DNA of 64,000 nt. Origin: Actinacidiphila yeochonensis CN732. GTDB lineage: Bacteria > Actinomycetota > Actinomycetes > Streptomycetales > Streptomycetaceae. A program made the translations under genes and the position numbers. Position 1 is the stretch's first letter; each line of letters opens with the position of its first letter. The stretch lies in assembly GCF_000745345.1 (NCBI RefSeq), contig NZ_JQNR01000004.1, positions 620,001 to 684,000 of the forward strand, written 5' to 3'. Below the pieces are notes generated by a model, which did no database searches, was not told the DNA's origin, and was given only the letters and a program-made list of their open reading frames with translations. Shown here piece after piece: positions 1 to 64,000 of the stretch.

Positions 1-669
1 CCCATGGCGCGGGACAACCGGAGGTTCATGCACCGGGCGGTGCGGTACATGGCGGAGAGCGGTGTCGGGCAGATCATCGACATCGGCACCGGCATACCCA
101 CCGCGCCCAACACCCACCAGGTGGCCCACGAGGTGTCGCCCGAGGTCCGTGTCGTGTACGTGGACAACGACCCGATCGTGGGGACGTACGCGGGGACGCG
201 TGCGCTGGGTACGGGGAACACCGGCTTCGTCCTGGGTGATCTGCGCGCCCCGGAGAGCATCCTGGAGCATCCGACCGTCAGGGAACTGGTCGACTTCCGC
301 CGACCGGTCGGGTTGATGCTGATGGCCGTCCTGCACTTCGTCCGGGACGACGAGGACCCGGCGGGGCTGGTCGCCGCCTACCGGGACGCGCTGCCGTCCG
401 GCAGCCACCTGGTCCTCAGCCACGCGACCGGCGACTTCCACCCGCTGGACGGCGACTTCGGGGAGGCCCGGGACGTCTACCGGGACAGGGGGGCCACCGC
501 CACGCTCACCCTGCGGTCCCACGAGCAGGTGTCGGCCTTCTTCGACGGCTTCGAGCCGGTCGAGCCCGGACTCGTCCAGCCGCCGCTCTGGCGTCCTGAC
601 GGCCCGGTGCCGACGGAGCGGGAGCTGGCGCGCGTCGGCTTCTACGGCGGGGTCGGCATCAAGCACTGA
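1..669 (+). CDS. SAM-dependent methyltransferase, DUF574 type (5' truncated by window edge)
   Basis: The reading frame is open to the window edge and ends at a TGA after 221 visible residues. It contains a Rossmann-type SAM site (IIDIGTGIPT near residue 25 of the visible part, VVYVDNDP near 50) and the FxxxxPVGLMLMAVLHF block of the actinobacterial PF04672 'S-adenosyl methyltransferase' family. Family members are usually about 270 residues and carry an N-terminal segment that is missing here, so the gene begins upstream of the window; the ATG at 4 is probably internal. The substrate is unknown for this abundant Streptomyces family. No operon partner is visible, and the next gene is 235 bp away. 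Confidence 0.85.
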   Translation, partial: PMARDNRRFMHRAVRYMAESGVGQIIDIGTGIPTAPNTHQVAHEVSPEVRVVYVDNDPIVGTYAGTRALGTGNTGFVLGDLRAPESILEHPTVRELVDFRRPVGLMLMAVLHFVRDDEDPAGLVAAYRDALPSGSHLVLSHATGDFHPLDGDFGEARDVYRDRGATATLTLRSHEQVSAFFDGFEPVEPGLVQPPLWRPDGPVPTERELARVGFYGGVGIKH

Positions 670-904
670 CCCCGGTGGCGGACGAGGCGCGCGGGCCAGT
701 CGTCCGCGCCGCCTGCGTCCTGGGCGAGGGGAGGGCCGTCCGGTCAGCGGCCGTCCGATCGGTGCCCGTCCGGTCGGCGGGCCGCGCGCCCGTGCTCTCG
801 CGGACAACGCCGCGTACGTTCCCCGGCAAGCCGCGCCCGCCGGCGGTTCTAGGGTCGTCGCACAACCCCCTGCCTCCCCGAGAACTCGCTGAAAGGGGTA
901 CGAG

Positions 905-1345
905 ATGACCCACCCGTCCTCCAGTACCGCCGCAACCTCGGTCGCCCACGACGTGGTGGCGCACGTCGCCGTCACGGGCGAACCTCCGGTCACGCTGCCG
1001 GCCGCGCTGCGGTACGACGCGTCGCACCCCTACGCCGTGTGCCTGTCCATCGGGACGACGTCACCCCGCCCGGTCGAGTGGGTGTTCGCGCGCGGGCTCC
1101 TGGCGGAGGGGATGTGCCGGCCGGCCGGTCTCGGCGACGTCCTGGTCCGACCCCGGCGGAGCCGCTGTCGGGACTGGGCGCGGATCGTCGTCAGGTCCGC
1201 CGCCGGGGCCGCCGTGCTGGACGTCGCGGCCGAGGCGGTCACCGCGTTCCTGGAACAGGCCGCCGCGGTGGTGCCGCCGGGTACCGAGGGGGCGCACCTG
1301 GACCTGGACCGCGTCGTCGCCGAACTCCTCGGCCGCGGGGCGTGA
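905..1345 (+). CDS. SsgA-like sporulation/cell division regulator (SALP)
   Basis: The 146-residue product matches the SsgA/SsgB family (SALPs), small actinomycete proteins that help place septa and remodel peptidoglycan during sporulation. Family features are the N-terminal beta-rich domain with LPAALRYDASHPYAV near residues 33-47, the PVEWVFARGLL block near 57-67, and a C-terminal helix ending in LDLDRVVAELLGRGA. The ATG follows AAGGGG. The closest paralogue (SsgA to SsgG) cannot be assigned by eye. Its last ~50 codons and downstream DNA are repeated almost exactly at 4016-4267, which makes this gene the apparent target of an insertion. Confidence 0.88.
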   Translation: MTHPSSSTAATSVAHDVVAHVAVTGEPPVTLPAALRYDASHPYAVCLSIGTTSPRPVEWVFARGLLAEGMCRPAGLGDVLVRPRRSRCRDWARIVVRSAAGAAVLDVAAEAVTAFLEQAAAVVPPGTEGAHLDLDRVVAELLGRGA

Positions 1346-1447
1346 CGCCCCGCGTGGCCGGGCCCGCGCTCCCCGGGAGCCGGCGACCGCGACCACGGCC
1401 TGGGACACCGGTGCGCCGCTGGTCAAGGTCCCGTGCGCGGGACGACG
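1194..1447. repeat. Left copy of ~250 bp direct repeat (3' end of SALP gene plus downstream DNA)
   Basis: Bases 1194-1447 match 4016-4267 with about five substitutions and one 2-bp indel, roughly 97% identity by eye. The left copy is continuous with the intact SALP gene. The right copy is attached to unrelated upstream DNA. The 2.57 kb between the copies holds the DUF397/WhiJ/ATPase cassette. Confidence 0.93.
1334..1354 (+). terminator. Hairpin over the SALP stop codon
   Basis: A near-perfect palindrome (CGCGGGGCGT / ACGCCCCGCG around a central G) spans the TGA of the SALP gene. There is no T-run, so it would be a Streptomyces-style stem-only terminator. The second repeat copy keeps the core of the palindrome near 4157-4175. 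Confidence 0.5.
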
Positions 1448-1544
1448 TGGAACGCCACAGGCGCCCTTGACGGCAAGGCTCCGCCCGAACGCTCAGAGAA
1501 CGGGTGGCCTCGGCCCTCTTTCCCGTACCTGAACGGGCACGCGA

Positions 1545-1580
1545 AAAAGCGCGCTGCCCAGTGACGGACAACGCGCTTTT
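1545..1580 (-). terminator. Intrinsic terminator of the DUF397/WhiJ operon
   Basis: AAAAGCGCG (1545-1553) and CGCGCTTTT (1572-1580) form a perfect 9-bp stem. Read on the minus strand it lies just 3' of the DUF397 stop at 1587, and the stem ends in a run of five T, as expected for a rho-independent terminator. Confidence 0.75.
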
Positions 1581-1586
1581 GAGGAG

Positions 1587-1799
1587 TCAGCGAGGAAGGC
1601 CGAACGCTCCGTCCGCCGCGCTTGTGACGAATTCCTGCCACACGGCGGGAGAGAATTCGAGGATCGGACCCCTGCCCTTGTCCTTGGTGTCACGCACGGC
1701 CACGACGGCAGGAAGGATCGCGACCTCGACGCAGTTCTGCTGGCCGTTGCTCCGGCTGCTCTTGAACCACTCAGCGGAAGTCAGATCGTGAGTACTCAA
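1587..1799 (-). CDS. DUF397 domain protein (WhiJ partner)
   Basis: The 70-residue product has the family features W-x-KSSRS near the N-terminus, a conserved Cys-Val-Glu-Val strand (NCVEVAILP), VAVRDTKD in the middle, and a C-terminal segment with LEFSPAVWQEFV. DUF397 proteins are encoded next to WhiJ/BldB-type regulators and are thought to act as small partners or antitoxin-like modules, although the biochemical role is unsettled. The start overlaps the stop of the upstream regulator by 4 bp (1796-1799), so the two are probably translated as a coupled pair. Confidence 0.9.
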   Translation of the reverse strand: MSTHDLTSAEWFKSSRSNGQQNCVEVAILPAVVAVRDTKDKGRGPILEFSPAVWQEFVTSAADGAFGLPR

Positions 1800-2683
1800 T
1801 TCTCCAGTCCCTTTGCTGTTTGATAGATGATTGTCGCCGAGTCCTTCTCGTTTTCCGCCTCGTCCCAGAGCTTTGTGAAGGCGCTGGAGTAGCGCTCCAC
1901 TTCGTGAGGCCGGTCCAGGTAGAGAGACCCTGCAAAGCCATCGACGTAGACAGTTGAAGGCTCGCTGGGCTGCCCGTTGACGTTGAGCGGGAAGTCCAGC
2001 AGAACGAACGGCCCGGACAAGAGGCCGCGATGTACACCCGCCGCATACCGCACGACGCGAAGTGAGACGTTTGGAAGATCTCCCAACTTCAACAGTAGCT
2101 TCAGCTGTTCGACCATCACCTCGGTCGAGCCGACCGGCCTGTGCATGATCGCCTCATCCAACACCACATGCAAATCCGGTGCGTTGAAGCTCCTTCGGAG
2201 AAGCCTCTGTCGTGCCACGCGCAGGTCGACACGACGTTCGATCTCGATAAATGAGAGATCGGGATTGTCTTCCCGTATCAGAGTCCGGGCGTAGTTTCTC
2301 GTCTGAAGCAGTCCCGGGACCAAGTTTGCTTCGTACCATGACAGGCGAGCGGCCGCCTCTTCCAGCCCGAGGTAGAGGTCGAAACCCAGGACGATCACGT
2401 CACCGTAGCTGAACCACCAAGCCTTGTCCCGGGTCTGCTTCGCGATGCTCATCAGGTACTTGGTGGCGTCCTCGGGCGCACCGTAGATGCGACACATTTG
2501 TTCGACGTCCAGAGTGCGCATGACCGTCTGTCCGGTCTCGATGCGCCACATCTTCGTCTCGGAGAACTCCAGGGTCGCGGCGGCTGCCTTGAGCGTGAGC
2601 CCGGCCTGTTGGCGCAGATCGCGAAGCTGCCGACCAAGTTGCCGGCGCGGCACAGTCGATCCCGTAGAGGCATCTGTCACCAC
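1796..2683 (-). CDS. WhiJ/Scr1-type helix-turn-helix regulator (XRE HTH + DUF5753)
   Basis: The 295-residue protein has an N-terminal XRE-like HTH (about residues 14-70, with LGRQLRDLRQQAGLTLKAAA) and a DUF5753 C-terminal domain (about 100-285, with SWYEANLVPGLLQT and the VVLDEAIMHRPVG strand). Such proteins, WhiJ in S. coelicolor being the best known, influence development and antibiotic production together with DUF397 and ATPase neighbours. Two GTG codons are adjacent at 2683 and 2680, preceded by GAGGGGG; either could be used. It is divergent from the ATPase gene at 2945, with an array of inverted repeats between them. The DNA here is visibly less GC-rich than its surroundings. Confidence 0.88.
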   Translation of the reverse strand: MVTDASTGSTVPRRQLGRQLRDLRQQAGLTLKAAAATLEFSETKMWRIETGQTVMRTLDVEQMCRIYGAPEDATKYLMSIAKQTRDKAWWFSYGDVIVLGFDLYLGLEEAAARLSWYEANLVPGLLQTRNYARTLIREDNPDLSFIEIERRVDLRVARQRLLRRSFNAPDLHVVLDEAIMHRPVGSTEVMVEQLKLLLKLGDLPNVSLRVVRYAAGVHRGLLSGPFVLLDFPLNVNGQPSEPSTVYVDGFAGSLYLDRPHEVERYSSAFTKLWDEAENEKDSATIIYQTAKGLEN

Positions 2684-2744
2684 TTTTCACCCCCTCTTCG
2701 TCAGAGCGTCTTGCGCGCAGAATGAAAGCACCTTCACTCCAACC

Positions 2745-2820
2745 TTGCAATAGGAGGGTGCAATCTTGCAGCTCATCACGGTGCAAGTCTCTTGATGAAA
2801 GCTTGCGTGGTGAGACTTGC
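2745..2820. promoter_or_regulatory. Overlapping inverted repeats (TTGCA/TGCAA) in the divergent promoter region
   Basis: Three dyads lie between the WhiJ-like gene and the ATPase gene: TTGCA-N9-TGCAA (2745-2763), CTTGCA-N11-TGCAAG (2765-2787), and the perfect 9-bp pair GCAAGTCTC (2783-2791) / GAGACTTGC (2812-2820). They share the core (C)TTGC(A). The placement suits autoregulation by the HTH protein; that is inference. Confidence 0.6.
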
Positions 2821-2944
2821 GAGTGCTTCACTCGTCCTGTCGCCGCCACTCGACATGGAGGCGGCCAACAGGGTCATCTTCAGGCTGCCCTGACGACTCG
2901 TCGCTTCCGTCGTCGGGGCCGCGCGGATCATTGGAAGGTGCGCG

Positions 2945-3784
2945 ATGGGTGCACTGGCCTTCGGATACTTATGTGCTGATGTGACGACTCCGGATGCGGA
3001 TCTTGCCCAGGCGGAAAGCGTCCTCAAGGACTATTGCCACCGCCGCGGCTTCGCCCTGCAACGGATATTCACTGACGACGACTCCGGACCGCGCCCCGAA
3101 TTTGACGACATGGTTGCCACCATGGGCGTCACCGGTACGCGCCAAGTCATTCTTCTCGATCTCGCCCACCTGGGTAGGAGCGAAGTGCTTCGGGATCAGC
3201 GAATTCACATGCTGGAGCACACTCTGAACGCAGTTGTCATGTGCGTGGGAGATAAGATTCCCGGAGAGAAAGAAGCATGGCAAAATTCCCTTGCTTCTCT
3301 GCGTAACGGGTTCGCACAGCTCACGATGACAGCTTCGCCGTCCTCTGTGGGCGTTGTGCGATCTTTTGTGGCGGACACGCTTCACTCTTGGCGCCTTGGT
3401 GAGTACGCGGATGTCGCCGTACTCCTGGCATCGGAGTTGGCCACCAACGCAATCAAGAGCACTGTTGAGGCGCGTTCGACCGGCCGCCTCTTTGATGTCC
3501 AAGTGCGCGTCACTGTGAGTAGTCTCGAAGTCAGGGTGTGGGACTGCGGGGCTGGAACTCCCGTCATGAAAAGCCAAGTCCTTGACGCCGAAGGGGGTCG
3601 GGGGCTCATGCTGGTGGACATGCTTTCGGAGGACTGGGGCACTCGTTACGATGTGGATCGGCCGGGAAAGTCCGTCTGGTTCACCATGGGAATCGTCGAT
3701 CCCGTCGATCCCGACCCGCCGGGAGCAGATATTCCTCATCCCAGCGTCGCCTCAGCTCCGATGAAGACGATTCTTGCGGAGTAG
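2945..3784 (+). CDS. Recombinase-like N-domain fused to RsbW-type ATP-binding domain
   Basis: The 279-residue product has two parts. Residues about 5-105 resemble the catalytic fold of serine recombinases (FGYLCAD strand, then ILLDLAHLGRS), but the catalytic serine position carries no serine, so strand exchange is unlikely. Residues about 130-250 are a HATPase_c_2 anti-sigma/kinase-like domain with the N-box (VLLASELATNAI), the G1 box (VWDCGAGTP) and the GGRGLMLVDML box. Such ATPases commonly sit beside WhiJ/DUF397 genes. The ATG follows GGAAGGTG. Codon 9 is TTA, the rare bldA-dependent leucine codon. A strong hairpin follows at 3813-3845. The combined role is unknown; a regulatory partner-switching protein is the best guess. 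Confidence 0.75.
   Translation: MGALAFGYLCADVTTPDADLAQAESVLKDYCHRRGFALQRIFTDDDSGPRPEFDDMVATMGVTGTRQVILLDLAHLGRSEVLRDQRIHMLEHTLNAVVMCVGDKIPGEKEAWQNSLASLRNGFAQLTMTASPSSVGVVRSFVADTLHSWRLGEYADVAVLLASELATNAIKSTVEARSTGRLFDVQVRVTVSSLEVRVWDCGAGTPVMKSQVLDAEGGRGLMLVDMLSEDWGTRYDVDRPGKSVWFTMGIVDPVDPDPPGADIPHPSVASAPMKTILAE
2969..2971 (+). promoter_or_regulatory. TTA codon (bldA checkpoint) in the ATPase gene
   Basis: Codon 9 of the gene starting at 2945 reads TTA (Tyr-Leu-Cys encoded by TAC TTA TGT). In Streptomyces this codon needs the developmentally regulated tRNA encoded by bldA, so translation of the protein would be restricted to later growth. Confidence 0.85.
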
Positions 3785-3812
3785 CGGCGACACGCGGCCA
3801 GATGCCTTGCCA

Positions 3813-3845
3813 GCGACCCTCGCCACTGACTGTGGCGGGGGTCGC
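3813..3845 (+). terminator. Hairpin terminator after the ATPase gene
   Basis: GCGACCC-T-CGCCA (3813-3825) pairs with TGGCG-G-GGGTCGC (3833-3845) around a 7-nt loop, a 13-bp stem with one T-G wobble, 29 bp after the stop codon. It closes the cassette transcript. Confidence 0.75.
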
Positions 3846-3942
3846 CTCGCGTTTGAAAACCCGGTTGCGGTCAATCATCGACTCTTCGGATGCCCGGGCC
3901 ACCAACTCGTAGTAACGAGCTGAGCAGCTCGAAGGAGTTGGC

Positions 3943-4167
3943 ATGGTGAAGTGGCCGGTTATGGGCATGCGGGCCGTGGCGTTGGCGGCGGCGCTTGGAA
4001 GTGGTGAGCCTGGTGGGTCCGCCGCCGGGGCCGCCGTGCTGGACGTCGCGGCCGAGGCGGTCACCGCGTTCCTGGAACAGGCCGCCGCGGTGGTGCCGCT
4101 GGGTACCGAGGGGGCGCACCTGGACCTGGACCGCGTCGTCGCCGAACTCCTCGGCCGCGGGGCGTGA
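3943..4167 (+). pseudogene. Chimeric remnant: short new N-terminus on a duplicated SALP C-terminus
   Basis: The frame encodes 74 residues. The first ~25 (starting MVKWPVMGMRAV) are unrelated to SsgA proteins. The remaining ~49 are identical to the C-terminus of the SALP at 905-1345 except Pro to Leu in the VVPPG segment. It lacks the N-terminal SALP domain, so a normal SALP function is unlikely. The ATG has a good GAAGGAG site and a CGAGCTG-AG-CAGCTCG hairpin (3916-3931) immediately upstream, so a small product could still be made. It marks the right end of the inserted cassette. Confidence 0.8.
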
Positions 4168-4267
4168 CGCCCCGCGGCCGGGTCCGCGCTCCCCGGGAGC
4201 CGGCGACCGCGACCGCGGCCTCGTACACCGGTGCGCCGCTGGTCAAGGTCCCGTGCGCGGGACGACG
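4016..4267. repeat. Right copy of the ~250 bp direct repeat
   Basis: This copy pairs with 1194-1447. Relative to the left copy it has a 2-bp deletion just after the stop codon and about five substitutions. Downstream of 4267 lies what was presumably the original 3' flank of the SALP gene. From 4268 to 4518 no convincing gene is visible. Confidence 0.93.
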
Positions 4268-4518
4268 GGTCGGCGGCGTCGCAGGGCCCTACGGTCGGCG
4301 TGCGGCCGGCTCCCCACGACGGCCGGTGAGCCGACGCCGAGGAGACGGGACGGGATGGGCGAGCAGACGGAACCGGTCCCGACGGCCCCGGGCCGGGCGG
4401 GTGCCCGGCGGACGCCCCGGCGGGCCGTGCCGGACAGGGCGCGGCGGAGCGGTGGCGCGTCGGCGGGCGGGCTGCCGCGGCGCGGTGTCGCGGGGAACGC
4501 CGTGCTGGGGGCGTCGGC

Positions 4519-5619
4519 ATGATGCTGCGTCGAGGCGCGTCCGCGCGGCCGCCCGGTGCCGGGGTCATGAAGGCCCGTGACCCCGGCGAGAGGCACAGGG
4601 TCGCGACCTCGCTGGAGCTCCTCTTCGACCTGTGCTTCGCGGTCGCGGTGAGCCAGGCGTCCGCGGGACTGCGTGCCGCGGTGGAGGGCGGGCAGGGCGC
4701 CGCCGGTGTGCTGCACTTCGCGGTCGTCTTCTTCAGCGTGTGGTGGGCGTGGATGAACTTCAGCTGGTTCGCCTCCGCCTACGACCCGGACGACACGGCG
4801 TACCGGTTGACGGTGTTCGTCCAGATCACCGGTTCGCTGATCCTCGCGGCGGGCGTACGGCGGGCCTTCGACGGGGACGACCTGAGCGTCATCGTCCTCG
4901 GGTACGTCGTGATGCGCGGCGCGCTGGCCGGGCTGTGGCTGCGCGCCGCGCGGGCGGACCCGCTCCGGCGCCGGACCGCGCTGCGCTTCACCGCCGGGGT
5001 GGTGGCCTGCCAGGCCGGCTGGGTGGCGCTGCTGAGCCTGCCCGGACCGGTGCGTCCGGTGGGCATCGCGGTGCTGGTGGTGGCGGAGGTCTGCGTCCCG
5101 GTGTGGGCCCAGTCCGCCGGGATGACTCCCTGGCATCCGCACCACATCGCCGAACGGTACGGGTCGTTCACGCTGATCGTGCTCGGCGAGTCCGTCGCCG
5201 CCGCCACGACCGCCGTCCGCACCGCCTTCGACGAGCACCGCGGCACGGGGACCCTGTCCCTTGTCGCCGCGGGCGGCCTGCTGACGGTGTTCGCCATGTG
5301 GTGGCTGTACTTCGCCCGGCCCGCCCACACGCTGCTCGCCACCACGCACAAGGGCCCGGGCAGGAGGTTCCGGTGGGCCTACGGCCACTACCTGATCTTC
5401 GCCTCGGCGGCGGCCGTCGGCGCGGGCCTGGCCGTCAGCGCGGACGAGGTCACCCACCGGGCCGACATCCCGCCGCAGGCCGCGGGCGCCATGGTCGCCG
5501 TACCGGCGGCGGTCTTCCTGACCACCACGTGGGCGCTGCACCTGCGCCCCCACCGGCGGCGGGCCGCCGAGCCGCGGCCGTCGTCCCCCTCCGGGTCGGG
5601 TACGACCCGTGCCGGCTGA
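4519..5619 (+). CDS. Low temperature requirement A (LtrA) family membrane protein
   Basis: The 366-residue product has the LtrA signature near its N-terminus (TSLELLFDLCFAVAVSQ) and many hydrophobic segments, including VLHFAVVFFSVWWAWMNF, LTVFVQITGSLILAAG and the family block ERYGSFTLIVLGESVAA around residue 215. LtrA was named from a Listeria cold-growth mutant; the molecular function of the family is not established. The length is normal. The ATG at 4519 has GGGG 7-10 bp upstream; an in-frame ATG at 4567 is an alternative start. It appears monocistronic. Confidence 0.85.
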   Translation: MMLRRGASARPPGAGVMKARDPGERHRVATSLELLFDLCFAVAVSQASAGLRAAVEGGQGAAGVLHFAVVFFSVWWAWMNFSWFASAYDPDDTAYRLTVFVQITGSLILAAGVRRAFDGDDLSVIVLGYVVMRGALAGLWLRAARADPLRRRTALRFTAGVVACQAGWVALLSLPGPVRPVGIAVLVVAEVCVPVWAQSAGMTPWHPHHIAERYGSFTLIVLGESVAAATTAVRTAFDEHRGTGTLSLVAAGGLLTVFAMWWLYFARPAHTLLATTHKGPGRRFRWAYGHYLIFASAAAVGAGLAVSADEVTHRADIPPQAAGAMVAVPAAVFLTTTWALHLRPHRRRAAEPRPSSPSGSGTTRAG

Positions 5620-5704
5620 ACGGCCGCGCGAGGCAACGCCCCTCACCGGGAAGGGCAGCGGATACCCGGCGGACACCCGGCGGACACCCGGCCCGTTCAC
5701 TGCG
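5620..5704. repeat. Short tandem CCCGGCGGACA repeats between convergent genes
   Basis: The 85-bp gap between the LtrA and barstar-like genes contains CCCGGCGGACA twice in tandem followed by a partial copy. Nothing else is visible. Confidence 0.5.
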
Positions 5705-6523
5705 TCACTGAAGGACGACGTTCACCCCGTGCTCTTCGAAGATCTCCAGGAGCACGTCGAACAGCGCGACGTCGCCGTCGTCGCTGGGCACGCGCTCCAC
5801 CAACCGTGCTCTGGCCTCGGCTGAACACGTCCAGCGCAGAGTGAATGGAGTGGCGGCGCCCCAGCCGCCCGCCAAGCAGTCGTTCAGGGCGGAGAGGTTC
5901 CAGCCGAAGTATCCGCCGGGCCCGTTGACGGCCTCACCGATCGCGCAGTAGAAGCTGTCCTCGTCGACGATGTGCCGACCGTCCAAGGTGAACACCTGGC
6001 CCGCGGAGGCGTCGGCCTTCCCCCGGCGCAGGTACTCCCGGGACCACAGCGCCACCGACAACCACGCCTTTGTGCCGTCGGGGACCAACTCGTGCCACAG
6101 GCCGGTGCGGTTCAGGCGACCCGAGCGGACCAGGTCCCACACACGCTCCGCTCCGGCCAGGGCCATGTCGCACCACAGCGTCACCGTGAGGTCGAGCAGG
6201 CCGCCACCCAGGGCGGACGGTACGGCGCCGACGACGGTGACCTCGTTGACGAAGTAGGAGCCCATGGCGGCTCCGTCAGCGTCGAGGATGTCGAACCAGG
6301 CGTTCCCCGCCACGGCGCGGCGACCGCCGATGTGGTCGAGGCTCTTCAACAGGCCACCCTGCGGACGGCAGCCCGCGAGGTGCACCCGCCGCGCTCCGTC
6401 CCCTTCCGGCAGTGGCGTGAACAGCCCCTCGGCTCCATGGGCGAAGCCCCAGAAGTCGGCGTCGTCCTCATCCGAGGTCAGCGCGCAACCGTGTCCCACA
6501 CTGCCCTGGTCCGATGTTCCCAT
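5705..6523 (-). CDS. Barstar-like (ribonuclease inhibitor fold) protein with N-terminal extension
   Basis: The C-terminal ~95 residues match the barstar family: FTLDGRHIVDEDSFYCAIG, then GGYFGWNLSALNDCLAGGWG, the usual YFGxNxxALxDCL motif. Barstar proteins inhibit secreted RNases of the barnase type. The first ~170 residues are a separate domain (WGFAHGAEGLF, VTLWCDMALAGAERVWDLVRSG) that I do not recognise; similar long barstar-related proteins occur in Streptomyces. The start chosen at 6523 has GGGGAGGGGG just upstream. No barnase-like nuclease gene lies next to it, so a toxin/antitoxin role is not supported locally. Confidence 0.78.
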   Translation of the reverse strand: MGTSDQGSVGHGCALTSDEDDADFWGFAHGAEGLFTPLPEGDGARRVHLAGCRPQGGLLKSLDHIGGRRAVAGNAWFDILDADGAAMGSYFVNEVTVVGAVPSALGGGLLDLTVTLWCDMALAGAERVWDLVRSGRLNRTGLWHELVPDGTKAWLSVALWSREYLRRGKADASAGQVFTLDGRHIVDEDSFYCAIGEAVNGPGGYFGWNLSALNDCLAGGWGAATPFTLRWTCSAEARARLVERVPSDDGDVALFDVLLEIFEEHGVNVVLQ

Positions 6524-6655
6524 CGCTCCCCCTCCCCAGAGCGCTGATCGTACCGGCGTTCGGCCGGTCACAGCGCGACGCCGTGCTGCCAGCGCGGAAC
6601 GACGGTGACCGCCCGCGGCCCGTCGCGGAGATCGCACGAGCCGTCCTCGACCACG

Positions 6656-8158
6656 TCAGGAGTCCGCGTCGGCCGCGGCGCCTCGGCGGCGGCGCCTGCG
6701 GACGGTCACCAGGACGACGAGCACGGCGATCCCCGCGGCGGACGCGGCGGTCCGGACCACCGTGCTCCCGTGGGCCGTCCGGTGCGGCGGCGCCGGGGAC
6801 GCGGCCAGCGGGATGGCCGCCTCGTCGTTCCCGGGGGTCCGGTCGAAGGGGTTGGACGTGCGGATGGTGCCCTTCGCTCCGGGGACCCGGCGGTCGATGC
6901 GGACCCTGAACCCGATGACGGTCGTCCCGCCCTCGTGCAGCGCGCCGGAGAACTCGTCGGAGCCGATGCCGCAGACGAACGCCCCGCCCTGCTTCTTCGG
7001 CCGCACGCACGCCCAGTCGCCGCCGTCGTCCTCGAAGGTGTACGGGATGGACGTCACCGTGGTGCCTTCCGGCGGCACGACCGTGAAGCCGCCCATGGTC
7101 TCCGCGCTCAACGGCCGTCCGGGTCCGTTGTCGCGCACGCCCAGCCGGACCGTCACCGTGTCGCCGACCCGGCCCCTGACGGTCGAGGCCACCGGCTGGT
7201 AGTCGACCTGCACGGTGGTCGTGACGTTGACGTGCCCGGTGTCGCCGGTGAGGCCGCGGTCGGCCGTCCCGGTCAGGGTCAGCGGGGGGTCGGTGCCGCG
7301 CACCGTGAGTCCGGCGGGGCGCTCGGGCTCGGACGACCAGGTGTAGGAGAGGGTGCCCGTCAGCTTCCCGGCGGCGGCCGTGTAACGGAGCGGGGTGCTG
7401 GTGCGGTAGGCCGTGCCGGGTGCGGCCCTGGTGGAGAACGCGCACCAGGCCGAGGTGGAGGAGGCGTCGAAGAAGCAGTTGCCGGGGCGCGAGGTCAGCA
7501 GCAGCCCGTCGTCGGCGGAGACCCGGAGCGCGACACCCTGCTCCGCCGTGAAACGGCTGTGGTTCGCGAACCGGGGCGTCGTCGTCCGGGACGTGCCCGG
7601 TACCACCGCGTCCGCCGACTCGTCGTCCGCCGGGGTGTGCAGCGAGGGTCCGCCCACGGTCATCCGGATGTTCCCGGTCACCGGCGCCGCGTTGTCCGCG
7701 ACGACGGTGTACGTCACCCTCCCGCTGTCGCCGGGCTCGACCCCGTCCACGCCGCTGAGCGTGAAGGGCGCGGCGGACTCGCCGTCACCGTTCTGCACGT
7801 CGCCGTAGCCGCAGGTGAACACCTGGCCGTCCTGGGAGCAGTTCCCGCCGCCGCCCTTGCCCACGCGCGCGACGCCGTCCAACCCGGAGGTGTCCACGGT
7901 GACCCTGACGTCGCGGGCCGGGCCCCCGTCGCCGCCCTCCACGGTGACGGGGACGACGAAGTCGCTGTTCACGGCCGTGGCGCCCGCGTCGGCGGCGTAC
8001 ATCCGGAAGGACGCCGGGACGGCGACCCGCAGGGAGACCCGGCCGGAGCCGTCGGCCGCCGCGGGGACCACGGGCGTCACCACCGAGGCGAGAGCGGCGA
8101 CGAGACAGGCCGTCAGGACGGAGGGACGACGTCTGGCGATCCGTATCCGTCGAAGCAT
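6656..8158 (-). CDS. Secreted, membrane-anchored surface protein with Ig-like repeats
   Basis: The 500-residue protein begins MLRRIRIARRR followed by a hydrophobic signal segment ending near VVPAAADG. The mature region contains several beta-rich, DUF11/CARDB-like repeats with recurring phrases such as PGDSGRVTYTVVADN and RVGDTVTVRLGVRDNGPGR. The C-terminus has one transmembrane helix (AASAAGIAVLVVLVTV) and a cytoplasmic RRRRRR tail. It is probably a wall-spanning surface protein whose ligand is unknown. The reading frame stays open upstream of 8158, but the signal peptide fixes the start at this ATG. Several Cys pairs suggest disulphides. Confidence 0.75.
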   Translation of the reverse strand: MLRRIRIARRRPSVLTACLVAALASVVTPVVPAAADGSGRVSLRVAVPASFRMYAADAGATAVNSDFVVPVTVEGGDGGPARDVRVTVDTSGLDGVARVGKGGGGNCSQDGQVFTCGYGDVQNGDGESAAPFTLSGVDGVEPGDSGRVTYTVVADNAAPVTGNIRMTVGGPSLHTPADDESADAVVPGTSRTTTPRFANHSRFTAEQGVALRVSADDGLLLTSRPGNCFFDASSTSAWCAFSTRAAPGTAYRTSTPLRYTAAAGKLTGTLSYTWSSEPERPAGLTVRGTDPPLTLTGTADRGLTGDTGHVNVTTTVQVDYQPVASTVRGRVGDTVTVRLGVRDNGPGRPLSAETMGGFTVVPPEGTTVTSIPYTFEDDGGDWACVRPKKQGGAFVCGIGSDEFSGALHEGGTTVIGFRVRIDRRVPGAKGTIRTSNPFDRTPGNDEAAIPLAASPAPPHRTAHGSTVVRTAASAAGIAVLVVLVTVRRRRRRGAAADADS

Positions 8159-8399
8159 GCGCGCACTATGCCAGGGGGCATCGGCAGCCGTCCCACCGGC
8201 CCCTGTACGCGCCCGCTGTCGCTCCGGCACCACGGCCGCGCGCCGCCGCGACGACCGGCCGCGCGCGTCCGTCTCCTCCGCCCGCCCGCTTCGGCGGCAC
8301 CGGGGCGTCCACCGGGCACGGGGACGGAAGACGCAGGTGGTGCCGGGCGCAGTAAAATCGGCCCCATTGCCGTGGTGATCGCAACGAAGGAGAGTCCAC

Positions 8400-8900
8400 A
8401 TGGCGCAGGTACTTCTGGGGGAGACGCCGGTCCAGGTCAAGGGGGACCTGCCGGCGGTCGGCGACCAGGCCCCGGCGTTCACCCTCGTCGGGTCGGACCT
8501 GGGCGACGTGACGTCGGCGGACTTCGCCGGCAAGCGCAAGGTGCTGAACATCGTTCCCAGCCTCGACACCGGCGTGTGCGCCGCGTCGGCGCGCCGCTTC
8601 AACGAGGAGGCGGCCTCCCTGACCGACGTCGTGGTGCTGTGCGTCTCCGCCGACCTGCCCTTCGCGCAGAAGCGGTTCTGCGAGACCGAGGGGATCGAGA
8701 ACGTGGTCGCCCTGTCCTCGTTCCGCAGCCCGTCGTTCGCCTCCGACTACGGCGTGCTGCTGGCGGACGGGCCGATGGCGGGCCTCAATGCCCGGGCCGT
8801 CGTCGTCCTGGACGAGCAGGACAAGGTCCTCTACACCGAGCTCGTGAACCAGATCGCGCAGGAGCCCGACTACGACAAGGCCCTCGCCGCCCTGAAGTAG
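8400..8900 (+). CDS. tpx: Thiol peroxidase (Tpx, atypical 2-Cys peroxiredoxin)
   Basis: The 166-residue protein has the Tpx active site PSLDTGVC, giving peroxidatic Cys60 and resolving Cys94 (KRFCETEG), plus the C-terminal [15 protein letters not shown] block typical of Tpx. It reduces hydrogen and alkyl peroxides in the cytoplasm using thioredoxin. The ATG has an AAGGAGA ribosome binding site. It stands alone, divergent from the surface protein gene, with a 241-bp upstream region that should hold its promoter. Confidence 0.95.
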
Positions 8901-9027
8901 CCGGCGGCCGCGGCCGCCGCCGCGGACGTGACGACTCGACGTCCGTCCGCGGCAGCGGCGGGCAGGGCCGGCATCCACGGCCCCGCCGCCGGCCCGCCGG
9001 GCCCTACCGGCGCCGGCCCGCCGGGCC
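8901..9027. repeat. GC-rich hairpin and 24-bp direct repeat between convergent genes
   Basis: Just after tpx, CGGCGGCC-GC-GGCCGCCG can fold into a stem. Around 8990-9040 the unit GGCCCGCCGGGCCCTA recurs twice at a 24-bp period, the second copy running into the 3' end of the minus-strand methyltransferase. A bidirectional termination region is the likely role. Confidence 0.5.
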
Positions 9028-9831
9028 CTAACAGCGCCGGCCCCACGCGGAGATCATCGGCGCGGTGGCCAGGTCGAGGCGGCCGGTGGCGACGTTGGCC
9101 AGGTGGCGGTCGATCTCCTCGTCCGTCGCGAGCCCGGCTTCCACCAGGCGGCCGCGGATCTGCCGTACGGTCGCGGCCTCCAGGACGGTGCACGCCGGTG
9201 AGGTGATCGGGAAGTACGCGTCGGCCTCGACGCCCTCCAGACCCGCCTCGCGCAGCAGCCGGGGCAGGGTCCGCCCGTAGGCGAGGTCGGCGCCGCGCGC
9301 CGCCATGAGCGAGCGGAAGCCGGAGCGCAGCCGGTTGGCGAGGCGCTGCTCGGGGCCGGACTCGTCCGGGCACAGCAGCGGTTGGAGCCCCGGATCGGCG
9401 TCCTCCAGCAGCAGCCACCCGCCGGGCCGCAGCGCCCGCACCATCCGGCGCAGCGCCTCCTCCCGGTCGGCGACGTGCACCAGGACGAGGCGGGCGTGGA
9501 CGAGGTCGAAGGCGCCGGGCGGCGGCGGGTCGGCGGCCACGTCGTGGCGCAGTACCTCGATCACCCCGCCGGCGACCCCCCGGGTCCAGGAGACGTCGAT
9601 GTCGGTGGCGACCACCGCGCCGTCCGGGCCGACCCGCTCGGCCAGTCCGAGCGGCACCGACGGCCCGCCCGCGCCGACCTCCCAGCACCGCATGCCGGGG
9701 CCGACGCCGAGCCGGTCCACGTGCCGGAACGTCACCGGGTCGAACAACTCCTTGAAGGCCGCGAACCGCATTCCCGCCTCGGACTGCCGGTTGTCCAGCA
9801 GGTATCCCTGGTCCGCCTCGTACTCAGCCAT
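9028..9831 (-). CDS. Class I SAM-dependent methyltransferase
   Basis: The 267-residue protein carries methyltransferase motif I (CWEVGAGGPSVP), an acidic ribose-binding strand (AVVATDIDVSW), FDLVHARLVLVHV as motif IV/post-II and ALRPGGWLLLEDAD as motif VI. It belongs to the Methyltransf_11/25 type small-molecule methyltransferases; the substrate cannot be inferred. The start at 9831 begins MAEYEADQGYLLDN, a common N-terminus for this group. The 200-bp upstream gap separates it from the divergent DUF1330 gene. Confidence 0.85.
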   Translation of the reverse strand: MAEYEADQGYLLDNRQSEAGMRFAAFKELFDPVTFRHVDRLGVGPGMRCWEVGAGGPSVPLGLAERVGPDGAVVATDIDVSWTRGVAGGVIEVLRHDVAADPPPPGAFDLVHARLVLVHVADREEALRRMVRALRPGGWLLLEDADPGLQPLLCPDESGPEQRLANRLRSGFRSLMAARGADLAYGRTLPRLLREAGLEGVEADAYFPITSPACTVLEAATVRQIRGRLVEAGLATDEEIDRHLANVATGRLDLATAPMISAWGRRC

Positions 9832-10032
9832 GCGGTGATTCTCGCAGCGGACCCCCGGTACCCCTTCGACCGGGCCGCGCGCGTGGTGGAATCCACGGCT
9901 TCGGGCCTCCCCTTGGCCGGACAGGCCGCCTCGCCCTCGCCCTCGGCGTCGCTCCGGCGCCGCTCCCGCTGTGCTTCCAGGAGATTGCGCGAGCGGCCCC
10001 GGCACAGCCGGACCGCGTGCGATGATCGTCAT

Positions 10033-10335
10033 ATGACTGCGTATGTGGTGGCCGAATCCCTCCACGTCGACACCCCGGACGTGCGCCGGTACCGCGAGTT
10101 GGCCCAGGCGTCGATCGCGCTGTACGGGGGGCGCTACCTGGCCCGCGGCGCGCTGCCCGAGGCCCTGGAGGGCGACTGGCCGGACGGGAACCGCATGGTG
10201 GTCATCGCCTTCCCCGACCTTGAGCAGGCGAAGGCCTGGTACACCTCGCCCGAGTACGCCGGCGCGCGAGCCACCCGGAAGGACCTCAGCGGCCGCCGCA
10301 TGCTCTTCGTCCCCGGGGTGGACGAACCGTCCTGA
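10033..10335 (+). CDS. DUF1330 family small protein
   Basis: The 100-residue product has the DUF1330 (dimeric alpha/beta barrel) pattern: AYVVAESLHVDTPD at the start, the YGGRYLARG block at about 34-42, and MVVIAFPDLEQAKAWYTSPEY around 55-75. Family members are soluble stress- or metabolism-associated proteins of unknown activity. The ATG at 10033 fits the family length exactly. It lies 50 bp upstream of the alanyl-tRNA editing gene and may be co-transcribed with it. Confidence 0.88.
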   Translation: MTAYVVAESLHVDTPDVRRYRELAQASIALYGGRYLARGALPEALEGDWPDGNRMVVIAFPDLEQAKAWYTSPEYAGARATRKDLSGRRMLFVPGVDEPS

Positions 10336-10385
10336 GAGCTGTTCCCACCAGAACACGGCGGCGGTGGTCGCTACACTCCGGCAGC

Positions 10386-11312
10386 GTGACCGATCTCCGA
10401 CTCACCGACCTGCGGCCGACCTTGGTGACGTATCCGGGCGGGGCGTGCGAGGCGGAGGCCACCGTCCTGCGTGTCCTTCCCGACCCGCGCGCCGGCGAGG
10501 GCGAGCGGCTGCTGGTGGTCACCGACGTGACCCCGTTCCATCCGCGCGACCCGCTGTGGCCGGACCAGCCGGCCGACCACGGGCAGCTGCGGGTGCCGGG
10601 CCTCGCGCCCCTCCCGGTGCGGGACACCGTCACCATCGCCCAGCGGCACGGCGGACCGGTCATGGTGGACGACGCTGTCGACGTGCGCAGGGACGAGGCG
10701 GACGTCGTGTTCGTGGTCGGCCACGCCGTGGACGCCGAGGCGGGGGCTCACCTGGCCGCGGCGGCCCGCGTCCGTCTCGCCGTCGACCGGGAGCGGCGGC
10801 TGCGGCTGAGCGCCGCGCACTCCGCGTGCCACCTGCTCGCGTACGCGCTCAACGAGGCGACCCACGGGCTCTGGCGCAAGCCGGCACCGGCCGACTCGCG
10901 GGGGCACCACGACCTCGACGCGGCGGCGTGCGCGCACACCAGCCATGACGTCGGAGGCAGCCTCGACCGGTACCGGCTCGGGAAGTCCCTGCGCCGCCGG
11001 GGCTTCGACACGGCGGAGTTCCTCCAGCGGCTGCCGGGGATCATCGACACGGTGAACGCCACCCTGGCCGGGTGGATCGCCACCGACGCGGCGGTGCGCG
11101 TCGAGTGCGCGGGGCCCCGGCTCACCGACCGGCGCCACTGGTACTGCGAGACCCCGGGCGGGATCGCCCACATGCCGTGCGGGGGAACGCACGTACGGCG
11201 GCTGCGGGAGATCGCCTCGATGACGGCCGTGGCCGACCACGACGAGGCGGAGGGTGTCCTGACCATCCGCAACCGCGTGACCGTCGCGGAACCGGCGGAC
11301 GGGGCGGCCTGA
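10386..11312 (+). CDS. Alanyl-tRNA editing protein, AlaX-like metal-dependent hydrolase
   Basis: The 308-residue protein contains the editing-domain zinc ligands: HSACH in SAAHSACHLLAYAL (HxxxH) and CGGTH in HMPCGGTHVRRL (CxxxH). These are shared with the AlaRS and ThrRS editing domains. The N-terminal beta domain resembles the AlaX-M/L lead-in. It should hydrolyse mischarged Ser- or Gly-tRNA(Ala) in the cytoplasm. The GTG start at 10386 is the first in frame. It is free-standing and not next to alaS. Confidence 0.85.
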   Translation: MTDLRLTDLRPTLVTYPGGACEAEATVLRVLPDPRAGEGERLLVVTDVTPFHPRDPLWPDQPADHGQLRVPGLAPLPVRDTVTIAQRHGGPVMVDDAVDVRRDEADVVFVVGHAVDAEAGAHLAAAARVRLAVDRERRLRLSAAHSACHLLAYALNEATHGLWRKPAPADSRGHHDLDAAACAHTSHDVGGSLDRYRLGKSLRRRGFDTAEFLQRLPGIIDTVNATLAGWIATDAAVRVECAGPRLTDRRHWYCETPGGIAHMPCGGTHVRRLREIASMTAVADHDEAEGVLTIRNRVTVAEPADGAA

Positions 11313-11450
11313 TCCCTGGCCGCCCCGTCCGAAAGCCCGTCACCGGGGGAGAGCAAGCCGGCTGGCGGAGCAGGCCGCTTGACGGAGCCGGTCGCTTGGC
11401 GGGGCCCGTCAGCCGGGCCGCCCCGTCCCGCCCCGTCCCGCCCCGGGTTG
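11313..11450. repeat. Short tandem repeats between convergent genes
   Basis: The 138-bp gap contains near-copies of an 18-bp unit of the form CGGAGC-GG-CGCTTG, followed by CCCCGTCCCG repeated twice. It probably acts in termination; no gene is visible. Confidence 0.45.
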
Positions 11451-12671
11451 TCAGCCGTAGAGGCCCGCGGTCTCGAAACCGCGCAGGGTCTCGTAGTCGC
11501 GCCGCAGCAGCTGCGGGTCGTCCGCGGCGAGGTACACCGTGCCCGGGCAGGTGGCCATGTCGATCGTCCGGGACAGCGGGCTGCCCGCCGGATGGTTCAC
11601 CACCAGCCCCGCGAACGAGGCGAGTTCGCGGACGGGCTGCCAGCCGCTCTCGTCCGGGACGCTCCCCGCGCCCGGGGAGATCAGGTTGACGCAGCGCAGG
11701 TGGCTCTTGAGCTGGTAGGGGGCCTCGGCCTCCGCCAGGAAGCTCTCGGGGTCGGCGAGGGAGTACGCCAGGCTGTCGACCTGGTCCGTCCCCACGCACC
11801 TGGTCATCAGCTCCGGCATCTGGCCGCCGCCCAGCCGTGCCCCGCACTCGATGAGCGTGGGGCCCGACGCCGTGAGCATGACCTCGGTGTGCCCGGCCCC
11901 GTTGCGGACGCCCAGGGCGTCGAGGACGTCCCGGACGTAGCCGACCAGCTCCGGGACGCCCTGGTCCTCCAGGGAGAGCAGATCCTCGTAGTCGTAGACG
12001 GAGTGCCCGTCCACCAGGCGCTTGTGGTAGCGCCAGACCTCGATGACCCGGTGCGCGCCGTCGCGGCTGACGCTGTTCACGTAGTGCTCGGCCCCGTCGA
12101 GGAACTCCTGGGCCAGCGCCACGTGGTTGCGCCGCCCGTAGCGGTCGGCGGAGGTCATGATCGCCTCGTGGGCGGTGGTGACCTCCGCGATCGAGCGGCA
12201 GATGAAGACGTTGTCGGTGCCGGCGCTCAGGACCGGCTTCACCACGACAGGCCAGCGGTCACGCCCGGCGGCCCACTCCGTGATGGCCTCCAGCGACGCG
12301 GTGCAGCAGCCGTCGATGGCGGCCAGCCCCGCCGCCCGGACGGCCTCCTGCATCAGGTGCTTGTCCCGCCGCGCCGTGGAGCGCGCGGTGACGTTCCCCG
12401 GGACGCCCAGGGCGTGGCTGAGCTCGTCGGCCAGCAGGACGCCGGACTCGGCCGCGGCGACGACGGAGTCGACGCCCAGCCCGCGCAGGGCGCCGACCAG
12501 GGCGGGGAGGTCCCCGGTGTGCTGGAGGTCGACGGTGAAGTCCTCGGGCCGGTAGGCCAGGCGCGTGTCGGGAGCCTGCGACCTGACGTGCACGTACGCG
12601 GCGTGGCGGAGCGTGAGCGCGGCCGGCAGCAGCCTGCCCGCTCCGTAGGCGTCGACGATGGCGATGGTCAT
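11451..12671 (-). CDS. ATP-grasp carboxylate-amine ligase
   Basis: The 406-residue protein is an ATP-grasp ligase of the amino-acid ligase type: N-terminal pre-ATP-grasp domain (MTIAIVDAYGAGRLLP), ATP lid with WPVVVKPVLSAGTDNV (about 142-157), and the Mg-binding end LIECGARLGGGQMPEL (about 300). Such enzymes activate a carboxylate as acyl-phosphate and join it to an amine, often making dipeptides. It is the last gene of the minus-strand operon, 12 bp after the EamA transporter. I infer that it performs the amide-forming step of that pathway. Substrates are unknown. Confidence 0.85.
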   Translation of the reverse strand: MTIAIVDAYGAGRLLPAALTLRHAAYVHVRSQAPDTRLAYRPEDFTVDLQHTGDLPALVGALRGLGVDSVVAAAESGVLLADELSHALGVPGNVTARSTARRDKHLMQEAVRAAGLAAIDGCCTASLEAITEWAAGRDRWPVVVKPVLSAGTDNVFICRSIAEVTTAHEAIMTSADRYGRRNHVALAQEFLDGAEHYVNSVSRDGAHRVIEVWRYHKRLVDGHSVYDYEDLLSLEDQGVPELVGYVRDVLDALGVRNGAGHTEVMLTASGPTLIECGARLGGGQMPELMTRCVGTDQVDSLAYSLADPESFLAEAEAPYQLKSHLRCVNLISPGAGSVPDESGWQPVRELASFAGLVVNHPAGSPLSRTIDMATCPGTVYLAADDPQLLRRDYETLRGFETAGLYG

Positions 12672-12683
12672 GTGTGCGCTCCC

Positions 12684-13700
12684 TCAGTGCTGTTCGCTGG
12701 GCACGTTCTGCTGCCCTCCCGCATCGGTGGCCGACACGGTGTCCTGGCTCCCGGCGCCGGCTTCCGCGGCCGACCGGCGCGCCCGTGCCAGGACGCCCAG
12801 GCAGACCAGGGCGACCACGCCGAGGACGCCGACCAGGGTCAGCGCCGAGAAGCTCAGCCGCCCGTCCGCCAGCTGCATGACGAACGCGAACAGCGGCGAG
12901 AGCGCCACCAGCAGCGAGGTGGTGATCGGCTCGGTGTGCCGGATGCCCACCTGGAGTACGTAGATCGGCACGCCGACGCCGATCACCGCGACGACGGCGC
13001 CGGGGACGAGCGCCGCGTGCAGCCCGCCGCGGTCGCCGACGGCGACCAGCCCCCAGGACACCGCGGCCATCAGCACGAACCGCGTGGCCAGGACCGTGCC
13101 GGAGTCGCAGCCGGCCTCGCTGAGCCGCTTCATGTAGAGGATGTTGACGGCTGAGCCGGCCGCGCAGGTGAGGGTGAAGACCAGGCCGAGCGTCGCGTGC
13201 AGCGCCGTGATGTGGCCGAGGCCGCTGTCCCCGCTGAACGACCCCCACAGCAGCATCGCCAGCAGGCCGCAGATGAGCACGGCCACCGCCGTCTCGGCCG
13301 GGATCACGCTGCTCTGACGGCGCATCAGAGGCCCGGCCAGTGTGGTGATCACCGGGCCCAGGGCGAGGCCGATGACGTTGACGATCGCCGGTTCCAGGTA
13401 CTTCAGCGCGTAGAACGTGGACAGCCAGGTGACCGTGGTGGTGATGTTGATCGCCACCAGGTCGACCCGGTGCTCGGCCAGGGCGCTGATCCGCCGGGTG
13501 CCGCCGCGCCGCAGCTCCGCGGCGCCGAAGAAGAGGAACGTGAGCGTGAACGAGACGGCGGCGAGCCCCGCGGGGCTGACCACGGAGAAGCGGTTGCCCG
13601 CGTACACGTCCATGGCCGCGGTGAGGACCGCGTAGCCGAGCAGCGGGGGAACTCCTTGGCGCAGGCTGGTCGCCGGTGGGCCCGCCTGGCCTTCACCCAT
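12684..13700 (-). CDS. EamA/DMT-family transporter
   Basis: The 338-residue product has about ten hydrophobic helices in two EamA repeats (for example AIVNVIGLALGPVITTLAG and TSLLVALSPLFAFVMQLA), typical of drug/metabolite exporters. Its ATG at 13700 overlaps the stop of the preceding dehydrogenase by 8 bp. Position inside a biosynthetic operon suggests export of, and self-resistance to, the product. EamA proteins also export opine metallophores such as pseudopaline, which is a suggestive parallel with the dehydrogenases next door. Confidence 0.85.
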   Translation of the reverse strand: MGEGQAGPPATSLRQGVPPLLGYAVLTAAMDVYAGNRFSVVSPAGLAAVSFTLTFLFFGAAELRRGGTRRISALAEHRVDLVAINITTTVTWLSTFYALKYLEPAIVNVIGLALGPVITTLAGPLMRRQSSVIPAETAVAVLICGLLAMLLWGSFSGDSGLGHITALHATLGLVFTLTCAAGSAVNILYMKRLSEAGCDSGTVLATRFVLMAAVSWGLVAVGDRGGLHAALVPGAVVAVIGVGVPIYVLQVGIRHTEPITTSLLVALSPLFAFVMQLADGRLSFSALTLVGVLGVVALVCLGVLARARRSAAEAGAGSQDTVSATDAGGQQNVPSEQH

Positions 13701-14859
13701 GGATCTCCTCGCCGGTGCCGCCGTGGTACCTGGCGCTGACGCCCTTCTCCGCGAGCAGCTCCAGCCAGCGGGCGACCAGCTCCGGCCGGTCACTGGCCTG
13801 GTGCAGTCCGGGCGCCACGCGCCCGTCCACCACGTCCAGGATGGCCAGGGCCAGCGGGACGGAGACCAGCCGCGGTGTCGCGCTCTCCTTCTCGTCGCCG
13901 ACGGCGTCGAGCGCGTACTCGCCCGACCACGTCCGCCCGTCCTCGGCGGTGAGCTCCAGGCGCACGCTCATCACCACCCGGTCGTGGTCCTCCGCCGAGG
14001 TCGGGTAGCGGGCCGCCAACTCCTGGGCCAGGTCGGTGATGGCGGGCTCGTCGGCCTCCAGCAGCGCGGCGAAGACCGGCTGCCAGGCGCGGCTCCAGCC
14101 GTCCAGCCGCAGCGTCCCCCGGACGAAGGTCGCCAGCCGCCAGCCGGCGGGGAAGGCGTAGGTGCCCACGAAGGGCAGGCTGTCGCGGTTGGGGTAGACC
14201 TCGAAGGTCTCGTCGCCGACCTCCTGGGTGGTCACCGCCTCCCAGGGGCGCTCGACGACCTTCTCCGCGCCGTCCTCGATCAGCCGGGCCGGGTTCAGCA
14301 GGGCGGTGAGCACCCCGCGCGGCGCCCAACTGAACCGGTAGCGGAACTCGTTGGGCTCGGCCGGGTTGCTGCCGCAGTACGAGGTGAACCGCGCGGTCGC
14401 CGGGCCGTCGCCGACGGCCGCCCGGCCCCTGCGCACCAGGTCGTGGGCGAGCAGGTGGTCGATACCGGGGTCGAGCCCGACCTCCGTCAGCACCACGCAG
14501 CCCCGGTCCGCGGCCGGACGGGCCTCCTCCGCCACCCCCGGGCTCAGGTAGCTGGAGCACACGAAGTGCGCGCCCTCCTCCCGGGCCAGCCGCACCAGGC
14601 CCGGGTGCTCGCCGGCGGGCAGCATGGAGACGACGACGTCGCCGGGGGCGAGCGCCTCGGCCAGGGCCGCCGGGCTGAACTCCCGTGACTCGGCGGCGCC
14701 GGCCAGGCCGAGGCGGGCCAGGCAGTCCTCCGCCTTCTGCGCGGTACGGCCCCACAGGACCGTCGACGCGCCGGCGCAGACAAGGCCCAGGCCGCTGCCG
14801 GTCGACATGCCGGTGCCGACCCAGTGCACGCGCCCGGTGGGCGTGATCAGTTCACTCAT
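13693..14859 (-). CDS. Saccharopine dehydrogenase-like oxidoreductase (LYS9 type)
   Basis: The 388-residue protein begins with a Rossmann segment (RVHWVGTGMSTGSGLGLV) and continues with the SDH C-terminal-type domain, including LTEVGLDPGIDHLLAH and YRFSWAPRGVLTALLNPA, hallmark blocks of glutamate-forming saccharopine reductase and homospermidine or carboxynorspermidine synthase relatives. These enzymes make or split a secondary amine between an amino acid and a keto acid or aldehyde. It overlaps both neighbours by 8 bp. With the LYS1-like gene it forms a pair acting on the same kind of linked substrate. Confidence 0.82.
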   Translation of the reverse strand: MSELITPTGRVHWVGTGMSTGSGLGLVCAGASTVLWGRTAQKAEDCLARLGLAGAAESREFSPAALAEALAPGDVVVSMLPAGEHPGLVRLAREEGAHFVCSSYLSPGVAEEARPAADRGCVVLTEVGLDPGIDHLLAHDLVRRGRAAVGDGPATARFTSYCGSNPAEPNEFRYRFSWAPRGVLTALLNPARLIEDGAEKVVERPWEAVTTQEVGDETFEVYPNRDSLPFVGTYAFPAGWRLATFVRGTLRLDGWSRAWQPVFAALLEADEPAITDLAQELAARYPTSAEDHDRVVMSVRLELTAEDGRTWSGEYALDAVGDEKESATPRLVSVPLALAILDVVDGRVAPGLHQASDRPELVARWLELLAEKGVSARYHGGTGEEIHG

Positions 14860-15919
14860 GCTCGCTCACTTCTCCTCGGTCAGCGGTCGGCGTCGGAAGG
14901 GCCTGCCGGAAGTGCGCCGCGCAGCGGTCCCAGACCGGCGACCACGACGGCAGGGTCGCGAGGTGGGGGAGCAGGTCCGCCGAGAAGGCGGTGCTGGACT
15001 CCCGAGGCAGCAGGGAGGGGAGGTTCTCGATGGCGATGACGTCCAGACCGGGGGCCGGCGGGCGCAGCACGCGTACGGGCTCGGCCCAGTCCGTCGGCTT
15101 GTCGTTGACCGGCAGCCGGTTGCAGTCCGAGGTGATGTCGCAGGTCACGTCGGAGACGACGGACAGTACGCGGTCGGGCCGGTCGAGGTCCGAGGCGTCG
15201 AGGAAGGCCGGTCCCGGCTCGCTGGCGAAGACGGTGTTGACCAGGATGTCGTGGCCCAGCAGGGCGGCCTTGTCGAGGTCGCGGGTCTCCTCGACGTCCC
15301 ACAGCGACGGCGACAGGCCCGCGGTCTCCAGCGCCGCCCGGGCACCTCGCCCGGACCTGCCCAGCGCACCGATGACCAGCGCGGACGCCCCACCCGGCTG
15401 CTCGCTGAGGGCGGCGTCGAGTTCGTCCTTCGCCATCGAGCGCAGCGGCGCGGAGAGCCGGCCGCGCCGGTGCAGCACCGCCAGGGCGGCGCCCACGTAG
15501 CCCGCCCAGTAGCCGAACGCGGCCAGCCGGCGGCCGCTCTCGTCCGTCAGGCACTCCAGGTCCAGCAGCCGCCCGCCGCCCGCGGCGAAGCGGTTCAGCA
15601 GCGCGGGGCCGCCGGCCTGGCCCTTGTAGGCGTGGCCGAAGAAGATGTGCTGGTGCGTCAGGTCCGCCGGCCGGGCGACCGGCTCCTTCAGGCCGAGCAC
15701 CGCGTAGTGATCGGGCGCCTCGGACCAGCTGTCGGCGGCGACGACGCGGCAGCCGGCGGCCGCGTAGGCGTCCGTGTCGAAGGCCCGCTGCTCGGACCGC
15801 TCGACGGCGACCGGCAGGCCGCCCGCGATCAGCCGCGCGGCGTCGGCGGGCGTGAGCGGGGTCCGCTCCTCGGTCGGCGACGCCTCCCGGCGCAGCCACA
15901 CCCCGGTGATAGGTGACAT
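14852..15919 (-). CDS. Saccharopine dehydrogenase, NAD+ L-lysine-forming (LYS1) type
   Basis: The 355-residue protein has the AlaDH/PNT-like N-terminus of LYS1 enzymes (WLRREASPTEERTPLTPADA), the LGLKEP loop, the HIFFGHAYKGQAGG segment near residue 92, and the nucleotide-binding strand ASALVIGALGRSGRGA. LYS1 condenses lysine with 2-oxoglutarate reductively to saccharopine, or the reverse. Outside fungi and in a biosynthetic operon it may act on a different amino acid. The LYS9-like gene follows with an 8-bp overlap, and the ThDP enzyme precedes it by 57 bp. Confidence 0.85.
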   Translation of the reverse strand: MSPITGVWLRREASPTEERTPLTPADAARLIAGGLPVAVERSEQRAFDTDAYAAAGCRVVAADSWSEAPDHYAVLGLKEPVARPADLTHQHIFFGHAYKGQAGGPALLNRFAAGGGRLLDLECLTDESGRRLAAFGYWAGYVGAALAVLHRRGRLSAPLRSMAKDELDAALSEQPGGASALVIGALGRSGRGARAALETAGLSPSLWDVEETRDLDKAALLGHDILVNTVFASEPGPAFLDASDLDRPDRVLSVVSDVTCDITSDCNRLPVNDKPTDWAEPVRVLRPPAPGLDVIAIENLPSLLPRESSTAFSADLLPHLATLPSWSPVWDRCAAHFRQALPTPTADRGEVSEHE

Positions 15920-15976
15920 GTGGTTCGGACTCTTCCTGCTCTGGCCGGGCCTCCGCCGCCCGGGACAGAGGCTGGT

Positions 15977-17694
15977 TCAGTGGATGGGGCGACTCTTGAT
16001 CCGACCGGACAGCGCGGCGCGCCAGACCGGGACGGGGGGCGTGAGGTCCATGTGCTCCGGCACCATCGCGTGGATCAGCGAGGGCCCGTCCGCCTGGGCG
16101 GCCTCCTTGGCCAGCGCGGCGAACTCCTCGGCGGAGTGCGCCCGGGCGCCCGGCAGGCCCATCCCGGAGCCCAGCAGGACCGGGTCGATCGGTCCCGGGT
16201 CGACCGCGAAGTAGCGGCGGCCGGCGTAGAGGTGCTGGATCATCTTGATCCACGCCATGGAGGTGTTGTCGAGCACGACGAAGGTGATCGGAAGCCGGAG
16301 CCGCCGCGCGGTCTCCCACTCGCCGACCGCCATGGCCAGGCTGTTCTCCGTCGTCAGGCACAGCACCCGCTCGCCGGGGTGGGCCACGGCCATGCCGACG
16401 GAGGCGGGTATCGCGTACCCCAGGGGGCCGTGACCGCGCGGGATCACCACGCGCCAGCCGTCCCCCGGGGCCTGCCAGAAGCACGCGAGGTACGGGGTGG
16501 GCGTGCCGGCGTCGGCGGCGATCCAGGTGTCCCGGCCGAAGGCGTCCGCCAGCGCGCCCACGATCTCGTAGGGCGCCAGCACCCCCTCGCCGAGCTCGGC
16601 CCCGTCCACGGCCACCGGGTCCGACCAGGACGCGCGCGCCGCGGTCAGGGGGCCAGCCGGGCGGCCCGCTCGGCCTCCGGGACCGCCGGCACCCGGGCCA
16701 GCAGGCTCTCCAGGACGGTGCGCGCGTCCCCGACCAGCGGAATACCGCCGGGGTAGTTGCGCCCGGCCCGCGAGGGATCGGTCTCGACGTGCAGAATCCG
16801 CGGACCGTCGCGCCTGGGCGTGGTGAAGCCGAGGGTGTCGGTCGCGTTCGCGCGGGTGCCCACGAAGAGGACGAGGTCGCCCCCGGCCACGTGCTCGTTC
16901 GCGTAGTCCCGCGCCCCGTTGCCGCCGACGACCCCCAGCGCGAGAGGGTGCGCCTCGTCGACCACGCCCTTGCCGTGGATGCTCGTGCCGACCGGCATGG
17001 CCAGCCGCTCGGCGAGCGCCAGCAGCGCCGGCCCGGCCCCCGACAGGTGGGCGCCGCCGCCGGCCACGGCCACGGGCCGCTCGGCGGCGCGGAGCGCGGC
17101 GGCGGCCTCGTCCAGCGCGGCCGAGGGCGCGTCGGCGCGGGTGCCGGGCGCGGCCGCGCGCACCGGAGCCGTCGCCGGGACGACCTCGGGCACCTCCTCC
17201 AGCACGTCCTCGGGCAGGATCAGCACGACCGGGCCCGGCCGGCCGCCCAGCGCCGCCGCGACCGCCTCCGCGAGCAGGGCCGGGATCTCCTCGGCGGACT
17301 CCGCCGTGCGCCGCCACTTGGTGCACGCGGTGAAGAGCTGCTCCTGGTCGACCTCGCTGATCGGGGCCGTCCCGTGGCTGCGCCGGTTGTTGTCCGTCGT
17401 GATCGCCAGCAGCGGGACGCTGGCGGCGAACGCCTCGGCCAGACCGCTCGCCAGGTAGACCGCTCCGGCTCCGCTGGGCGCCTCGCAGACGCCCAGCCTG
17501 CTGGTGCTGCGGGTGTACGCGTCCGCCATGAAGCCCGCGTGCCGTTCGTCGCGGGCCAGCACGTGCCGGATCTCGTCGGCCCGCCGGGCCAGGACGTCGT
17601 AGAAGCCGATACTGGTGTCTCCGGGGAAGCCGAAGACGGTGTCGACACCGCTGCGCACCAGGGCCTCGACGAGGATCTCCGCGCCGTTCGTCAT
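15977..17694 (-). CDS. Thiamine diphosphate-dependent enzyme, apparently frameshifted at 16648-16652
   Basis: The N-terminal frame (to the TGA at 16645) holds the PYR domain with the catalytic Glu in RDERHAGFMADAY and the central domain (PVAVAGGGAHLSGAGPA). The C-terminal ThDP-binding domain continues in another frame to 15977. Inserting one base in the five-base C run before the TGA (G run on the plus strand) restores a single protein of about 572 residues. The family is acetolactate-synthase/sulfoacetaldehyde-acetyltransferase-like. The usual GDG of the ThDP/Mg site reads TEN here (TTENSLAMAVGEWETA). The ATG at 17694 is chosen; a TTG at 17739 would overlap the methyltransferase stop. Alternatives are a real split gene or programmed -1 slippage. 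Confidence 0.75.
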
Positions 17695-17735
17695 CTTGCC
17701 TCGCACGTCACTCCGTCCGCTGCGCTCAGCACTGC

Positions 17736-18446
17736 TCAACGTCCGAGGTACCCGGTCATCACGGCCCGGGTACGCGGCCCGGAGACCGGCCGGTTGTAGG
17801 AGAACTCCCGGGTCTCGGCGCGGTCGAACCCCGCCTCGATCGCCTGCTCGCGCAGGTAGGCGGCCGACAGCCAGTGGAAGCCGTTCACCCCGGGGGCTTT
17901 CTGGACGCTCTCACCGTTGTTCGGGGCGTCGTTCGACGCCACCAGGGAGGCCGCGTGCCGGTCCGGGTCCGACTCCGGGCGCGGCTCCAGCCAGGAGCGG
18001 ACGCGCGCGAGAACGGGCAGCAGACCGTCTTCGGCGCTGTACAGGTGGCCCAGGACGCCGTCGATGTATATGACGTTCCACGGCTCGTCGGGCTGCCACT
18101 GGTAGATGTCGGCGCAGACGGCCTCCAGGCCCTTCTTGCGGGCCAGCGCGACGGCCTCCTCCATGGCGTCGACAGCCAGGACCCGGAAGCCCTTCCGCGC
18201 CACCTGGGCCTCGACCGCGGCGTTTCCGCAGCCCAGGCTCAGCAGCCCGCCGCCGTTGTGCTCCAGCTCGCCGATCAGCAGGTCGGCCATCCAGTCCCGG
18301 TACTCGGGGCTGTAGGTCGACGGGGTGACCGAGTCCCCACGGCTGCCACCGTCCTCCCAGACCTCGAAAATACTGCTCCGGTCCGCACCGTTGCCGCTGT
18401 AGAAACTGACCAGGTCCTCGTGATTCTTGGCCACGATCTTTGACAT
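17736..18446 (-). CDS. Class I SAM-dependent methyltransferase, first gene of the operon
   Basis: The 236-residue protein has motif I (LLSLGCGNAAVEAQV), an acidic strand (RVLAVDAMEEAVALARK) and a motif IV-like WNVIYIDGVLGHLY. The start at 18446 has AAGGGGGT directly upstream and is preferred over an in-frame ATG 24 bp earlier. It opens the minus-strand operon that continues with the ThDP enzyme, two saccharopine-dehydrogenase-like enzymes, the EamA exporter and the ATP-grasp ligase. It presumably methylates an intermediate or the product; N, O or C specificity is unknown. Confidence 0.83.
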   Translation of the reverse strand: MSKIVAKNHEDLVSFYSGNGADRSSIFEVWEDGGSRGDSVTPSTYSPEYRDWMADLLIGELEHNGGGLLSLGCGNAAVEAQVARKGFRVLAVDAMEEAVALARKKGLEAVCADIYQWQPDEPWNVIYIDGVLGHLYSAEDGLLPVLARVRSWLEPRPESDPDRHAASLVASNDAPNNGESVQKAPGVNGFHWLSAAYLREQAIEAGFDRAETREFSYNRPVSGPRTRAVMTGYLGR

Positions 18447-18911
18447 GCCGACCCCCTTGAAAATGAGCACGTCATTGCACCGCGCACCGGGTGGACGGTG
18501 CGTGGTTCAGTTCAGGCAGATGATCGGTATTGGCAGTTCTGGCAGATGAGGCGTGCACTCACGGAAAGCACCGTCGATCCGGCCGGAGCCGGATGGTGCA
18601 CCTACCGTCGAAGTCGACGTGACGGCAGCCGTTTTCCTGCTCGCGGGCGGGAGAATGCCGACGAGCGGGATCACGGAGACGTCATCGACCCCGAACGGCG
18701 GCTGGTTGAACGGGGCGTTCCGGAGCGGCGATCCACAGATTGGCGCACCCGTCAGAGAACCGTCAAGGCAGAAGGGCGTGAATTCGTCTCTCCCGCCGCA
18801 CGCTCGACCACTGACCGTCACGGTACCGGCTCCGCGACGTCGGGTCTGCCCTGGTCGCACTCTCCGTGCGTCGCCTGTCGCGACGCTGTGTAGTGGCATG
18901 TGCCGGAGGAG

Positions 18912-18923
18912 TGACGCATGTCA
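18912..18923. promoter_or_regulatory. Dyad TGAC-GCAT-GTCA
   Basis: TGACGCATGTCA is an inverted repeat (extended to GTGAC/GTCAC) in the long intergenic region, and it shares TGACGCAT with the site at 18958-18970 read on the other strand. Confidence 0.45.
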
Positions 18924-18957
18924 CTTGTGATGCAGATGCATATCCGAAGCGACAAAA

Positions 18958-18970
18958 TGACGATGCGTCA
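18958..18970. promoter_or_regulatory. Dyad TGACG-ATG-CGTCA
   Basis: A perfect 5-bp inverted repeat with a 3-bp spacer, about 46 bp from the previous dyad. The same TGACG-N3-CGTCA form recurs at 19103-19115. It may be an operator for the metabolite operon. Confidence 0.5.
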
Positions 18971-19102
18971 AGTATGCGCATTTGAACCGGGGTTGGCGAT
19001 TAGTGCGGTTCGTCTTCGTGGCCGCCGGACCTGCTGCGACCGTCGGGAGGCGGTCCCGCCGGTCGTCGGACGAGGGTGGGTGTGCGGCGTCGAAGCCGTG
19101 AC

Positions 19103-19115
19103 TGACGGGCCGTCA
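19103..19115. promoter_or_regulatory. Dyad TGACG-GGC-CGTCA
   Basis: This is the second exact TGACG-N3-CGTCA dyad in the intergenic region; the arms extend to TGACGG/CCGTCA around one G. Confidence 0.5.
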
Positions 19116-19475
19116 ACGAGTATTGGACGGTGGCTCACGGCGGGTGGCCTTCTGCCGCGCCGGCGGACCCTGGCCCCGCCCGGAGGCGCGACCGGAGCGG
19201 TCGGACGGCGAAGGACCTCACGGACGCTCTGCCGCGCGGGTTCCTCACGCGCGGGCCCACGGGGTCTGGGAAGGGCGGCCCGGTCCGGCCCGCGGGGCGC
19301 CGACCGGGCCCGCCGGAAGCCGTGGGGGCGCGGGGACGGCGGGGCCGGGACCGGCCGGGGGCGCCGTCCCGGGCGCCCGCGCGCCGGCCGTACCCGGCCC
19401 GCGCGGCGGACGTCCGAGGCGGCGCCCCCGGTCCGGCCGGAGCCGGACGACGTCAGCGCGCTGCCTGACCCGGCG

Positions 19476-20378
19476 TCACTTGTATTCGAGCTCCGTGCCC
19501 TTGGGCACGATCTGGATGTCCATGTCGACCTTGATGCTCGAACCGACCACGGCGATGCCGCGGGCGAGCATGGTCTGCCAGTTGACGGTGTAGTCCTCGC
19601 GGTGCAGCTCGGTGGTGGCCTGGACGGCCGCGCGGGTCTCGCCCTCCATGCCGACGCGTATGCCGTGGTACTGCGCGTCGAGGGTCACCGTGCGGGTGAC
19701 GCCGTGCAGGGTGAGTCCGCCGGTGATCGCCCAGTTGTTGCCGCCGCGGTGCGCGAAGCGGTCGCTGTAGAACTCCAGCGTCGGGAAGTGCTCCACGTCC
19801 AGGAAGTCCCCGGACCGCAGGTGGTCGTCGCGCATCCGGACGTTGGTGTCGATCGACGCCGCGTCGATGACGACGTGCATCGCGGAGGTCTCGATGGTGC
19901 TGCCGATCCGGATGGCGCCGGCGAAGTGGTCGAAACGGCCGTGCACGCGGCCGAGGCCGATGTGCCGCGCGGAGAAGCCGATCCGGGTGTGCGCGGTCTC
20001 GATCTCCCACTCGCCCGGTACGGGCAGCGGCATCGTGGGCGCGAACTGCAGAGTGATGTCGCCGAGGGTGACGAGTTTGCCGCTCTCCGTCACCGAGACG
20101 TTTCCCCGGTAGGGGCTGAGGCTGTCGGCCGAGACCGACATGCGGTACTCGCCGACCGGCACCATCGCGACGACCCCGCCGAACGGATCGGTCTCACCCT
20201 TGACGATCTTGTTGCCCTGGGCGTCGCTCAGTGTGAACTCCGCCGCTCTCACGGGCTCGCTGACGGGGTCGAGTACGCGGCAGGTGACCAGGCCCGCGTC
20301 CGGTGGAACGGAGAATCCGGAGAGCGGGTTGTTCCTCTGACTCGCGGCTGCCTGTCGGCCCAGCAAGCGGCTGATCAT
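19476..20378 (-). CDS. YceI-family protein with N-terminal carboxypeptidase-regulatory-like domain
   Basis: The 300-residue protein has an Ig-like, carboxypeptidase-regulatory-type domain at about 25-115 (VTCRVLDPVSEPVRAAEF, DPFGGVVAMVPVGEYR) and a YceI lipocalin-like domain at about 125-300 (WEIETAHTRIGFSARH, SGDFLDVEHFPTLEF, NWAITGGLTLHGVTRT). YceI folds bind long isoprenoid or fatty-amide ligands. No clear signal peptide is visible, unlike periplasmic YceI. The ATG at 20378 gives the best N-terminus. An unsupported longer frame begins at 20531. Confidence 0.85.
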   Translation of the reverse strand: MISRLLGRQAAASQRNNPLSGFSVPPDAGLVTCRVLDPVSEPVRAAEFTLSDAQGNKIVKGETDPFGGVVAMVPVGEYRMSVSADSLSPYRGNVSVTESGKLVTLGDITLQFAPTMPLPVPGEWEIETAHTRIGFSARHIGLGRVHGRFDHFAGAIRIGSTIETSAMHVVIDAASIDTNVRMRDDHLRSGDFLDVEHFPTLEFYSDRFAHRGGNNWAITGGLTLHGVTRTVTLDAQYHGIRVGMEGETRAAVQATTELHREDYTVNWQTMLARGIAVVGSSIKVDMDIQIVPKGTELEYK

Positions 20379-20711
20379 CGTTCTACGTACCCCTGTGCGT
20401 CGGTCCTGCGAGGAGGGAAGTCCACCGTCACTGTCAACAGCGCTTGACGGCAAGGCCCTCGACCACCCCGCTCCGTCCGAGGCAAACATAGCCTGGAACT
20501 GGGAATAGGCGCCCAGCCGGGGTGCGATCATGGTCGCGGCACCCGGGCGGCGCGGCGGCGCCGACCGCCTCGGCAGGGCCGGACCGACCGTGTCGGCGGC
20601 GGAGAACGCGCAGGTCGCGCCGCCGCGCGTGCTCCGCCGCCTGGTCCGGGAGACCGGACCCGGCGGTCGTCGCGCGTCCGGGCCGCGGCCCGGGACGCGG
20701 GCGGCGGAGGT
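20379..20711. other. Intergenic region upstream of the YceI gene
   Basis: No gene is supported in these 333 bp. On the minus strand a TTGACA hexamer (20437 to 20432) lies about 55 bp upstream of the YceI start, but no convincing -10 box pairs with it. The remainder is very GC-rich. Confidence 0.5.
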
Positions 20712-21815
20712 TCAGACGTCCTCGGGGTCGGGGTCGAGGTCGTGGCGGATGTTGCCGTCCTCGTCGAGGGTGGGGCGGATCTTCTCGGGGGGATGGCTGT
20801 CGGTGTCCGACGGGCGCGGCCCCTCCGGTCCGTCGGGGCTCCAGCGCATCAGCCGGCGGACCCGGCAGATCCGGTGGACCGTGCCCTGCACCTCGACCTG
20901 GTTGGCGCGCTCGGTCCGCAGCCGGTCGGCGGCCTCGACGTACTCGGCGAGTTCCGGGGCCGCTGGGTCGGTGCCCTCGGCGACCACGGTCCGCGCGTCG
21001 GTCTCCCGGTCGGCCTCGATGGGGATGAGCCCCCGGTGGCGCGGCTCGAACCAGGTGAGGCCGAAGTCCAGGGTCCGGCGGGTTCCGTGGGCTGTGGTGT
21101 GCAGGCCGCCGCCGGTCGTCCAGCCCTCGCTGTCCCCGTTGTTCTCCAGGACCCTGAAGCCGGTGGGCAGCAGCAGTACGTCCGGGTGGGTCTCCAGGGC
21201 CCGCTGGGAGTCGTGGAGGACGTCCTCGGGGAACCTGATCCCGCTGTAGACCAGGCCGCGCAGGGCCAGCCGCTCCGCCGCCTGGGTGGGCGTGATCGGC
21301 GCCTCGGGGTCCAGGACCAGATCCTCGTCCACGTCCGGCTCCCGCTTGCCGTGGCCCCAGTCCGCGACGGCGGGCTCGGGGTCGGTCGGGCGGGGCAGCT
21401 CGATGCCGTCCGGCCCGGCGCCGGCGTACTCCTCCGCGCGCACCACGCGGTAGCGGGTTCCGAGGACGGTGAGCTCGTCGACGCGCTCGGTCTCCAGCCG
21501 CCTGAGGGCGGCCAGCAGCACGCGCCGCTCCTCCCGGTTCCGGGCCTCGTCCTTCGCCCGGAACCACACCAGCGAGTTGAGGCCGTCCCGGGCCTCCTGC
21601 GGCGAGCCGGCCGTCACCGGGACCACCACCCGCCACCGCGGCGCCTCCCCGGGGTCCTGCGCGACCACCCCGAACAGCGGGCCGCGTACCAGCAGTGTCT
21701 GCGCCTGCCGGGCGGCGTCGAGCGCGTCGGCCTCCGCGACGGCCTCCACCGGACCGTCCGGGTACCGCACCACGACCGGCCACATTCCGTCCGGACCAAC
21801 AACCCCTTCGACCAT
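20712..21815 (-). CDS. DUF5954 family protein
   Basis: The 367-residue product starts MVEGVVGPDGMWPVVV and has the PVEAVAEADALDAARQAQTL block (about 20-40), a long acidic mid-region, ITPTQAAERLALRGLVYSG (near 195) and WFEPRHRGLIPIEADRETD (near 280). It ends in a very acidic tail. This matches a Streptomyces-restricted family of unknown function (DUF5954). There are no membrane segments or signal peptide. The start at 21815 has AGGA upstream. It appears monocistronic. Confidence 0.72.
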   Translation of the reverse strand: MVEGVVGPDGMWPVVVRYPDGPVEAVAEADALDAARQAQTLLVRGPLFGVVAQDPGEAPRWRVVVPVTAGSPQEARDGLNSLVWFRAKDEARNREERRVLLAALRRLETERVDELTVLGTRYRVVRAEEYAGAGPDGIELPRPTDPEPAVADWGHGKREPDVDEDLVLDPEAPITPTQAAERLALRGLVYSGIRFPEDVLHDSQRALETHPDVLLLPTGFRVLENNGDSEGWTTGGGLHTTAHGTRRTLDFGLTWFEPRHRGLIPIEADRETDARTVVAEGTDPAAPELAEYVEAADRLRTERANQVEVQGTVHRICRVRRLMRWSPDGPEGPRPSDTDSHPPEKIRPTLDEDGNIRHDLDPDPEDV

Positions 21816-21977
21816 GCACTCATCCTGCCGACTGCGGACCGCCGCCGTGGGCAGTTCACGACTTCCCACCCCCGCAGGGTGTTCCCGGTGCGTCAGGAGC
21901 GGTCGTTCCGAAGCGGCGGCAGCAGCGGGCGGTGCGGGGCCGGGCGGGCAGGGCGGGCCCCGCCCCCGCGGACCGGC

Positions 21978-23432
21978 TCAGTCGACGGTGACCAGTTCCA
22001 GCTCCATGAGATCGGCCAGCGCCCGCAGGTCGGGGATGATGTGGCCGGTGGCGAGCGCCCAGTGGTGGGCCACGCCCGAGCCGCTCCACTCGTCCGTCCA
22101 CTCCCCGGGGTTCCGGCCGAAGTCGACCCGGGAGGTGGTGTTGCCGATGGCGAGCAGCGGACCGGGGACGACGCGTCCTTGGGAGGCCACCAGGCGGAAG
22201 CGGCCGTCCCGGCGCTGCCCGATCCCGAGGAGCGTGACGGGTCCGTGGCGGACGTCGAACTCGACCGAGACGCCCCAGCCGCGCTTGCCGTGGTAGACGC
22301 CGAGCCCGCGCAGCAGCGGACGCCGCTCGCTGACCGCCGGATGGCCCGGGCCGTCGTGCCCCATCTCCACGACGTTCTCGCGGAAGTCCAGGGCCTGGAG
22401 CTCGGTGAAGGAGCCGCCGGCGCCGAGGCGGTCGGCGATCAGCATGGCCAGCGAGGTCCGAAGCTCGTACTCCCCGCAGGCCGGAACCCCGCGTGCGGTG
22501 AGCAGTGAGGCGCCGAGGATCATCCCGGCGCCCAGGCGCTCGTGCGTCTCGCCCTCCAGGCCGCGGTGGTAGTAGGCCAGCGAGTCCAGGTCGAAGTCGG
22601 CGGTGAGCCGGTCCAGGCCGACGGAGACGCGTGCCGCCCAGCGCAGGTCCTCCGCCACGACGGAGTCGGCGAGGTCGAAGACCTCGCGCGTCTCGGTGAG
22701 CCTGCGCGCGACGTCCTGGTCCGTGACCTGGTCGACGCGGACCCGCAGGTCGTCGAATTCGAGGACTTCGACGTGCCCGCCGAGGTCGGCGGCGACCACG
22801 GTCAGATCCGTGGAGACGTCGTACATGCCGGGATAGAGGTGTCCCATCAGGCCGTGCCGGCCGTGCGCGAGCACGGAGCGCACTCCGGCTGCCCGGATCC
22901 AGCGGCCGATGCGCGTCCAGGCCCGCTCGTCCTCCAGATACCCGGAGACGGAGCGGAACGGGATGCCGCAGCGTTCGAACGTGTTGGCCATCTCCGGCAG
23001 GGGACAGGCGCCGCAGTAGGCGAGCCAGTCCCCGGTGTCGAACGCGGCGTGGTCCATGGACTCCGTCGGCTGCAGGTTGACCAGCAGGACCGGGGCGGCC
23101 GAGCGCTGGGCGATCGGGAGCAGCATGGTGGCCGTCATGTAGGTGGTGAGGAATCCGACGATCAGATCGCAGTCGGCTGCTTTGAGCCGCTCGGCGGCGC
23201 GCGCGCCCTCCGGCGCGTCGGAGATGAACCCCGCGTCGACGATCTCGGCGTCGAAGCCGGCCATCCGCTCGGCCACCCGGGCGGCGGACCGCCGGAGTTG
23301 GGGGAGCAGCTTCGGGAACTGGGGCCAGTAGGCCCCCAGGCCGCCGGCCACCAGGCCGATCCTGGGCTTTCGGGATGTGCCGGGCGTCCGGTGCGGGCGG
23401 GGGTGCGGAAGGCTGCTGCCGGTGCTGGTCAT
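21978..23432 (-). CDS. L-fucose/L-arabinose isomerase-like protein
   Basis: The 484-residue protein has the FucI/AraA-type alpha/beta N-terminus (RIGLVAGGLGAYWPQFPKLL) and LIVGFLTTYMTATMLLPIAQ, where such isomerases carry the ADP/sugar-proximal loop. The C-terminal region has conserved blocks including GHIIPDLRALADLMEL. These enzymes interconvert aldoses and ketoses. The actual substrate could be L-rhamnose, L-fucose or a pentose. It starts with GGAGAGAG upstream of the ATG at 23432, and is divergent from the GH78 rhamnosidase across a 506-bp region holding a candidate DeoR operator. Confidence 0.75.
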   Translation of the reverse strand: MTSTGSSLPHPRPHRTPGTSRKPRIGLVAGGLGAYWPQFPKLLPQLRRSAARVAERMAGFDAEIVDAGFISDAPEGARAAERLKAADCDLIVGFLTTYMTATMLLPIAQRSAAPVLLVNLQPTESMDHAAFDTGDWLAYCGACPLPEMANTFERCGIPFRSVSGYLEDERAWTRIGRWIRAAGVRSVLAHGRHGLMGHLYPGMYDVSTDLTVVAADLGGHVEVLEFDDLRVRVDQVTDQDVARRLTETREVFDLADSVVAEDLRWAARVSVGLDRLTADFDLDSLAYYHRGLEGETHERLGAGMILGASLLTARGVPACGEYELRTSLAMLIADRLGAGGSFTELQALDFRENVVEMGHDGPGHPAVSERRPLLRGLGVYHGKRGWGVSVEFDVRHGPVTLLGIGQRRDGRFRLVASQGRVVPGPLLAIGNTTSRVDFGRNPGEWTDEWSGSGVAHHWALATGHIIPDLRALADLMELELVTVD

Positions 23433-23672
23433 GGACTCTCTCCGACGAGGTGGGGGAGCGCGGAGCGCGGGCGTTGGCGGGCGGGGCTCGGCCGGCAGGG
23501 GGAAGGGGAGGGGGCCGCACGGGACCCGGCCCGTCGCCGATGGCACCGGGCCCGCTTCGACGCCCCTCGGGTTCCCGTGCGGTCGTGGTCGTCCCACCCG
23601 TTCCGTACCCCGGGGGTGGACCCGGTCATGCGCGGGGGCTGGAGGCCGCGGCGCTCGGCGGCGTAGCGATTT

Positions 23673-23692
23673 TAACGTTCAATCATGTTGTA
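23673..23692. promoter_or_regulatory. Candidate DeoR-family operator A
   Basis: TAACGTTCAATCATGTTGTA matches 16 of 20 bases with the site at 37717-37736, in front of the deoR-type gene and the second kinase. The motif is an imperfect inverted repeat (ACRTTCA facing TGWTGTA). The two sites flank opposite ends of the locus, which fits one regulator controlling both divergent units. Confidence 0.6.
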
Positions 23693-23826
23693 ATCACTCA
23701 GGAAATATCACCGGCGAGGGATCCGCCACAAGAGTCGTGCGGCCAGCCGCAACACCGGTCGGAGCCAAGCCCGTCGGGAGATCCGTCGCGGGCCCGGGAT
23801 GGTACATCAGTGCTCCAACGTGACTC

Positions 23827-23856
23827 TTGACACCTCTCGCAGGGGGCTCATAGTCT
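23827..23856 (+). promoter_or_regulatory. Probable sigma-70/HrdB-type promoter for the GH78-ABC operon
   Basis: TTGACA (23827-23832) and TAGTCT (23851-23856) are separated by 18 bp, close to the Streptomyces consensus TTGAC-N16-18-TAGRRT. Transcription would begin about 75 bp before the GH78 start. Confidence 0.6.
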
Positions 23857-23938
23857 CCACGCCACAGAATCGGCGTTAGTTTCACATTCGCGGATGATCA
23901 TCTTCACGCCGTTCCCGGTGCACAAGGAGGACGTGCCT

Positions 23939-26767
23939 GTGTCCGCACTGCGGCCTTACGCCCTGCGGTGCGATCACCGCACCACCCCCCTCGGCATCGA
24001 CGAGCCCGCCCCGCTGCTCTCCTGGCGGCTGGCGTCCGACCTGCGCGGAGACGACCCCACCGCGTACCGGCTGCGCGTCGCCGAACGGCCCGAGGAACTG
24101 GCCGACGGCGGCCGGCCCCTCTGGGACAGCGGCCGGGTCGAGGACGCGTCGGCGATCGGCGCCGTCTACGCGGGGCCCGCGCTGCGGGCCAGGACCCGCT
24201 ACCACTGGCGGGTCGAGGTGTGGTCCGCGCCGGACGGTGCCCCCGCCGGCGCCGAATCCTGGTTCGAGACCGGGATGGACGTGCCCTCGGGCCCGGCCGG
24301 CCGGACCGGAGGCTCCGCGTGGCGGGCCTCGTGGATCACCCACGACCCGGACCCGATCGACGTGATGGACGCGCCGACCGAGGGCGAACACGCCCTGGAC
24401 GACCACGGCCTGGCCCCGTGCCCGCTGCTGCGCCGCGCCTTCTCCGGCACGGCAGCCGCCGACGGCGTCCCGGACACCGCCGGTTCGGCCGGCTCGCCGC
24501 TCGTCCGGGCCAGGCTCTACGTGAGCGCCCGCGGCCTGTACGAGGTGCGGCTCAACGGCGTCCGCGTCGGCGACGCCGAACTCGCCCCGGGCTGGACCGA
24601 CTACACCCGCCGCGTCCAGTACCAGACCTACGACGTGACCGAACTGGTCGCCCCGGGCGAGAACGTCCTGGCGGCGACCCTCGCCGACGGCTGGTGGAGC
24701 GGCTTCGTCGGCTTCGAGCCGCGCCGGGCGGGCGCGCACTACGGCGCCTTCCCGCAACTCCTCGCCGAACTCCACCTCACCCGCGCCGACGGCACCGTCA
24801 GCACCGTCGTCACCGACGACACCTGGGTCACGCACACCGGGGCGATCCGCCACGCCGACCTCCTGATGGGCGAGTGCCACGACCTGCGGCGGGCCGTCGA
24901 AGGCTGGGAGCTGCCCGGCTTCGACGCCGGCGGCTGGCCGCCGGCCCAGGTCGTCGACGCCGACCACCGGCTGCTCACCGCCTCCGTCGACGAGCCCGTG
25001 CGGGCCATGGCCGAGGTGCCGGCGGTGTCCGTCACCCGGGTCGGCGCCGACACGCACGTCGTCGACTTCGGCCAGAACCTCGCGGGGCGGGTACGGCTCC
25101 GCGTCGACGTCCTCGCCCCCGGCGCCCGGGTGGTCGTCCGGCACGCCGAGGTGCTGGACGACAAGGAGCGCCTGTACACCGCGAACCTGCGCACGGCCGC
25201 GGCGACGGACACGCTGGTCGGCGACGGCCGCCGGAACGTCGAGTTCGAACCCCGGTTCACCTACCACGGCTTCCGCTACGCCGAGATCAGCGGCCTGCCG
25301 GAGCTGGACGCCGAGGACGTGGCGGCCGTCGCGCTGCACAGCGACACCGCCTGGAGCGGCTCCTTCGACTGCTCGGACCCGGACATCCGCCGGCTCCACG
25401 CGTGCGTGGAGTGGGGCCAGCGCTCCAACTTCGTCAGTGTGCCGACGGACTGCCCGCAGCGCGACGAACGGCTCGGCTGGCTCGCCGACGCACAGGTCTT
25501 CCTCCCCGCGGCGGCGCTCAACGCCGACGTGGCGGCCTTCTTCACCAAGTGGCTGCGCGACGTCGACGACGCCCGCACCCCCGACGGCGGCTTCCCCAAC
25601 GTCGCGCCGCGCCTCGCCGGGGTCGCCGACGAGGGCGCCCCCGGCTGGGCCGACGCGGGGGTGGTCGTGCCGTGGCACCTCTACCGGACCTACGGCGACC
25701 CGCGGTTCCTGTCCCGCGCGCTGGACGGGATGCGCGCCTGGGTCGCCCTGGTCCACCGGCGCAACCCCGACCTCGTCTGGCGGCACCGGGTCGGCCCGCA
25801 CTTCTCGGACTGGCTCGCCCCCGGCACCCCCACCCCGCGCGAGGCCGTCGCCACCGCGTACTTCGCGCACAGCACCCGGCTCACCGCGCTGGCCGCCGAG
25901 GCGCTGGGACGGCACGACGTGGCGGCGGAGCACCACGGGCTGGCGGCGCGGATCAGGTCCGTCTTCGTGGAGCGCTTCGTCACCGTCGACGGGGAGCGGG
26001 GGCAGGTGCGGCTGGCCGGCGACACCCAGACCGGCTACCTGCTCGCGCTCGCCTTCGGCCTGCTGCCCGAGGACCTCGTGGACGCCGCCGCCCGCCGGCT
26101 CGCCGAACTGGTGGAGGAGGCAGGACCCGCCCTGCGGACCGGCTTCCTCGGCGTGGCCCTCGCCGCGCCCGTGCTCGACGCGCACGGCCGGGCCGATCTG
26201 GCCCACGCGCTGCTGCGCCGCACCGAAGTGCCGTCGTGGCTCTTCCCGCTGCGGCACGGCGCCACCACCATCTGGGAGCGCTGGGACGGCTGGACGCCCG
26301 ACGGCGGCTTCCGCGCGCCGGCGATGAACTCCTTCAACCACTACGCGCTCGGCTCCATCGGCGAGTGGCTCTACCGGGGCGTCGCCGGCGTGGACCAGGG
26401 CGCGGACTCCGTCGCCTACCGGCGGCTGTACGTCCGGCCCCGCCCCGGCGACCTCACCCACGCCGGCGCCCGCTACGAGTCGGCGCGCGGCACCGTCGCG
26501 GTGCGCTGGCGGCGCGAGGGCGGCAGCCTCAGCCTGCGCCTGCGGGTGCCGCCCGGCGCCACCGCCGACGTCCTCGTCCCCACCACCGACCCCGGCTCGG
26601 TCCGCGAGCTGGGACCGGCACCCGGGGACGGCGGCCACGCCACGCTCACCGGCACCGGCGCGGACCACGCCCGCTACCGGGTGGCCTCGGGGTCCTACCA
26701 CTTCACCGCGGCATTCGCTCCGGCGGCGCAGCCGCCCGCCGGTCTCCAGGAGGAGGACACACCATGA
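23939..26767 (+). CDS. Alpha-L-rhamnosidase, GH78
   Basis: The 942-residue enzyme shows the GH78 order: N-terminal beta domains, rhamnosidase N domain (LYVSARGLYEVRLNG), concanavalin-like domain with VVDFGQNLAGRVRL, a six-hairpin catalytic domain with TDCPQRDERLGWL (general acid Glu in RDERLGW, about residue 508) and TIWERWDGW (about 777, base region), and a C-terminal beta sandwich. It cleaves terminal alpha-L-rhamnose. No signal peptide is visible, so it should act in the cytoplasm on imported rhamnosides. The GTG at 23939 lies 8 bp after AAGGAGG and is preferred over the in-frame ATG at 23894. Its stop overlaps the next gene (ATGA). Confidence 0.92.
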   Translation: MSALRPYALRCDHRTTPLGIDEPAPLLSWRLASDLRGDDPTAYRLRVAERPEELADGGRPLWDSGRVEDASAIGAVYAGPALRARTRYHWRVEVWSAPDGAPAGAESWFETGMDVPSGPAGRTGGSAWRASWITHDPDPIDVMDAPTEGEHALDDHGLAPCPLLRRAFSGTAAADGVPDTAGSAGSPLVRARLYVSARGLYEVRLNGVRVGDAELAPGWTDYTRRVQYQTYDVTELVAPGENVLAATLADGWWSGFVGFEPRRAGAHYGAFPQLLAELHLTRADGTVSTVVTDDTWVTHTGAIRHADLLMGECHDLRRAVEGWELPGFDAGGWPPAQVVDADHRLLTASVDEPVRAMAEVPAVSVTRVGADTHVVDFGQNLAGRVRLRVDVLAPGARVVVRHAEVLDDKERLYTANLRTAAATDTLVGDGRRNVEFEPRFTYHGFRYAEISGLPELDAEDVAAVALHSDTAWSGSFDCSDPDIRRLHACVEWGQRSNFVSVPTDCPQRDERLGWLADAQVFLPAAALNADVAAFFTKWLRDVDDARTPDGGFPNVAPRLAGVADEGAPGWADAGVVVPWHLYRTYGDPRFLSRALDGMRAWVALVHRRNPDLVWRHRVGPHFSDWLAPGTPTPREAVATAYFAHSTRLTALAAEALGRHDVAAEHHGLAARIRSVFVERFVTVDGERGQVRLAGDTQTGYLLALAFGLLPEDLVDAAARRLAELVEEAGPALRTGFLGVALAAPVLDAHGRADLAHALLRRTEVPSWLFPLRHGATTIWERWDGWTPDGGFRAPAMNSFNHYALGSIGEWLYRGVAGVDQGADSVAYRRLYVRPRPGDLTHAGARYESARGTVAVRWRREGGSLSLRLRVPPGATADVLVPTTDPGSVRELGPAPGDGGHATLTGTGADHARYRVASGSYHFTAAFAPAAQPPAGLQEEDTP

Positions 26768-28068
26768 CGACGGGTTCCCGCAGTCAGCCCGGCCGGGGCA
26801 CGGTGAGCCGCCGAGGAGTCCTGCGCGCCGGCGGCGGGCTCGTGGCCGCGACCGCGCTCCCCACGGGCCTCGCGGCGTGTTCGGGCGGCGGCTCGGGCGG
26901 CACGGTGCGCGTCGTCGGCGTCGCCGACGAGCAGCAGCCGATCACCGAGATGATCGCCGCCTACCGCAGGAGCCACCCCGGCACCGCGTTCAGCACCTCC
27001 TTCGCCCCCACCGACCAGGTCCAGACCGTGGTCCGCACGCAGCTCGCCGGCGGCAACGCCCCCGACGTGCACGTCCTCTACCCCGGCAGCGGCAGCGCGA
27101 TGTCCATGGTCGAGCTGGCCAAGGCCGGGCTGCTGGCCCACCTCGACGACCAGGCGTGGACGAGGACCATCCCGAAGGGCTTCGACGCCGCGTACCGCTG
27201 GAAGGGGAGGACCTACCTGTACTCGGCGGGCAGCAGCGTCATCGGCGCCATATACAACAAGAAGGTGTTCGCGGACGCCGGGGTGAAGCCGCCCACGACG
27301 TGGTCCGGACTGCTCGACGTCTGCGGCACGTTGAAGGCCAGGGGGGTGGTGCCGATCGCGCTCGGCGCCCAGACGCCCTGGGTCACCCAGCTGATCAGCT
27401 ACGCGCTGGTCCCCAACGCCGTATACGCCAAGGACCCCTCCTTCGACGACGACATGGCGGCGGGACGGGCGACGTTCGCCGGCTCGGGCTGGGCCGACGC
27501 GCTGGGCAAGTACCAGGACCTCCAGAAGCGGGGCTACTTCAACGACCACCCCGACGGCACCACGTACGAGCAGCAGACCTCGATGGTCGCCACCGGCAAG
27601 GCCGCCATGGCCGTGCAGGTCTCCGCCGTGCTCGCCGCCTTCCGGCAGGCCGCGAAGTCCCCCGACGACCTCGGCATGTTCCCCTTCCCCGGCGGGGACG
27701 ACCCGGCGAACCTGTGGATTCCGGCGGGTGTCGTCGTGGGCCTCGGCGTGTCCGCGCGGGCGAGGAACGCGGCCAAGGGGCGGCAGTTCATCGAGTTCCT
27801 CGGCAGGCAGGAGAACATCAACGCCTGGGCGACGGCCGTCTCCGCCGTCCCCTTCACCCGCGACTCCACCACCAGGCTCGACCCCGCCCTGTCGGACTTC
27901 CTGCCCATCATCGACGCCGACCGCGCCGTCCCCTTCATGGACCAGCGCTGGCCCAACGCCGAGGTCCAGCCCGCCCACTTCGCCGCCGTACAGGACCTGC
28001 TCGCCGGCAAGACCGACGTCAACGGCGCGCTGGAGCAGATGGACACGGCCTACGGGAAGTCCTCGTGA
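26764..28068 (+). CDS. Sugar ABC transporter substrate-binding lipoprotein
   Basis: The 434-residue protein has a twin-arginine signal (SRRGVLR) and a lipobox LAAC with Cys39, followed by a family 1 extracellular solute-binding fold (GGNAPDVHVLYPGSGS, GAIYNKKVFADAGVKPP). It would be anchored outside the membrane and bind an oligosaccharide or rhamnoside for the two permeases that follow. It is translationally coupled to the GH78 gene (ATGA overlap) and to the permease (GTGA overlap). Confidence 0.92.
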   Translation: MTTGSRSQPGRGTVSRRGVLRAGGGLVAATALPTGLAACSGGGSGGTVRVVGVADEQQPITEMIAAYRRSHPGTAFSTSFAPTDQVQTVVRTQLAGGNAPDVHVLYPGSGSAMSMVELAKAGLLAHLDDQAWTRTIPKGFDAAYRWKGRTYLYSAGSSVIGAIYNKKVFADAGVKPPTTWSGLLDVCGTLKARGVVPIALGAQTPWVTQLISYALVPNAVYAKDPSFDDDMAAGRATFAGSGWADALGKYQDLQKRGYFNDHPDGTTYEQQTSMVATGKAAMAVQVSAVLAAFRQAAKSPDDLGMFPFPGGDDPANLWIPAGVVVGLGVSARARNAAKGRQFIEFLGRQENINAWATAVSAVPFTRDSTTRLDPALSDFLPIIDADRAVPFMDQRWPNAEVQPAHFAAVQDLLAGKTDVNGALEQMDTAYGKSS

Positions 28069-28976
28069 AGGCCCCCCGAACCGCCGGGCCCCGGCTCGGC
28101 CGCCGCGACCCCGCCGTGCCGCCGTGGATGTTCGTCGTCCCCGCGCTGGTCGTGTACGCGGCCGTCGTCCTGTACCCGAGCGTCGCGGGCGTGGTCTACG
28201 CGTTCACCGACTGGTCCGGCATCGGATCGTTCTCCTTCGTGGGCCTGGCCAACTTCCACACGCTGCTCCACGACGACCGCGCCCTGGCCTCCATCACCAA
28301 CACCCTGCTGCTCACCGTCGCCGTCGTCGTCGCGCAGAACGGCCTCGGGCTGCTGCTGGCGCTCGGCGTCAACGCCGAGATCAGGTCCAGGAACCTGCTG
28401 CGGGTGGTCTTCTTCGCGCCCGCCGTGGTCAGCCCGGTGATGGTGGCGTTCCTCTGGAAGTACGTCTACAACCCCGACAACGGCAGCGGGCTCAACGGCG
28501 TCCTCGGCGCGGTCGGCCTCGGCGGCCTGCGCCAGGACTGGCTGGGCAACCCGTCGCTGACGCTGTGGTCGGTGGCGGCGATGGTGGTGTGGCAGTACGC
28601 CGGCTACTCCATGGTGGTCTTCCTCGCCGGCCTCCAGGGCGTGCCCCCGGAACTGCACGAGGCGGCGCGGATCGACGGCGCCGGCACCTGGCAGCGGTTC
28701 CGTTACGTCACCTGGCCGCTGCTGGCACCCGCGCTCACCGTCAACCTGATGCTCTCGACCATCGGCGGCCTGAAGCTCTTCGACCAGGTGTACGCCGCGA
28801 CCAACGGCGGACCCGGCACGTCCAGCGAGACGCTGTCGACCGTGCTGTACAAGGAAGCCTTCGTGTACGGGAAGTTCGGCTACAGCACGGCGGTGGCGCT
28901 GGTCCTGGCCCTCTTCGTGGCGGCCGTCTCCCTGCTCCAGCTCCGCTACCTGCGCGCCCGGGAGGTCGCCGCGTGA
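28065..28976 (+). CDS. Sugar ABC transporter permease (MalF type)
   Basis: The 303-residue protein has about six transmembrane helices and the EAA loop ELHEAARIDGAGTWQRF that docks on the ATPase. N-terminal helices WMFVVPALVVYAAVVLYPSV and the FTDWSG periplasmic start are typical of MalF/UgpA proteins. The GTG at 28065 overlaps the binding-protein stop. It forms the channel with the next gene. Confidence 0.93.
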   Translation: MKAPRTAGPRLGRRDPAVPPWMFVVPALVVYAAVVLYPSVAGVVYAFTDWSGIGSFSFVGLANFHTLLHDDRALASITNTLLLTVAVVVAQNGLGLLLALGVNAEIRSRNLLRVVFFAPAVVSPVMVAFLWKYVYNPDNGSGLNGVLGAVGLGGLRQDWLGNPSLTLWSVAAMVVWQYAGYSMVVFLAGLQGVPPELHEAARIDGAGTWQRFRYVTWPLLAPALTVNLMLSTIGGLKLFDQVYAATNGGPGTSSETLSTVLYKEAFVYGKFGYSTAVALVLALFVAAVSLLQLRYLRAREVAA

Positions 28977-29860
28977 GCACCGCCACGGCCGGCGGGGTCA
29001 GCGCCGGCGCCGAACGCCCCGCCACCGCCCGCCGCAAACGGCCTACCGGGTACGGGCGCTACGTCCTCGAACTGGTGATGGTCGCGGCCGCGGTCGCCTT
29101 CCTCTTCCCGGTGTACGCCCTGGTCGCGCTGGCGCTGAAGAGCCCGTCGCAGATCGCCGGCTCACCGCTGTCGCCGCCGACCTCCCCGACCCTCGGCAAC
29201 TTCGGCAGGGCCTGGTCCTCGGCGTCCCTCGGCTCCGCCCTGGTGAACAGCACGGTCATCACCGCCGCCAGCCTGGCGCTGCTGGTCGTCGTCGGCTCCA
29301 CCGGCGCGTACTACCTGGCCCGGTGCGTGCGCGGGATGGGCTACACGCTGTACGTCCTCTTCCTGCTGGGGATCATCCTCCCCTTCCAGCTCGGGATGAT
29401 CCCGCTCTACAAGCTGGTCGACGACCTCGGCTGGCTCGGCACCTACCAGGGCATGATCCTGTTCTACACGGGCATCCAGACGCCGTTCACCGTCTTCCTC
29501 TACACCGGGTTCATCCGGGCGCTGCCGCAGGACTACGCGCAGGCCGCGCTGATCGACGGCTGCGACCACCGGCAGGCGTTCACCCGGATCGTCTTCCCGC
29601 TGCTGCGGCCGATCACCGGCACCGTGATCATCCTCAACGCGGTCTTCATCTGGAACGACTTCTTCACCCCGCTGCTGTACCTGGGCGGCTCCGGGAAGGA
29701 GACCGTGCCGGTGGCGGTCTTCTCGTTCGTCGGGCAGTACGTCTCCGACTACGGCATGGTCTTCGCCGGCCTGGTGCTGGCCGCCCTGCCGATCCTCGTC
29801 GTCTTCCTGCTCCTCCAGCGCTACGTGATCAAGGGGTTCGCCGGTGGCCTCAAGGGCTGA
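28973..29860 (+). CDS. Sugar ABC transporter permease (MalG type)
   Basis: The 295-residue MalG/UgpE-type permease has an EAA-like loop DYAQAALIDGCDHRQAF and the NDFFTPLLYL segment near its C-terminus. Its GTG start overlaps the preceding permease stop. No ATPase gene is present in the locus, so the importer probably uses a shared ATPase such as MsiK, as is established for several Streptomyces sugar importers. Confidence 0.93.
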   Translation: MSTATAGGVSAGAERPATARRKRPTGYGRYVLELVMVAAAVAFLFPVYALVALALKSPSQIAGSPLSPPTSPTLGNFGRAWSSASLGSALVNSTVITAASLALLVVVGSTGAYYLARCVRGMGYTLYVLFLLGIILPFQLGMIPLYKLVDDLGWLGTYQGMILFYTGIQTPFTVFLYTGFIRALPQDYAQAALIDGCDHRQAFTRIVFPLLRPITGTVIILNAVFIWNDFFTPLLYLGGSGKETVPVAVFSFVGQYVSDYGMVFAGLVLAALPILVVFLLLQRYVIKGFAGGLKG

Positions 29861-29869
29861 CGGTACGTC

Positions 29870-32800
29870 ATGAACGATGCCCACGGCGCCCATGGCGCCC
29901 ACGGCGTCCGCGCCGCCGACGGGGACCGCGGTGTCCACGGCCTTCTCCCGGCGGAGATGGCCGCGATCCTCGAAGAACCGCCCAGGGCCTTCTCACCCGC
30001 CGCCATCTGGTGGTGGAGCGGGGAGCGCCTGGAGCGGGCACGGCTGCGGGCGCAGCTCGAACGGTTCGCCGAAGGAGGGGTGTTCAACCTCGTCGTCCTC
30101 AACCTGGCGCCCTCGGGACCCCTGTTCGGCTCCGACGCCGACGACCCGGCGTTCATGAGCGACGGCTGGTGGGCACTGCTGGACGGGGTGTGCGAGGACG
30201 CGGCCGAACTGGGCGTCCTCCTGTGGTTCTACGACCAGTTGGGCTTCTCCGGCGCGGATCTTCAGGCGCGCCTGGTGGACGAGCGGCCACGGTACGGGGG
30301 ACGCGCCCTGGAACGGGTGCGCGCGGTGGTCGACGGGGACGGCGAACTGGGCTGCCCGGCGCACGGGCAGCCGGTCGGCGGCCACGCCGAACCGCTGGAC
30401 GCGGCGGGGCGGGTGGCCGGCCCCGCCGTACCGCTCGCCGTCGACGGACGTACCGTACGGCCGCCGGGCCCCGGCCGCTGGCGGCTGACCCTCCACCACC
30501 ACGTGGCGCGCGGCTTCGACTACCTGGGCGCCGAGGCGTGCGCGGCACTGGTCGACCGGGTGCACGGCGCCTTCGAGCGGCACCTCGGCGACCGGCTCGG
30601 GACCGTGGTCGTCGGCTCGTTCCAGGACGAACTGCCCTCGCTGCCCACCTGGTCGGCCCGGTTCGCCGAGGAGTTCCTGCGGCTGCGCGGCTACGACCTC
30701 CTGCCGCGCCTGGACGCGCTGTACGAGGACGGCGCCTCCCCGGACGCCGCCCGGGTACGCCACGACTACCAGCTGACCCGGGCGGAGCTGGCCGAGGCGG
30801 CGTTCTTCCGGCCGCTGGCCGACTGGCACCGGCGGCACGGGCTGCTCGCCGGCTGCGACCAGCAGGACCCGGCGCGCGCCGGACACCCCGTGGGCGGCGT
30901 CGAGTTGTACGCCGACTACGCCAGGACCCACCGCTGGTTCTCGGCGCCGGGCTCCGACCACCACGGCGACGCCCGGGTCCACTCCTCGCTGGCGCATCTG
31001 TACGGGGGGCGGCGCACCTGGATCGAGGCGTTCCACTCCACCGGCTGGGGCGGCACGCTGGAGGAGACGTTCGACTGGCTGCTGCCGTGGCTGCGCGCCG
31101 GAGCGACCCTCTACAACCCGCACGCGGTGTACTACACGACCAAGGGCGGCTGGTGGGAGTGGGCGCCGCCGGGCACCGACTGGCGGCAGCCCTACTGGCG
31201 CCACCACCGGGCCTTCGCCGACGCGGTGACCCGGCTCTGCGCGGTCCTGAGCCTCGGCCACCACCTGTGCGACCTCGCGGTGCTGCTGCCCACCACGACC
31301 GCGCAGGCCGGTACCGCGCTGGACGGCGTCTGCGCCGCGGCGGCCCGAGCGCAGGCGGTCTACCTCGAACTCGTCGGCGACATGACCTGGTTCACCACCA
31401 GGCCCGGGGTGCTCGACCGGCTCGGCCGCGACGCCGACGTGATCGACGACGCCTCCCTCGCGCGGGCGGCGGTGCGCGGCGGCGGGCCGGACGGCACGCG
31501 GCTGTGCGTCGCCGAGGAGCGGTACGCCACGGTCCTGCTGCCCGCGTGCGCGGTCCTCGAAGCGGACGTGGCACGGCGGCTGGTGGAGTTCGCCTCGGCC
31601 GGCGGGCGGGTCGTGGCGCTCGGAGCCGTCCCCGAGGAGGTCGTCGGCACCGGGGCCGGTACCGGGGCCGGCGCCGACACCGGCGGTGTTCTCGCCGAGC
31701 TGCGGGCGTGCTTCGCGGACGGCCGGGCCGTGTTCGTCCCCACGGCGGAGGAGCTGGCAGCGGTGCTGACCGGCGGCCCGGCCGAGACGCGCCCCGCCGT
31801 CGAGGCGACGGTGCCCGTGCTCGCCCGCAGGGCGGGGGAGGCCACCGTGGTGTTCCTCACGGCGGCCGCGCCCCGCGCGACCCGGGCGGCCGTCGCCGCG
31901 CCCGACGAGCGGGGCGCCGCGCTGGGCTGGCTCGACGCGCGCTACGACTTCGACCCGGGCCGCTACGCGCCCGCCGCGCGGGTCCGGGTCCGGGGCGTGG
32001 CGGGCCCCGCCGTCCTGCTCGACCCGTTCGGCGGCGCCCCCCGGGTGCTGCCGGTCCGCGTGGCCGACGACGAGTCGGGGTGCCGCGAGGTCGAGGTGCC
32101 CTTCGACGCCGGTCCCGCCGCCCTCCTGGTCTTCCCCGGCCCTCGCGAGCAGCCGCCTCCGACGGAGGCGGCCCCGCCCGCCGGGACCGGCCGGGTGGTC
32201 GTGATCCCCGCCGACGCGGACTGGGAGACGCGCCTCGTCCCGACGGCCGACAACACCTGGGGGGACTTCGCCCGCCCGGCCGCCGGGCCGGACGGCCCCG
32301 CCCGCACCGAGCTGCGGACGTTCCGCCACCGGGTGGAGGGCCCGGGCGAGGACGGCGTACGCGACGGCTGGGCGCTGCCCGGGAGCACCGCCCGGCCGGC
32401 CGAGCCGTCCGCGCACGCGACGTTCGGACCGCACGCCGTGCTGCGCGGCGCCGACGGGGAGCCGTCGAGGACGCTGGAGTGGTCCGACTCCCGCGGCATC
32501 CGCAAGGACCCGGTGCACCGCCAGGTGCTGGGACCCAAGGGCCATGTGCCCGAGGAGTTCATCCACCTCGGCCCGTCGCCGGCGGGGGTGACGCGACGGG
32601 TGGCGACCGAACTGCTGCTGGCCGAGGACTTCGACGGCCACCTCGCGATCGGTGCCGCCGCCGCGAAGTCGGTCCGGCTCGCGGGGCGGCCGGTCGAGCT
32701 GGAGGACGGCGGGCACCTCGCCCTCGGCCGGGTGCGGTCGGGGCCCGGCCGCCTGCTCCTGGAGCTCGACCTGACCCCCGGCAGGGACGTCGACCTGCGC

Positions 32801-34123
32801 GCGCATGTGGCGCTCGTCCGCGACGCGGACCGCTACCGGCGCCCCGAGTGGATCTCCGCCGCCGGTTCCGGTGCCGATTCCGCCGCCGGGCCTGCCGCCG
32901 GTCCCGGTGCGGGCGCCGCACGTGTCGGCACGACCCTGACGCTGGCCGCGCCGCCCGCGCGCGCCGTGGTCCAGGTCGCCGCGCGCGGCCGGTGCGTGCT
33001 GCGGGTCAACGGCGTGGTGGTGGGCCGGCAGGGCGGCTTCGACCCGTACGCCGAGCACGCCGTGCCGCGCGTGCGGCGGTACGACGTCGCCGCTGTCCTG
33101 CGGGCGGGCGACAACGAGATCGCGGTGGAGACCGGCGGCGGCGACGATCCCGCCGTCCTCGTGGACGCCGTCCTGCACGGCGACGGCTCGGCGCTCCTGG
33201 CGACCGCGCACAGCGACGCCACCTGGTGGGCGGAGCGCGGCGGTGAACGGGTGCCGCCGGCGGTCCACCGCGAACCGGCGGGTGACCCGGCGGCCCTGTA
33301 CCTGCGCCGCAGACCCCACCCGCTGCCCGGCGCCGCGTGGCTGGACCCGGACGCCGACGACGGCACCGTGCTGCCCGTCGGGTTCGCGGTGCCCGGAGCC
33401 CGGCCGCCGGTGGAGTGGCTCTGGTTCGAACTGCCGCCCGGCGCGGCCCGGTTGACGATGGAGGTGCACGGCAGGGCCACGGTGTTCGTGGACGGCGCGG
33501 CCCGCGGCACCACGGCGGGCGGTGTCGGGCCGCGCACCCTGACCGTCGGCCTCGCGGACGGCGCCGCGCCCTCGGGCGTACGGTCGGCGGCCCTGCGGCT
33601 GGAGCCGGCCCCGGGCCACGAGGGCGGGGCCGCCCTGGCGGGGCCGGTGCGCTGCGAGGCCGGCCCGGGCCGTATCCGGACCGGCGAGTGGGAGTCCAAC
33701 GGCCTCGCCGAGTACAGCGGCGGCGTCCGCTACCGCCGGGTCGTGGACGTTCCGGCCGAGGCCGGGGAGGGCCGGGTCCTGCTCGACCTCGGGCGGGTGC
33801 GGGGCACCGCGGAGGTGTCGGTCGGCGGCGCCTCCGCCGGAGTGCGGGTGTGCTCCCCGTACGTGTTCGACCTGACCGGGCTGGCGGCCCCGGGCCCCAA
33901 CACCGTGGACGTCACGGTGTTCGGCACCCTCGCGCCCTGGCTCGACGCGGCGAGCCCGACGCACTTCGTCTTCCCCGGCCAGCGGGTGACGGGCCTGCTG
34001 GGGCCGGTCCGGCTGCTCACCGGTCCCGACCGGCCCGCGGCGCCGGCCGCCCGAGCCCGGCCGCCGCACCAGCGCCGCGCGCCGCGGGCCCCCGCGGACA
34101 CCGACACGAGGGGCGCCGGCTGA
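29870..34123 (+). CDS. Large GH106-like alpha-L-rhamnosidase
   Basis: The 1417-residue protein begins (after ~30 low-complexity residues rich in HGAHG) with PPRAFSPAAIWWWSG, the entry motif of GH106-type rhamnosidases, then a catalytic barrel region with LLWFYDQLGFSGADLQ and VVGSFQDELPSLPTW. Middle and C-terminal beta-rich regions contain carbohydrate-binding-like jelly rolls (RCVLRVNGVVVGRQGG, EVSVGGASAGVRV). There is no signal peptide, so it is likely cytoplasmic. It lies 9 bp after the permease gene in the same operon. GH106 is my best assignment by motif; the catalytic pair was not pinpointed. Confidence 0.75.
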   Translation: MNDAHGAHGAHGVRAADGDRGVHGLLPAEMAAILEEPPRAFSPAAIWWWSGERLERARLRAQLERFAEGGVFNLVVLNLAPSGPLFGSDADDPAFMSDGWWALLDGVCEDAAELGVLLWFYDQLGFSGADLQARLVDERPRYGGRALERVRAVVDGDGELGCPAHGQPVGGHAEPLDAAGRVAGPAVPLAVDGRTVRPPGPGRWRLTLHHHVARGFDYLGAEACAALVDRVHGAFERHLGDRLGTVVVGSFQDELPSLPTWSARFAEEFLRLRGYDLLPRLDALYEDGASPDAARVRHDYQLTRAELAEAAFFRPLADWHRRHGLLAGCDQQDPARAGHPVGGVELYADYARTHRWFSAPGSDHHGDARVHSSLAHLYGGRRTWIEAFHSTGWGGTLEETFDWLLPWLRAGATLYNPHAVYYTTKGGWWEWAPPGTDWRQPYWRHHRAFADAVTRLCAVLSLGHHLCDLAVLLPTTTAQAGTALDGVCAAAARAQAVYLELVGDMTWFTTRPGVLDRLGRDADVIDDASLARAAVRGGGPDGTRLCVAEERYATVLLPACAVLEADVARRLVEFASAGGRVVALGAVPEEVVGTGAGTGAGADTGGVLAELRACFADGRAVFVPTAEELAAVLTGGPAETRPAVEATVPVLARRAGEATVVFLTAAAPRATRAAVAAPDERGAALGWLDARYDFDPGRYAPAARVRVRGVAGPAVLLDPFGGAPRVLPVRVADDESGCREVEVPFDAGPAALLVFPGPREQPPPTEAAPPAGTGRVVVIPADADWETRLVPTADNTWGDFARPAAGPDGPARTELRTFRHRVEGPGEDGVRDGWALPGSTARPAEPSAHATFGPHAVLRGADGEPSRTLEWSDSRGIRKDPVHRQVLGPKGHVPEEFIHLGPSPAGVTRRVATELLLAEDFDGHLAIGAAAAKSVRLAGRPVELEDGGHLALGRVRSGPGRLLLELDLTPGRDVDLRAHVALVRDADRYRRPEWISAAGSGADSAAGPAAGPGAGAARVGTTLTLAAPPARAVVQVAARGRCVLRVNGVVVGRQGGFDPYAEHAVPRVRRYDVAAVLRAGDNEIAVETGGGDDPAVLVDAVLHGDGSALLATAHSDATWWAERGGERVPPAVHREPAGDPAALYLRRRPHPLPGAAWLDPDADDGTVLPVGFAVPGARPPVEWLWFELPPGAARLTMEVHGRATVFVDGAARGTTAGGVGPRTLTVGLADGAAPSGVRSAALRLEPAPGHEGGAALAGPVRCEAGPGRIRTGEWESNGLAEYSGGVRYRRVVDVPAEAGEGRVLLDLGRVRGTAEVSVGGASAGVRVCSPYVFDLTGLAAPGPNTVDVTVFGTLAPWLDAASPTHFVFPGQRVTGLLGPVRLLTGPDRPAAPAARARPPHQRRAPRAPADTDTRGAG

Positions 34124-34183
34124 GCCTCCCGGCCCTGGCGCGGGCCCGGGAGGGGGCCTGGGCGGGGGCCTGGGCGGGGGCGG

Positions 34184-35650
34184 TCACGACCGTCCGGCCT
34201 CCCGGAGGTGTGCGGGCCCCCGCCAGCGGTCGCGGGCGCTCGCGACCCGGAACAGGTAGTCGGTGTAGGCCGCCTCGTAGAAGGCGACGCCGGCCGGGTC
34301 CGGGTCCACCACCGCCTCGGGCGCGGTCCACTCGGCGAGGTCCAGCCGCTGTCCGAGGGCGCCGCCGTGGGCCGCCACCCCGGCCAGCACCGCTCCTCGC
34401 GCGCCGGGCTCGGGGCCGCGGGCGACGCGCAGCGGGCGCCCCAGGACGTCGGCGAACAGCCGCAGCCAGGCGGGGGTGCGGGCGCCGCCGCCGCAGACCG
34501 CCAACCGGCCCGTGAGACCGGCCGCTTCCAGACAGTGCCGGGCGGCGAACGCGATGGCCTCGCACATGGCGCGCACCAGGTCGGCGCGGGTGGTCCGCAG
34601 GTCGAGCCCGGTGAACTCGGCGCGCGCGGCCGGGTCGACGAACGGCGCGCGTTCCCCGGACGGTGACAGGTACGGCAGCGCCGCGACGCCCCGCGCGCCG
34701 CGCGGGGACGCGTCGAGCAGGTCCGACAACTGGCCGTGTGTGGAGCCGGTGAGGCCGAGCACCCAGTCGAGTGCCACGGTGCCGGTCATCGCGGGCAGGG
34801 CCCGCAGGTGGCGGTCCGCCCTGGCCGTGGCGAGGTGGAAGCCGACCGGGTCCTCGTCGAGGGCGACGCGCTCCACGACGACCTGGCAGGCCAGCGTGGT
34901 ACCGACGATGAGGAGCCCGTCGCCCGGCTCGGTCACCCCGGCGCCCAGCGCGCAGGCCGGCAGGTCGTATGGGCCGCAGGTGACCGGGGTACCGCCCGGC
35001 AGCCCCTCGGTGCGCCCGCGCGCCACCCCGTACGGCAGGGTGGCGGCGATGGGCGGCAGCAGACCGGCGCGGTGTTCGAGGCCGAGGGCGGCGAGCGCCT
35101 CAGGGGCGTAGGCGCGGGTCCGCGGGTCCAGGAAGGGCGCCGACGCGTCGGACAGGTCGGTGGCGCGCTCGCCGGTCAGCCGCAGATGGATGACGTCCTT
35201 GCAGCAGGCGGCGGTGGCGGCGGCGTCCAGGGAGGCCGGTTCGTTGCGGTCGAGCCAGGCCAGCAGCGGCCCGGCCGAGCCGGGGAAGAGCACGTTGCCG
35301 GTCCGCCGGTAGAGCCGGTCGGCGGTGCCGTCCGCCATCCAGCCGGCCACGAGGCCGCCGGCCCGGCCGTCCATCCACGACATGGCGGGGCGCACGGCCC
35401 GGCCCTCGGCGTCGACCAGCCACAGCCCGTCGCCCTGACCGGTGACGGCGACGAGTGCGGGGGCCTGCCCACCGGCGACCGCCGCGACGACCCCGGTGGC
35501 CGCGCGCACCACCTCCTCTATGTCCTGCTCGACGTGTCCGCCCTGCCCGCCCAGCGAGATCGGCGTCGACTCGACGCGCAGGGTCGTGCCGTCATCAGCG
35601 AAGGCCGCCGCCTTGGCGACGGATGTTCCCATGTCCAGACCGACGAACAC
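34184..35650 (-). CDS. FGGY-family carbohydrate kinase (first)
   Basis: The 488-residue kinase has the phosphate-1 motif VFVGLDMGTSVAKAA at its start, TGQGDGLWLVD, the adenosine-region GTTLACQVV, and LAVCGGGARTPAWLRLFADVLGRP near the C-terminus. FGGY kinases phosphorylate ketoses and polyols such as rhamnulose, xylulose or erythritol. The GTG at 35650 follows GGAAGGGA and replaces a much longer in-frame start. It is the third gene of the minus-strand deoR-dehydrogenase-kinase unit, after a 189-bp spacer with tandem repeats. Confidence 0.88.
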   Translation of the reverse strand: MFVGLDMGTSVAKAAAFADDGTTLRVESTPISLGGQGGHVEQDIEEVVRAATGVVAAVAGGQAPALVAVTGQGDGLWLVDAEGRAVRPAMSWMDGRAGGLVAGWMADGTADRLYRRTGNVLFPGSAGPLLAWLDRNEPASLDAAATAACCKDVIHLRLTGERATDLSDASAPFLDPRTRAYAPEALAALGLEHRAGLLPPIAATLPYGVARGRTEGLPGGTPVTCGPYDLPACALGAGVTEPGDGLLIVGTTLACQVVVERVALDEDPVGFHLATARADRHLRALPAMTGTVALDWVLGLTGSTHGQLSDLLDASPRGARGVAALPYLSPSGERAPFVDPAARAEFTGLDLRTTRADLVRAMCEAIAFAARHCLEAAGLTGRLAVCGGGARTPAWLRLFADVLGRPLRVARGPEPGARGAVLAGVAAHGGALGQRLDLAEWTAPEAVVDPDPAGVAFYEAAYTDYLFRVASARDRWRGPAHLREAGRS

Positions 35651-35677
35651 CGTGCGTTCCCTTCCTCGGCTGAAAGG

Positions 35678-35753
35678 CTCCAGGTGACGCGAACTCCGGG
35701 TGGCGCGAACTCCAGGTGACGTGACTCCAGGTGGCGAGCTTCGGGTGGTGCGG
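35678..35753. repeat. Tandem ~16-bp repeats upstream of the FGGY kinase
   Basis: About five decaying copies of CTCCAGGTGACGCGAA start at 35678, 35694, 35710, 35725 and 35739. They lie in the leader of the minus-strand kinase gene. The function is unknown; they may be slippage-derived. Confidence 0.7.
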
Positions 35754-35790
35754 AGACGGGACGGCGCGGGGCGGGACGCGTGTGGCATGG

Positions 35791-35807
35791 GGCATGTGTG
35801 ACATGCC
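35791..35807 (-). terminator. Inverted repeat after the dehydrogenase gene
   Basis: GGCATGT (35791-35797) and ACATGCC (35801-35807) form a perfect 7-bp stem 33 bp beyond the dehydrogenase stop on the minus strand. It may be a weak terminator or processing site inside the operon. Confidence 0.4.
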
Positions 35808-35839
35808 GTCAGGCGCACCGGACGCGGGCGCCGCGGAGC

Positions 35840-36856
35840 TCAGGCGACGCGGTGGGCGAGGGGTTCGCCCCGCAGGAACCGGCCCACCTCGGCCGCCGCG
35901 ATCCGGGCGGCGTTGTGCGCGACGGACGTGTTGGCGCCCGCCAGATGGGGTGTCATGACCAGTCGGGGAGCGGTACGCAGCCGGGAGTCGGGCCGCGGGG
36001 GCTCCACCGCGAACACGTCCAGCCCCGCGGCGGCCAGGCGCCCCGACTCCAGCGCGTCGCACAGGGCGTCCTCGTCCAGCAGCGCGCCGCGCGCGCAGTT
36101 GACGACGACCGCGCCGTCGGGCAGCAGCGCGAGTTCGCGGGCGCCGAGCAGGCCGCGGGTCTCCGGGGTCAGCCGCGCGTGCAGCGAGACCACGTCGGAG
36201 CCGCGCAGCAGGGCGTCGAGGTCGGCGACGGGCTCGCCCACCTCGCGCAGCGCCCGCTGGTCGGCGTACGGGTCGTAGACGCGCACCCGCGCGCCGAGCC
36301 CGCCCAGCGCGCGCGCCACCCGGCTGCCGACGGCCCCGCAGCCGATCAGCCCCACGGCCGCACCGTCAAGGCCGGGGCCGCAGTTGTCGTACTGGTAGAA
36401 CTCGCCGGCCCAGCGGCCGGCGGCGAGCGCGGCGGACGTCTCGGGGATGCGGCGCATCGCCGCGATCATCAGCCCGACGGTGTACTCGGCGGTGGCCGCC
36501 GCGTTGCGCCCGGGGGTGTTGCAGACCTGGACGCCGTGCTCCCTGGCCGCTTCGAGGTTGACGTTGACCGGCCCGCCCCTGCCGACGACCACCAGCCGCA
36601 GGTCGGGGGCGCCGGCCAGGACCTTCCGGGTCACCGGTGCCATCTGGGTGACGCACACCCGCACCCCGCGCAGCGCGGTGAGCACGGCCTCCTCGTCCCC
36701 TGACGCCTCGTCGACCTCGGCGACCCGGCCGAAGGGGGTCAGCGGCCACGGCAGGCGGAGCTCCTCGACGTGGTGGCCGGCGCCGATCTCGGCCGCCAGC
36801 TCCCGGGTGATCAGGTCGGGGGCGACGAAGTGGTCGCCCGCTGCGAGGATTCTCAT
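35840..36856 (-). CDS. D-isomer-specific 2-hydroxyacid dehydrogenase
   Basis: The 338-residue protein has the NAD-binding GLIGCGAVGSRVARAL (GxGxxG), catalytic Arg in SLHARLTPETRG, the acidic residue in LDVFAVEPP and catalytic His in TPHLAGANTS, so all three catalytic positions are present. It reduces or oxidises a 2-keto/2-hydroxy acid, perhaps an end product of deoxysugar breakdown. It lies 14 bp after the DeoR regulator gene, so the two are co-transcribed. The ATG at 36856 follows GGAG. Confidence 0.9.
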   Translation of the reverse strand: MRILAAGDHFVAPDLITRELAAEIGAGHHVEELRLPWPLTPFGRVAEVDEASGDEEAVLTALRGVRVCVTQMAPVTRKVLAGAPDLRLVVVGRGGPVNVNLEAAREHGVQVCNTPGRNAAATAEYTVGLMIAAMRRIPETSAALAAGRWAGEFYQYDNCGPGLDGAAVGLIGCGAVGSRVARALGGLGARVRVYDPYADQRALREVGEPVADLDALLRGSDVVSLHARLTPETRGLLGARELALLPDGAVVVNCARGALLDEDALCDALESGRLAAAGLDVFAVEPPRPDSRLRTAPRLVMTPHLAGANTSVAHNAARIAAAEVGRFLRGEPLAHRVA

Positions 36857-36870
36857 GGGCGAGGTCTCCT

Positions 36871-37662
36871 TCACACTGGGGTCGGAGCGATCTCGTAGGG
36901 GACGCCGCTCTCTTCGAGGGAGCGCAGGGCGTCGGGCGGGGTGCGGTCGTCGACCAGTACGAGGTCGAAGGCGCTGAGCGGGGCCAGCCGGTACAGCGCG
37001 GTACGGCCCAGCTTGGAGTGATCGATCATCAGGACGCTGCGGCCGGCCGCCTTCAGCATCGCCCGCTTGACCGCGACGATGCGCTGCTCCTGGTGGAAAG
37101 CGAAGTCGCCGAGCACCGAGGACGTGGAGACGAAGCACAGGTCCACCCGCAGCGCCTCGACCGCCTCCACGCAGGGCACGCCGAGGAACGAGTCGTGCTG
37201 CCGGTCGTACTCGCCGCCGAGCGCCATCAGGTGCAGCCCGCGCTCCTCGGCCAGCAGGTCGAGGGCTTCGCGGAAGTTGGTGACCACCGTCAGCGGGTCG
37301 ATGGCCGGCAGCAGTCGGGCCAGTTCGAGCGCGGTGGTGGAGTCGTCGATCATGACGGACATGCCGGGTTCGATCAGCGCGGCCGCCCGGGCGGCTATCG
37401 CCTCCTTCTCGGCCAGCATGGTCTTCTTGCGGAAGGCGACGTTGCTCTCGAACACGCCGGACGGCTGGACCGTGACACCGCCGCGGAACCTGCGCAGGAT
37501 GCCCTCGCGTTCCAGCTCGTCGATGTCGCGGTAGACGGTCATCAGGCTCACGCCGAACCGCTCGGCCAGATCCGAGGCCGAGACCGACCCCTCGGCCAGC
37601 ACGTGCTCCGCGAGTTCACGACGGCGCTGCGACGGCCCTCGGCGGTCCTTGTCCTGTGACAT
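36871..37662 (-). CDS. DeoR/GlpR-family transcriptional regulator
   Basis: The 263-residue regulator has an N-terminal winged HTH (RRRELAEHVLAEG then FGVSLMTVYRDIDELE, residues about 12-60) and a DeoR C-terminal sensor domain with the sugar-phosphate-type signature SVMIDDSTTALELARLL and LMIDHSKLGRTALYRL. Such regulators usually repress sugar catabolic genes until a phosphorylated sugar appears, which matches two sugar kinases in the same locus. It heads the operon with the dehydrogenase and kinase and is divergent from the second kinase. Confidence 0.92.
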   Translation of the reverse strand: MSQDKDRRGPSQRRRELAEHVLAEGSVSASDLAERFGVSLMTVYRDIDELEREGILRRFRGGVTVQPSGVFESNVAFRKKTMLAEKEAIAARAAALIEPGMSVMIDDSTTALELARLLPAIDPLTVVTNFREALDLLAEERGLHLMALGGEYDRQHDSFLGVPCVEAVEALRVDLCFVSTSSVLGDFAFHQEQRIVAVKRAMLKAAGRSVLMIDHSKLGRTALYRLAPLSAFDLVLVDDRTPPDALRSLEESGVPYEIAPTPV

Positions 37663-37716
37663 CCCTCGGTCCTGTCCGATCCTTCGGGCCGACAATAACA
37701 GTCTGCGCTGTGGATA

Positions 37717-37736
37717 TAACATTCAACCCTGATGTA
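37717..37736. promoter_or_regulatory. Candidate DeoR-family operator B
   Basis: TAACATTCAACCCTGATGTA lies in the divergent deoR/kinase intergenic region (37663-37947), 55 bp from the deoR start, and matches operator A at 16 of 20 positions. This stretch is the AT-richest part of the gap. Confidence 0.6.
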
Positions 37737-37947
37737 GCGTTCGGCAGTGTTCACCACCCGTGGCGCTCCGGTCAACCCGTCGAAAACACCTGCTCAGCCG
37801 CCTCGTGCCAGGTGAGAGGCGAGGTGCGGCCCCGGCGGGGCCCTGCCGGAGCCCGGCCGGGGGGTACTTGGCCCGGCTGTGAGCGGGTGTGAGCGGGTGT
37901 GAAAAGCGTCCGGCGACCACCGGAGGACGACGAGGGGGCGGGAGCCT

Positions 37948-39467
37948 GTGGCGGACACACCCGACACACCCGATCAGGACCTGTGGCTGGGGATCGACCT
38001 CGGGACGCAGGGCGTCCGCGCCCTCGCCGTGACGGGCGACGGCCGGGTGCTCGGCCGCGGTTCCGCCCCGCTCGCCGGCGAGCGGGACGGCGACCGCCAC
38101 GAGCAGCAGCCGTCGCGCTGGTGGGAGGGCGTCGGCACGGCGGTCCGCGAGGCGCTGCGGCCGCCGGCGGCCGCGCGGGTACGGGGGGTGGCGGTGTGCG
38201 GCACGTCCGGCACGGTGCTGCTCGCGGACCCCCGTGGCACGCCCCTGACGCCGGCTCTGATGTACGACGACAGCCGGGCCGCCGCCGAGGCGCGGGACGC
38301 CCAGGAAGCCGGGGCGGAGGTGTGGGCCCGCCTCGGCTACCGCATCCAGCCGAGCTGGGCACTGGCGAAGCTCCTGTGGCTGGTCCGCCGGAACGGCGCC
38401 GCAACGGCCGGGCTGCGGGGCGCCCGGGTCTGCCACCAGGCGGACTTCGTCACCACCCGGCTCGTCGGACGGCCGGTGCCGACGGACTCCAGCCACGCCC
38501 TGAAGACCGGCTACGACCCGCGCGGCCGCACCTGGCCCCGCGCACTCCACGAGCAACTGGGCCTGTCCGGGCTGGACTTCCCGGAGGTGGTGGCGCCCGG
38601 CACGGTGCTCGGCACGGTCGGCGCCGAGGCGGCCGCGTTCACCGGTCTCGCCGAGGGGACCCCGGTCGTCGCCGGGATGACGGACGGCTGCGCGGCCCAA
38701 CTCGCCTCGGGTGCCTGGGACATCGGTCAGTGGAACACCGTCCTGGGCACCACGCTGGTCATCAAGGGCGTCACGGCGGAGCCGCTCACCGACCCGGCCG
38801 GGGTGCTCTACAACCACCGCTCGGCCGACGGGAACTGGCTGCCGGGCGGCGCGTCGAGCGTCGGCGCCGGCGCGCTGGCCCGGGCGTTCCCCGGGCCGAC
38901 CTGGCCCGCCTGGACCGCGCCGCCGCCGGCCACGAGCCCGCGAGCGTGCTCTCCTACCCGCTGGTGTCGCGGGGCGAGCGCTTCCCCTTCCTGGCCCCCG
39001 ACGCCGAGCCCTTCACCCTGGGCACCCCGTCGGGCGACAGCGACCTGTACGCGTCGCTGCTGCAGGGGGTGGCGTTCGTGGAACGGCTGTGCCTGGCGTA
39101 CGTGACGCTGCTGGGCGCCCGGATCGACGGGCCCGTCGCGTTCACCGGCGGCGCCACCGGCAGCCCGTACTGGAACCAGCTGCGCGCCGACGTGCTGGGC
39201 CGCCCCGCCACCGTCCCCGAACAGGCCGACTCCGCCCTCGGCATGGCCGTGCTCGCCGCCCACGGCGTCACCTCCGCGGAGCGTCCGGGGCCGTCCGCGC
39301 CGCCGTTGTCCGCCCTGCGCCCGATGGTGCGCCTCCGTACGGTGCTGGAGCCGCGCCCCGAGGTGAGCCGGCGGTTCCACGAGCCCTTCGCGGCACTCGT
39401 GGACGAGTGGGAACGCCGCGGCTGGCTCCCGCCGGAGACAGCCGCCTACGCACGGGAGCACGGATGA
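37948..39467 (+). CDS. FGGY-family (xylulokinase-like) carbohydrate kinase, apparently frameshifted at 38893-38895
   Basis: The N-terminal part (WLGIDLGTQGVRALAV, YDDSRAAAEARDA, NTVLGTTLVIKG) and the C-terminal part (SYPLVSRGERFPFL, VAFTGGATGSPYWNQLRAD) are in different frames. Adding one G to the GGG run at 38893-38895 joins them into about 507 residues, the normal xylulokinase-like length. The GTG at 37948 has GGGAG upstream. It is probably a sugar kinase of the rhamnoside locus, divergent from deoR. The stop overlaps the first ATG of a duplicated initiation region (ATGA). An assembly error is more likely than decay because both halves are well conserved. Confidence 0.8.
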
Positions 39468-39496
39468 CGACGGTCCAGGTAGGGGAGCACGGATGA
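39464..39496 (+). CDS. 10-residue minicistron 1
   Basis: The frame encodes MTTVQVGEHG and stops. Its ATG overlaps the kinase stop (ATGA) and its own stop overlaps the next ATG (ATGA). GGAG lies upstream. It arises from tandem duplication of the initiation region of the phosphatase gene and could pass ribosomes on by coupling. No peptide function is implied. Confidence 0.45.
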   Translation: MTTVQVGEHG

Positions 39497-39521
39497 CGAC
39501 GGTCCAGGTAGGGGAGCACGG
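39464..39521. repeat. Two perfect 29-bp tandem repeats carrying start codons
   Basis: The unit beginning at each ATG (39464 and 39493) is 29 bp long, and a third partial copy is the true phosphatase start at 39522. Because 29 is not a multiple of three, each copy shifts frame by one and creates an ATGA overlap with the next. Confidence 0.95.
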
Positions 39522-39525
39522 ATGA
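39493..39525 (+). CDS. 10-residue minicistron 2
   Basis: An identical second copy encoding MTTVQVGEHG; its TGA overlaps the ATG of the phosphatase gene at 39522. See minicistron 1. Confidence 0.45.
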   Translation: MTTVQVGEHG

Positions 39526-40136
39526 CGACGGCCGCCACGACCCTGTTCCTCGCCCGGCACGGTGAGACCGTGTGGCACGAGGAGAACCGCTACGCCGGGA
39601 TCAGCGACGTGGGCCTGACCCCGCTCGGGCTCGCCCAGGCGGAGGCGCTCGGCGCCTGGGCCGCGAGCGCGCGGCTCGACGCGATCGCGACGTCCCCGCT
39701 CTCCCGCGCCCGGCGCACCGCCGAACCGGCGGCACGGGCGACCGGTCTCGTCCCCGTCGTCGAACCGGACCTGCTCGAAGTCGACTTCGGGATAGCCGAG
39801 GGCCGGACCCTCGCCGAACTCGAAGCGTCCCACCCGAGGGAGGCGGCCGCCTTCCGCGCGAACCCGGCGGCGCACCCGCTGCCCGGCGGCGAGGACCCCG
39901 TCGCGGCGGCGGCCCGCGGCGCCGCCGCCCTGCTGCGGCTGGCCGACGCCCGGCCCGGCCACCGGGTCCTCGCCGTGGCGCACAACACCCTCTTCCGGCT
40001 GGTGCTGTGCCGGCTGCTCGGCCTCCCGGAGAGCGAGTACCGCCGGATCCTCCCCGGGCTGCGCAACTGCGCGATCACCGAGCTGCGCGTCGTGCCGGGC
40101 CAGGTGTCCCTGATGGCGTACAACGTCCCTACCTGA
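39522..40136 (+). CDS. Histidine phosphatase family protein
   Basis: The 204-residue protein carries the RHG catalytic motif (LFLARHGETVW, His in the first 15 residues), SPLSRARRTAEPAA and the second catalytic His in LAVAHNTLFRLVL. These cytoplasmic enzymes dephosphorylate small metabolites via phosphohistidine. Its place behind the sugar kinase suggests a sugar-phosphate phosphatase, perhaps relieving phosphosugar accumulation. Translation is coupled to the kinase through two minicistrons. Confidence 0.9.
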   Translation: MTTAATTLFLARHGETVWHEENRYAGISDVGLTPLGLAQAEALGAWAASARLDAIATSPLSRARRTAEPAARATGLVPVVEPDLLEVDFGIAEGRTLAELEASHPREAAAFRANPAAHPLPGGEDPVAAAARGAAALLRLADARPGHRVLAVAHNTLFRLVLCRLLGLPESEYRRILPGLRNCAITELRVVPGQVSLMAYNVPT

Positions 40137-40353
40137 GGCGGCGACTCGAACGCGTGACGGCACGAGGCCCCGCGTGCGCGGGAGTACACCCATCCGCAGG
40201 GCGATCCGGACGGGCCGTGGCGCGCAGGCTGCACGAACGCCGTGGAGATGGAAGGGAGCGAAACCAGGGAATTGAGCACAGATGGTGTTGTCGGTCCCGT
40301 AAAGTCCGTGCACGTTCTCCACGGCATACGAGCGTCTGGGGGTTTTGGTGGGG

Positions 40354-40626
40354 ATGAGGCTGTCTGGAGGTATCGGACCGCTGCGGGTGTCGGTGCCGTT
40401 GACGGCGGGGCGTCGAAGGCGCCGCTCTCGATCGGCCGGCGGCGGTCTGACGGCCGTGGCCATGCTCGTCTGGTGGATGCTGCTCTACGGGGTCTACTGG
40501 CCGATGAGACTGGTGTACTTCGAGCTACCGCGGGCTTGCTGGCGTGCGTACCAGCGGCGGCAGGCGCGCCGGCGGTTCGCAGCCAGCGCGCCGCCCCCGT
40601 GGGTGAACGGTCCCAGGGGCGGCTGA
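40354..40626 (+). CDS. Small basic membrane protein, unknown
   Basis: The 90-residue product has a beta-like N-terminus (MRLSGGIGPLRVSVPLTAG), a basic RRRRRSR patch, one hydrophobic segment (LTAVAMLVWWMLLYGVYWPM) and a basic C-terminal tail with ARRRF. It resembles short Streptomyces membrane proteins of unknown role. An in-frame start at 40345 is possible. It is not clearly linked to either neighbour. Confidence 0.55.
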   Translation: MRLSGGIGPLRVSVPLTAGRRRRRSRSAGGGLTAVAMLVWWMLLYGVYWPMRLVYFELPRACWRAYQRRQARRRFAASAPPPWVNGPRGG

Positions 40627-40670
40627 GGGTCCACGCCTTCAACTCGCCTTCGAGAAAGGCTCCGACACGG

Positions 40671-41588
40671 TCAGGCGGTGGGCCGCAGGTGCTGCTGCGC
40701 CCACTCCTCGAAGCTGGTGAGCGGGATGCCCAGGGCCCGCGCGAAGTGCGGACGGGCGGGCGTGTCGAAGACGTTCATCCACTCGTGGGAGGCGCCGGCC
40801 GGATGCATCCCGGCGGCCCTTGCCTCCTCCAGGGTCATGTCGGGTGCGGCCACCTCGGTGCCCAGGGCGCGGGAGAGGGTCGCGGCGATTTCGGTCATCG
40901 TCAGGTAGTCGCCGGCCAGTTCCAGCTCGACGCGGTCGAACCGCTCGGGTTCGGCAAAGGCTGCGGCCGCCGCCGTGCCGATGTCGTCGACCGAGACCAG
41001 GGAGATCAGGGTCCCGGGCTTGAGGACGCTCACCAGGCCGCCCGCGACCCCGTGGGGCATGAGGAACGCCTCGGAGGGCAGGAAGTTCTCCATGAAGGTG
41101 CTCGGCTTGACGAGGGTCCAGTGCGTGAACCCCGCCTCGCGCACCCGGTCCTGGAGCCCGGCCTTGGCGGTGAAGTAGGGCTCCATCGCGGCCCAGCGGC
41201 CTTCCGCCCAGCCGGGGGCCTCGGTGTGGCTCCCGGCGCCGGAGACGGAGGTGTGTACGAACTGCGGCACGCCGGCGGCCCTCGCCCCCTCGATCAGGTT
41301 GACGCCCTGGGCCCACTCGCCCTCCTGGGCGCGGCCGTTCATGTCCGGCATCTGCACCGAGAAGACGCCCCGAGCGCCTTCGGCGGCCCGGGTGACGGAG
41401 TCGCGGTCGTCGAGGTCGCCGGTCACCAGCTCGGCGCCGAGCGCCTCGACGGCCTTCGCCCTGTCGGTCGAGGGGTCGCGGACCAGGGCGCGTACGGGCA
41501 CGCCCGCCGCGAGCAGGGCGCGGGCGGTGGCACCGCCCTGCCGGCCGGTGGCCCCGGTGACCAGGACGGGTGCGGATTCAGTGGCCAT
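40671..41588 (-). CDS. NmrA-like NAD(P)-binding protein
   Basis: The 305-residue protein has the glycine-rich nucleotide motif LVTGATGRQGG at its N-terminus, an NADP-compatible Arg (RALVRDPSTD), VTGDLDDRDSV and a C-terminal NmrA-type domain (SVDDIGTAAAAAFAEP). Atypical SDR proteins of this group act as redox sensors or quinone/isoflavone reductases. It is divergent from the TetR gene, whose operator overlaps this promoter, so it is the probable regulated target. Confidence 0.9.
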   Translation of the reverse strand: MATESAPVLVTGATGRQGGATARALLAAGVPVRALVRDPSTDRAKAVEALGAELVTGDLDDRDSVTRAAEGARGVFSVQMPDMNGRAQEGEWAQGVNLIEGARAAGVPQFVHTSVSGAGSHTEAPGWAEGRWAAMEPYFTAKAGLQDRVREAGFTHWTLVKPSTFMENFLPSEAFLMPHGVAGGLVSVLKPGTLISLVSVDDIGTAAAAAFAEPERFDRVELELAGDYLTMTEIAATLSRALGTEVAAPDMTLEEARAAGMHPAGASHEWMNVFDTPARPHFARALGIPLTSFEEWAQQHLRPTA

Positions 41589-41619
41589 GGTGTTCCTCGG
41601 AGTCGGTGGCGCACACTGC

Positions 41620-41678
41620 TAAGTGGCGAGGCCCGCCACTTACCTTCCGGTACGATACGGAGGACCCCGCCACTTAGC
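41620..41678. promoter_or_regulatory. TetR operator: TAAGTGGC palindrome plus an extra half site
   Basis: TAAGTGGC (41620-41627) and GCCACTTA (41635-41642) form a perfect 8-bp dyad with a 7-bp spacer. A further GCCACTTA lies at 41669-41676, just before the tetR start. The position between divergent nmrA-like and tetR genes is classical for autoregulation and control of the partner gene. Confidence 0.8.
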
Positions 41679-41692
41679 AAGGAGATGGCACC

Positions 41693-42253
41693 ATGACCGG
41701 CCAGCGCGCGGACGCCCGGCGCAACTACGCGCGGATTCTCGCCGTGGCCGAGGCGGAGGTCGCGGCGCACGGCGCCGACGCCTCCCTGGAGCAGATCGCC
41801 CGTGTCGCGGGGGTCGGATCGGCCACCGTGCGACGGCACTTCCCCGGCCGGCCGGCCCTGCTCGCGGCGGTGTTCGGCGAACGGATCGAGGCCCTGTGCG
41901 CCCGCGCCGCCGAGTTGGCCGGGGCGGTCGACGCGCGGGCCGCGCTGCTGGAGTGGCTGGGCGCGTTCACCGACTACGCCGCCTCCGCGCGCGGCCTGGC
42001 CGACGCGCTGGTCCAGGACGGACTGTACGACCCGGAGCACGTGAACGTCTGCTCGGTGAAGCTCGCCGGCGCGCTCGAACCGCTGCTGCGGCATGCCGCC
42101 CAGGCCGGCGCGGTGGCGCCCGGTGTCACCGCGGCCGACCTGATCGCTCTGGTCACCGGCGTGGCCCTGGCCACCGAACACCACCCGGACCCCGCCGCGG
42201 AGGCGCACCGCCTGCTCGCTCTGGCCGTCGCGGGGGTCAGCCCTCGGGGATGA
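41693..42253 (+). CDS. TetR-family transcriptional regulator
   Basis: The 186-residue protein has a TetR N-terminal HTH (ARRNYARILAVAEAEVAAHG, IARVAGVGSATVRRHFPGR, residues about 8-58) and a TetR C-terminal helical domain of the SbtR-like type. It likely represses the divergent NmrA-like oxidoreductase gene and itself. The ATG is preceded by AAGGAGA. Confidence 0.92.
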   Translation: MTGQRADARRNYARILAVAEAEVAAHGADASLEQIARVAGVGSATVRRHFPGRPALLAAVFGERIEALCARAAELAGAVDARAALLEWLGAFTDYAASARGLADALVQDGLYDPEHVNVCSVKLAGALEPLLRHAAQAGAVAPGVTAADLIALVTGVALATEHHPDPAAEAHRLLALAVAGVSPRG

Positions 42254-42392
42254 GGGCGGAGGGCGCGCCCGGCTCCGCGCGGACCGAGAGGTCCTGGGGG
42301 CCGGGCGCGGCGGGCCCTTCCGAGGGCCGGCGGAGACCGCGAGGGCCACGCGTGGACGGTGACCCCCGTGCGGTCCGGTCGTTGATCACGGC

Positions 42393-43493
42393 ATGACGAG
42401 GGGGGACGACACCGTGCGCTGCCCGTCCGCACGCGCAGCCGCCGACGACCCCGCACCGGAGGGCGGACGCCGCGAGGTGCGCCTGGCGCTGCTGGCCGAA
42501 CTCGACGCCTGCCTGGCGGCCGGCGGCGACGGCGCGCTGGCCGCCCTGCACCGGCACGCGGTCCTGCCCGCCGGGAAGCTGCTGCGGCCGCTCCTGGTGG
42601 TCGACGCGGCCCTGGCGGTGGGCGGATCGGCCCACCCGGTGCTTCCGGCCGCCGTGGCGGTGGAGCTGCTGCACGTCGGCAGCCTCATCCACGACGACAT
42701 CATCGACGGCGACGCGGAGCGCCGCGGGCGGGCCGCCGTCCACCACCGCTTCGGGACGGACCGGGCGATCCTCGGCGGGGACGCGCTGTTCCTGCGGCCC
42801 TTCTCGCTGGTGGCCGAGTGCGGGAGGCGGGGCGTACCCGCCGAACGGGTGGTGCGTGCCGGCCAGGCACTCGCGGCGGCGGGTGAGGAGCTGTGCCGGG
42901 GCGCGGTGCTGGAGCTCGACCACGCGGGGGCACCGGAGCTGTCGCTGGAGGCGTACGTACGGATGGCGGGGCTGAAGACGTCCCCGCTCTTCAGCGGCGC
43001 CTGCCGGATCGGAGCGGTCCTCTCGGGTGCCGACGAGGAGCAGGCCGCCGCGCTCGGCCGGTACGGCCACGCCCTGGGGATCGCCTTCCAGGCCCGCGAC
43101 GACCTCCTGCCCTACGACACCTGCTTCGCGGGGGCCGCCGGGGACAACGGGACCGCGGCCGCCGGGAAGCCCGCGGACAGCGATCTGGGCAACCGGCGCC
43201 CCACCCTTCCCGTGCTCCTGGCACACCAGCTGGCCGCACCGGCCGACCGCCACCTCGTCGAGAAGCTGCTGGCCGACGGTGCGCGCGGCCCCGACGCCCA
43301 CGCCCGAATGGCCGACGTGCTGGAGCGCACCGGGGCGGTGGACGCCGTGCGTTCCGTGGTCGAGGAGTACGTGCGCCGCTGCCACCAGGCGCTCGCCCTC
43401 TTCGAGCCGGGCCCCGGCGTCGCCGGGATGGCCGCGCTGGCGGACCGGCTGGCGCGGTGGACCTCGCCGCGGGCGGCGTGCCCGGCACGATGA
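42393..43493 (+). CDS. Polyprenyl diphosphate synthase family protein
   Basis: The 366-residue protein shows isoprenyl synthase motifs: GKLLRPLLVV, the first aspartate-rich motif LIHDDIIDGDAERRG (about residues 97-111) and the second FQARDDLLPYD, in which the last Asp of DDxxD is shifted (DDLLP). It should condense IPP with allylic diphosphates. The chain length is not predictable. A GTG at 42414 with GAGGGGGG upstream is an alternative start. The following UbiA gene overlaps its stop (ATGA), so the two enzymes probably act in sequence. Confidence 0.88.
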   Translation: MTRGDDTVRCPSARAAADDPAPEGGRREVRLALLAELDACLAAGGDGALAALHRHAVLPAGKLLRPLLVVDAALAVGGSAHPVLPAAVAVELLHVGSLIHDDIIDGDAERRGRAAVHHRFGTDRAILGGDALFLRPFSLVAECGRRGVPAERVVRAGQALAAAGEELCRGAVLELDHAGAPELSLEAYVRMAGLKTSPLFSGACRIGAVLSGADEEQAAALGRYGHALGIAFQARDDLLPYDTCFAGAAGDNGTAAAGKPADSDLGNRRPTLPVLLAHQLAAPADRHLVEKLLADGARGPDAHARMADVLERTGAVDAVRSVVEEYVRRCHQALALFEPGPGVAGMAALADRLARWTSPRAACPAR

Positions 43494-44485
43494 CCGCCGC
43501 CCACCCGAGCACCGCAGGCGTCCGCGTCTCCCGCCTGGCGGCGCACCTGGAGACCTTGCGCCCGTACGACCTGGTCACGGTGCTGCTGGTGGCCGCCGCG
43601 GGCGCCGAACTCGCCGTGCCGCGGGCCGATCCGGCGATGGTGCTGCTGGCCGCCCTCATGGCCCTGGCGGCGGGCGCCGGCGCGCTGTACGCGGCGGACT
43701 ACCTGACCCGCCACGACGACTTCACCACCAAACCGGACCGCCCCATCCCCTCCGGCCGGCTGTCCGCCACGGCCGCGCGGCACTGCGCCGCCGGCGGCAC
43801 GGTGACGGCCCTGGCCGTCACCGTCGCGGTCAACTGGCGCGGCCTCCTCTTCATCGGCGCCGCGGCGGCGGGGCAGGTCGCCTACGGCCGATGGCTCAAG
43901 GACCGCGGCTGGTGGGGCGATCTGGCGGTGGGCCTGTCGGGCTGGAGCTGCGCCCTGCTGACCGCCGCCACCTTCACCGCGACCTGGCCGCCGCCGGCCC
44001 TGTGGCTGCCCGCCCTCGCGCTCGGGCTGCAAGGCACCTTCGGCAACACCCTGCTGGCCCTCGCCGACCTCGACACCGACCGCGCGGTGGGCTGCCGCAC
44101 CCTCCCGGTCCGGCGCGGACCCGCCGGCGCCGTCGTGGCGATGACCGGCTGCGCCACCGCCTGCTACGCCCTCGCCGCCACCGCTCCGGGCGTCCTGCAC
44201 CGGCCGCCCACTCCCGGGTTCGTCGCCCTGACGGTCGCCGCGGCGGTGCTCGGCACGTCCTGCCTGCCGCCCGCCGCGTTCCGCCGCGGCCCCTCCCACC
44301 TGGCCTGGGCGACCGAACTCCACTTCTACGAACGGGTCATGCTGCCCGCCGCCCTGCTCGCCCTGGCCGCCGGCACCCTCCCCGTCCTGTGCGCGGTCCT
44401 GGCCGGGGTGTGCGTCCTCGCCCTCACCCCGCGGTCCATGCTGCACGCCGAGGCTCTGACCGGCGGCCCGGCGGGCGGGCGTTGA
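43490..44485 (+). CDS. UbiA-family prenyltransferase
   Basis: The 331-residue integral membrane protein has about eight helices, a first Asp-rich region AADYLTRHDDFTTKPDRP in which the usual leading Asn is replaced by Ala, and a second one LALADLDTDRAVGCRTLPV. UbiA enzymes transfer a prenyl chain to an aromatic or other acceptor at the membrane. The coupled prenyl synthase upstream suggests donor supply. The acceptor is unknown; no aromatic biosynthesis gene is adjacent. Confidence 0.87.
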   Translation: MTAAHPSTAGVRVSRLAAHLETLRPYDLVTVLLVAAAGAELAVPRADPAMVLLAALMALAAGAGALYAADYLTRHDDFTTKPDRPIPSGRLSATAARHCAAGGTVTALAVTVAVNWRGLLFIGAAAAGQVAYGRWLKDRGWWGDLAVGLSGWSCALLTAATFTATWPPPALWLPALALGLQGTFGNTLLALADLDTDRAVGCRTLPVRRGPAGAVVAMTGCATACYALAATAPGVLHRPPTPGFVALTVAAAVLGTSCLPPAAFRRGPSHLAWATELHFYERVMLPAALLALAAGTLPVLCAVLAGVCVLALTPRSMLHAEALTGGPAGGR

Positions 44486-44590
44486 GGCGAGCGGGCGTCG
44501 AGGTGGGTGCGAAGGACGGGCGTTGAGGCGAGCGGACGCCGAGGTGGGCGCGGCGGGCAGCCGTTGAAGTGGGCGCGGCAGGCAGATCAG
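44477..44590. repeat. Decaying 41-bp tandem repeat after the UbiA gene
   Basis: GGGCGTTGAGGCGAGCGG with its tail GAGGTGGG-GCG recurs at 44477 and 44518, with a degenerate third copy near 44559, all at a 41-bp period. It begins inside the last codons of the UbiA gene. Confidence 0.7.
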
Positions 44591-44971
44591 CGCGATCGCG
44601 GCGGACCTCTTCCAGGTCCTCGGCCGACGGTGTCCCGGTCCCCTCCGTCGTGCTTGCTTGCCCTCCCCGCGGATTCCCCGCCCCTCACGCCGCCGCCGCC
44701 GTCGCCGTCGCCGGGTGACGGCGGGTGACGGCGGGTGATGACGGGTGACGGCGCCACGCCCGGGCCGCTGAGAGAGCACCGGCCGAGCTGTCGCACCCAC
44801 CCCCTCCGGAGCGCCGCGGCCAGGTGATGCGAAACTCACGACCTGAACGCTGACCGTCAGCGGCCGCGTCGGCCCGTCACGTCGTCGACGATCCGGCGGG
44901 CAGGCTCGGGCAGGTCGGAACCGGACAGCTCGGAACGCGTCGGAACTCGAACAGGTCAGAAGGGGGCCCTC
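44591..44971. other. Intergenic region before the acetyltransferase gene
   Basis: No gene is supported. A GCCGTCGCCGTCGCCG run followed by three GTGACGGCGG-type copies (about 44700-44750) is simple-sequence. The promoter of the acetyltransferase gene should lie in the last ~150 bp. Confidence 0.5.
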
Positions 44972-45514
44972 ATGGGCAGCGTGGCGTCGTCCTTTCCCGA
45001 GCGGATCGAACTCGCGGGGGAGGGGCTCGTCCTCCGCGACTGGACGACGGAGGACCTGGCCGCGATGCCGGAGCTCTTCGACCACCCGGACATCGCCTAC
45101 TGGACGCCGATCGTCTCGCCCTTCGGCGCCGCGGCGGCCCGCGCGCGGCTCGACCGGGCCCGGGAACTGCGCGCGGAGGGCACCGCCATCCTGCTCGCCA
45201 TCACCGTCGACGGCGGTGCGCCGCTCGGCGAGGTGATGCTGCGGCGGGCTCCCGAGGGCACCGAACTCGGCTACGCGGTCGGCCCGGCCCACCGGGGGCA
45301 GGGGCTGGCGGTCCGGGCGGTGCGAGTGCTGGCCGGGTACGCCTTCGACGAGCTGGGCGCCGAGCAGGTGGTCCTGGAGCTGGAGGCGGAGAACGCGGCC
45401 AGCGCCGCCGTGGCCGCCAAGGCGGGCTTCGAACTGCTCGACGTGCCGCTGATCACGGGGGAGGAGAAGGGCCGGCCCTTCGCGTTGCAGACGTGGGGGC
45501 TGCGCCGCCCCTGA
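44972..45514 (+). CDS. GNAT-family N-acetyltransferase (RimJ/RimL-like)
   Basis: The 180-residue protein has the GNAT fold of the ribosomal-protein acetyltransferase type: LVLRDWTTEDLAAM at the start, ELGYAVGPAHRGQGLAVRAV as the acetyl-CoA pyrophosphate loop (Q/RxxGxG/A), and LELEAENAASAAVAAKAGFE with the conserved N-x-A-S. The substrate may be a protein N-terminus or small molecule. It is monocistronic, followed by a partial duplication of its 3' end and a strong hairpin. Confidence 0.9.
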   Translation: MGSVASSFPERIELAGEGLVLRDWTTEDLAAMPELFDHPDIAYWTPIVSPFGAAAARARLDRARELRAEGTAILLAITVDGGAPLGEVMLRRAPEGTELGYAVGPAHRGQGLAVRAVRVLAGYAFDELGAEQVVLELEAENAASAAVAAKAGFELLDVPLITGEEKGRPFALQTWGLRRP

Positions 45515-45598
45515 GGATGGCCGGCAGGAGCGCAGGGTGACGGTGAGCATGTGCTGGCTGATCCCGTGGCTGCGCCGCCGCTGAGGGTGGCCGGCAGG
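45499..45598. repeat. 30-bp direct repeat of the acetyltransferase gene end, creating a mini-ORF
   Basis: Bases 45499-45528 (last codons, stop and 3' flank) recur at 45569-45598 with two mismatches. Between them, the ATG at 45549 opens an 11-residue frame, MCWLIPWLRRR, ending in the repeated stop region (45582-45584). Its expression is unproven. Confidence 0.8.
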
Positions 45599-45680
45599 TC
45601 GGCATGCTGACAGCCCAGGCCGACTGCCGCCCCGGGCACGCCGACCCGGGGTGGACGGTTCGCCGCCGCCCGGGACACGT

Positions 45681-45710
45681 CGGCGCCCGCCCCGTTCCGG
45701 GCGGGCGCCG
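45681..45710. terminator. Strong 12-bp hairpin between convergent genes
   Basis: CGGCGCCCGCCC (45681-45692) pairs perfectly with GGGCGGGCGCCG (45699-45710) around a 6-nt loop. It lies between the plus-strand acetyltransferase gene and the minus-strand small gene and can terminate in both directions. Confidence 0.75.
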
Positions 45711-45770
45711 TCCGAGCTGATGGGGCACGGGGCGGGGTCGGACGGCCGCGGTCTGTTCCCCGCTGTCCTG

Positions 45771-45941
45771 CTACCTGTCGTCGCGCCTCAGCGCCCCCAT
45801 CGAGTGGTCGCCCTTCTCGACGAGCTGCTCGTCGCCGCGGTCCACGGTCTCCTCCGCCTCGTGGGCGCCGCTCTCCTTGCGTCGGCGTGCCTCCTCGGCG
45901 GCCTCCCGTGCCTTCCTCTGCCTGTCCTTCGACCTGTCCAT
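45771..45941 (-). CDS. Small, highly charged protein, unknown
   Basis: The 56-residue product is very hydrophilic and probably helical: MDRSKDRQRKAREAAEEA, then alternating Glu and Arg/Lys, ending MGALRRDDR. Similar short charged proteins are common in Streptomyces and unassigned. The ATG at 45941 is preceded by GGGAAGTG. A longer frame begins at 46010 without better signals. Confidence 0.55.
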   Translation of the reverse strand: MDRSKDRQRKAREAAEEARRRKESGAHEAEETVDRGDEQLVEKGDHSMGALRRDDR

Positions 45942-46250
45942 GGCGTTCACTTCCCGGAGGGATGCGTACCCGACCAGCCTATGACCGGGTCCGCGGGCGC
46001 GCGCGGCCACACGGACGCCCCCGACACCCGGCCGGTGTTTCCCGGAGGGAGGGGTCCGGCGGGGCCCCGGAAGCCCGGGTCGGTCGCGGGGCCGGGCGGG
46101 TATGCCCGGCCGGGCGTGGTGAGTGGGGTGTGCTGGTCGTGCGCCGGAAGGGCGCTGTCGTGGGCAGGTCTCCGCTGACAGGCTGACCGCGTTCGTACGG
46201 GTCCGGCCGGGGAGCCGGACCGCGTTCGGTCCCTATCGGGGGTTGTCATC
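45942..46250. other. Upstream region of the acyl-amide-type cluster
   Basis: No gene is supported in these 309 bp. It should hold the promoter of the 17.5-kb plus-strand cluster, but no consensus -35/-10 pair stands out. The 3' end contains the overlapping hairpins listed separately. Confidence 0.5.
46186..46232 (+). promoter_or_regulatory. Overlapping alternative hairpins in the leader of the cluster
   Basis: GTCCGGC-N6-GCCGGAC (46201-46220) and GGACCG-CGTT-CGGTCC (46217-46232) share GGAC, so only one can form at a time. The 10-mer ACCGCGTTCG is also repeated at 46186 and 46219. The second stem ends 18 bp before the GTG start. An attenuator-like role is possible but unproven. Confidence 0.4.
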
Positions 46251-48179
46251 GTGTCTGTTTACTCGGGCCTGGCCGGGGAGTCCGGGCCGGTCGGTACGGC
46301 CATCGGCTCGGCCCAGGCGTCCGGCCGGGAAGTCGGCGCGGTCGGCGGCGCGCACTGGGACGGCGGTGTCGTGGCCCGGCTGGCCCACTGGGCCGCCACC
46401 GTGCCCGACCAGCCCGCGGTGGGCTTCGTCGCGGACCCTGTGGACGGCGTGGTGGAGCAGCTCACCTACGCCGAGCTGGACGCCCGGGCGCGGGGCCTCG
46501 CCCAGTACCTGCGGAGCCGCATCGACAGGGGCGACCGGGTGCTGCTGCTCTTCGCGCCGAGCCCGGGTTTCCCGGTGGCGTTCGTCGGATGCCTGTACGC
46601 GGGCCTGGTGCCGGTGGTGGCGCCGGTGCCCGACGGCCAGCGGCACCGCGGAGAGCGGCTGCGCGGTGTGGTGGACAGCGCGGGTGCTGCCTGCGTGCTC
46701 ACCGACGCGGCCACCCTCCCGGACATCCGCCAGTGGACCGTCGGCGTCGGCGCGGCCGGGCTGCGGGTGGTCGCCGTCGACACCGACGTGCCGACGCGCG
46801 GCACCTGGACCGTGCCGGACTTCCAGCCGGACGATCCGGCCTTCCTCCAGTACACCTCGGGCTCGACCAGCCAGCCCCGGGGCGTCGTCGTCACCCACGG
46901 CAACATCGCGGCCAACGCCGAGCTCTGCCACCGGCTGACCGGCTGCGACCGCGACTCGCGGTTCGGCGGCTGGCTGCCCATGCACCACGACTTCGGCCTG
47001 CTCTTCCTGCTGCTCTTCCCGCTGTACACGGGCGCACGGACGGTCCACATGTCCGCGTCGGTCTTCCTGCGCCGGCCGTGGAGCTGGCTGCACCTCATCG
47101 ACCGGTTCCGGCTGGACCTCGTGCCCGCGCCGAACTTCGGATTCGAGCTGTGCCTGCGCAGGGTCACCCCCGAGCGGGCGGCCGGCCTGGACCTGTCGTC
47201 GTGGCGGGTGGCCGTGATGGGCGCGGAGCCGGTCCAGCCGGAGACGCTGCGCGGGTTCGTCGACCGGTTCGCGCCCCAGGGGTTCCGCGCCGGCACGCTC
47301 AGCGCGGGCTACGGGCTCGCGGAATCCACTCTGATGGTGACCTGCGAGGTCGGCGCGGTCGAACCCGTGGTGGGGCGGTTCGACGCCGCGGCCCTGGAAC
47401 GCGGAGACCTCGTCCCCGTCCCCGGCTCGCCGACCACCTTGGCCACACCGTCCGGAGCGCTGGAGGGGGCGACCGGACCGGTGCGGGAGCTGGTGCGGTG
47501 CGGGCTTGTCGAGGAGAGCGACGCCGACACGCGGATCGTCGATCCGGCCGACGGGGGCGAACTGCCCGACGGGCGGGTGGGCGAGCTGTGGCTGCGCGGC
47601 CCGAGCGTGGCCGCCGGCTACTGGGGCGATCCGGAGGGGACCGAGCGGGTGTTCGGCGGCCTGACGGCCGCCGGCGAGGGCGGGTTCCTGCGTACCGGGG
47701 ACCTGGCCGTCCGCTTCGAGGGCGGCCTGTACTTCGTCGGCAGGATCAAGGAGATGATGATCATCCACGGCCGCAACCTCTATCCGCAGGACGTCGAGTA
47801 CGAGGCCAGGCTGGCCGAGGAGGCGCTGCGGGGCCTGGTCGGCGCCGCGTTCAGCGTGCCGGTGCCCGAGGAACGGGTGGTGCTGGTCCACGAGGTGCGT
47901 CCCGGCGACGCGGCCGGCCGGATGCCCGAGGTGGCGGCGGCCGTCCGGCGCCGGGTGGCGGAGGAGTTCGGGGTGGCGCTGGCCGGCCTGCTGCTGGTCC
48001 GGCCGGGCGCGGTGCGGCGCACCACCAGCGGCAAGGTACGGCGCGGGTGGGCGCGCGAGGCTTTCCTGCGGGGCGAGTTGCGCCCGCTGTTCAGCGAGGT
48101 CTCGGCCGAGGCGCGGGCGGTCGTCGGCGCCGCCGCCGGCGAGCTCGCGGCCGCCGCGATGCCGGGCGGTGCGCGGTGA
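46251..48179 (+). CDS. Fatty acyl-AMP ligase (FAAL)
   Basis: The 642-residue adenylating enzyme has the A3 loop QYTSGSTSQPRGVVVTHGN (about 200-218), the FAAL signature WLPMHHDFGLL, SAGYGLAESTLMV, GFLRTGDLAV and IIHGRNLYPQDVE. FAALs activate a fatty acid as acyl-AMP and load it on a carrier protein rather than CoA, so it probably provides the acyl starter for the carrier protein at 52221. The GTG at 46251 follows GGGGG. It is the first gene of the cluster and overlaps the next gene (GTGA). Direct motifs support adenylation; acyl chain length is unknown. Confidence 0.93.
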   Translation: MSVYSGLAGESGPVGTAIGSAQASGREVGAVGGAHWDGGVVARLAHWAATVPDQPAVGFVADPVDGVVEQLTYAELDARARGLAQYLRSRIDRGDRVLLLFAPSPGFPVAFVGCLYAGLVPVVAPVPDGQRHRGERLRGVVDSAGAACVLTDAATLPDIRQWTVGVGAAGLRVVAVDTDVPTRGTWTVPDFQPDDPAFLQYTSGSTSQPRGVVVTHGNIAANAELCHRLTGCDRDSRFGGWLPMHHDFGLLFLLLFPLYTGARTVHMSASVFLRRPWSWLHLIDRFRLDLVPAPNFGFELCLRRVTPERAAGLDLSSWRVAVMGAEPVQPETLRGFVDRFAPQGFRAGTLSAGYGLAESTLMVTCEVGAVEPVVGRFDAAALERGDLVPVPGSPTTLATPSGALEGATGPVRELVRCGLVEESDADTRIVDPADGGELPDGRVGELWLRGPSVAAGYWGDPEGTERVFGGLTAAGEGGFLRTGDLAVRFEGGLYFVGRIKEMMIIHGRNLYPQDVEYEARLAEEALRGLVGAAFSVPVPEERVVLVHEVRPGDAAGRMPEVAAAVRRRVAEEFGVALAGLLLVRPGAVRRTTSGKVRRGWAREAFLRGELRPLFSEVSAEARAVVGAAAGELAAAAMPGGAR

Positions 48180-50071
48180 GCCGGGTGGAGACGGCGGAGA
48201 CCACCGCACCTGACGCGGTGGCGGCGGCAGACGCGGCACCTGGTGCGCCCGGGGCGGTCGAGGGGATCACGGCGGACCGGCCGGACGGGGTCGGAGCGGG
48301 CGCTCCCGGGAGGCGCGGGGCACGGCTGGACGTGGCCGCGCTGGAGCTGCTGCTGGCCCGCTCGGTCGAGTTCGCCCCGAGCCGGCTGATGACGCTGGAC
48401 CGGGGGGAGGCGTTCCCCGCCGGGGCGTGCCGGGTGCTGGACGGGGCCGGGTTGCAGCGGTGGTACGTGCCGGCCCGGTTCGGCGGCAGCCTGGACGACT
48501 ACGGCACGCTGCTCGGCCTGCTGCGGACGGTCGCGGCGCACGACCTGAGCGTGGCGGTGGCGCACGCGAAGACGTTCCTCGGCGGCGCCTGCGTGTGGAC
48601 GGCCGGCAGCGCGCCGCAGGCCGACGCGGCGGCGGTGGACGCAGCCCGCGCGCTGGCCCGGCAGATCGAGGCCGGCACCGTGGTCGCGTGGGGGCTGACG
48701 GAGCCCGACCGCGGCGCCGACTTGCTGGCGGGCGAACTGGTAGCTGACCGGGTGGCCGGCGGATACCGTCTGACCGGGGTCAAGTGGCCTGTGAACAACG
48801 CCAGTCGGGCGGACATCGTGACCGTGCTGGCCCGTACCGGCCAGCCGGGCGACCCGCGCGGCTACAGCGTCCTCGTGGTGGACACCCGGGAGGTCCGCTC
48901 CGGGGCCGTCCGGCGGCTGCCGAAGGAGCGCACCCACGGCATCCGGGGCGCGGACATCAGCGGCATCGCCTTCGACGGCGTCGAGGTGGCCGCGGAGTGC
49001 CTGGTGGGCGGCGAAGGGGCCGGTCTCGAACTGGTCCTGGCCTCACTGCAGTTCACCCGACTGGTGTGCGCCGGCCTCTCGTTGGGCGCGGCGGACCACG
49101 CGCTACGGCTGGCCGAGGAGTTCGCCGACGAGCGGGTCCTGTACGGACGGACGGTGGCCTCGTTGCCGCACGCCCGCCGTACCCTCGGCGAGCTGCGCGG
49201 CGGGCGCGCCCTGGCCGAGGCGGTGGCGCTGTTCACGGCTCGCGCCGCGCACACCCTCACCGGTGAGCTGAGCGTGTACTCGGCGGTGGCCAAGGCCCTG
49301 GTGCCCACGCTGGTGGACGAGGTGGTCGAAAAAGCCGGCGAACTGCTGGGCGCCCGCGCGTTCCTGACCGTCGAGCACGCCGACGGAGCGTTCCAGAAGC
49401 TGGAGCGCGACCACCGGATCGTCGGCATCTTCGACGGCAGCACCTTCGTCAACCGGCACGCGTTGATCCGCCAGTTCCCGCGGCTGGCGGCGGCCGCCGC
49501 GCCGGAGGGCCGGGACGAGGCGGGCGTGCGCGCCGCCGCCGGGCTGGGTGCTCCGCTTCCCGAGCCCGGCCCCGTCTCGCTGGTCTCGCGCACCGGGTGC
49601 AGCCTGCTGCGCTCGCTGCCCGAGGCGGTGGCCGCCCTGTGCGCGGGTACGGCGGAAGGCCCCGGCGAGGTGCTCGCGGCCGGCGCCCCGGCCGCCGCCG
49701 CCATGGCCCGGCAGGTGCTGGCCCACGCCGAGCGGCTGCTGCGGGAGCTGGCGGAGCTCGGGCCGCAGCGCGGGGAGGTCGAGCCGGAACTGTTCGCGCT
49801 GGCCGAACGGTACGAGGTGTGCGTGGCGGCGGCCGCCGCGATACGGCTGCACGTGGACGGCGGCTGGGCCGACGGGCGGGTGCTCGCGGGCGCGCTGGCC
49901 GCCGCGGTGGTCCGGCTGGAGCCGGCCGGCACGGGCGCGGCGCCGTCGGCCGCCGGGCTGGTCGGCGCCGTGTTCGACGACCTCGGGCTTGACCGCGCAC
50001 CGGCCCCGGCGGCGGCCGGGCCGCGTGTACTGGTCGCCGCCTCGGCCCGGGCGGGGGAGGAGGCGCGATGA
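48176..50071 (+). CDS. Acyl-CoA dehydrogenase-like protein 1
   Basis: The 631-residue protein has an ACAD fold after a ~45-residue disordered N-terminus: WGLTEPDRGADLLAG (flavin loop TEPxxGxD), a middle beta domain (VKWPVNNASRADIVTVLAR) and a C-terminal helical domain (LVLASLQFTRLVCAGLSLGAA). Around residue 420 the usual catalytic EGT reads FDGST (Asp for Glu). A further ~180 C-terminal residues are helical. It may introduce a double bond into a carrier-bound acyl chain. GTGA overlap with the FAAL gene. Confidence 0.85.
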   Translation: MSRVETAETTAPDAVAAADAAPGAPGAVEGITADRPDGVGAGAPGRRGARLDVAALELLLARSVEFAPSRLMTLDRGEAFPAGACRVLDGAGLQRWYVPARFGGSLDDYGTLLGLLRTVAAHDLSVAVAHAKTFLGGACVWTAGSAPQADAAAVDAARALARQIEAGTVVAWGLTEPDRGADLLAGELVADRVAGGYRLTGVKWPVNNASRADIVTVLARTGQPGDPRGYSVLVVDTREVRSGAVRRLPKERTHGIRGADISGIAFDGVEVAAECLVGGEGAGLELVLASLQFTRLVCAGLSLGAADHALRLAEEFADERVLYGRTVASLPHARRTLGELRGGRALAEAVALFTARAAHTLTGELSVYSAVAKALVPTLVDEVVEKAGELLGARAFLTVEHADGAFQKLERDHRIVGIFDGSTFVNRHALIRQFPRLAAAAAPEGRDEAGVRAAAGLGAPLPEPGPVSLVSRTGCSLLRSLPEAVAALCAGTAEGPGEVLAAGAPAAAAMARQVLAHAERLLRELAELGPQRGEVEPELFALAERYEVCVAAAAAIRLHVDGGWADGRVLAGALAAAVVRLEPAGTGAAPSAAGLVGAVFDDLGLDRAPAPAAAGPRVLVAASARAGEEAR

Positions 50072-50144
50072 CCGCGACGTCCCCTGCGGCGCCCGCCCCC
50101 GGCCGGCGCCGGCCCACCCCCGACCCTCCCGCCCTGGAGCCGAC

Positions 50145-52055
50145 GTGCCCGCTTCACCCCTCGTGCAGGGAGCCCCCGCCGCGCCGCCCGCGACGGGCGG
50201 GTCGGAGATGCCGGAGCGACTCCGGCCCGCGTCCTGGTACGCGGCCGACCCGTCGGCCGGCTACCGTACCGGGCGCGGCGCGGTTCCGTCGGCGGCGGAG
50301 CGGGTGGCGGAGGTCGACCGCCTCTTCGGCGACCCGGCCGAACCGGCCAACGCCCTCGGCCACGCGGCCGTGCTGGCCGCCGACGAGCGGGACGAGCTCT
50401 TCAGCGAGGGCGAGCGCGCCCTGGACCGCTACCGGTTGAGCGCGGAGTTCGTGCCGCGCGAGCTGGGTGGGCGCTTCAGCAGCCTGGAGGACCTCATACG
50501 GGTGATGCGGGTGGTGTTCCGCCGCGACCCCTGCCTCGGACTCGGCTACGGGATCAGCTCGTTCATCGCGTCCGTGAACGTGTGGACGGCCGGCTCCGGC
50601 GACCAGCGCGACTGGCTGGCCGGCCGGCTGCTCGGCGGCGAGAAGGCGTCCTGCGCCTACCACGAGCTGGCCCACGGCAACGACTTCGCCGGCGTGGGGT
50701 TCGCCGCCCGGCGCGGCCCGGAAGGCGACCTGCGGCTCTCCGGGCGCAAGGAGGTCGTCACCAATATGACCCGAGCCCGCGCCATCGTGCTGCTGGCCCG
50801 CACCTCCGACCGCCCCGGCAGCCGCAGTCACTCCCAACTCCTCGTCGACGCCCACGATTTCCCCGCCGACCGGGTGCGGGACCTGCCGCGGTTCCCGAGC
50901 ACGGGCATGCGCGGGGTGCAGCTCGGCGGCATGGAGTTCGACGACTGCCCGGTGCCGGGGGACGCCGTCCTCGGACGGGAGGGCCAGGGCATCGAGACGG
51001 CGCTGCGGTCCTTCCAGCTCACCCGGACCGGCATCCCCGCCATGCTCTGCGGCGGCCTGGACGCCGCGCTCCGGCTCGCCTGCGACTTCACCGCCGAGCG
51101 CAGGCTCTACGGCGGGCGGGCCGCCGACCTGCCGCTGCTGCGGGCGATGCTGGCCGACGCGTTCACCGACCTGCTGATCTGCGACGCCTTCGGCCGTACC
51201 GTCGCCCGCGCCATCCACCTGGTGCCGGACCAGACCAGCGTCTACGCGTCGGCGGTGAAGTACCTCACCGCCGAACGGCTGCTGGGCGCCGTGCACCGGC
51301 TGTCCCTCGTGATGGGCTCCGCGTTCTACCTGCGCCAGGGCCGCTACGGCTACGTCCAGAAGCTGCTGCGCGACCTCAAGCCGGCCGGCTTCGGCCACGC
51401 GGCCAAGGTCGCGTGCCTGGCCACGATGCTGCCCCAACTGCCCCTGCTGGCACGGCGTTCCTGGACCGCCCCCGGTCAGGAAGCCGTTCCCGAGGCGCTG
51501 TTCCGGATCGGCGGCGCGCTTCCGCCGCTGGACTTCGCCCGGCTGCGGGTCGGCAGCAGCGGGCAGGACGCCCTCGTGGACGCGCTGTTCCAGGCCCGGG
51601 ACGCGCTGGCGGCCGGGCAGGCCCCCGCCACCGGGCCCCAGTCGCGCCGACTGGCCGCGCTGGCCGAGGTGTTCTGCGCCGAGGCATCGGACCTGGCCGC
51701 CCGGTGCGCCGCCCTGCCGCCCCGCGAACTCGGTGTGGACGCCACCCCCGAGGCGCTGCGGCTGCCGGCCCGCTACGCCTCCGTCCTGGCCGCCTCCGCC
51801 TGCCTGAACATCTGGTTGCGAGCCGGCTCGAAGGGGACAGCCGACGGTGAAGGCGACACCTGGACCGACGATCCCGCCTGGGCCGTAGCGGCGCTGGAGC
51901 GGCTGGCCGCCGGGCTGGGCCGGACCCCGGACCCGGACGGCGGCACCGCCCCGGCCTCGGCCCGCGCCCTGCGCGAGCACCTGTTCGCGGAGCTGTCGGC
52001 CCGCCACGAAGGGGCCTTCAGCCTCGATCTGGACCGCTACCGGCTGCCGGGCTGA
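50145..52055 (+). CDS. Acyl-CoA dehydrogenase-like protein 2
   Basis: The 636-residue ACAD-type protein is a paralogue of the preceding one, with GYGISSFIASVNVWTAGSG, SGRKEVVTNMTRARAIVLLA, LRSFQLTRTGIPAMLCGGLD and LPLLRAMLADAFTDLLICD. The flavin loop is degenerate (YHELAHGND) and no catalytic EGT segment is seen (RYGYVQKLLRD there), so activity may differ or depend on a partner. The GTG at 50145 has GGAG 6 bp upstream; an ATG at 50208 is possible. An ATGA at 50068 overlaps the upstream stop in another frame, so a further missing base in the C-rich start region cannot be excluded. Confidence 0.8.
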   Translation: MPASPLVQGAPAAPPATGGSEMPERLRPASWYAADPSAGYRTGRGAVPSAAERVAEVDRLFGDPAEPANALGHAAVLAADERDELFSEGERALDRYRLSAEFVPRELGGRFSSLEDLIRVMRVVFRRDPCLGLGYGISSFIASVNVWTAGSGDQRDWLAGRLLGGEKASCAYHELAHGNDFAGVGFAARRGPEGDLRLSGRKEVVTNMTRARAIVLLARTSDRPGSRSHSQLLVDAHDFPADRVRDLPRFPSTGMRGVQLGGMEFDDCPVPGDAVLGREGQGIETALRSFQLTRTGIPAMLCGGLDAALRLACDFTAERRLYGGRAADLPLLRAMLADAFTDLLICDAFGRTVARAIHLVPDQTSVYASAVKYLTAERLLGAVHRLSLVMGSAFYLRQGRYGYVQKLLRDLKPAGFGHAAKVACLATMLPQLPLLARRSWTAPGQEAVPEALFRIGGALPPLDFARLRVGSSGQDALVDALFQARDALAAGQAPATGPQSRRLAALAEVFCAEASDLAARCAALPPRELGVDATPEALRLPARYASVLAASACLNIWLRAGSKGTADGEGDTWTDDPAWAVAALERLAAGLGRTPDPDGGTAPASARALREHLFAELSARHEGAFSLDLDRYRLPG

Positions 52056-52220
52056 ACCGGCCGACCGATCCGTCCGCCCGCGAGGCGGGCCCGCCGCGCC
52101 CGGCGCGGCCCAGTGTGTCCCCGGCCGTCCCGACGGCGGCCCCGGCGACCGGCGTACGCCGTCCGGCCGGGGAGCGTGCGTGCGTCCGGGTATCAGCGAG
52201 CAACCGCAAGGGAGAAGTTG

Positions 52221-52517
52221 ATGGCAGAGCAGAGCGGAGTCGGCGCGTCGGAGTTGCGGACGTGGCTGACCGCACGCGTCGCCGAGTACCTGGGCAGGCC
52301 ACCGGAAGAGATAGACGTGACGGCCGACCTCGCCGTGCTGGGACTGGACTCGGTGTTCGCCTTGGCGCTGTGCGGCGACATCGAGCAGCACCTCGACGTC
52401 GTCCTGCAGGACACGGTGGTGTGGGACCACCCCAGCGTCGAAGCGCTGACCTCGTTCCTGACGGAGCTGCCGGCGCTCGCGGGCGACGGGGCCGCCCATG
52501 GTGCGGGCGCCCCGTGA
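52221..52517 (+). CDS. Acyl carrier protein 1
   Basis: The 98-residue carrier protein has the phosphopantetheine site LGLDSVFALAL with Ser44 and the usual helix pattern ending VWDHPSVEALTSFL. Its position beside the FAAL, ACADs and KASIII suggests it carries the fatty acyl chain. AAGGGAG precedes the ATG. The KASIII gene overlaps its end (GTGA). Confidence 0.94.
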   Translation: MAEQSGVGASELRTWLTARVAEYLGRPPEEIDVTADLAVLGLDSVFALALCGDIEQHLDVVLQDTVVWDHPSVEALTSFLTELPALAGDGAAHGAGAP

Positions 52518-53446
52518 CCGCGATAGAGGAAGTGGCCGTGCACCTCCCCTCCACCCGGGTGCCGGTGGCCGAAGTGGGCCGGGAGCTGGGCCTGTCGGAC
52601 AAGGAGGTCCGCGTCTTCGAGCGGTTCTACGGGCTGCGCGAGACGCTCTACGAGCCGGACGCCACCCTGTCCGACCTCGCTCTGGCGGCAGCCGGCAAGG
52701 TGACGTCGCTGATCGGCGAGGAGGACCGGGTCCGCTACGTCATCCAGGCCCGGACCCTGTCCGTGGTGGTGCCCTACCCCGTCAACCCCGTCCAGGAGGT
52801 GCGGGACGCCCTGGGGCTACGGCAGGCATCGGCGTTCAGCGTCACCCAGCACGCCTGCGCGTCGGGGCTGCTCGCGGTTGACCTGGCCGGCCGGCTGCTG
52901 GCCGCCGACGGCGACCCCGACGCCCGGGCACTGGTGCTCACCGGGGAGAAGGCGTTCACCCCCACCGCCCAGATGATCCCCAACACCACGTTCATGGGCG
53001 AGGGTTCGGCCGCCGTGCTGGTACGCGCGGACGGCGACCGGGACCGGGTGCTCAGCTACGCCACCCGCACCCACGGCCAGTTCAACGGGGGCCTGAGTCT
53101 GACGCCGGAGCGCTCCGCGGAGTTCCAGGCGATCTACCAGGACGCGCTGGCCGAGGTGATCACCGCGGCGGTGGACTCCGCCGGGATCACGCTGGGGGAG
53201 CTGGACCTGCTGCTGCCGCACAACGTCAACCGGCACTCCTGGATGCGGCTGTGCAAGGCCATCGGCTACCCGCCGGAGCGGATCTACCTCGACAACGTGC
53301 CGGTCACCGGCCACTGCTTCTGCGCCGACTCCTTCATCAACTACCGCTCGGCCGCCGACCTGGGGCTGCTGCGGCCCGGCGACCGCTACCTGATGGCGGC
53401 GGTCGGCCTGGGCGCCACCTTCTCCGCGATGGTCCTGGAGCACTGA
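52514..53446 (+). CDS. KASIII-type 3-oxoacyl-ACP synthase
   Basis: The 310-residue thiolase-fold enzyme has nucleophile Cys115 (TQHACASGLLAVD) and His236 in LLLPHNVNRHSW. The third FabH residue, Asn in GNTS, is His267 here (VTGHCFCADSF), so the triad is atypical. Canonical KASIII enzymes start chains by condensing acyl thioester with malonyl-ACP; variants do acyl transfer. It probably acts on the acyl or aminoacyl carrier proteins of the cluster and may pair with the Cys-less homologue at 56659. The GTG at 52514 overlaps the carrier protein stop. Confidence 0.9.
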   Translation: MTAIEEVAVHLPSTRVPVAEVGRELGLSDKEVRVFERFYGLRETLYEPDATLSDLALAAAGKVTSLIGEEDRVRYVIQARTLSVVVPYPVNPVQEVRDALGLRQASAFSVTQHACASGLLAVDLAGRLLAADGDPDARALVLTGEKAFTPTAQMIPNTTFMGEGSAAVLVRADGDRDRVLSYATRTHGQFNGGLSLTPERSAEFQAIYQDALAEVITAAVDSAGITLGELDLLLPHNVNRHSWMRLCKAIGYPPERIYLDNVPVTGHCFCADSFINYRSAADLGLLRPGDRYLMAAVGLGATFSAMVLEH

Positions 53447-53555
53447 CGCGGCACGGCGGCCCTTTCCGGCCCGTCGTCCGCCCCGCCACCCGGCCCCGGC
53501 CGCCGACCGCACCGACCGTACCGAACACGATGGACGAGACGAAGGAGTCAACGGG

Positions 53556-54968
53556 ATGCCCAGCTTCCCGCGCGCTGTGAAACAGGCCCTGGTAGGCGAT
53601 CCGGACGCGGTCTTCGTCCTGCTCGGCAACTTCGAGGTGGAGGACGTCTGGGGGCAGGGCGAACCCGGCCTGCCCAGGATGTCCTTCTCCTCGGGCAACT
53701 CGATCGCCCACCGCATGGACGAGTTCGCGCTGCTCGTCGGCTGCGCCGGCGACCACGTGGTCACCAAGTCCGCGCCCGACGCCGACTACCTCGCCTACCT
53801 CGCCGACCTCGGTGTCGACCTGCCGACGGTGCACAACCCCGCGGAGCAGGAGCCCGGCCGCACCGTCACCCGGGACGTGCTCGCCGACCCGGCGCTGCTG
53901 GAGCGGCTGCGCGCCCTCGCCGCCGAGGGCGCCTACCTCGCCGTGCACGGATGGTCGGAGCTGGAGGAGGAGCTGGCCCGGCGCACCGGCCTGCGCCCGG
54001 CCGGCAGCCCGGCCGCGGTGTGCAAGGCCGTCAACAGCAAGGTCTACAGCCGGCGGCTGGCCGACCGGCTGGGCCTGCGGCAGCCCGCCGGCTTCGCCTG
54101 CGCCACGATCGAGGAGTGGGGACAGGCCGTCGAGGGCGCCACGCGGCTGTTGGCGGCCGGTGAGCGGGTGGGCGTCAAGGACGCCTACGGGGTCTCCGGC
54201 AAGGGCATCGTCGTCGTCGAGGACCAGCGGCGGCTGGAGCAGCTGGACCGGGCCGTGCGGCGCCGCGCCGAACGCGACGGGGACGACCGCGCCGGCCTCC
54301 TCGTCGAGCAGTGGGTGGCCAAGCGGTGCGACCTCAACTACCAGTTCACCGTGGGCCGTGACGGCGGCGTCCGGTTCGACTTCGTCAAGGAGGCACTGAC
54401 CGTCGACGGGGTCCACAAGGGCCACCGGATGCCGGCCCGGATCAGCGCCGCCCAGGAGGAGGCCGTGCGGGAGGCGGCCCGGTCGATCGGAACGGCGCTG
54501 GCCGCCGACGGCTACGCGGGCGTGGTCGGCGTGGACGCCATGGTCGGCGCCGACGAGGGGCTCTTCCCGCTGGTGGAGATCAACGCCCGCAACAACATGT
54601 CGACGTACCAGGTGCCGCTCCAGGAGCTGGCCGTCCCCGAGGGATGGACGGCGCTGGCCCGGCAGTACCCGCTGCGCCTCACCGCGCCCCTGGCCTTCAA
54701 GGACCTGCGCCGGGCCATGGCGGGACTGCTGCTGGAGCGCCCCGGCCAGGCGGGAATGGTGGTCAACAACTTCGCCACCGTCAACGCCGCCGCCTCGGCC
54801 GCCACGGGCCGGGGATACGAGGGAAGACTGCACGGCTTCCTCGCCGCGCCCACCCCCGAGGAGGCCGACGCCCTGGACGCGCGGGTCATCGCCGTCCTGG
54901 CCGACCTGACGGGCACCCAGGCCCCCGGCACCGCTTCGGGTGCCACGCCGGAAGACCCGGCGAAATGA
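53556..54968 (+). CDS. Pre-ATP-grasp/ATP-grasp ligase, BtrJ-like
   Basis: The 470-residue protein has a pre-ATP-grasp N-terminal domain (AVFVLLGNFEVEDVWG) and an ATP-grasp core with RVGVKDAYGVSGKGIVVVED (about 206-225), VEQWVAKRCDLNYQF and the metal-binding end FPLVEINARNNMSTYQ. The order ligase, PLP decarboxylase, carrier protein matches butirosin BtrJ, BtrK and BtrI, where BtrJ charges an amino acid, L-glutamate, onto the carrier protein. By analogy this enzyme should load an amino acid on the carrier protein at 56352. The specific amino acid is inference. Confidence 0.83.
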   Translation: MPSFPRAVKQALVGDPDAVFVLLGNFEVEDVWGQGEPGLPRMSFSSGNSIAHRMDEFALLVGCAGDHVVTKSAPDADYLAYLADLGVDLPTVHNPAEQEPGRTVTRDVLADPALLERLRALAAEGAYLAVHGWSELEEELARRTGLRPAGSPAAVCKAVNSKVYSRRLADRLGLRQPAGFACATIEEWGQAVEGATRLLAAGERVGVKDAYGVSGKGIVVVEDQRRLEQLDRAVRRRAERDGDDRAGLLVEQWVAKRCDLNYQFTVGRDGGVRFDFVKEALTVDGVHKGHRMPARISAAQEEAVREAARSIGTALAADGYAGVVGVDAMVGADEGLFPLVEINARNNMSTYQVPLQELAVPEGWTALARQYPLRLTAPLAFKDLRRAMAGLLLERPGQAGMVVNNFATVNAAASAATGRGYEGRLHGFLAAPTPEEADALDARVIAVLADLTGTQAPGTASGATPEDPAK

Positions 54969-54991
54969 CGCGAACACAGGAGGGGAACGCA

Positions 54992-56293
54992 ATGAGCGAG
55001 GGGTTCCGCGTGCAGGGCATCGCGGTCCAGGAGCTGGCGGAGCGCTACGGCACCCCGCTGTACGTCTACGACGGCGACGCGCTGGAGCAGCAGTACAGGG
55101 GGCTGCGGGATCGGCTGCACCCGGCGGTGGAGATGTTCTTCTCCCTGAAGGCCAATCCGAACCTGTCGGTGTGCACGGTGCTGCGCGGCCTGGGCGCCCG
55201 CGCCGAGGTCTCCTCCCTGGCGGAGCTGGTGACGGCGCTGCGGGCCGGGGTGCCCGCCGAGGACGTCATCTTCCTGGGCCCCGGCAAGTCCCGCGCCGAA
55301 CTCGCGGCGTGCCTGGACGAGGGCATCCGCGCCATCGTGTGCGAGTCGCCCGGCGAGCTGGCCGTCATCGACGAGCTGGCCCGCGAGCGGGGCGTCACCG
55401 CGCCGGTCATGCTGCGCGTCAACCCGGACTTCCAGGCCCGTGGTGCCGGCCTGCGGATGGGCGGCAAGCCCCGCCAGTTCGGCATCGACGAGGCGCAGTT
55501 GCTCCAGGACCCCGACCTGGCCGGACGCCACCCGCACGTACGGTTGACGGGCGTGCACGCCTACCTCGGCACCCGCATCCTCGACCCGCAGGTCGTGGTG
55601 GAGAACACCACCCGCATCCTGGACCTGGCCGAGCGGCTCTCCGCGGTCCTCGGCATCGACCTGGACCTGGTCGACATCGGCGGCGGACTCGGCGTCGCCT
55701 ACTTCGAGGGCGAGCACGACCTCGACCCGGCGGAGCTCACCGACGCCCTCAACCCGGTGCTGGCGGACTTCCACCAGCGCCACCCCGAAACCCGGCTGAT
55801 CATGGAGCTGGGCCGCTACCTGACCGCCCCGGCCGGCACCTACGTCACCCGGGTCGAGTACACGAAGACGTCGATGGGTGAGAACTTCGCCATCGCCGAC
55901 GGCGGTACCAACCACCACATGGCCGCGGTGGGCGTCGGCTCGTTCGTCAAGCGGAACTTCCCGATGGCGCTGCTGAGCCGGCCCGACGCGGTGCCCGAGG
56001 GCACCTGGCAGGTCACCGGCCCGCTGTGCACCCCCAACGACACCCTCGGCAAGAACCTCGCCCTGCCCGAGCTGCGCCCCGGCGACCTCGTCGGCGTCCT
56101 GCGCTCGGGCGCCTACGGGCCCACCGCCTCACCGGTGCACTTCCTCAGCCACGGCTACCCGGCCGAGGTGCTGGTGCACCGCGGCCGCGACTACCTGGTC
56201 CGCGAACGCGACGGGGTCGAGGACCTGCTGGGCCGCCAGCCCGTGCACCAGGAACTGCGGTCCGCCCCCGTCGCGGCCGACCGTGGCGAGTAG
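54992..56293 (+). CDS. PLP-dependent fold-III decarboxylase, BtrK/LysA-like
   Basis: The 433-residue protein belongs to the diaminopimelate/ornithine decarboxylase family: PLP Lys53 in FFSLKANPN, the glycine loop DIGGGLGVAYFEG (about 228-240), ELGRYL (272-277) and catalytic Cys346 in GPLCTPND. BtrK, its best functional parallel, decarboxylates glutamyl-carrier protein to a 4-aminobutyryl thioester. Placement between the ligase and the carrier protein supports decarboxylation of a carrier-bound amino acid rather than lysine synthesis. The ATG follows AGGAGGGG. Confidence 0.87.
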   Translation: MSEGFRVQGIAVQELAERYGTPLYVYDGDALEQQYRGLRDRLHPAVEMFFSLKANPNLSVCTVLRGLGARAEVSSLAELVTALRAGVPAEDVIFLGPGKSRAELAACLDEGIRAIVCESPGELAVIDELARERGVTAPVMLRVNPDFQARGAGLRMGGKPRQFGIDEAQLLQDPDLAGRHPHVRLTGVHAYLGTRILDPQVVVENTTRILDLAERLSAVLGIDLDLVDIGGGLGVAYFEGEHDLDPAELTDALNPVLADFHQRHPETRLIMELGRYLTAPAGTYVTRVEYTKTSMGENFAIADGGTNHHMAAVGVGSFVKRNFPMALLSRPDAVPEGTWQVTGPLCTPNDTLGKNLALPELRPGDLVGVLRSGAYGPTASPVHFLSHGYPAEVLVHRGRDYLVRERDGVEDLLGRQPVHQELRSAPVAADRGE

Positions 56294-56351
56294 CGCCCCC
56301 ATCCGTCCGCCCAGGACACCGGCAGTACCACGACACCAAGGAGAAGGCACC

Positions 56352-56654
56352 ATGACGGACAGCAGCACCACCACCGCGGCGGCCGGTACCGGCGACCCGG
56401 CCACCGTCGAGGTGGACGTGATCGGCAGCGTGACCGCGGCCCTGGCCCGCGTCCTGAAACGCGACCCGGCCGAGATCACCCCCGACACCCGCCTCTTCGA
56501 CGACCTGGGCCTGGACTCCACCAGCGTGCTGGAACTCCTGCTGGAGCTGGAGACCGAGCTGGGCTGCGAGTTCGACTCCGACTCGCTGGAGCAGGAGCAC
56601 TTCGAGACGGTCAGCAGCCTGGCCGGCTACCTGTCCGCTCAGGTCAGCGGGTAG
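56352..56654 (+). CDS. Acyl carrier protein 2 (BtrI-like position)
   Basis: The 100-residue carrier protein has DLGLDSTSVLELLLELE with the phosphopantetheine Ser56 after a ~20-residue flexible N-terminus, and the helix III acidic region ending VSSLAGYLSAQ. Neighbouring ligase and decarboxylase genes suggest it carries the amino-acid-derived thioester. AAGGAG precedes the ATG. A KASIII-like gene follows after 4 bp. Confidence 0.94.
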   Translation: MTDSSTTTAAAGTGDPATVEVDVIGSVTAALARVLKRDPAEITPDTRLFDDLGLDSTSVLELLLELETELGCEFDSDSLEQEHFETVSSLAGYLSAQVSG

Positions 56655-56658
56655 CGCG

Positions 56659-57744
56659 GTGCATCTTCTACCACCCCCAGGACGCGGACCCGGTCCCGGT
56701 CCCGGTCTCGGTCCGACCCGCCCTCCGCACCGCCTGCCGCTGCGGCTCGCGGCGGTCATCTCCAGGCAGTTCGACGGGACCCGCCCGCTCGACGACGACG
56801 GGATCAGCCGCTACCTGTCCGACGTGACGGGCGCGTACGGCGCGCCCGACGCGGCCCGGGGCGCGACGGAGCTGGCCGGGCGCCCCGTCAGCTCCTTCGC
56901 CGCCATGGCCGTCGAGGTGCTGGCCGACGCCGGCGCCGAGGCGGCGCCGGACGCGGTTCCCCCGGACGGCCCTGCCGCTCCGGACCCCGCCGCGGCCGGC
57001 CCGGTCCGCCGGCGGCGCGGGAGCGGCATCGGGCAGATCGTGCTCGCGCACGCCACGCCCGACATCGACCCGCGCGCCTCGGCGGCCTGCTACCTGGTCG
57101 ACTCCGACCCGGGCCGCCCGCTGGCCTTCTGCCTCTCCGACCAGGGAGTGGGCGCGCCGTTCCTCGCGGTGCGGGTGGCGGGCGAGTACCTGCGCGACGC
57201 CGACCGCGGCCGCGCGCTGGTGGTCGTGCTCGACCAGAGCGCCGTGCCCTGGCCGGTGCCCGACGGCACCCGGCTGCCGATACGCGACCTCGCCGTGGGC
57301 CTCGTGCTGGACTACGACGACAGCGCTGACGCCGCCGACCGCGCCGGCGGCGCGGACGGCCAGGCCGGCTCCGGCACCGAGCGGGCGGCGTCCGGCACGG
57401 GCGCCGACCCCGCAGGGCACGGCGGGGGCCTGGCCCTCCAGCAGTGGCCGGACGTCGGCCCGGACCAGATGGCGGGCGCCCTCACGGGCTACCTGGACTC
57501 GGTCCGCGGGCGGTTCGGCGGCCCGGTGACGCTGGTGCTCGGCCAGGGGGTGCCCGAGGCCCCCGCGGAACGGGTCGAGCGCGGTGATCCGGACGGCCTG
57601 TGCACCTCCGTCTGGACGACGCTGCACCGGCTGGTCACCGACCACGACGGCTCGGACGGTGCGGCGGTCACCTTCGTCCTCGCCGAGTACGACCCGTCGC
57701 TGCGCCAGCTCAGCGCGGCCGCGATCCGCTGGGAGGGAGCATGA
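56659..57744 (+). CDS. KASIII-like protein lacking the catalytic cysteine
   Basis: The 361-residue protein aligns with the KASIII at 52514 around the nucleophile: AFCLSDQGVGAPFLAVRVAG here against AFSVTQHACASGLLAVDLAG there, which puts Val164 where Cys115 is. No His/Asn pair is evident later. It is probably a non-catalytic thiolase-fold partner, like chain-length factors of type II ketosynthases. The N-terminus from the GTG at 56659 is Pro/Gly-rich and has no good ribosome site, so the true start is uncertain. ATGA overlap with the next gene. Confidence 0.68.
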   Translation: MHLLPPPGRGPGPGPGLGPTRPPHRLPLRLAAVISRQFDGTRPLDDDGISRYLSDVTGAYGAPDAARGATELAGRPVSSFAAMAVEVLADAGAEAAPDAVPPDGPAAPDPAAAGPVRRRRGSGIGQIVLAHATPDIDPRASAACYLVDSDPGRPLAFCLSDQGVGAPFLAVRVAGEYLRDADRGRALVVVLDQSAVPWPVPDGTRLPIRDLAVGLVLDYDDSADAADRAGGADGQAGSGTERAASGTGADPAGHGGGLALQQWPDVGPDQMAGALTGYLDSVRGRFGGPVTLVLGQGVPEAPAERVERGDPDGLCTSVWTTLHRLVTDHDGSDGAAVTFVLAEYDPSLRQLSAAAIRWEGA

Positions 57745-58535
57745 CACCGATGACCCCGGCCGCCGCGCCGCACCGCCCGGCCGCCGTCGCGTCCGCGGGG
57801 GATGCGGACGCGGGGGCGCGGCCCGAAGGCCCCCGGGAGTCCGCTCGGCGCGGCGCTCTCGTCGAGGGTTGGGAGGCGCTGCGCGCCGCCGCCGGTGCGA
57901 CCGGACCGGTCTACGGCCCCTCCGGCCACGCCCTGGAGGCCCGTCCTGCGACGGCCGCACGGACCTCGGCGGAGCAGGCCCCGGAAGACCCGGCCGGCGC
58001 CCGCGTCCTGAGGTCTTTGGAGTGCGCGGGCGCCCGCTGGACGCTTCTCGCCGCCCCCCCGGACGTCGAACCGGCCCCGGCCGGAGCCGACTGGCTGCTG
58101 GGCGTCGCCCGACTGCGGCTGGGGGTCTCGGAGTGGCTGCGCGACCAGGCCGTCGCCCACCTCAGCGCACGCACCTCCGGTGGTACGCCGCTGGTGCGCA
58201 TGCAGTTGGTGCTCGCCGCACTGGCCGACGCGGCAGCGGCCCACCTGGAGGCCGCGGTCCTGCTGGACGTCGCGCCCCTCTCGGGCGCCGGGGCCGCACC
58301 CGGCGGTGCCGAGGCGGCGTCCGGCCCGGCGGACGCACCCCCGGCCGTGGAGCCCGGACAGGTGAGACCCACCGGGTTCCCCGGGCTGGACCACGTCCAC
58401 CACCGCATCACCCGGGCCGACCGCGAACTGCTGCGGCTGTTCGGGGCGAGCGGCTTCCTCTCGGACGGCCCCGGACAGCGGGCCCATCTGTCCGAGCTGC
58501 TGGCGTCGATGTGTCTGGAAGGCGGGAACCGGTGA
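57741..58535 (+). CDS. ACAD C-terminal-domain-like helper protein
   Basis: The 264-residue protein starts with ~40 disordered residues. Residues about 115-175 resemble the helical C-terminal domain of acyl-CoA dehydrogenases (SGGTPLVRMQLVLAALADAA), and FGASGFLSDGPGQRAHLSEL near the end matches the last ACAD helix region. The flavin-binding N-terminal and middle domains are absent. It overlaps both neighbours (ATGA and GTGA) and may be a non-catalytic subunit of the ACAD at 58532. The homology call is by eye. Confidence 0.6.
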   Translation: MTPMTPAAAPHRPAAVASAGDADAGARPEGPRESARRGALVEGWEALRAAAGATGPVYGPSGHALEARPATAARTSAEQAPEDPAGARVLRSLECAGARWTLLAAPPDVEPAPAGADWLLGVARLRLGVSEWLRDQAVAHLSARTSGGTPLVRMQLVLAALADAAAAHLEAAVLLDVAPLSGAGAAPGGAEAASGPADAPPAVEPGQVRPTGFPGLDHVHHRITRADRELLRLFGASGFLSDGPGQRAHLSELLASMCLEGGNR

Positions 58536-59683
58536 TCGAGCTGGACGAGCGGCTGCTCAGGCTGCGCGCCGAGGCCCGCGACTGGGCGGACGAACTGAGG
58601 CCGCACGCACTGGAGCTGGACGCCGATCCGGAGCTGGTCCGGCGCATGCTCCACCTGCGCGCGGTGCGCTACGTCTCCCGCATGATGGTGCCCGCCGAGC
58701 ACCAGCCCGACCCGCTGCTGATCGGCCCGCACGCCTACTACGGCACCACGGCCCTGGAGCGGGCGATCGTCGCGGAGGAGCTGGCCTGCGGGGACCCGGG
58801 CATGTTCCTCGCCTCGCCCGGGGCGTCGCTGTCCGGAGTCCTCGTCGGCCTGCTCGGCGACCCCGAGCAGCAGAAGTGGTTCTTCGGCCGGATCGTCGAG
58901 GAGCCCACGTGGACCTTCTTCGGCCTGACCGAGCCGGGCCACGGGTCGGACGCCACCGCCCTGCAGACCTCGCTGACGGCGGTGCCCGGCGGCCTCCGGC
59001 TCGACGGTGAGAAGCGGTACGCCGGCAACGCGGCACGGGCCGGGATCGGTACGGTCTTCGCCCGAACCGGGAAGGGGCCGCTGGGGGTGGCCGCCGTGCT
59101 GGTGGACTCCTCGCAGGAGGGCTTCCACGCCGAGCCGCTGCCGATGATCGGCCTGCGCGGGGCGCGGATCAGCGCGATCCGGTTGGACGGGGTCGAGATC
59201 GCCCCCGAGCGGGTGCTCGGCCGCCACCTGCCGGTCAGCGCCCGGGGCATGCGCGGAGCAATGCTGACGTTCCATCAGTTCCGACCGGGGGTAGCGGCGT
59301 TGGCGCTGGGAATCGCCCGGGCCGCGCAGGAGTACGGAACGGCCCACCGGGAGTCCCTCGACGCCGCGGGTCGCGCCGAACTGGAGCGGATCGGGCGGGA
59401 GGTGGACGCCACCCGCCAACTGGTCTGGGCGGCGGCCCTGTCGGTGGACCGCGACCCGCACAGGGGCGTGTACGCCTCGGCGGCCAAGGCCCGGGCGGCT
59501 CAGCTGGCCGAGCAGGCCACCCTCAGGGTGACCGAACTCCTCGGTCCCGGAGCCCTGTTCGACCACCCGCTGCTGGACAAGCTGGTGCGGGACGCCAGAG
59601 GTGTGGAGTTCATGGAGGGTACGAGCAACATCCAGCGGCTGAACCTCGGGCAGGCCGTGGCGGGCGGGAGGCTGGAAGGGTGA
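58532..59683 (+). CDS. Acyl-CoA dehydrogenase 3 (canonical active site)
   Basis: The 383-residue protein is a normal-length ACAD: FFGLTEPGHGSDATALQ (flavin loop), GGLRLDGEKRYAGNAARAG, RGMRGAMLTFHQFRPGVAAL, and the catalytic Glu in VEFMEGTSNIQRL near the C-terminus. It should oxidise an acyl thioester to the 2,3-enoyl form using FAD. Of the ACAD-like proteins in the cluster it is the only one with all usual catalytic features. Overlaps of 4 bp on both sides show tight coupling with the helper and with the MATE gene. Confidence 0.92.
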   Translation: MIELDERLLRLRAEARDWADELRPHALELDADPELVRRMLHLRAVRYVSRMMVPAEHQPDPLLIGPHAYYGTTALERAIVAEELACGDPGMFLASPGASLSGVLVGLLGDPEQQKWFFGRIVEEPTWTFFGLTEPGHGSDATALQTSLTAVPGGLRLDGEKRYAGNAARAGIGTVFARTGKGPLGVAAVLVDSSQEGFHAEPLPMIGLRGARISAIRLDGVEIAPERVLGRHLPVSARGMRGAMLTFHQFRPGVAALALGIARAAQEYGTAHRESLDAAGRAELERIGREVDATRQLVWAAALSVDRDPHRGVYASAAKARAAQLAEQATLRVTELLGPGALFDHPLLDKLVRDARGVEFMEGTSNIQRLNLGQAVAGGRLEG

Positions 59684-61239
59684 GCGAGTGGCGGAAGGTG
59701 GGCGCCCTCGCCGCTCCCATCACCCTCGCCGAGATCGTCGGCGTCGCGGTCCCGCAGGTCGTGGTCGGCCTGATGAGCGCGATGGGCGCGGAGGCACTGT
59801 ACGTGCGCTCGCTCTTCGCCCCGGTGCTCTTCGTCTTCCTCGCGGTGCAGGCGGGAGTCGGGGTCAGCGCCCAGGTCGCCGCCGCCCGCCTGGCCGGCGG
59901 GCCGCCCGGCGGCCAGGAAGGGCGGGAAACGGGGCCCGTCGCGGGGCCGTGGGGGATCGCGGTCTCCATGGCCCGGGTCGGCGTCGCGGCCAGCGCCGTC
60001 GCGGCCGTGGCGCTCGCGCTCGCCGCCCCGCTGCTGGCCGACGCGCTGTCCGTACGCCCGTCCGTGCGCGGCGACTTCGAGTGGTTCGTGCGCTGGGTGT
60101 GCCTGGCGAGCCTGGCGTCGGTCGGCCCGGTGGTGTGCTCGTCCGTGCTGCGCGGCGCCGGCCGGGCGCGCGCGTCGGTGCTGGTGCTGCTCGGTTCGGC
60201 GACGGCCGAGGTCGCCGGCGTCGCGGTGCTCGGGCTGCCGGGCGCCGTCGGCTGGGGCATGTGGTCGGTGCCGTGCGCGGTGGCCGGCTCCGGGCTGCTG
60301 GGCACCGCGGTCGGCCTGGCCGTCATGCGCCGTGCCGGTCTCACCCCGGGCAGGTCCAGGAGGGGCACCAGGCCGCCGCGGCCCGAGGTGCGCGGACTCG
60401 TGACACAGGTCGGCGGGCCGGTGGCGGCGTCGTTCCTGGTGATCTTCGTCAGCAGCTCGGTGATGACCTGGGTGGCCAGCGGCTACGGCAGCACGGTGGT
60501 GTCCGGCTTCGCCGTGGCCTACACGATGCAGACGATGGTGATCGTGCCCGGTATCGCCATCGGCTCGGCCACCGCGATCACCGTCAACCACTACCGGGGC
60601 CAGGGCCGGGAGGACCGGGCGGAGCCGGTGGTCCGCGCCGGGCTGGGCCTGGCCGCGGTGGTCTACGTGGTGCTGGCGGCCGGGTGCTGGCTCGGCCGCG
60701 ACAGCCTGGCCGGCCTGGTCACCGGCGACCCCGCGGTCGCCCACCAGGCCGAGCGCTACCTCGGGCTGGTCGCCCCCACCTACCTGGTGATGGGCGTGGT
60801 GCTGGCCGCGCTGACCGCGCTGGAGCAGATCGGCGGCGGCCCGCTGGCCGCGACGCTCAACGTGGTGTACTTCGCCGGCACCTGCGCGGTGGGTGCCGTC
60901 TGGGCCCGGCAGGCCGGCCAGATCGTCGACCTGTACCGGACCGTCGCGGTCGCCAACATCCTGGGCGTGGCGGTCGTCCCCGTCGCGCTGGGCTTCGTCC
61001 GCCGCGCCCGGGCCGCGTCCACAGCGGCCGCCCCGCCACCAGGGGCGGAACCGGCCACCGGGTTCCGCGCGGCGGAACCCGCCGCCCCGTCACCCGCGGC
61101 AGCCGGACCGGCCGCTGCCCCGCCGCGCCGCGCCGAGGACGGCTCCGCCGTCGCGCCGGCCCCCGAGCCGCTCCTGCACGCCGAAGGCGTCCGGCCGGGG
61201 CGCGCGGCCACCGCATTCCGATCCGAAGGAGACGACTGA
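59680..61239 (+). CDS. MATE-family efflux transporter
   Basis: The 519-residue membrane protein has about twelve helices in two MATE halves (APITLAEIVGVAVPQVVVG; then AASFLVIFVSSSVMTWVAS) and a long Ala/Pro-rich cytoplasmic tail. MATE proteins export drugs and metabolites using H+ or Na+ gradients. Inside the cluster it is the likely exporter and self-protection gene. The GTG at 59680 overlaps the ACAD stop. Confidence 0.9.
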   Translation: MSEWRKVGALAAPITLAEIVGVAVPQVVVGLMSAMGAEALYVRSLFAPVLFVFLAVQAGVGVSAQVAAARLAGGPPGGQEGRETGPVAGPWGIAVSMARVGVAASAVAAVALALAAPLLADALSVRPSVRGDFEWFVRWVCLASLASVGPVVCSSVLRGAGRARASVLVLLGSATAEVAGVAVLGLPGAVGWGMWSVPCAVAGSGLLGTAVGLAVMRRAGLTPGRSRRGTRPPRPEVRGLVTQVGGPVAASFLVIFVSSSVMTWVASGYGSTVVSGFAVAYTMQTMVIVPGIAIGSATAITVNHYRGQGREDRAEPVVRAGLGLAAVVYVVLAAGCWLGRDSLAGLVTGDPAVAHQAERYLGLVAPTYLVMGVVLAALTALEQIGGGPLAATLNVVYFAGTCAVGAVWARQAGQIVDLYRTVAVANILGVAVVPVALGFVRRARAASTAAAPPPGAEPATGFRAAEPAAPSPAAAGPAAAPPRRAEDGSAVAPAPEPLLHAEGVRPGRAATAFRSEGDD

Positions 61240-61240
61240 C

Positions 61241-62811
61241 GTGGCGGAGACGACACGGCACCACCTGCCGGTCCGAGGCGGCCGGTCCGCCACCGCACCG
61301 GCCACCTGGGGCCAGCGCAGCATCTGGACCGACATCGAGTACATGATGCCGGACACGTCCTTCTACAACTCGACGCTCTTCGTGGACGTGCCACCGGGGG
61401 CGTCCCGGGAGGGGGTGTTCGCCGCCCTCACCGCCACCGTGGCCCGGCACGACTCGCTGCGCACGCTCTTCCAGCAAGCGCAGGCCCCGGCGCCGTCCGA
61501 CGCGGGGCCGGCGGACTCCGGAGCGCCGACCGCCGGCCGGGGGGCTCTGACACAGACGGTGGAGGCGGAGGGGAGCCTGGCCGTCGACGTCGTCGAGGCG
61601 TACACGGACCGCGACGACCTTGCCGAGGTTGCCGGCCGGATGGACGCCGAGGTCACCTCGCACCGCTTCGACCACGCGCGGGAGTGGCCGGTGCGGGCGA
61701 CGGTCGGCGTGGTGGACGGGGCGATCGTGGTGGTCGGCCTGTGCCTGTCGCACCTCGCCGCCGACAACGGCAGCCTCCGCGTGGTGCGGCGGGACCTGGA
61801 ACAACTGCTGCGCGTGGCCGGCTCCGCCGAGGGCGTCCGTGCCGCGGCGGCCGGCCTCCCGGCCCCCGGCCTCCAGCCGGTGGAGCTGGCCGAGGAGGAG
61901 GGGTCCCCCTCCGGACAGCGGATGCTCGACAAGGCCCTGGAGCACTGGCGCGGCGAGCTGGCCGCCATGCCGCCCACCGTCTTCCCCGGGCCGCCGCTGC
62001 CGCCGGAGTCCCCCGCTACCCGGCCCTGTGGCTGCGCTCGCGGGCCGTCGCGCTGGCCGCCGACGCGCTGGCGCTGCGGCACGGTGCCAGCAGCTCCGTC
62101 GTGCTGCTGGCCGCCACGGCACTGCTGCTCGGCCGGAACGGAGGCACCGACCGCGCCGCTCTGGTCCTCATCTCCGGCAACCGCACCGGGCCCGCGCTCG
62201 CGGGCTTCGTCGGCAACCTGGTCCAGGACGTCCTCGCCACCGTGGACCTTTCCGGCCCGACGTTCGGCGACGTCGTGCGCGCGGCCTGGGGCGTGTCCGT
62301 ACGCGCCTACCGCAACGGCCGCTGCGACCGCGAGCAGTTCACCGCGCTGCGTGCTCGGGCCGCCGTCGAGCGCGGCTCCGAACTGGAGTTGACGTGCTAC
62401 TTCAACGACGTGCGCGGCGCCACCCGTCCCGCCGCCGAGTCCTGCGACGCGGCAGGGGTGCGGGCCGCGACCACGAGGACGACCACCGGCGAGGGCCCCG
62501 GCACCGAGCGGGACAACCTGTCGTTCTTCCTGCGCGTCGGCGCGTGGGGACCGAACGACGAGCAGGTCGAGCTGTCCGTGCGGGCGGACTCCTGCCGGCT
62601 GCCGCGCGAGCGGATACGGGAACTGCTCAGCGGCGTGGAGGCGCTGCTGGTGGCGGCGGTGGAGCGGCCCGGCGAGCCGGTGGCGTCCCTGCTGGCCTCC
62701 CTCCCCGGCGCCGACGCGGACGTCTCACCGTCCGGGCCGGACCCCGAGCCCGAGGCCGCGACCGTGCCGGAGCCGCAGGCGCGACCCGTGGACGCGGGTG
62801 CCCTCGGGTGA
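61241..62811 (+). CDS. Stand-alone NRPS-type condensation protein, apparently frameshifted at 62010-62014
   Basis: The N-terminal frame (TWGQRSIWTDIEYMM, ARHDSLRTLF, LCLSHLAADNGSL) and the C-terminal frame (SSVVLLAATALLLGRNGG, LISGNRTGPALAGFVGNLV, ELTCYFNDVRG) are both condensation-domain sequence but out of register. One extra C in the five-C run at 62010-62014 restores about 523 residues. The catalytic motif reads SHLAADN instead of HHxxxDG; the second His and the Asp are kept. It would form an amide between acyl and aminoacyl carrier substrates. The GTG at 61241 follows GAAGGAG. Confidence 0.82.
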
Positions 62812-63782
62812 GCGGCCCGCCCACCCTCCTGCCGGCCGGCCACGTCCACGTGTGGTGCGTCCCGCTCGACGCGCCCTCCGGCCCCGGCCCCGCACCGGGT
62901 GCCCTCGTCCGGGTGCCGGGGCCCGCGCCGGGGTCGCGCCGGGACGCCTCCGGCCTCCGCCGTCCGGCGGTCGGCGCGCTCCGGGAGCCCGGTGGCGCGA
63001 CCCGGCGTGCCGCGCCACCGGAACGGGCAGCCCCGGACGAGCCGGCGCCGGACCGCGCCCGGCGGCCCGACCCGGGGTGCGCCGGTGGCGGCCCGGGACA
63101 GTGCGCCTGCGGGTGCGCGGGGCCCGGCGCGGTCTGGTGCGCGGCGGACTGGCTGGACGCCGAGGAGCGCGCGCGGGCGGCCCGCACCGCGCCGGGGGAG
63201 CCGCGCCGCCGCTACGTCCACTCCCACGCGGCGGTTCGGATGATCACGGCCGGGTACCTCGGCACGCCGCCTGAGCGCGTGGTGTGGCGGCGCGGCCCGA
63301 ACGGCAAGCCGGTGCCGGTCGTGGACGGCGCCGCGCTGCATGTCAACCTCTCCCACTCCGGCGGCCTGGCGCTGTTCGCGGTGGCCCGCCGAGAGGTGGG
63401 GGTGGACGTCGAGGCGGTGCGGGTCGTGCCGTCGGCGCTGCGGCTGGCCGCCCGGTTCCTGCCGGAGGAGGAGGCGGCGGCGGTCGCCGCGGCCGGTCCC
63501 GGCAGGTCGGGGATCCTGCTGCGGCTGCTCGCCCGCAAGGAGGCGTGTGTGAAGGCGTCCGGCGGGCGGCTGACGCACGGGTTGCGGCTGCCGGTCGGCG
63601 AGCCGCCGACCCCGGACGGCTGGCGCCCGGTCGCGGGCACCCCGGGCGGCGGACCGGGGCCGGGTCGGTGGAGCGTGCGCGACCTGCCCGTACCCGCCGG
63701 CTACACCGCGGCCGTGGCTGTCCTGGGCGCGGGCCGGCCCCGGCTGTCGGTGCGGACGTGGACGGGCTTCCCGTCGCCGTGA
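62808..63782 (+). CDS. 4'-phosphopantetheinyl transferase, Sfp type
   Basis: The 324-residue protein has Sfp-type motifs: LHVNLSHSGGLALFAV, the Mg-binding REVGVDVEAVR and the LLARKEACVKASGG (KEA) helix. It transfers phosphopantetheine from CoA to carrier proteins, here probably the two in this cluster. A ~100-residue Pro/Gly-rich N-terminal stretch separates the first strand from the rest, longer than usual. The GTG overlaps the condensation gene stop. It is the last gene of the cluster. Confidence 0.92.
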   Translation: MSGPPTLLPAGHVHVWCVPLDAPSGPGPAPGALVRVPGPAPGSRRDASGLRRPAVGALREPGGATRRAAPPERAAPDEPAPDRARRPDPGCAGGGPGQCACGCAGPGAVWCAADWLDAEERARAARTAPGEPRRRYVHSHAAVRMITAGYLGTPPERVVWRRGPNGKPVPVVDGAALHVNLSHSGGLALFAVARREVGVDVEAVRVVPSALRLAARFLPEEEAAAVAAAGPGRSGILLRLLARKEACVKASGGRLTHGLRLPVGEPPTPDGWRPVAGTPGGGPGPGRWSVRDLPVPAGYTAAVAVLGAGRPRLSVRTWTGFPSP

Positions 63783-64000
63783 GAGAGCCGGGAGGACTAC
63801 CGGGAGGCCCCGGTGCGCCGGGCCGCCGTGCAAGCGGAAGGCGGCGCGGAGGCCGGCGCGGCCGGATGACCGGCGCCAGGCCGTCGCACCGCCGGGCGCC
63901 GATGGGGCGGATCGGTGTGGACGGCATCGGATCCATCGCCAAGCCTCCTCCCTGTCAGGGAAGTTACCGGCGGTGGCCCCCTCTTTCGATCTTGACGGTT
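63783..64000. other. 3' flank of the cluster, no gene supported
   Basis: These 218 bp hold GC-rich inverted-repeat fragments just after the transferase gene and a minus-strand short frame starting near 63942 that resembles nothing known. A TTGACG hexamer at the window edge might belong to a downstream promoter. Confidence 0.4.

Follow-up and report, generated by a model that had tools for sequence, protein, structure and literature searches.

The window, a stretch of 64,000 nucleotides from Actinacidiphila yeochonensis CN732, contains a cluster of fourteen genes between positions 46251 and 63782, all on the plus strand. The open reading frames and profile searches agreed with the gene families listed in the initial annotation of this DNA (Table 1). 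The genes had been described as mostly coupled by 4-bp overlaps, which was too strong, since such overlaps occur at six of the 13 junctions (the start of ACAD2 being uncertain) and the other seven junctions are gaps of 1, 4, 23, 58, 73, 109 and 165 bases. The cluster probably extends past the end of the window to a LuxR gene and a P450 gene. The best relative of this P450 is found in the Micromonospora phaseoli genome (49.5% identity over 428 aa), just upstream of a homologous cluster. The P450 was first grouped with matches in G061 and L091 as well, but these scored below other P450s of the same genomes, and the gene was therefore counted as common to M. phaseoli only.

Table 1. Genes of the cluster and of its probable extension, with the match or observation behind each assignment
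Feature	Position	Strand	Basis or remark
Fatty acyl-AMP ligase (FAAL)	46251..48179	+	PF00501
ACAD1, long acyl-CoA dehydrogenase-like, Asp at catalytic-base position	48176..50071	+	PF00441/PF02770
ACAD2, long acyl-CoA dehydrogenase-like, no acid at base position, start codon uncertain	50145..52055	+	PF00441/PF02770
ACP1, FAAL-kit acyl carrier protein	52221..52517	+	PF00550
KAS III-type protein, Cys + His-x4-Asp, proposed N-acyltransferase (AutS/AfcL-like role)	52514..53446	+	PF08541
ATP-grasp ligase, proposed loader of acidic amino acid on ACP2	53556..54968	+	PF18604 pre-ATP-grasp, 70 bits; PF02222, 28 bits
PLP decarboxylase, BtrK-like	54992..56293	+	Best PDB match BtrK 2j66/7ru7
ACP2, amino acid kit carrier protein	56352..56654	+	PF00550
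Cys-less KAS III-like protein, proposed KAS III partner	56659..57744	+	Predicted fold
Truncated acyl-CoA dehydrogenase-like protein, proposed ACAD3 partner	57741..58535	+	PF00441, E 0.015, below cut-off
ACAD3, proposed N-acyl-beta-alanyl-ACP dehydrogenase	58532..59683	+	PF00441/PF02770
MATE exporter	59680..61239	+	PF01554, 78 bits
Stand-alone condensation protein, split in two frames near 62,010	61241..62811	+	PF00668
Phosphopantetheinyl transferase	62808..63782	+	PF01648, 35 bits
LuxR	64090-64944		Beyond window end
P450	65064-66602		Beyond window end

The cluster is composed of two known starter kits in series. The first kit consists of FAAL, ACAD1, ACAD2 and ACP1, and the second kit, or core, consists of seven genes, encoding the KAS III-type protein, the ATP-grasp ligase, the BtrK-like decarboxylase, ACP2, the Cys-less KAS III-like protein, the truncated ACAD-like protein and ACAD3. 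This two-kit structure had been overlooked in the initial annotation, as had a frame change in the condensation gene and a likely dehydro-amino acid step, both of which are described below.

To follow the cluster in other genomes, we scanned genome contigs for relatives of the ATP-grasp protein; 170 were found and the best 80 loci were retained, so that the counts on 80 describe the closest half. Among these best 80 of 170 relatives, all seven core genes were present in 57 loci, FAAL in 23, and FAAL together with ACAD1 and ACAD2 in 13 (in addition to G061 and the window), while the ATP-grasp gene stood alone in nine. Two genomes, G061 and M. phaseoli (L059), contain the whole cluster with identical gene order. 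Lack of conserved co-occurrence had been named beforehand as an observation that would count against the cluster; instead, the same genes in the same order in two further genomes, and the seven core genes in 57 of the best 80 of 170 loci, represent far more than chance association. The second kit is a widespread actinobacterial cassette. The group labelled A in the tree includes L098, which has FAAL and the core without matches to ACAD1, ACAD2 or ACP1.

With respect to the first kit, the FAAL gene scored 337-351 bits with FAAL models versus 131 bits with a general acyl-CoA ligase model, all of these scores being below the curated cut-offs. The catalytic-base position was Asp in all 15 ACAD1 sequences aligned, and His (14/15) or Tyr (1/15) in ACAD2; the modified Ser of ACP1 was conserved in 24 of 24 sequences. 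This kit also occurs without the core, in the order FAAL, ACAD1, ACAD2, ACP1 in G010 and G518, and with FAAL last and an NRPS adjoining in G018. Comparisons with the lipopeptide, bolagladin and AFC-BC11 systems here and below draw on published accounts (PMC7756342, PMC12186527, PMC9113097, PMC8552735, PMC12843350, PMC10880069 and PMC11204786). As described there, the order RthH-RthI-RthJ-RthK of the rotihibin cluster equals the order FAAL, ACAD, ACAD, ACP of the window (46251-52517), and the taromycin and malacidin clusters, whose products carry delta-2,4 acyl chains, likewise place a pair of ACAD genes between those for FAAL and ACP. In these three systems the chain is passed to an NRPS, whereas in the window it meets the amino acid kit and a condensation protein that stands apart; no match to an NRPS, and thus none to one with a starter condensation domain, was found in 102 kb around the window. 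By analogy with the FAAL-ACAD-ACAD-ACP lipopeptide clusters, FAAL would adenylate a free fatty acid and load it onto ACP1, and ACAD1 and ACAD2 would introduce one or two double bonds into the chain. Loading by FAAL and desaturation on a carrier, as originally proposed, are supported.

In the second kit, the decarboxylase matched BtrK with 331 bits in a search against the PDB, the next match scoring 196 bits, in agreement with the earlier proposal of a carrier-bound, decarboxylated amino acid. The window decarboxylase was 58-73% identical (best aligned piece) to those of the 85 cluster relatives compared, and the Asp-Ser motif of ACP2 was conserved in 85 of 85 sequences. The ATP-grasp protein occupies the loading place, and FAAL is the sole AMP-binding protein, with no VinN-type adenylation domain among the fourteen genes. 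An ATP-grasp protein and a PLP decarboxylase beside an ACP resemble, in gene content, BtrI-BtrJ-BtrK of the butirosin pathway, in which BtrJ is the ATP-grasp protein. The butirosin pathway attaches its unit to an aminoglycoside; no aminoglycoside gene was recognized among the genes scanned in and around the cluster. We propose that ACP2 receives an acidic amino acid from the ATP-grasp protein, in all probability L-Asp attached via its side-chain carboxyl, and that the BtrK-like decarboxylase leaves beta-alanyl-S-ACP2. The amino acid could instead be Glu, as in butirosin, giving GABA-S-ACP2, from which ACAD3 would form an N-acyl 4-aminocrotonyl thioester, or which would escape dehydrogenation altogether. 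BtrK, the best solved relative of the decarboxylase, acts on glutamyl-ACP, and the loader is an ATP-grasp protein, as is BtrJ, and not the VinN-type domain described in the available accounts of bolagladin and AFC-BC11. However, the 58-73% identical relatives include FAAL-less ones beside NRPSs that fit peptides containing dehydro-beta-alanine. A Glu/GABA product was dropped as first choice, and we regard it as unlikely.

The KAS III-type protein and its Cys-less neighbour are the candidates for formation of the amide between the acyl chain and the proposed beta-alanyl-ACP2. The KAS III-type protein retains one Cys, two His and one Asp in 84 of 84 sequences. Its His-x4-Asp aligns with CerJ, and the position of the FabH Asn is His in all 84. 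The window KAS thus carries the Cys/His/Asp set of the KAS III-like acyltransferases CerJ, ChlB3 and AfcL, not the Cys/His/Asn triad of FabH, and a decarboxylative condensing role was rejected on account of this replacement of Asn by His. The Cys-less protein had no match in Pfam or NCBIfam. Its model (pLDDT 83.8) has a KAS III fold, with VIA Z of 21.6 to ChlB3 and 19.9 to PqsBC. When the two KAS-like proteins were aligned by profile, which gave a weak match (E 0.008, probability 5%), a Val stood opposite the KAS Cys. PqsBC, which acts in alkylquinolone synthesis, consists of a Cys-bearing and a Cys-less protein of KAS III fold, and the predicted structure of the window protein matches PqsBC chains with Z of about 19.9; since many other entries of KAS III fold score equally, this is a resemblance only. 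The KAS III-type protein, probably paired with the Cys-less protein as in PqsBC, would bind the acyl chain through its Cys before passing it to the amine of beta-alanyl-ACP2.

An amide-forming role has been proposed for KAS III-type proteins in the consulted accounts of olenamidonin and autucedine, and likewise of bolagladin. AfcL of AFC-BC11, a KAS III-like protein whose triad is Cys/His/Asp, is described as forming an amide bond, and peptide transfer to lysyl-CoA was demonstrated in vitro. The initial annotation had instead assigned the joining of acyl chain and amino acid to the condensation protein, which would couple acyl-ACP1 to aminoacyl-ACP2, leaving the KAS III pair for another task such as chain elongation. 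In daptomycin-type lipopeptides, the chain loaded by FAAL is indeed joined to an amino acid by a CIII-type condensation domain. Nevertheless, the KAS III core recurs in FAAL-less loci, only one in 57 of which had a stand-alone condensation match (best 80 of 170 relatives); the KAS pair is present in the FAAL clusters L060, L071 and L072, whose flanks, as far as read, contain no condensation gene; and the His at the FabH Asn position does not favour elongation. We consider coupling by the condensation protein quite improbable. KAS III-dependent amide formation remains our preferred reading, and the condensation protein more likely acts after this step.

The last two core proteins suggest a further modification of the amino acid unit. 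The catalytic-base position of ACAD3 was Glu in 75 and Asp in two of 77 sequences. The model of the truncated ACAD-like protein (pLDDT 81.9) reached a VIA Z of 13.6 against ACADs, heteromeric ones included; the models of the two partner proteins, Cys-less KAS and truncated ACAD, used 38 of 77 and 35 of 75 orthologues. ACAD3 and its truncated partner may dehydrogenate the acylated unit to N-acyl-3-aminoacryloyl-S-ACP2, a dehydro-beta-alanine enamide. According to the consulted sources, olenamidonins carry dehydro-beta-alanine, and the task proposed for their KAS III is ligation of acyl-CoA to this residue on an ACP; such synthetases figure in the title of a publication on autucedine (Org. Lett. 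2022), and the autucedine and kutzneridine papers are both cited in this literature. The window resembles the enamidonin, autucedine and olenamidonin systems (Streptomyces olivaceus aut/ole) in this proposed KAS III-type N-acylation. In aut/ole, as described, the acylated unit goes to an NRPS and use of acyl-CoA is proposed, whereas the window has its own FAAL, two extra ACADs, a second ACP and no NRPS match nearby. The starter cassette set (KAS III-type N-acyltransferase, decarboxylase, ACP and ACAD) is complete in the window, and the same set lies beside enamidonin-like NRPSs in some relatives. The proposed connection between the window core and dehydro-beta-alanine is one of cluster context.

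Among the Burkholderia systems bolagladin and AFC-BC11, the available descriptions also combine a decarboxylase for a carrier-bound acidic amino acid, KAS III-like enzymes and an ACAD for dehydro-beta-alanine. BolN is BtrK-like, deletion of bolQ (ACAD) gave the beta-alanine form, and AfcP decarboxylates carrier-bound Asp; AFC-BC11 also has a FAAL and is described without condensation domains. They differ from the window in that Asp is loaded by a VinN-type adenylation domain in place of an ATP-grasp protein, that Ser/Thr replaces Cys in BolM and BolP, and that AFC-BC11 contains a dehydro-beta-alanine trimer.

The NRPS context was also compared. Among the best 80 of 170 relatives, NRPS DNA lay beside 29 of the 48 FAAL-less core loci (38 of 57 once the nine ATP-grasp-only loci are counted in) and beside none of the 23 FAAL-bearing loci; 19 of the 48 had no NRPS DNA within flanks of at most 10 kb. 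With the G123 NRPS as query (E 1e-30), no match was found in 102 kb around the window, where an enamidonin-type cluster would have the NRPS for its Phe-Dpr-Dpr-Gly ring. Three coding-like frames of at least 900 aa lie outside the cluster in these 102 kb, encoding two rhamnosidase-like proteins and one RHS-repeat protein. On these grounds the possibility that the cluster belongs to an NRPS or PKS locus was rejected. A diaminopropionate (SbnA) gene over the cut-off was located about 12 kb or less from the core in five of ten FAAL-less genomes of the same family; none of 14 control genomes had a gene over the cut-off, nor did the window strain's own genome. Ten loci were read for A-domain codes by a pattern script that left some positions unread and added the last letter itself, using Phe and Gly codes and residue positions that we take to be the standard ones. 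The codes of G062 (two equal, one Gly-like and one beginning DAW) fit enamidonin, while those of G123, S. decoyicus and G165 were less like it.

In the stand-alone condensation gene, third-position GC switches from one frame to another at about 62,010, next to a C run. The two frames overlap; one corresponds to the N-terminal part of PF00668 and the other to its C-terminal part (25 and 18 bits, each under the Pfam cut-off of 30.6). The protein has a Ser-His-x3-Asp motif. If the sequence is right, the interruption means that this strain may not make the product. That the cluster is a decaying remnant, killed here by the frame change, appears improbable, because all thirteen other genes have open frames, the C run at the break is a usual site of assembly errors, and uninterrupted copies exist in G061, L059, L074, L078, L098, L100, L101 and L138. 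Of 16 clusters examined, with extended flanks where available, 12 gave a condensation match, one of them weak; the flanks read of L129, like those of L060, L071 and L072, contained none, and among nine FAAL-bearing loci of the Cellulosimicrobium/Thermobifida kind the gene was seen in L085 only. That several FAAL loci showed no such gene indicates that the condensation step is not universal. A stand-alone condensation-like gene was also seen in G009, G011 and G025, which carry the core without FAAL and have little NRPS DNA or none, a combination that a FAAL/NRPS split does not explain. A MATE match was found in 14 of 23 FAAL-bearing loci versus two of 57 others (best 80 of 170 relatives).

Taken together, the cluster is fairly probably an NRPS-free pathway to a small fatty enamide, built from two starter kits in series. 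What was observed are the genes with their homologies, the conserved residues, the recurrence of the modules and the lack of an NRPS match nearby, and from these we infer every chemical step, the amino acid, the acceptor and the product. The presence of both kits without the NRPS that normally uses them suggests that the product is probably a small fatty amide, in line with the unsaturated N-acyl amide envisaged at the outset, its chemistry being likewise conjectural. The condensation protein, in place of a first NRPS condensation domain, would pass the enamide group on to an acceptor that is not evident from the window. Oxidation of the product may fall to the P450, and its export to the MATE protein. 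The literature searches gave no direct match to the whole cluster, and to that extent the claim that no characterized cluster has this gene set is correct, but both halves have characterized relatives.

In all likelihood, two lipopeptide starter kits form a pathway of their own here. Provided that the enamide reading is true, a number of actinobacterial genomes encode orphan small fatty enamides with acceptors varying by subgroup, and NRPS-centred mining may miss such clusters. The cluster also offers a compact system for testing the acceptors of free condensation proteins, KAS III-type amide bond formation, and the roles of the Cys-less KAS and truncated ACAD partners. More tentatively, and with rather more doubt than confidence, these loci may form a new actinobacterial family of NRPS-free conjugates, in which the stand-alone condensation protein moves an N-(unsaturated acyl)-3-aminoacryl group from the carrier to a free amine. 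The window would fall in a P450-bearing subgroup, and the aminotransferase of the inosamine subgroup had no match at E 1e-60 in the window strain's own genome, a search run with no positive control. In the Actinomadura/Actinoplanes/Streptosporangium/Microbispora subgroup the amine would be an aminoinositol; the neighbours there include inositol-phosphatase-like, Gfo/Idh dehydrogenase and class III aminotransferase genes, which could make an aminocyclitol acceptor.

The fourteen plus-strand genes of the cluster, carried by a host genome of 7.8 Mb, consisted of single open frames in all cases except the condensation gene, and 4-bp overlaps were found at 6 of the 13 gene junctions. Judged by gene content, the cluster is almost certainly composed of two kits: kit 1, comprising a fatty acyl-AMP ligase (FAAL), two acyl-CoA dehydrogenase-like proteins (ACAD1 and ACAD2) and a carrier protein (ACP1), and kit 2, the seven-gene core extending from KAS III to ACAD3. 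Beyond the P450 gene, a subtilase and an RHS-repeat protein were encoded among other frames. As far as seen, the P450 is common to the window cluster and that of Micromonospora phaseoli only. LuxR-type genes of nine clusters grouped by similarity with the window LuxR.

Coordinates of the cluster, its parts and neighbouring features
Feature	Position	Strand	Description
Genes 1–7	46251 onward	+	FAAL, ACAD1, ACAD2, ACP1, KAS III, ATP-grasp ligase, BtrK-like PLP decarboxylase
Genes 8–14	to 63782	+	ACP2, Cys-less KAS III-like, truncated ACAD-like, ACAD3, MATE exporter, condensation protein, phosphopantetheinyl transferase
Kit 1	46251–52517		starter module
Kit 2	52514–59683		core
Frame shift	near 62,010		in the condensation gene, beside a C run
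LuxR regulator	64090–64944		past window end
P450	65064–66602		past window end
Upstream genes	23831–34120		two large alpha-L-rhamnosidase-like proteins, no relation to the cluster

The gene order of kit 1 is that reported for rotihibin (RthH-RthI-RthJ-RthK; FAAL, ACAD, ACAD, ACP), and reports on taromycin and malacidin, which have delta-2,4 dienoic acyl chains, describe two ACAD genes between the FAAL and the ACP; kit 1 thus represents a known kind of starter module. The catalytic-base position was Asp in 15 of 15 ACAD1 sequences and held no acid in 15 of 15 ACAD2 sequences, suggesting that the two proteins form a pair. In a phylum sample of 396 genomes, ACAD2 was matched at E 1e-70 in six genomes and KAS at E 1e-50 in three, the host genome included in both, and the two occurred together in no other genome. 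Among the five other genomes with an ACAD2 relative, G010 and G518 carried kit 1 in window order with no NRPS-like DNA in the surrounding 40 kb, G018 carried the kit 1 genes with the FAAL in last place, adjoining an NRPS, and G012 and G014 carried the ACAD2 relative only.

For kit 2, published systems offer precedents. BolN of bolagladin is described as BtrK-like, and bolagladin made without the ACAD BolQ as a beta-alanine form. For AFC-BC11, decarboxylase activity on carrier-bound Asp is reported as shown, as is transfer of a beta-alanine trimer to lysyl-CoA by the KAS III-like AfcL; for olenamidonin, ligation of acyl-CoA to ACP-bound dehydro-beta-alanine is the proposed role of the KAS III, an AutS homologue. 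In our KAS III alignment, the Cys, two His and one Asp were conserved in 84 of 84 sequences. Based on PDB alignment, its Thr-Gly-His-x4-Asp coincides with an identical motif in CerJ and a His takes the place of the FabH Asn, which speaks for a role in acyl transfer.

The Cys-less partner, which had no match in Pfam or NCBIfam, has a predicted KAS III fold (38 sequences, pLDDT 83.8), with VIA Z values of 21.6 to the acyltransferase ChlB3 and 19.9 to PqsBC, too close to rank the families. In a weak profile comparison (E 0.008, probability 5%), its Val164 lay opposite the KAS Cys, and this column held V, T, S, P or R in 32 of 38 rows. Cys residues do lie nearby: the window protein itself has one at position 158, and of the 38 sequences 3 have one at 162 and 8 have one at 165. 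'Cys-less' is therefore likely correct for the window protein and unproven across all relatives. For the truncated ACAD-like protein, modelled from 35 sequences at pLDDT 81.9, Z to ACADs reached 13.6, a value more easily attained by helical proteins; its matches included the hetero-complexes ChsE4-ChsE5, Fic32-33 and Tcur3481-3483. The base position of ACAD3 was Glu in 75 and Asp in 2 of 77 sequences.

From these gene features and the published precedents we infer every chemical step of the following pathway: an unsaturated acyl group would be moved by the KAS III pair onto beta-alanyl-ACP2, oxidised to an enamide and passed to an acceptor. Amide formation by the KAS pair and enamide formation by ACAD3 are probable, at roughly two chances in three, and the loaded amino acid is likely Asp rather than Glu. 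The individual parts and both kits are of known kinds; no description of their combination without an NRPS was found in the literature searched, which included few subscription journals.

Of 245 genomes from the order, 16 contained an ATP-grasp relative, the host genome among them, and all fourteen genes recurred in window order in both G061 and M. phaseoli. A scan of genome contigs gave 170 relatives. In the best 80 of these 170 loci, we detected KAS in 71, ATP-grasp in 80, decarboxylase in 69, ACP2 in 68, Cys-less KAS in 65, truncated ACAD in 59 and ACAD3 in 60, with the complete core in 57 and the ATP-grasp gene alone in nine. Twenty-three of the best 80 showed a FAAL, accompanied by ACAD1 and ACAD2 in 13; the other ten were eight Cellulosimicrobium-group loci, Thermobifida L085 and Actinomadura L098. 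On the KAS tree (84 rows), the three labels were clustered, needing 4 changes compared with 23.2 after shuffling; none of 200 shuffles gave so low a number. The row nearest the window was M. phaseoli, the forks around the window were left open, and two long branches, L085 and L138, joined each other. One genome, Streptomyces sp. AC1-42W, carried two clusters (L108 and L138), each with FAAL, ACAD1, ACAD2 and core. In the more distant loci of G009 and G025 (L045–L048), a single ATP-grasp/decarboxylase pair was surrounded by several genes each for KAS, ACAD3, the truncated ACAD-like protein and ACP2, an arrangement that might serve two or more dehydro residues.

Of the best 80 of 170 loci, 48 contained all or part of kit 2 and no FAAL (57 with the nine ATP-grasp-only loci). 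With a single NRPS query (E 1e-30, flanks of 10 kb or less), 29 of these 48 showed NRPS-like DNA, and none of the 23 loci with a FAAL did; since one query and short flanks were used, the 19 loci without a match may have an NRPS further off. The same query at E 1e-30 found no NRPS-like DNA in 40 kb of G061 or in 102 kb around the window. Nine Amycolatopsis loci (L069, L075, L076, L081, L102, L104, L105, L119 and L121) had an ATP-grasp relative without the rest of the core, and NRPS-like DNA in all nine.

A diaminopropionate (Dpr) gene of SbnA type, scoring over cut-off, lay no more than about 12 kb from the core in 5 of 10 FAAL-less same-family genomes (G062, G123, G138, G165 and G194), and such a gene was present anywhere in the genome in 10 of 16 searched; none scored over cut-off in the host genome or in 14 controls. 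A-domain codes were read by pattern at ten loci, with some positions unread, and compared with Phe and Gly codes. G062 showed two equal codes together with a Gly-like code and another starting DAW, and G194, G138 and L113 each showed one Gly-like and one Phe-like code. These codes fit enamidonin-type peptides, described as Phe-Dpr-Dpr-Gly with an N-acyl dehydro-beta-alanine. The likeness appears less clear for G123, S. decoyicus, G165, L118, L128 and L127, each with one code near the repeated code of G062; in the first three, a second code starts DAW.

Condensation genes were surveyed in 16 clusters (14 contig loci, eleven with longer flanks, plus G061 and the window). A match was found in 12, that of L091 being weak and that of L062 ending at the locus end; L060, L071, L072 and L129, the last on a short contig, had none. 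Among nine Cellulosimicrobium/Thermobifida loci without longer flanks, only L085 gave a match. The window motif was Ser-His-x3-Asp, with His in 10 and Asp in 12 of 12 aligned rows. Uninterrupted frames were present in G061, L059 (M. phaseoli), L074, L078, L098, L100, L101 and L138. The genes of the window and L108, from different organisms, were split at about the same place, by assembly error, decay or another cause. FAAL-less G009, G011 and G025 also carried a condensation-like gene near the core; their NRPS-like DNA amounted to 0, 0 and 1,550 bases, respectively. A MATE match was obtained in 14 of 23 FAAL-bearing vs 2 of 57 other loci (best 80 of 170).

Candidate genes for making an acceptor, grouped by similarity, lay in varying sets around seven FAAL clusters (L062, L074, L078, L098, L100, L101 and L129, with flanks L139–L149). 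We found an inositol monophosphatase-family gene near six (five scanned and confirmed), a class III aminotransferase near six (four confirmed), a Gfo/Idh dehydrogenase near five (two confirmed) and a sulfotransferase near four (one confirmed). An inositol-3-phosphate synthase adjoined L078, and a similar frame L101. As the top NCBIfam model for the dehydrogenase, inositol 2-dehydrogenase, fell far short of its cut-off, and the synthase could have a housekeeping role, an aminocyclitol acceptor in this subgroup is a lead suggested by gene neighbourhood; the neighbouring genes could possibly supply an aminocyclitol or an amino sugar. A polysaccharide deacetylase-like gene lay near the FAAL cluster of L062. 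The Actinomadura xylanilytica cluster was followed, several kb downstream, by a gene for a large protein (L140:7751-14563) with ketosynthase, acyltransferase, ketoreductase and nitronate monooxygenase-like domains, which probably belongs to a separate pathway.
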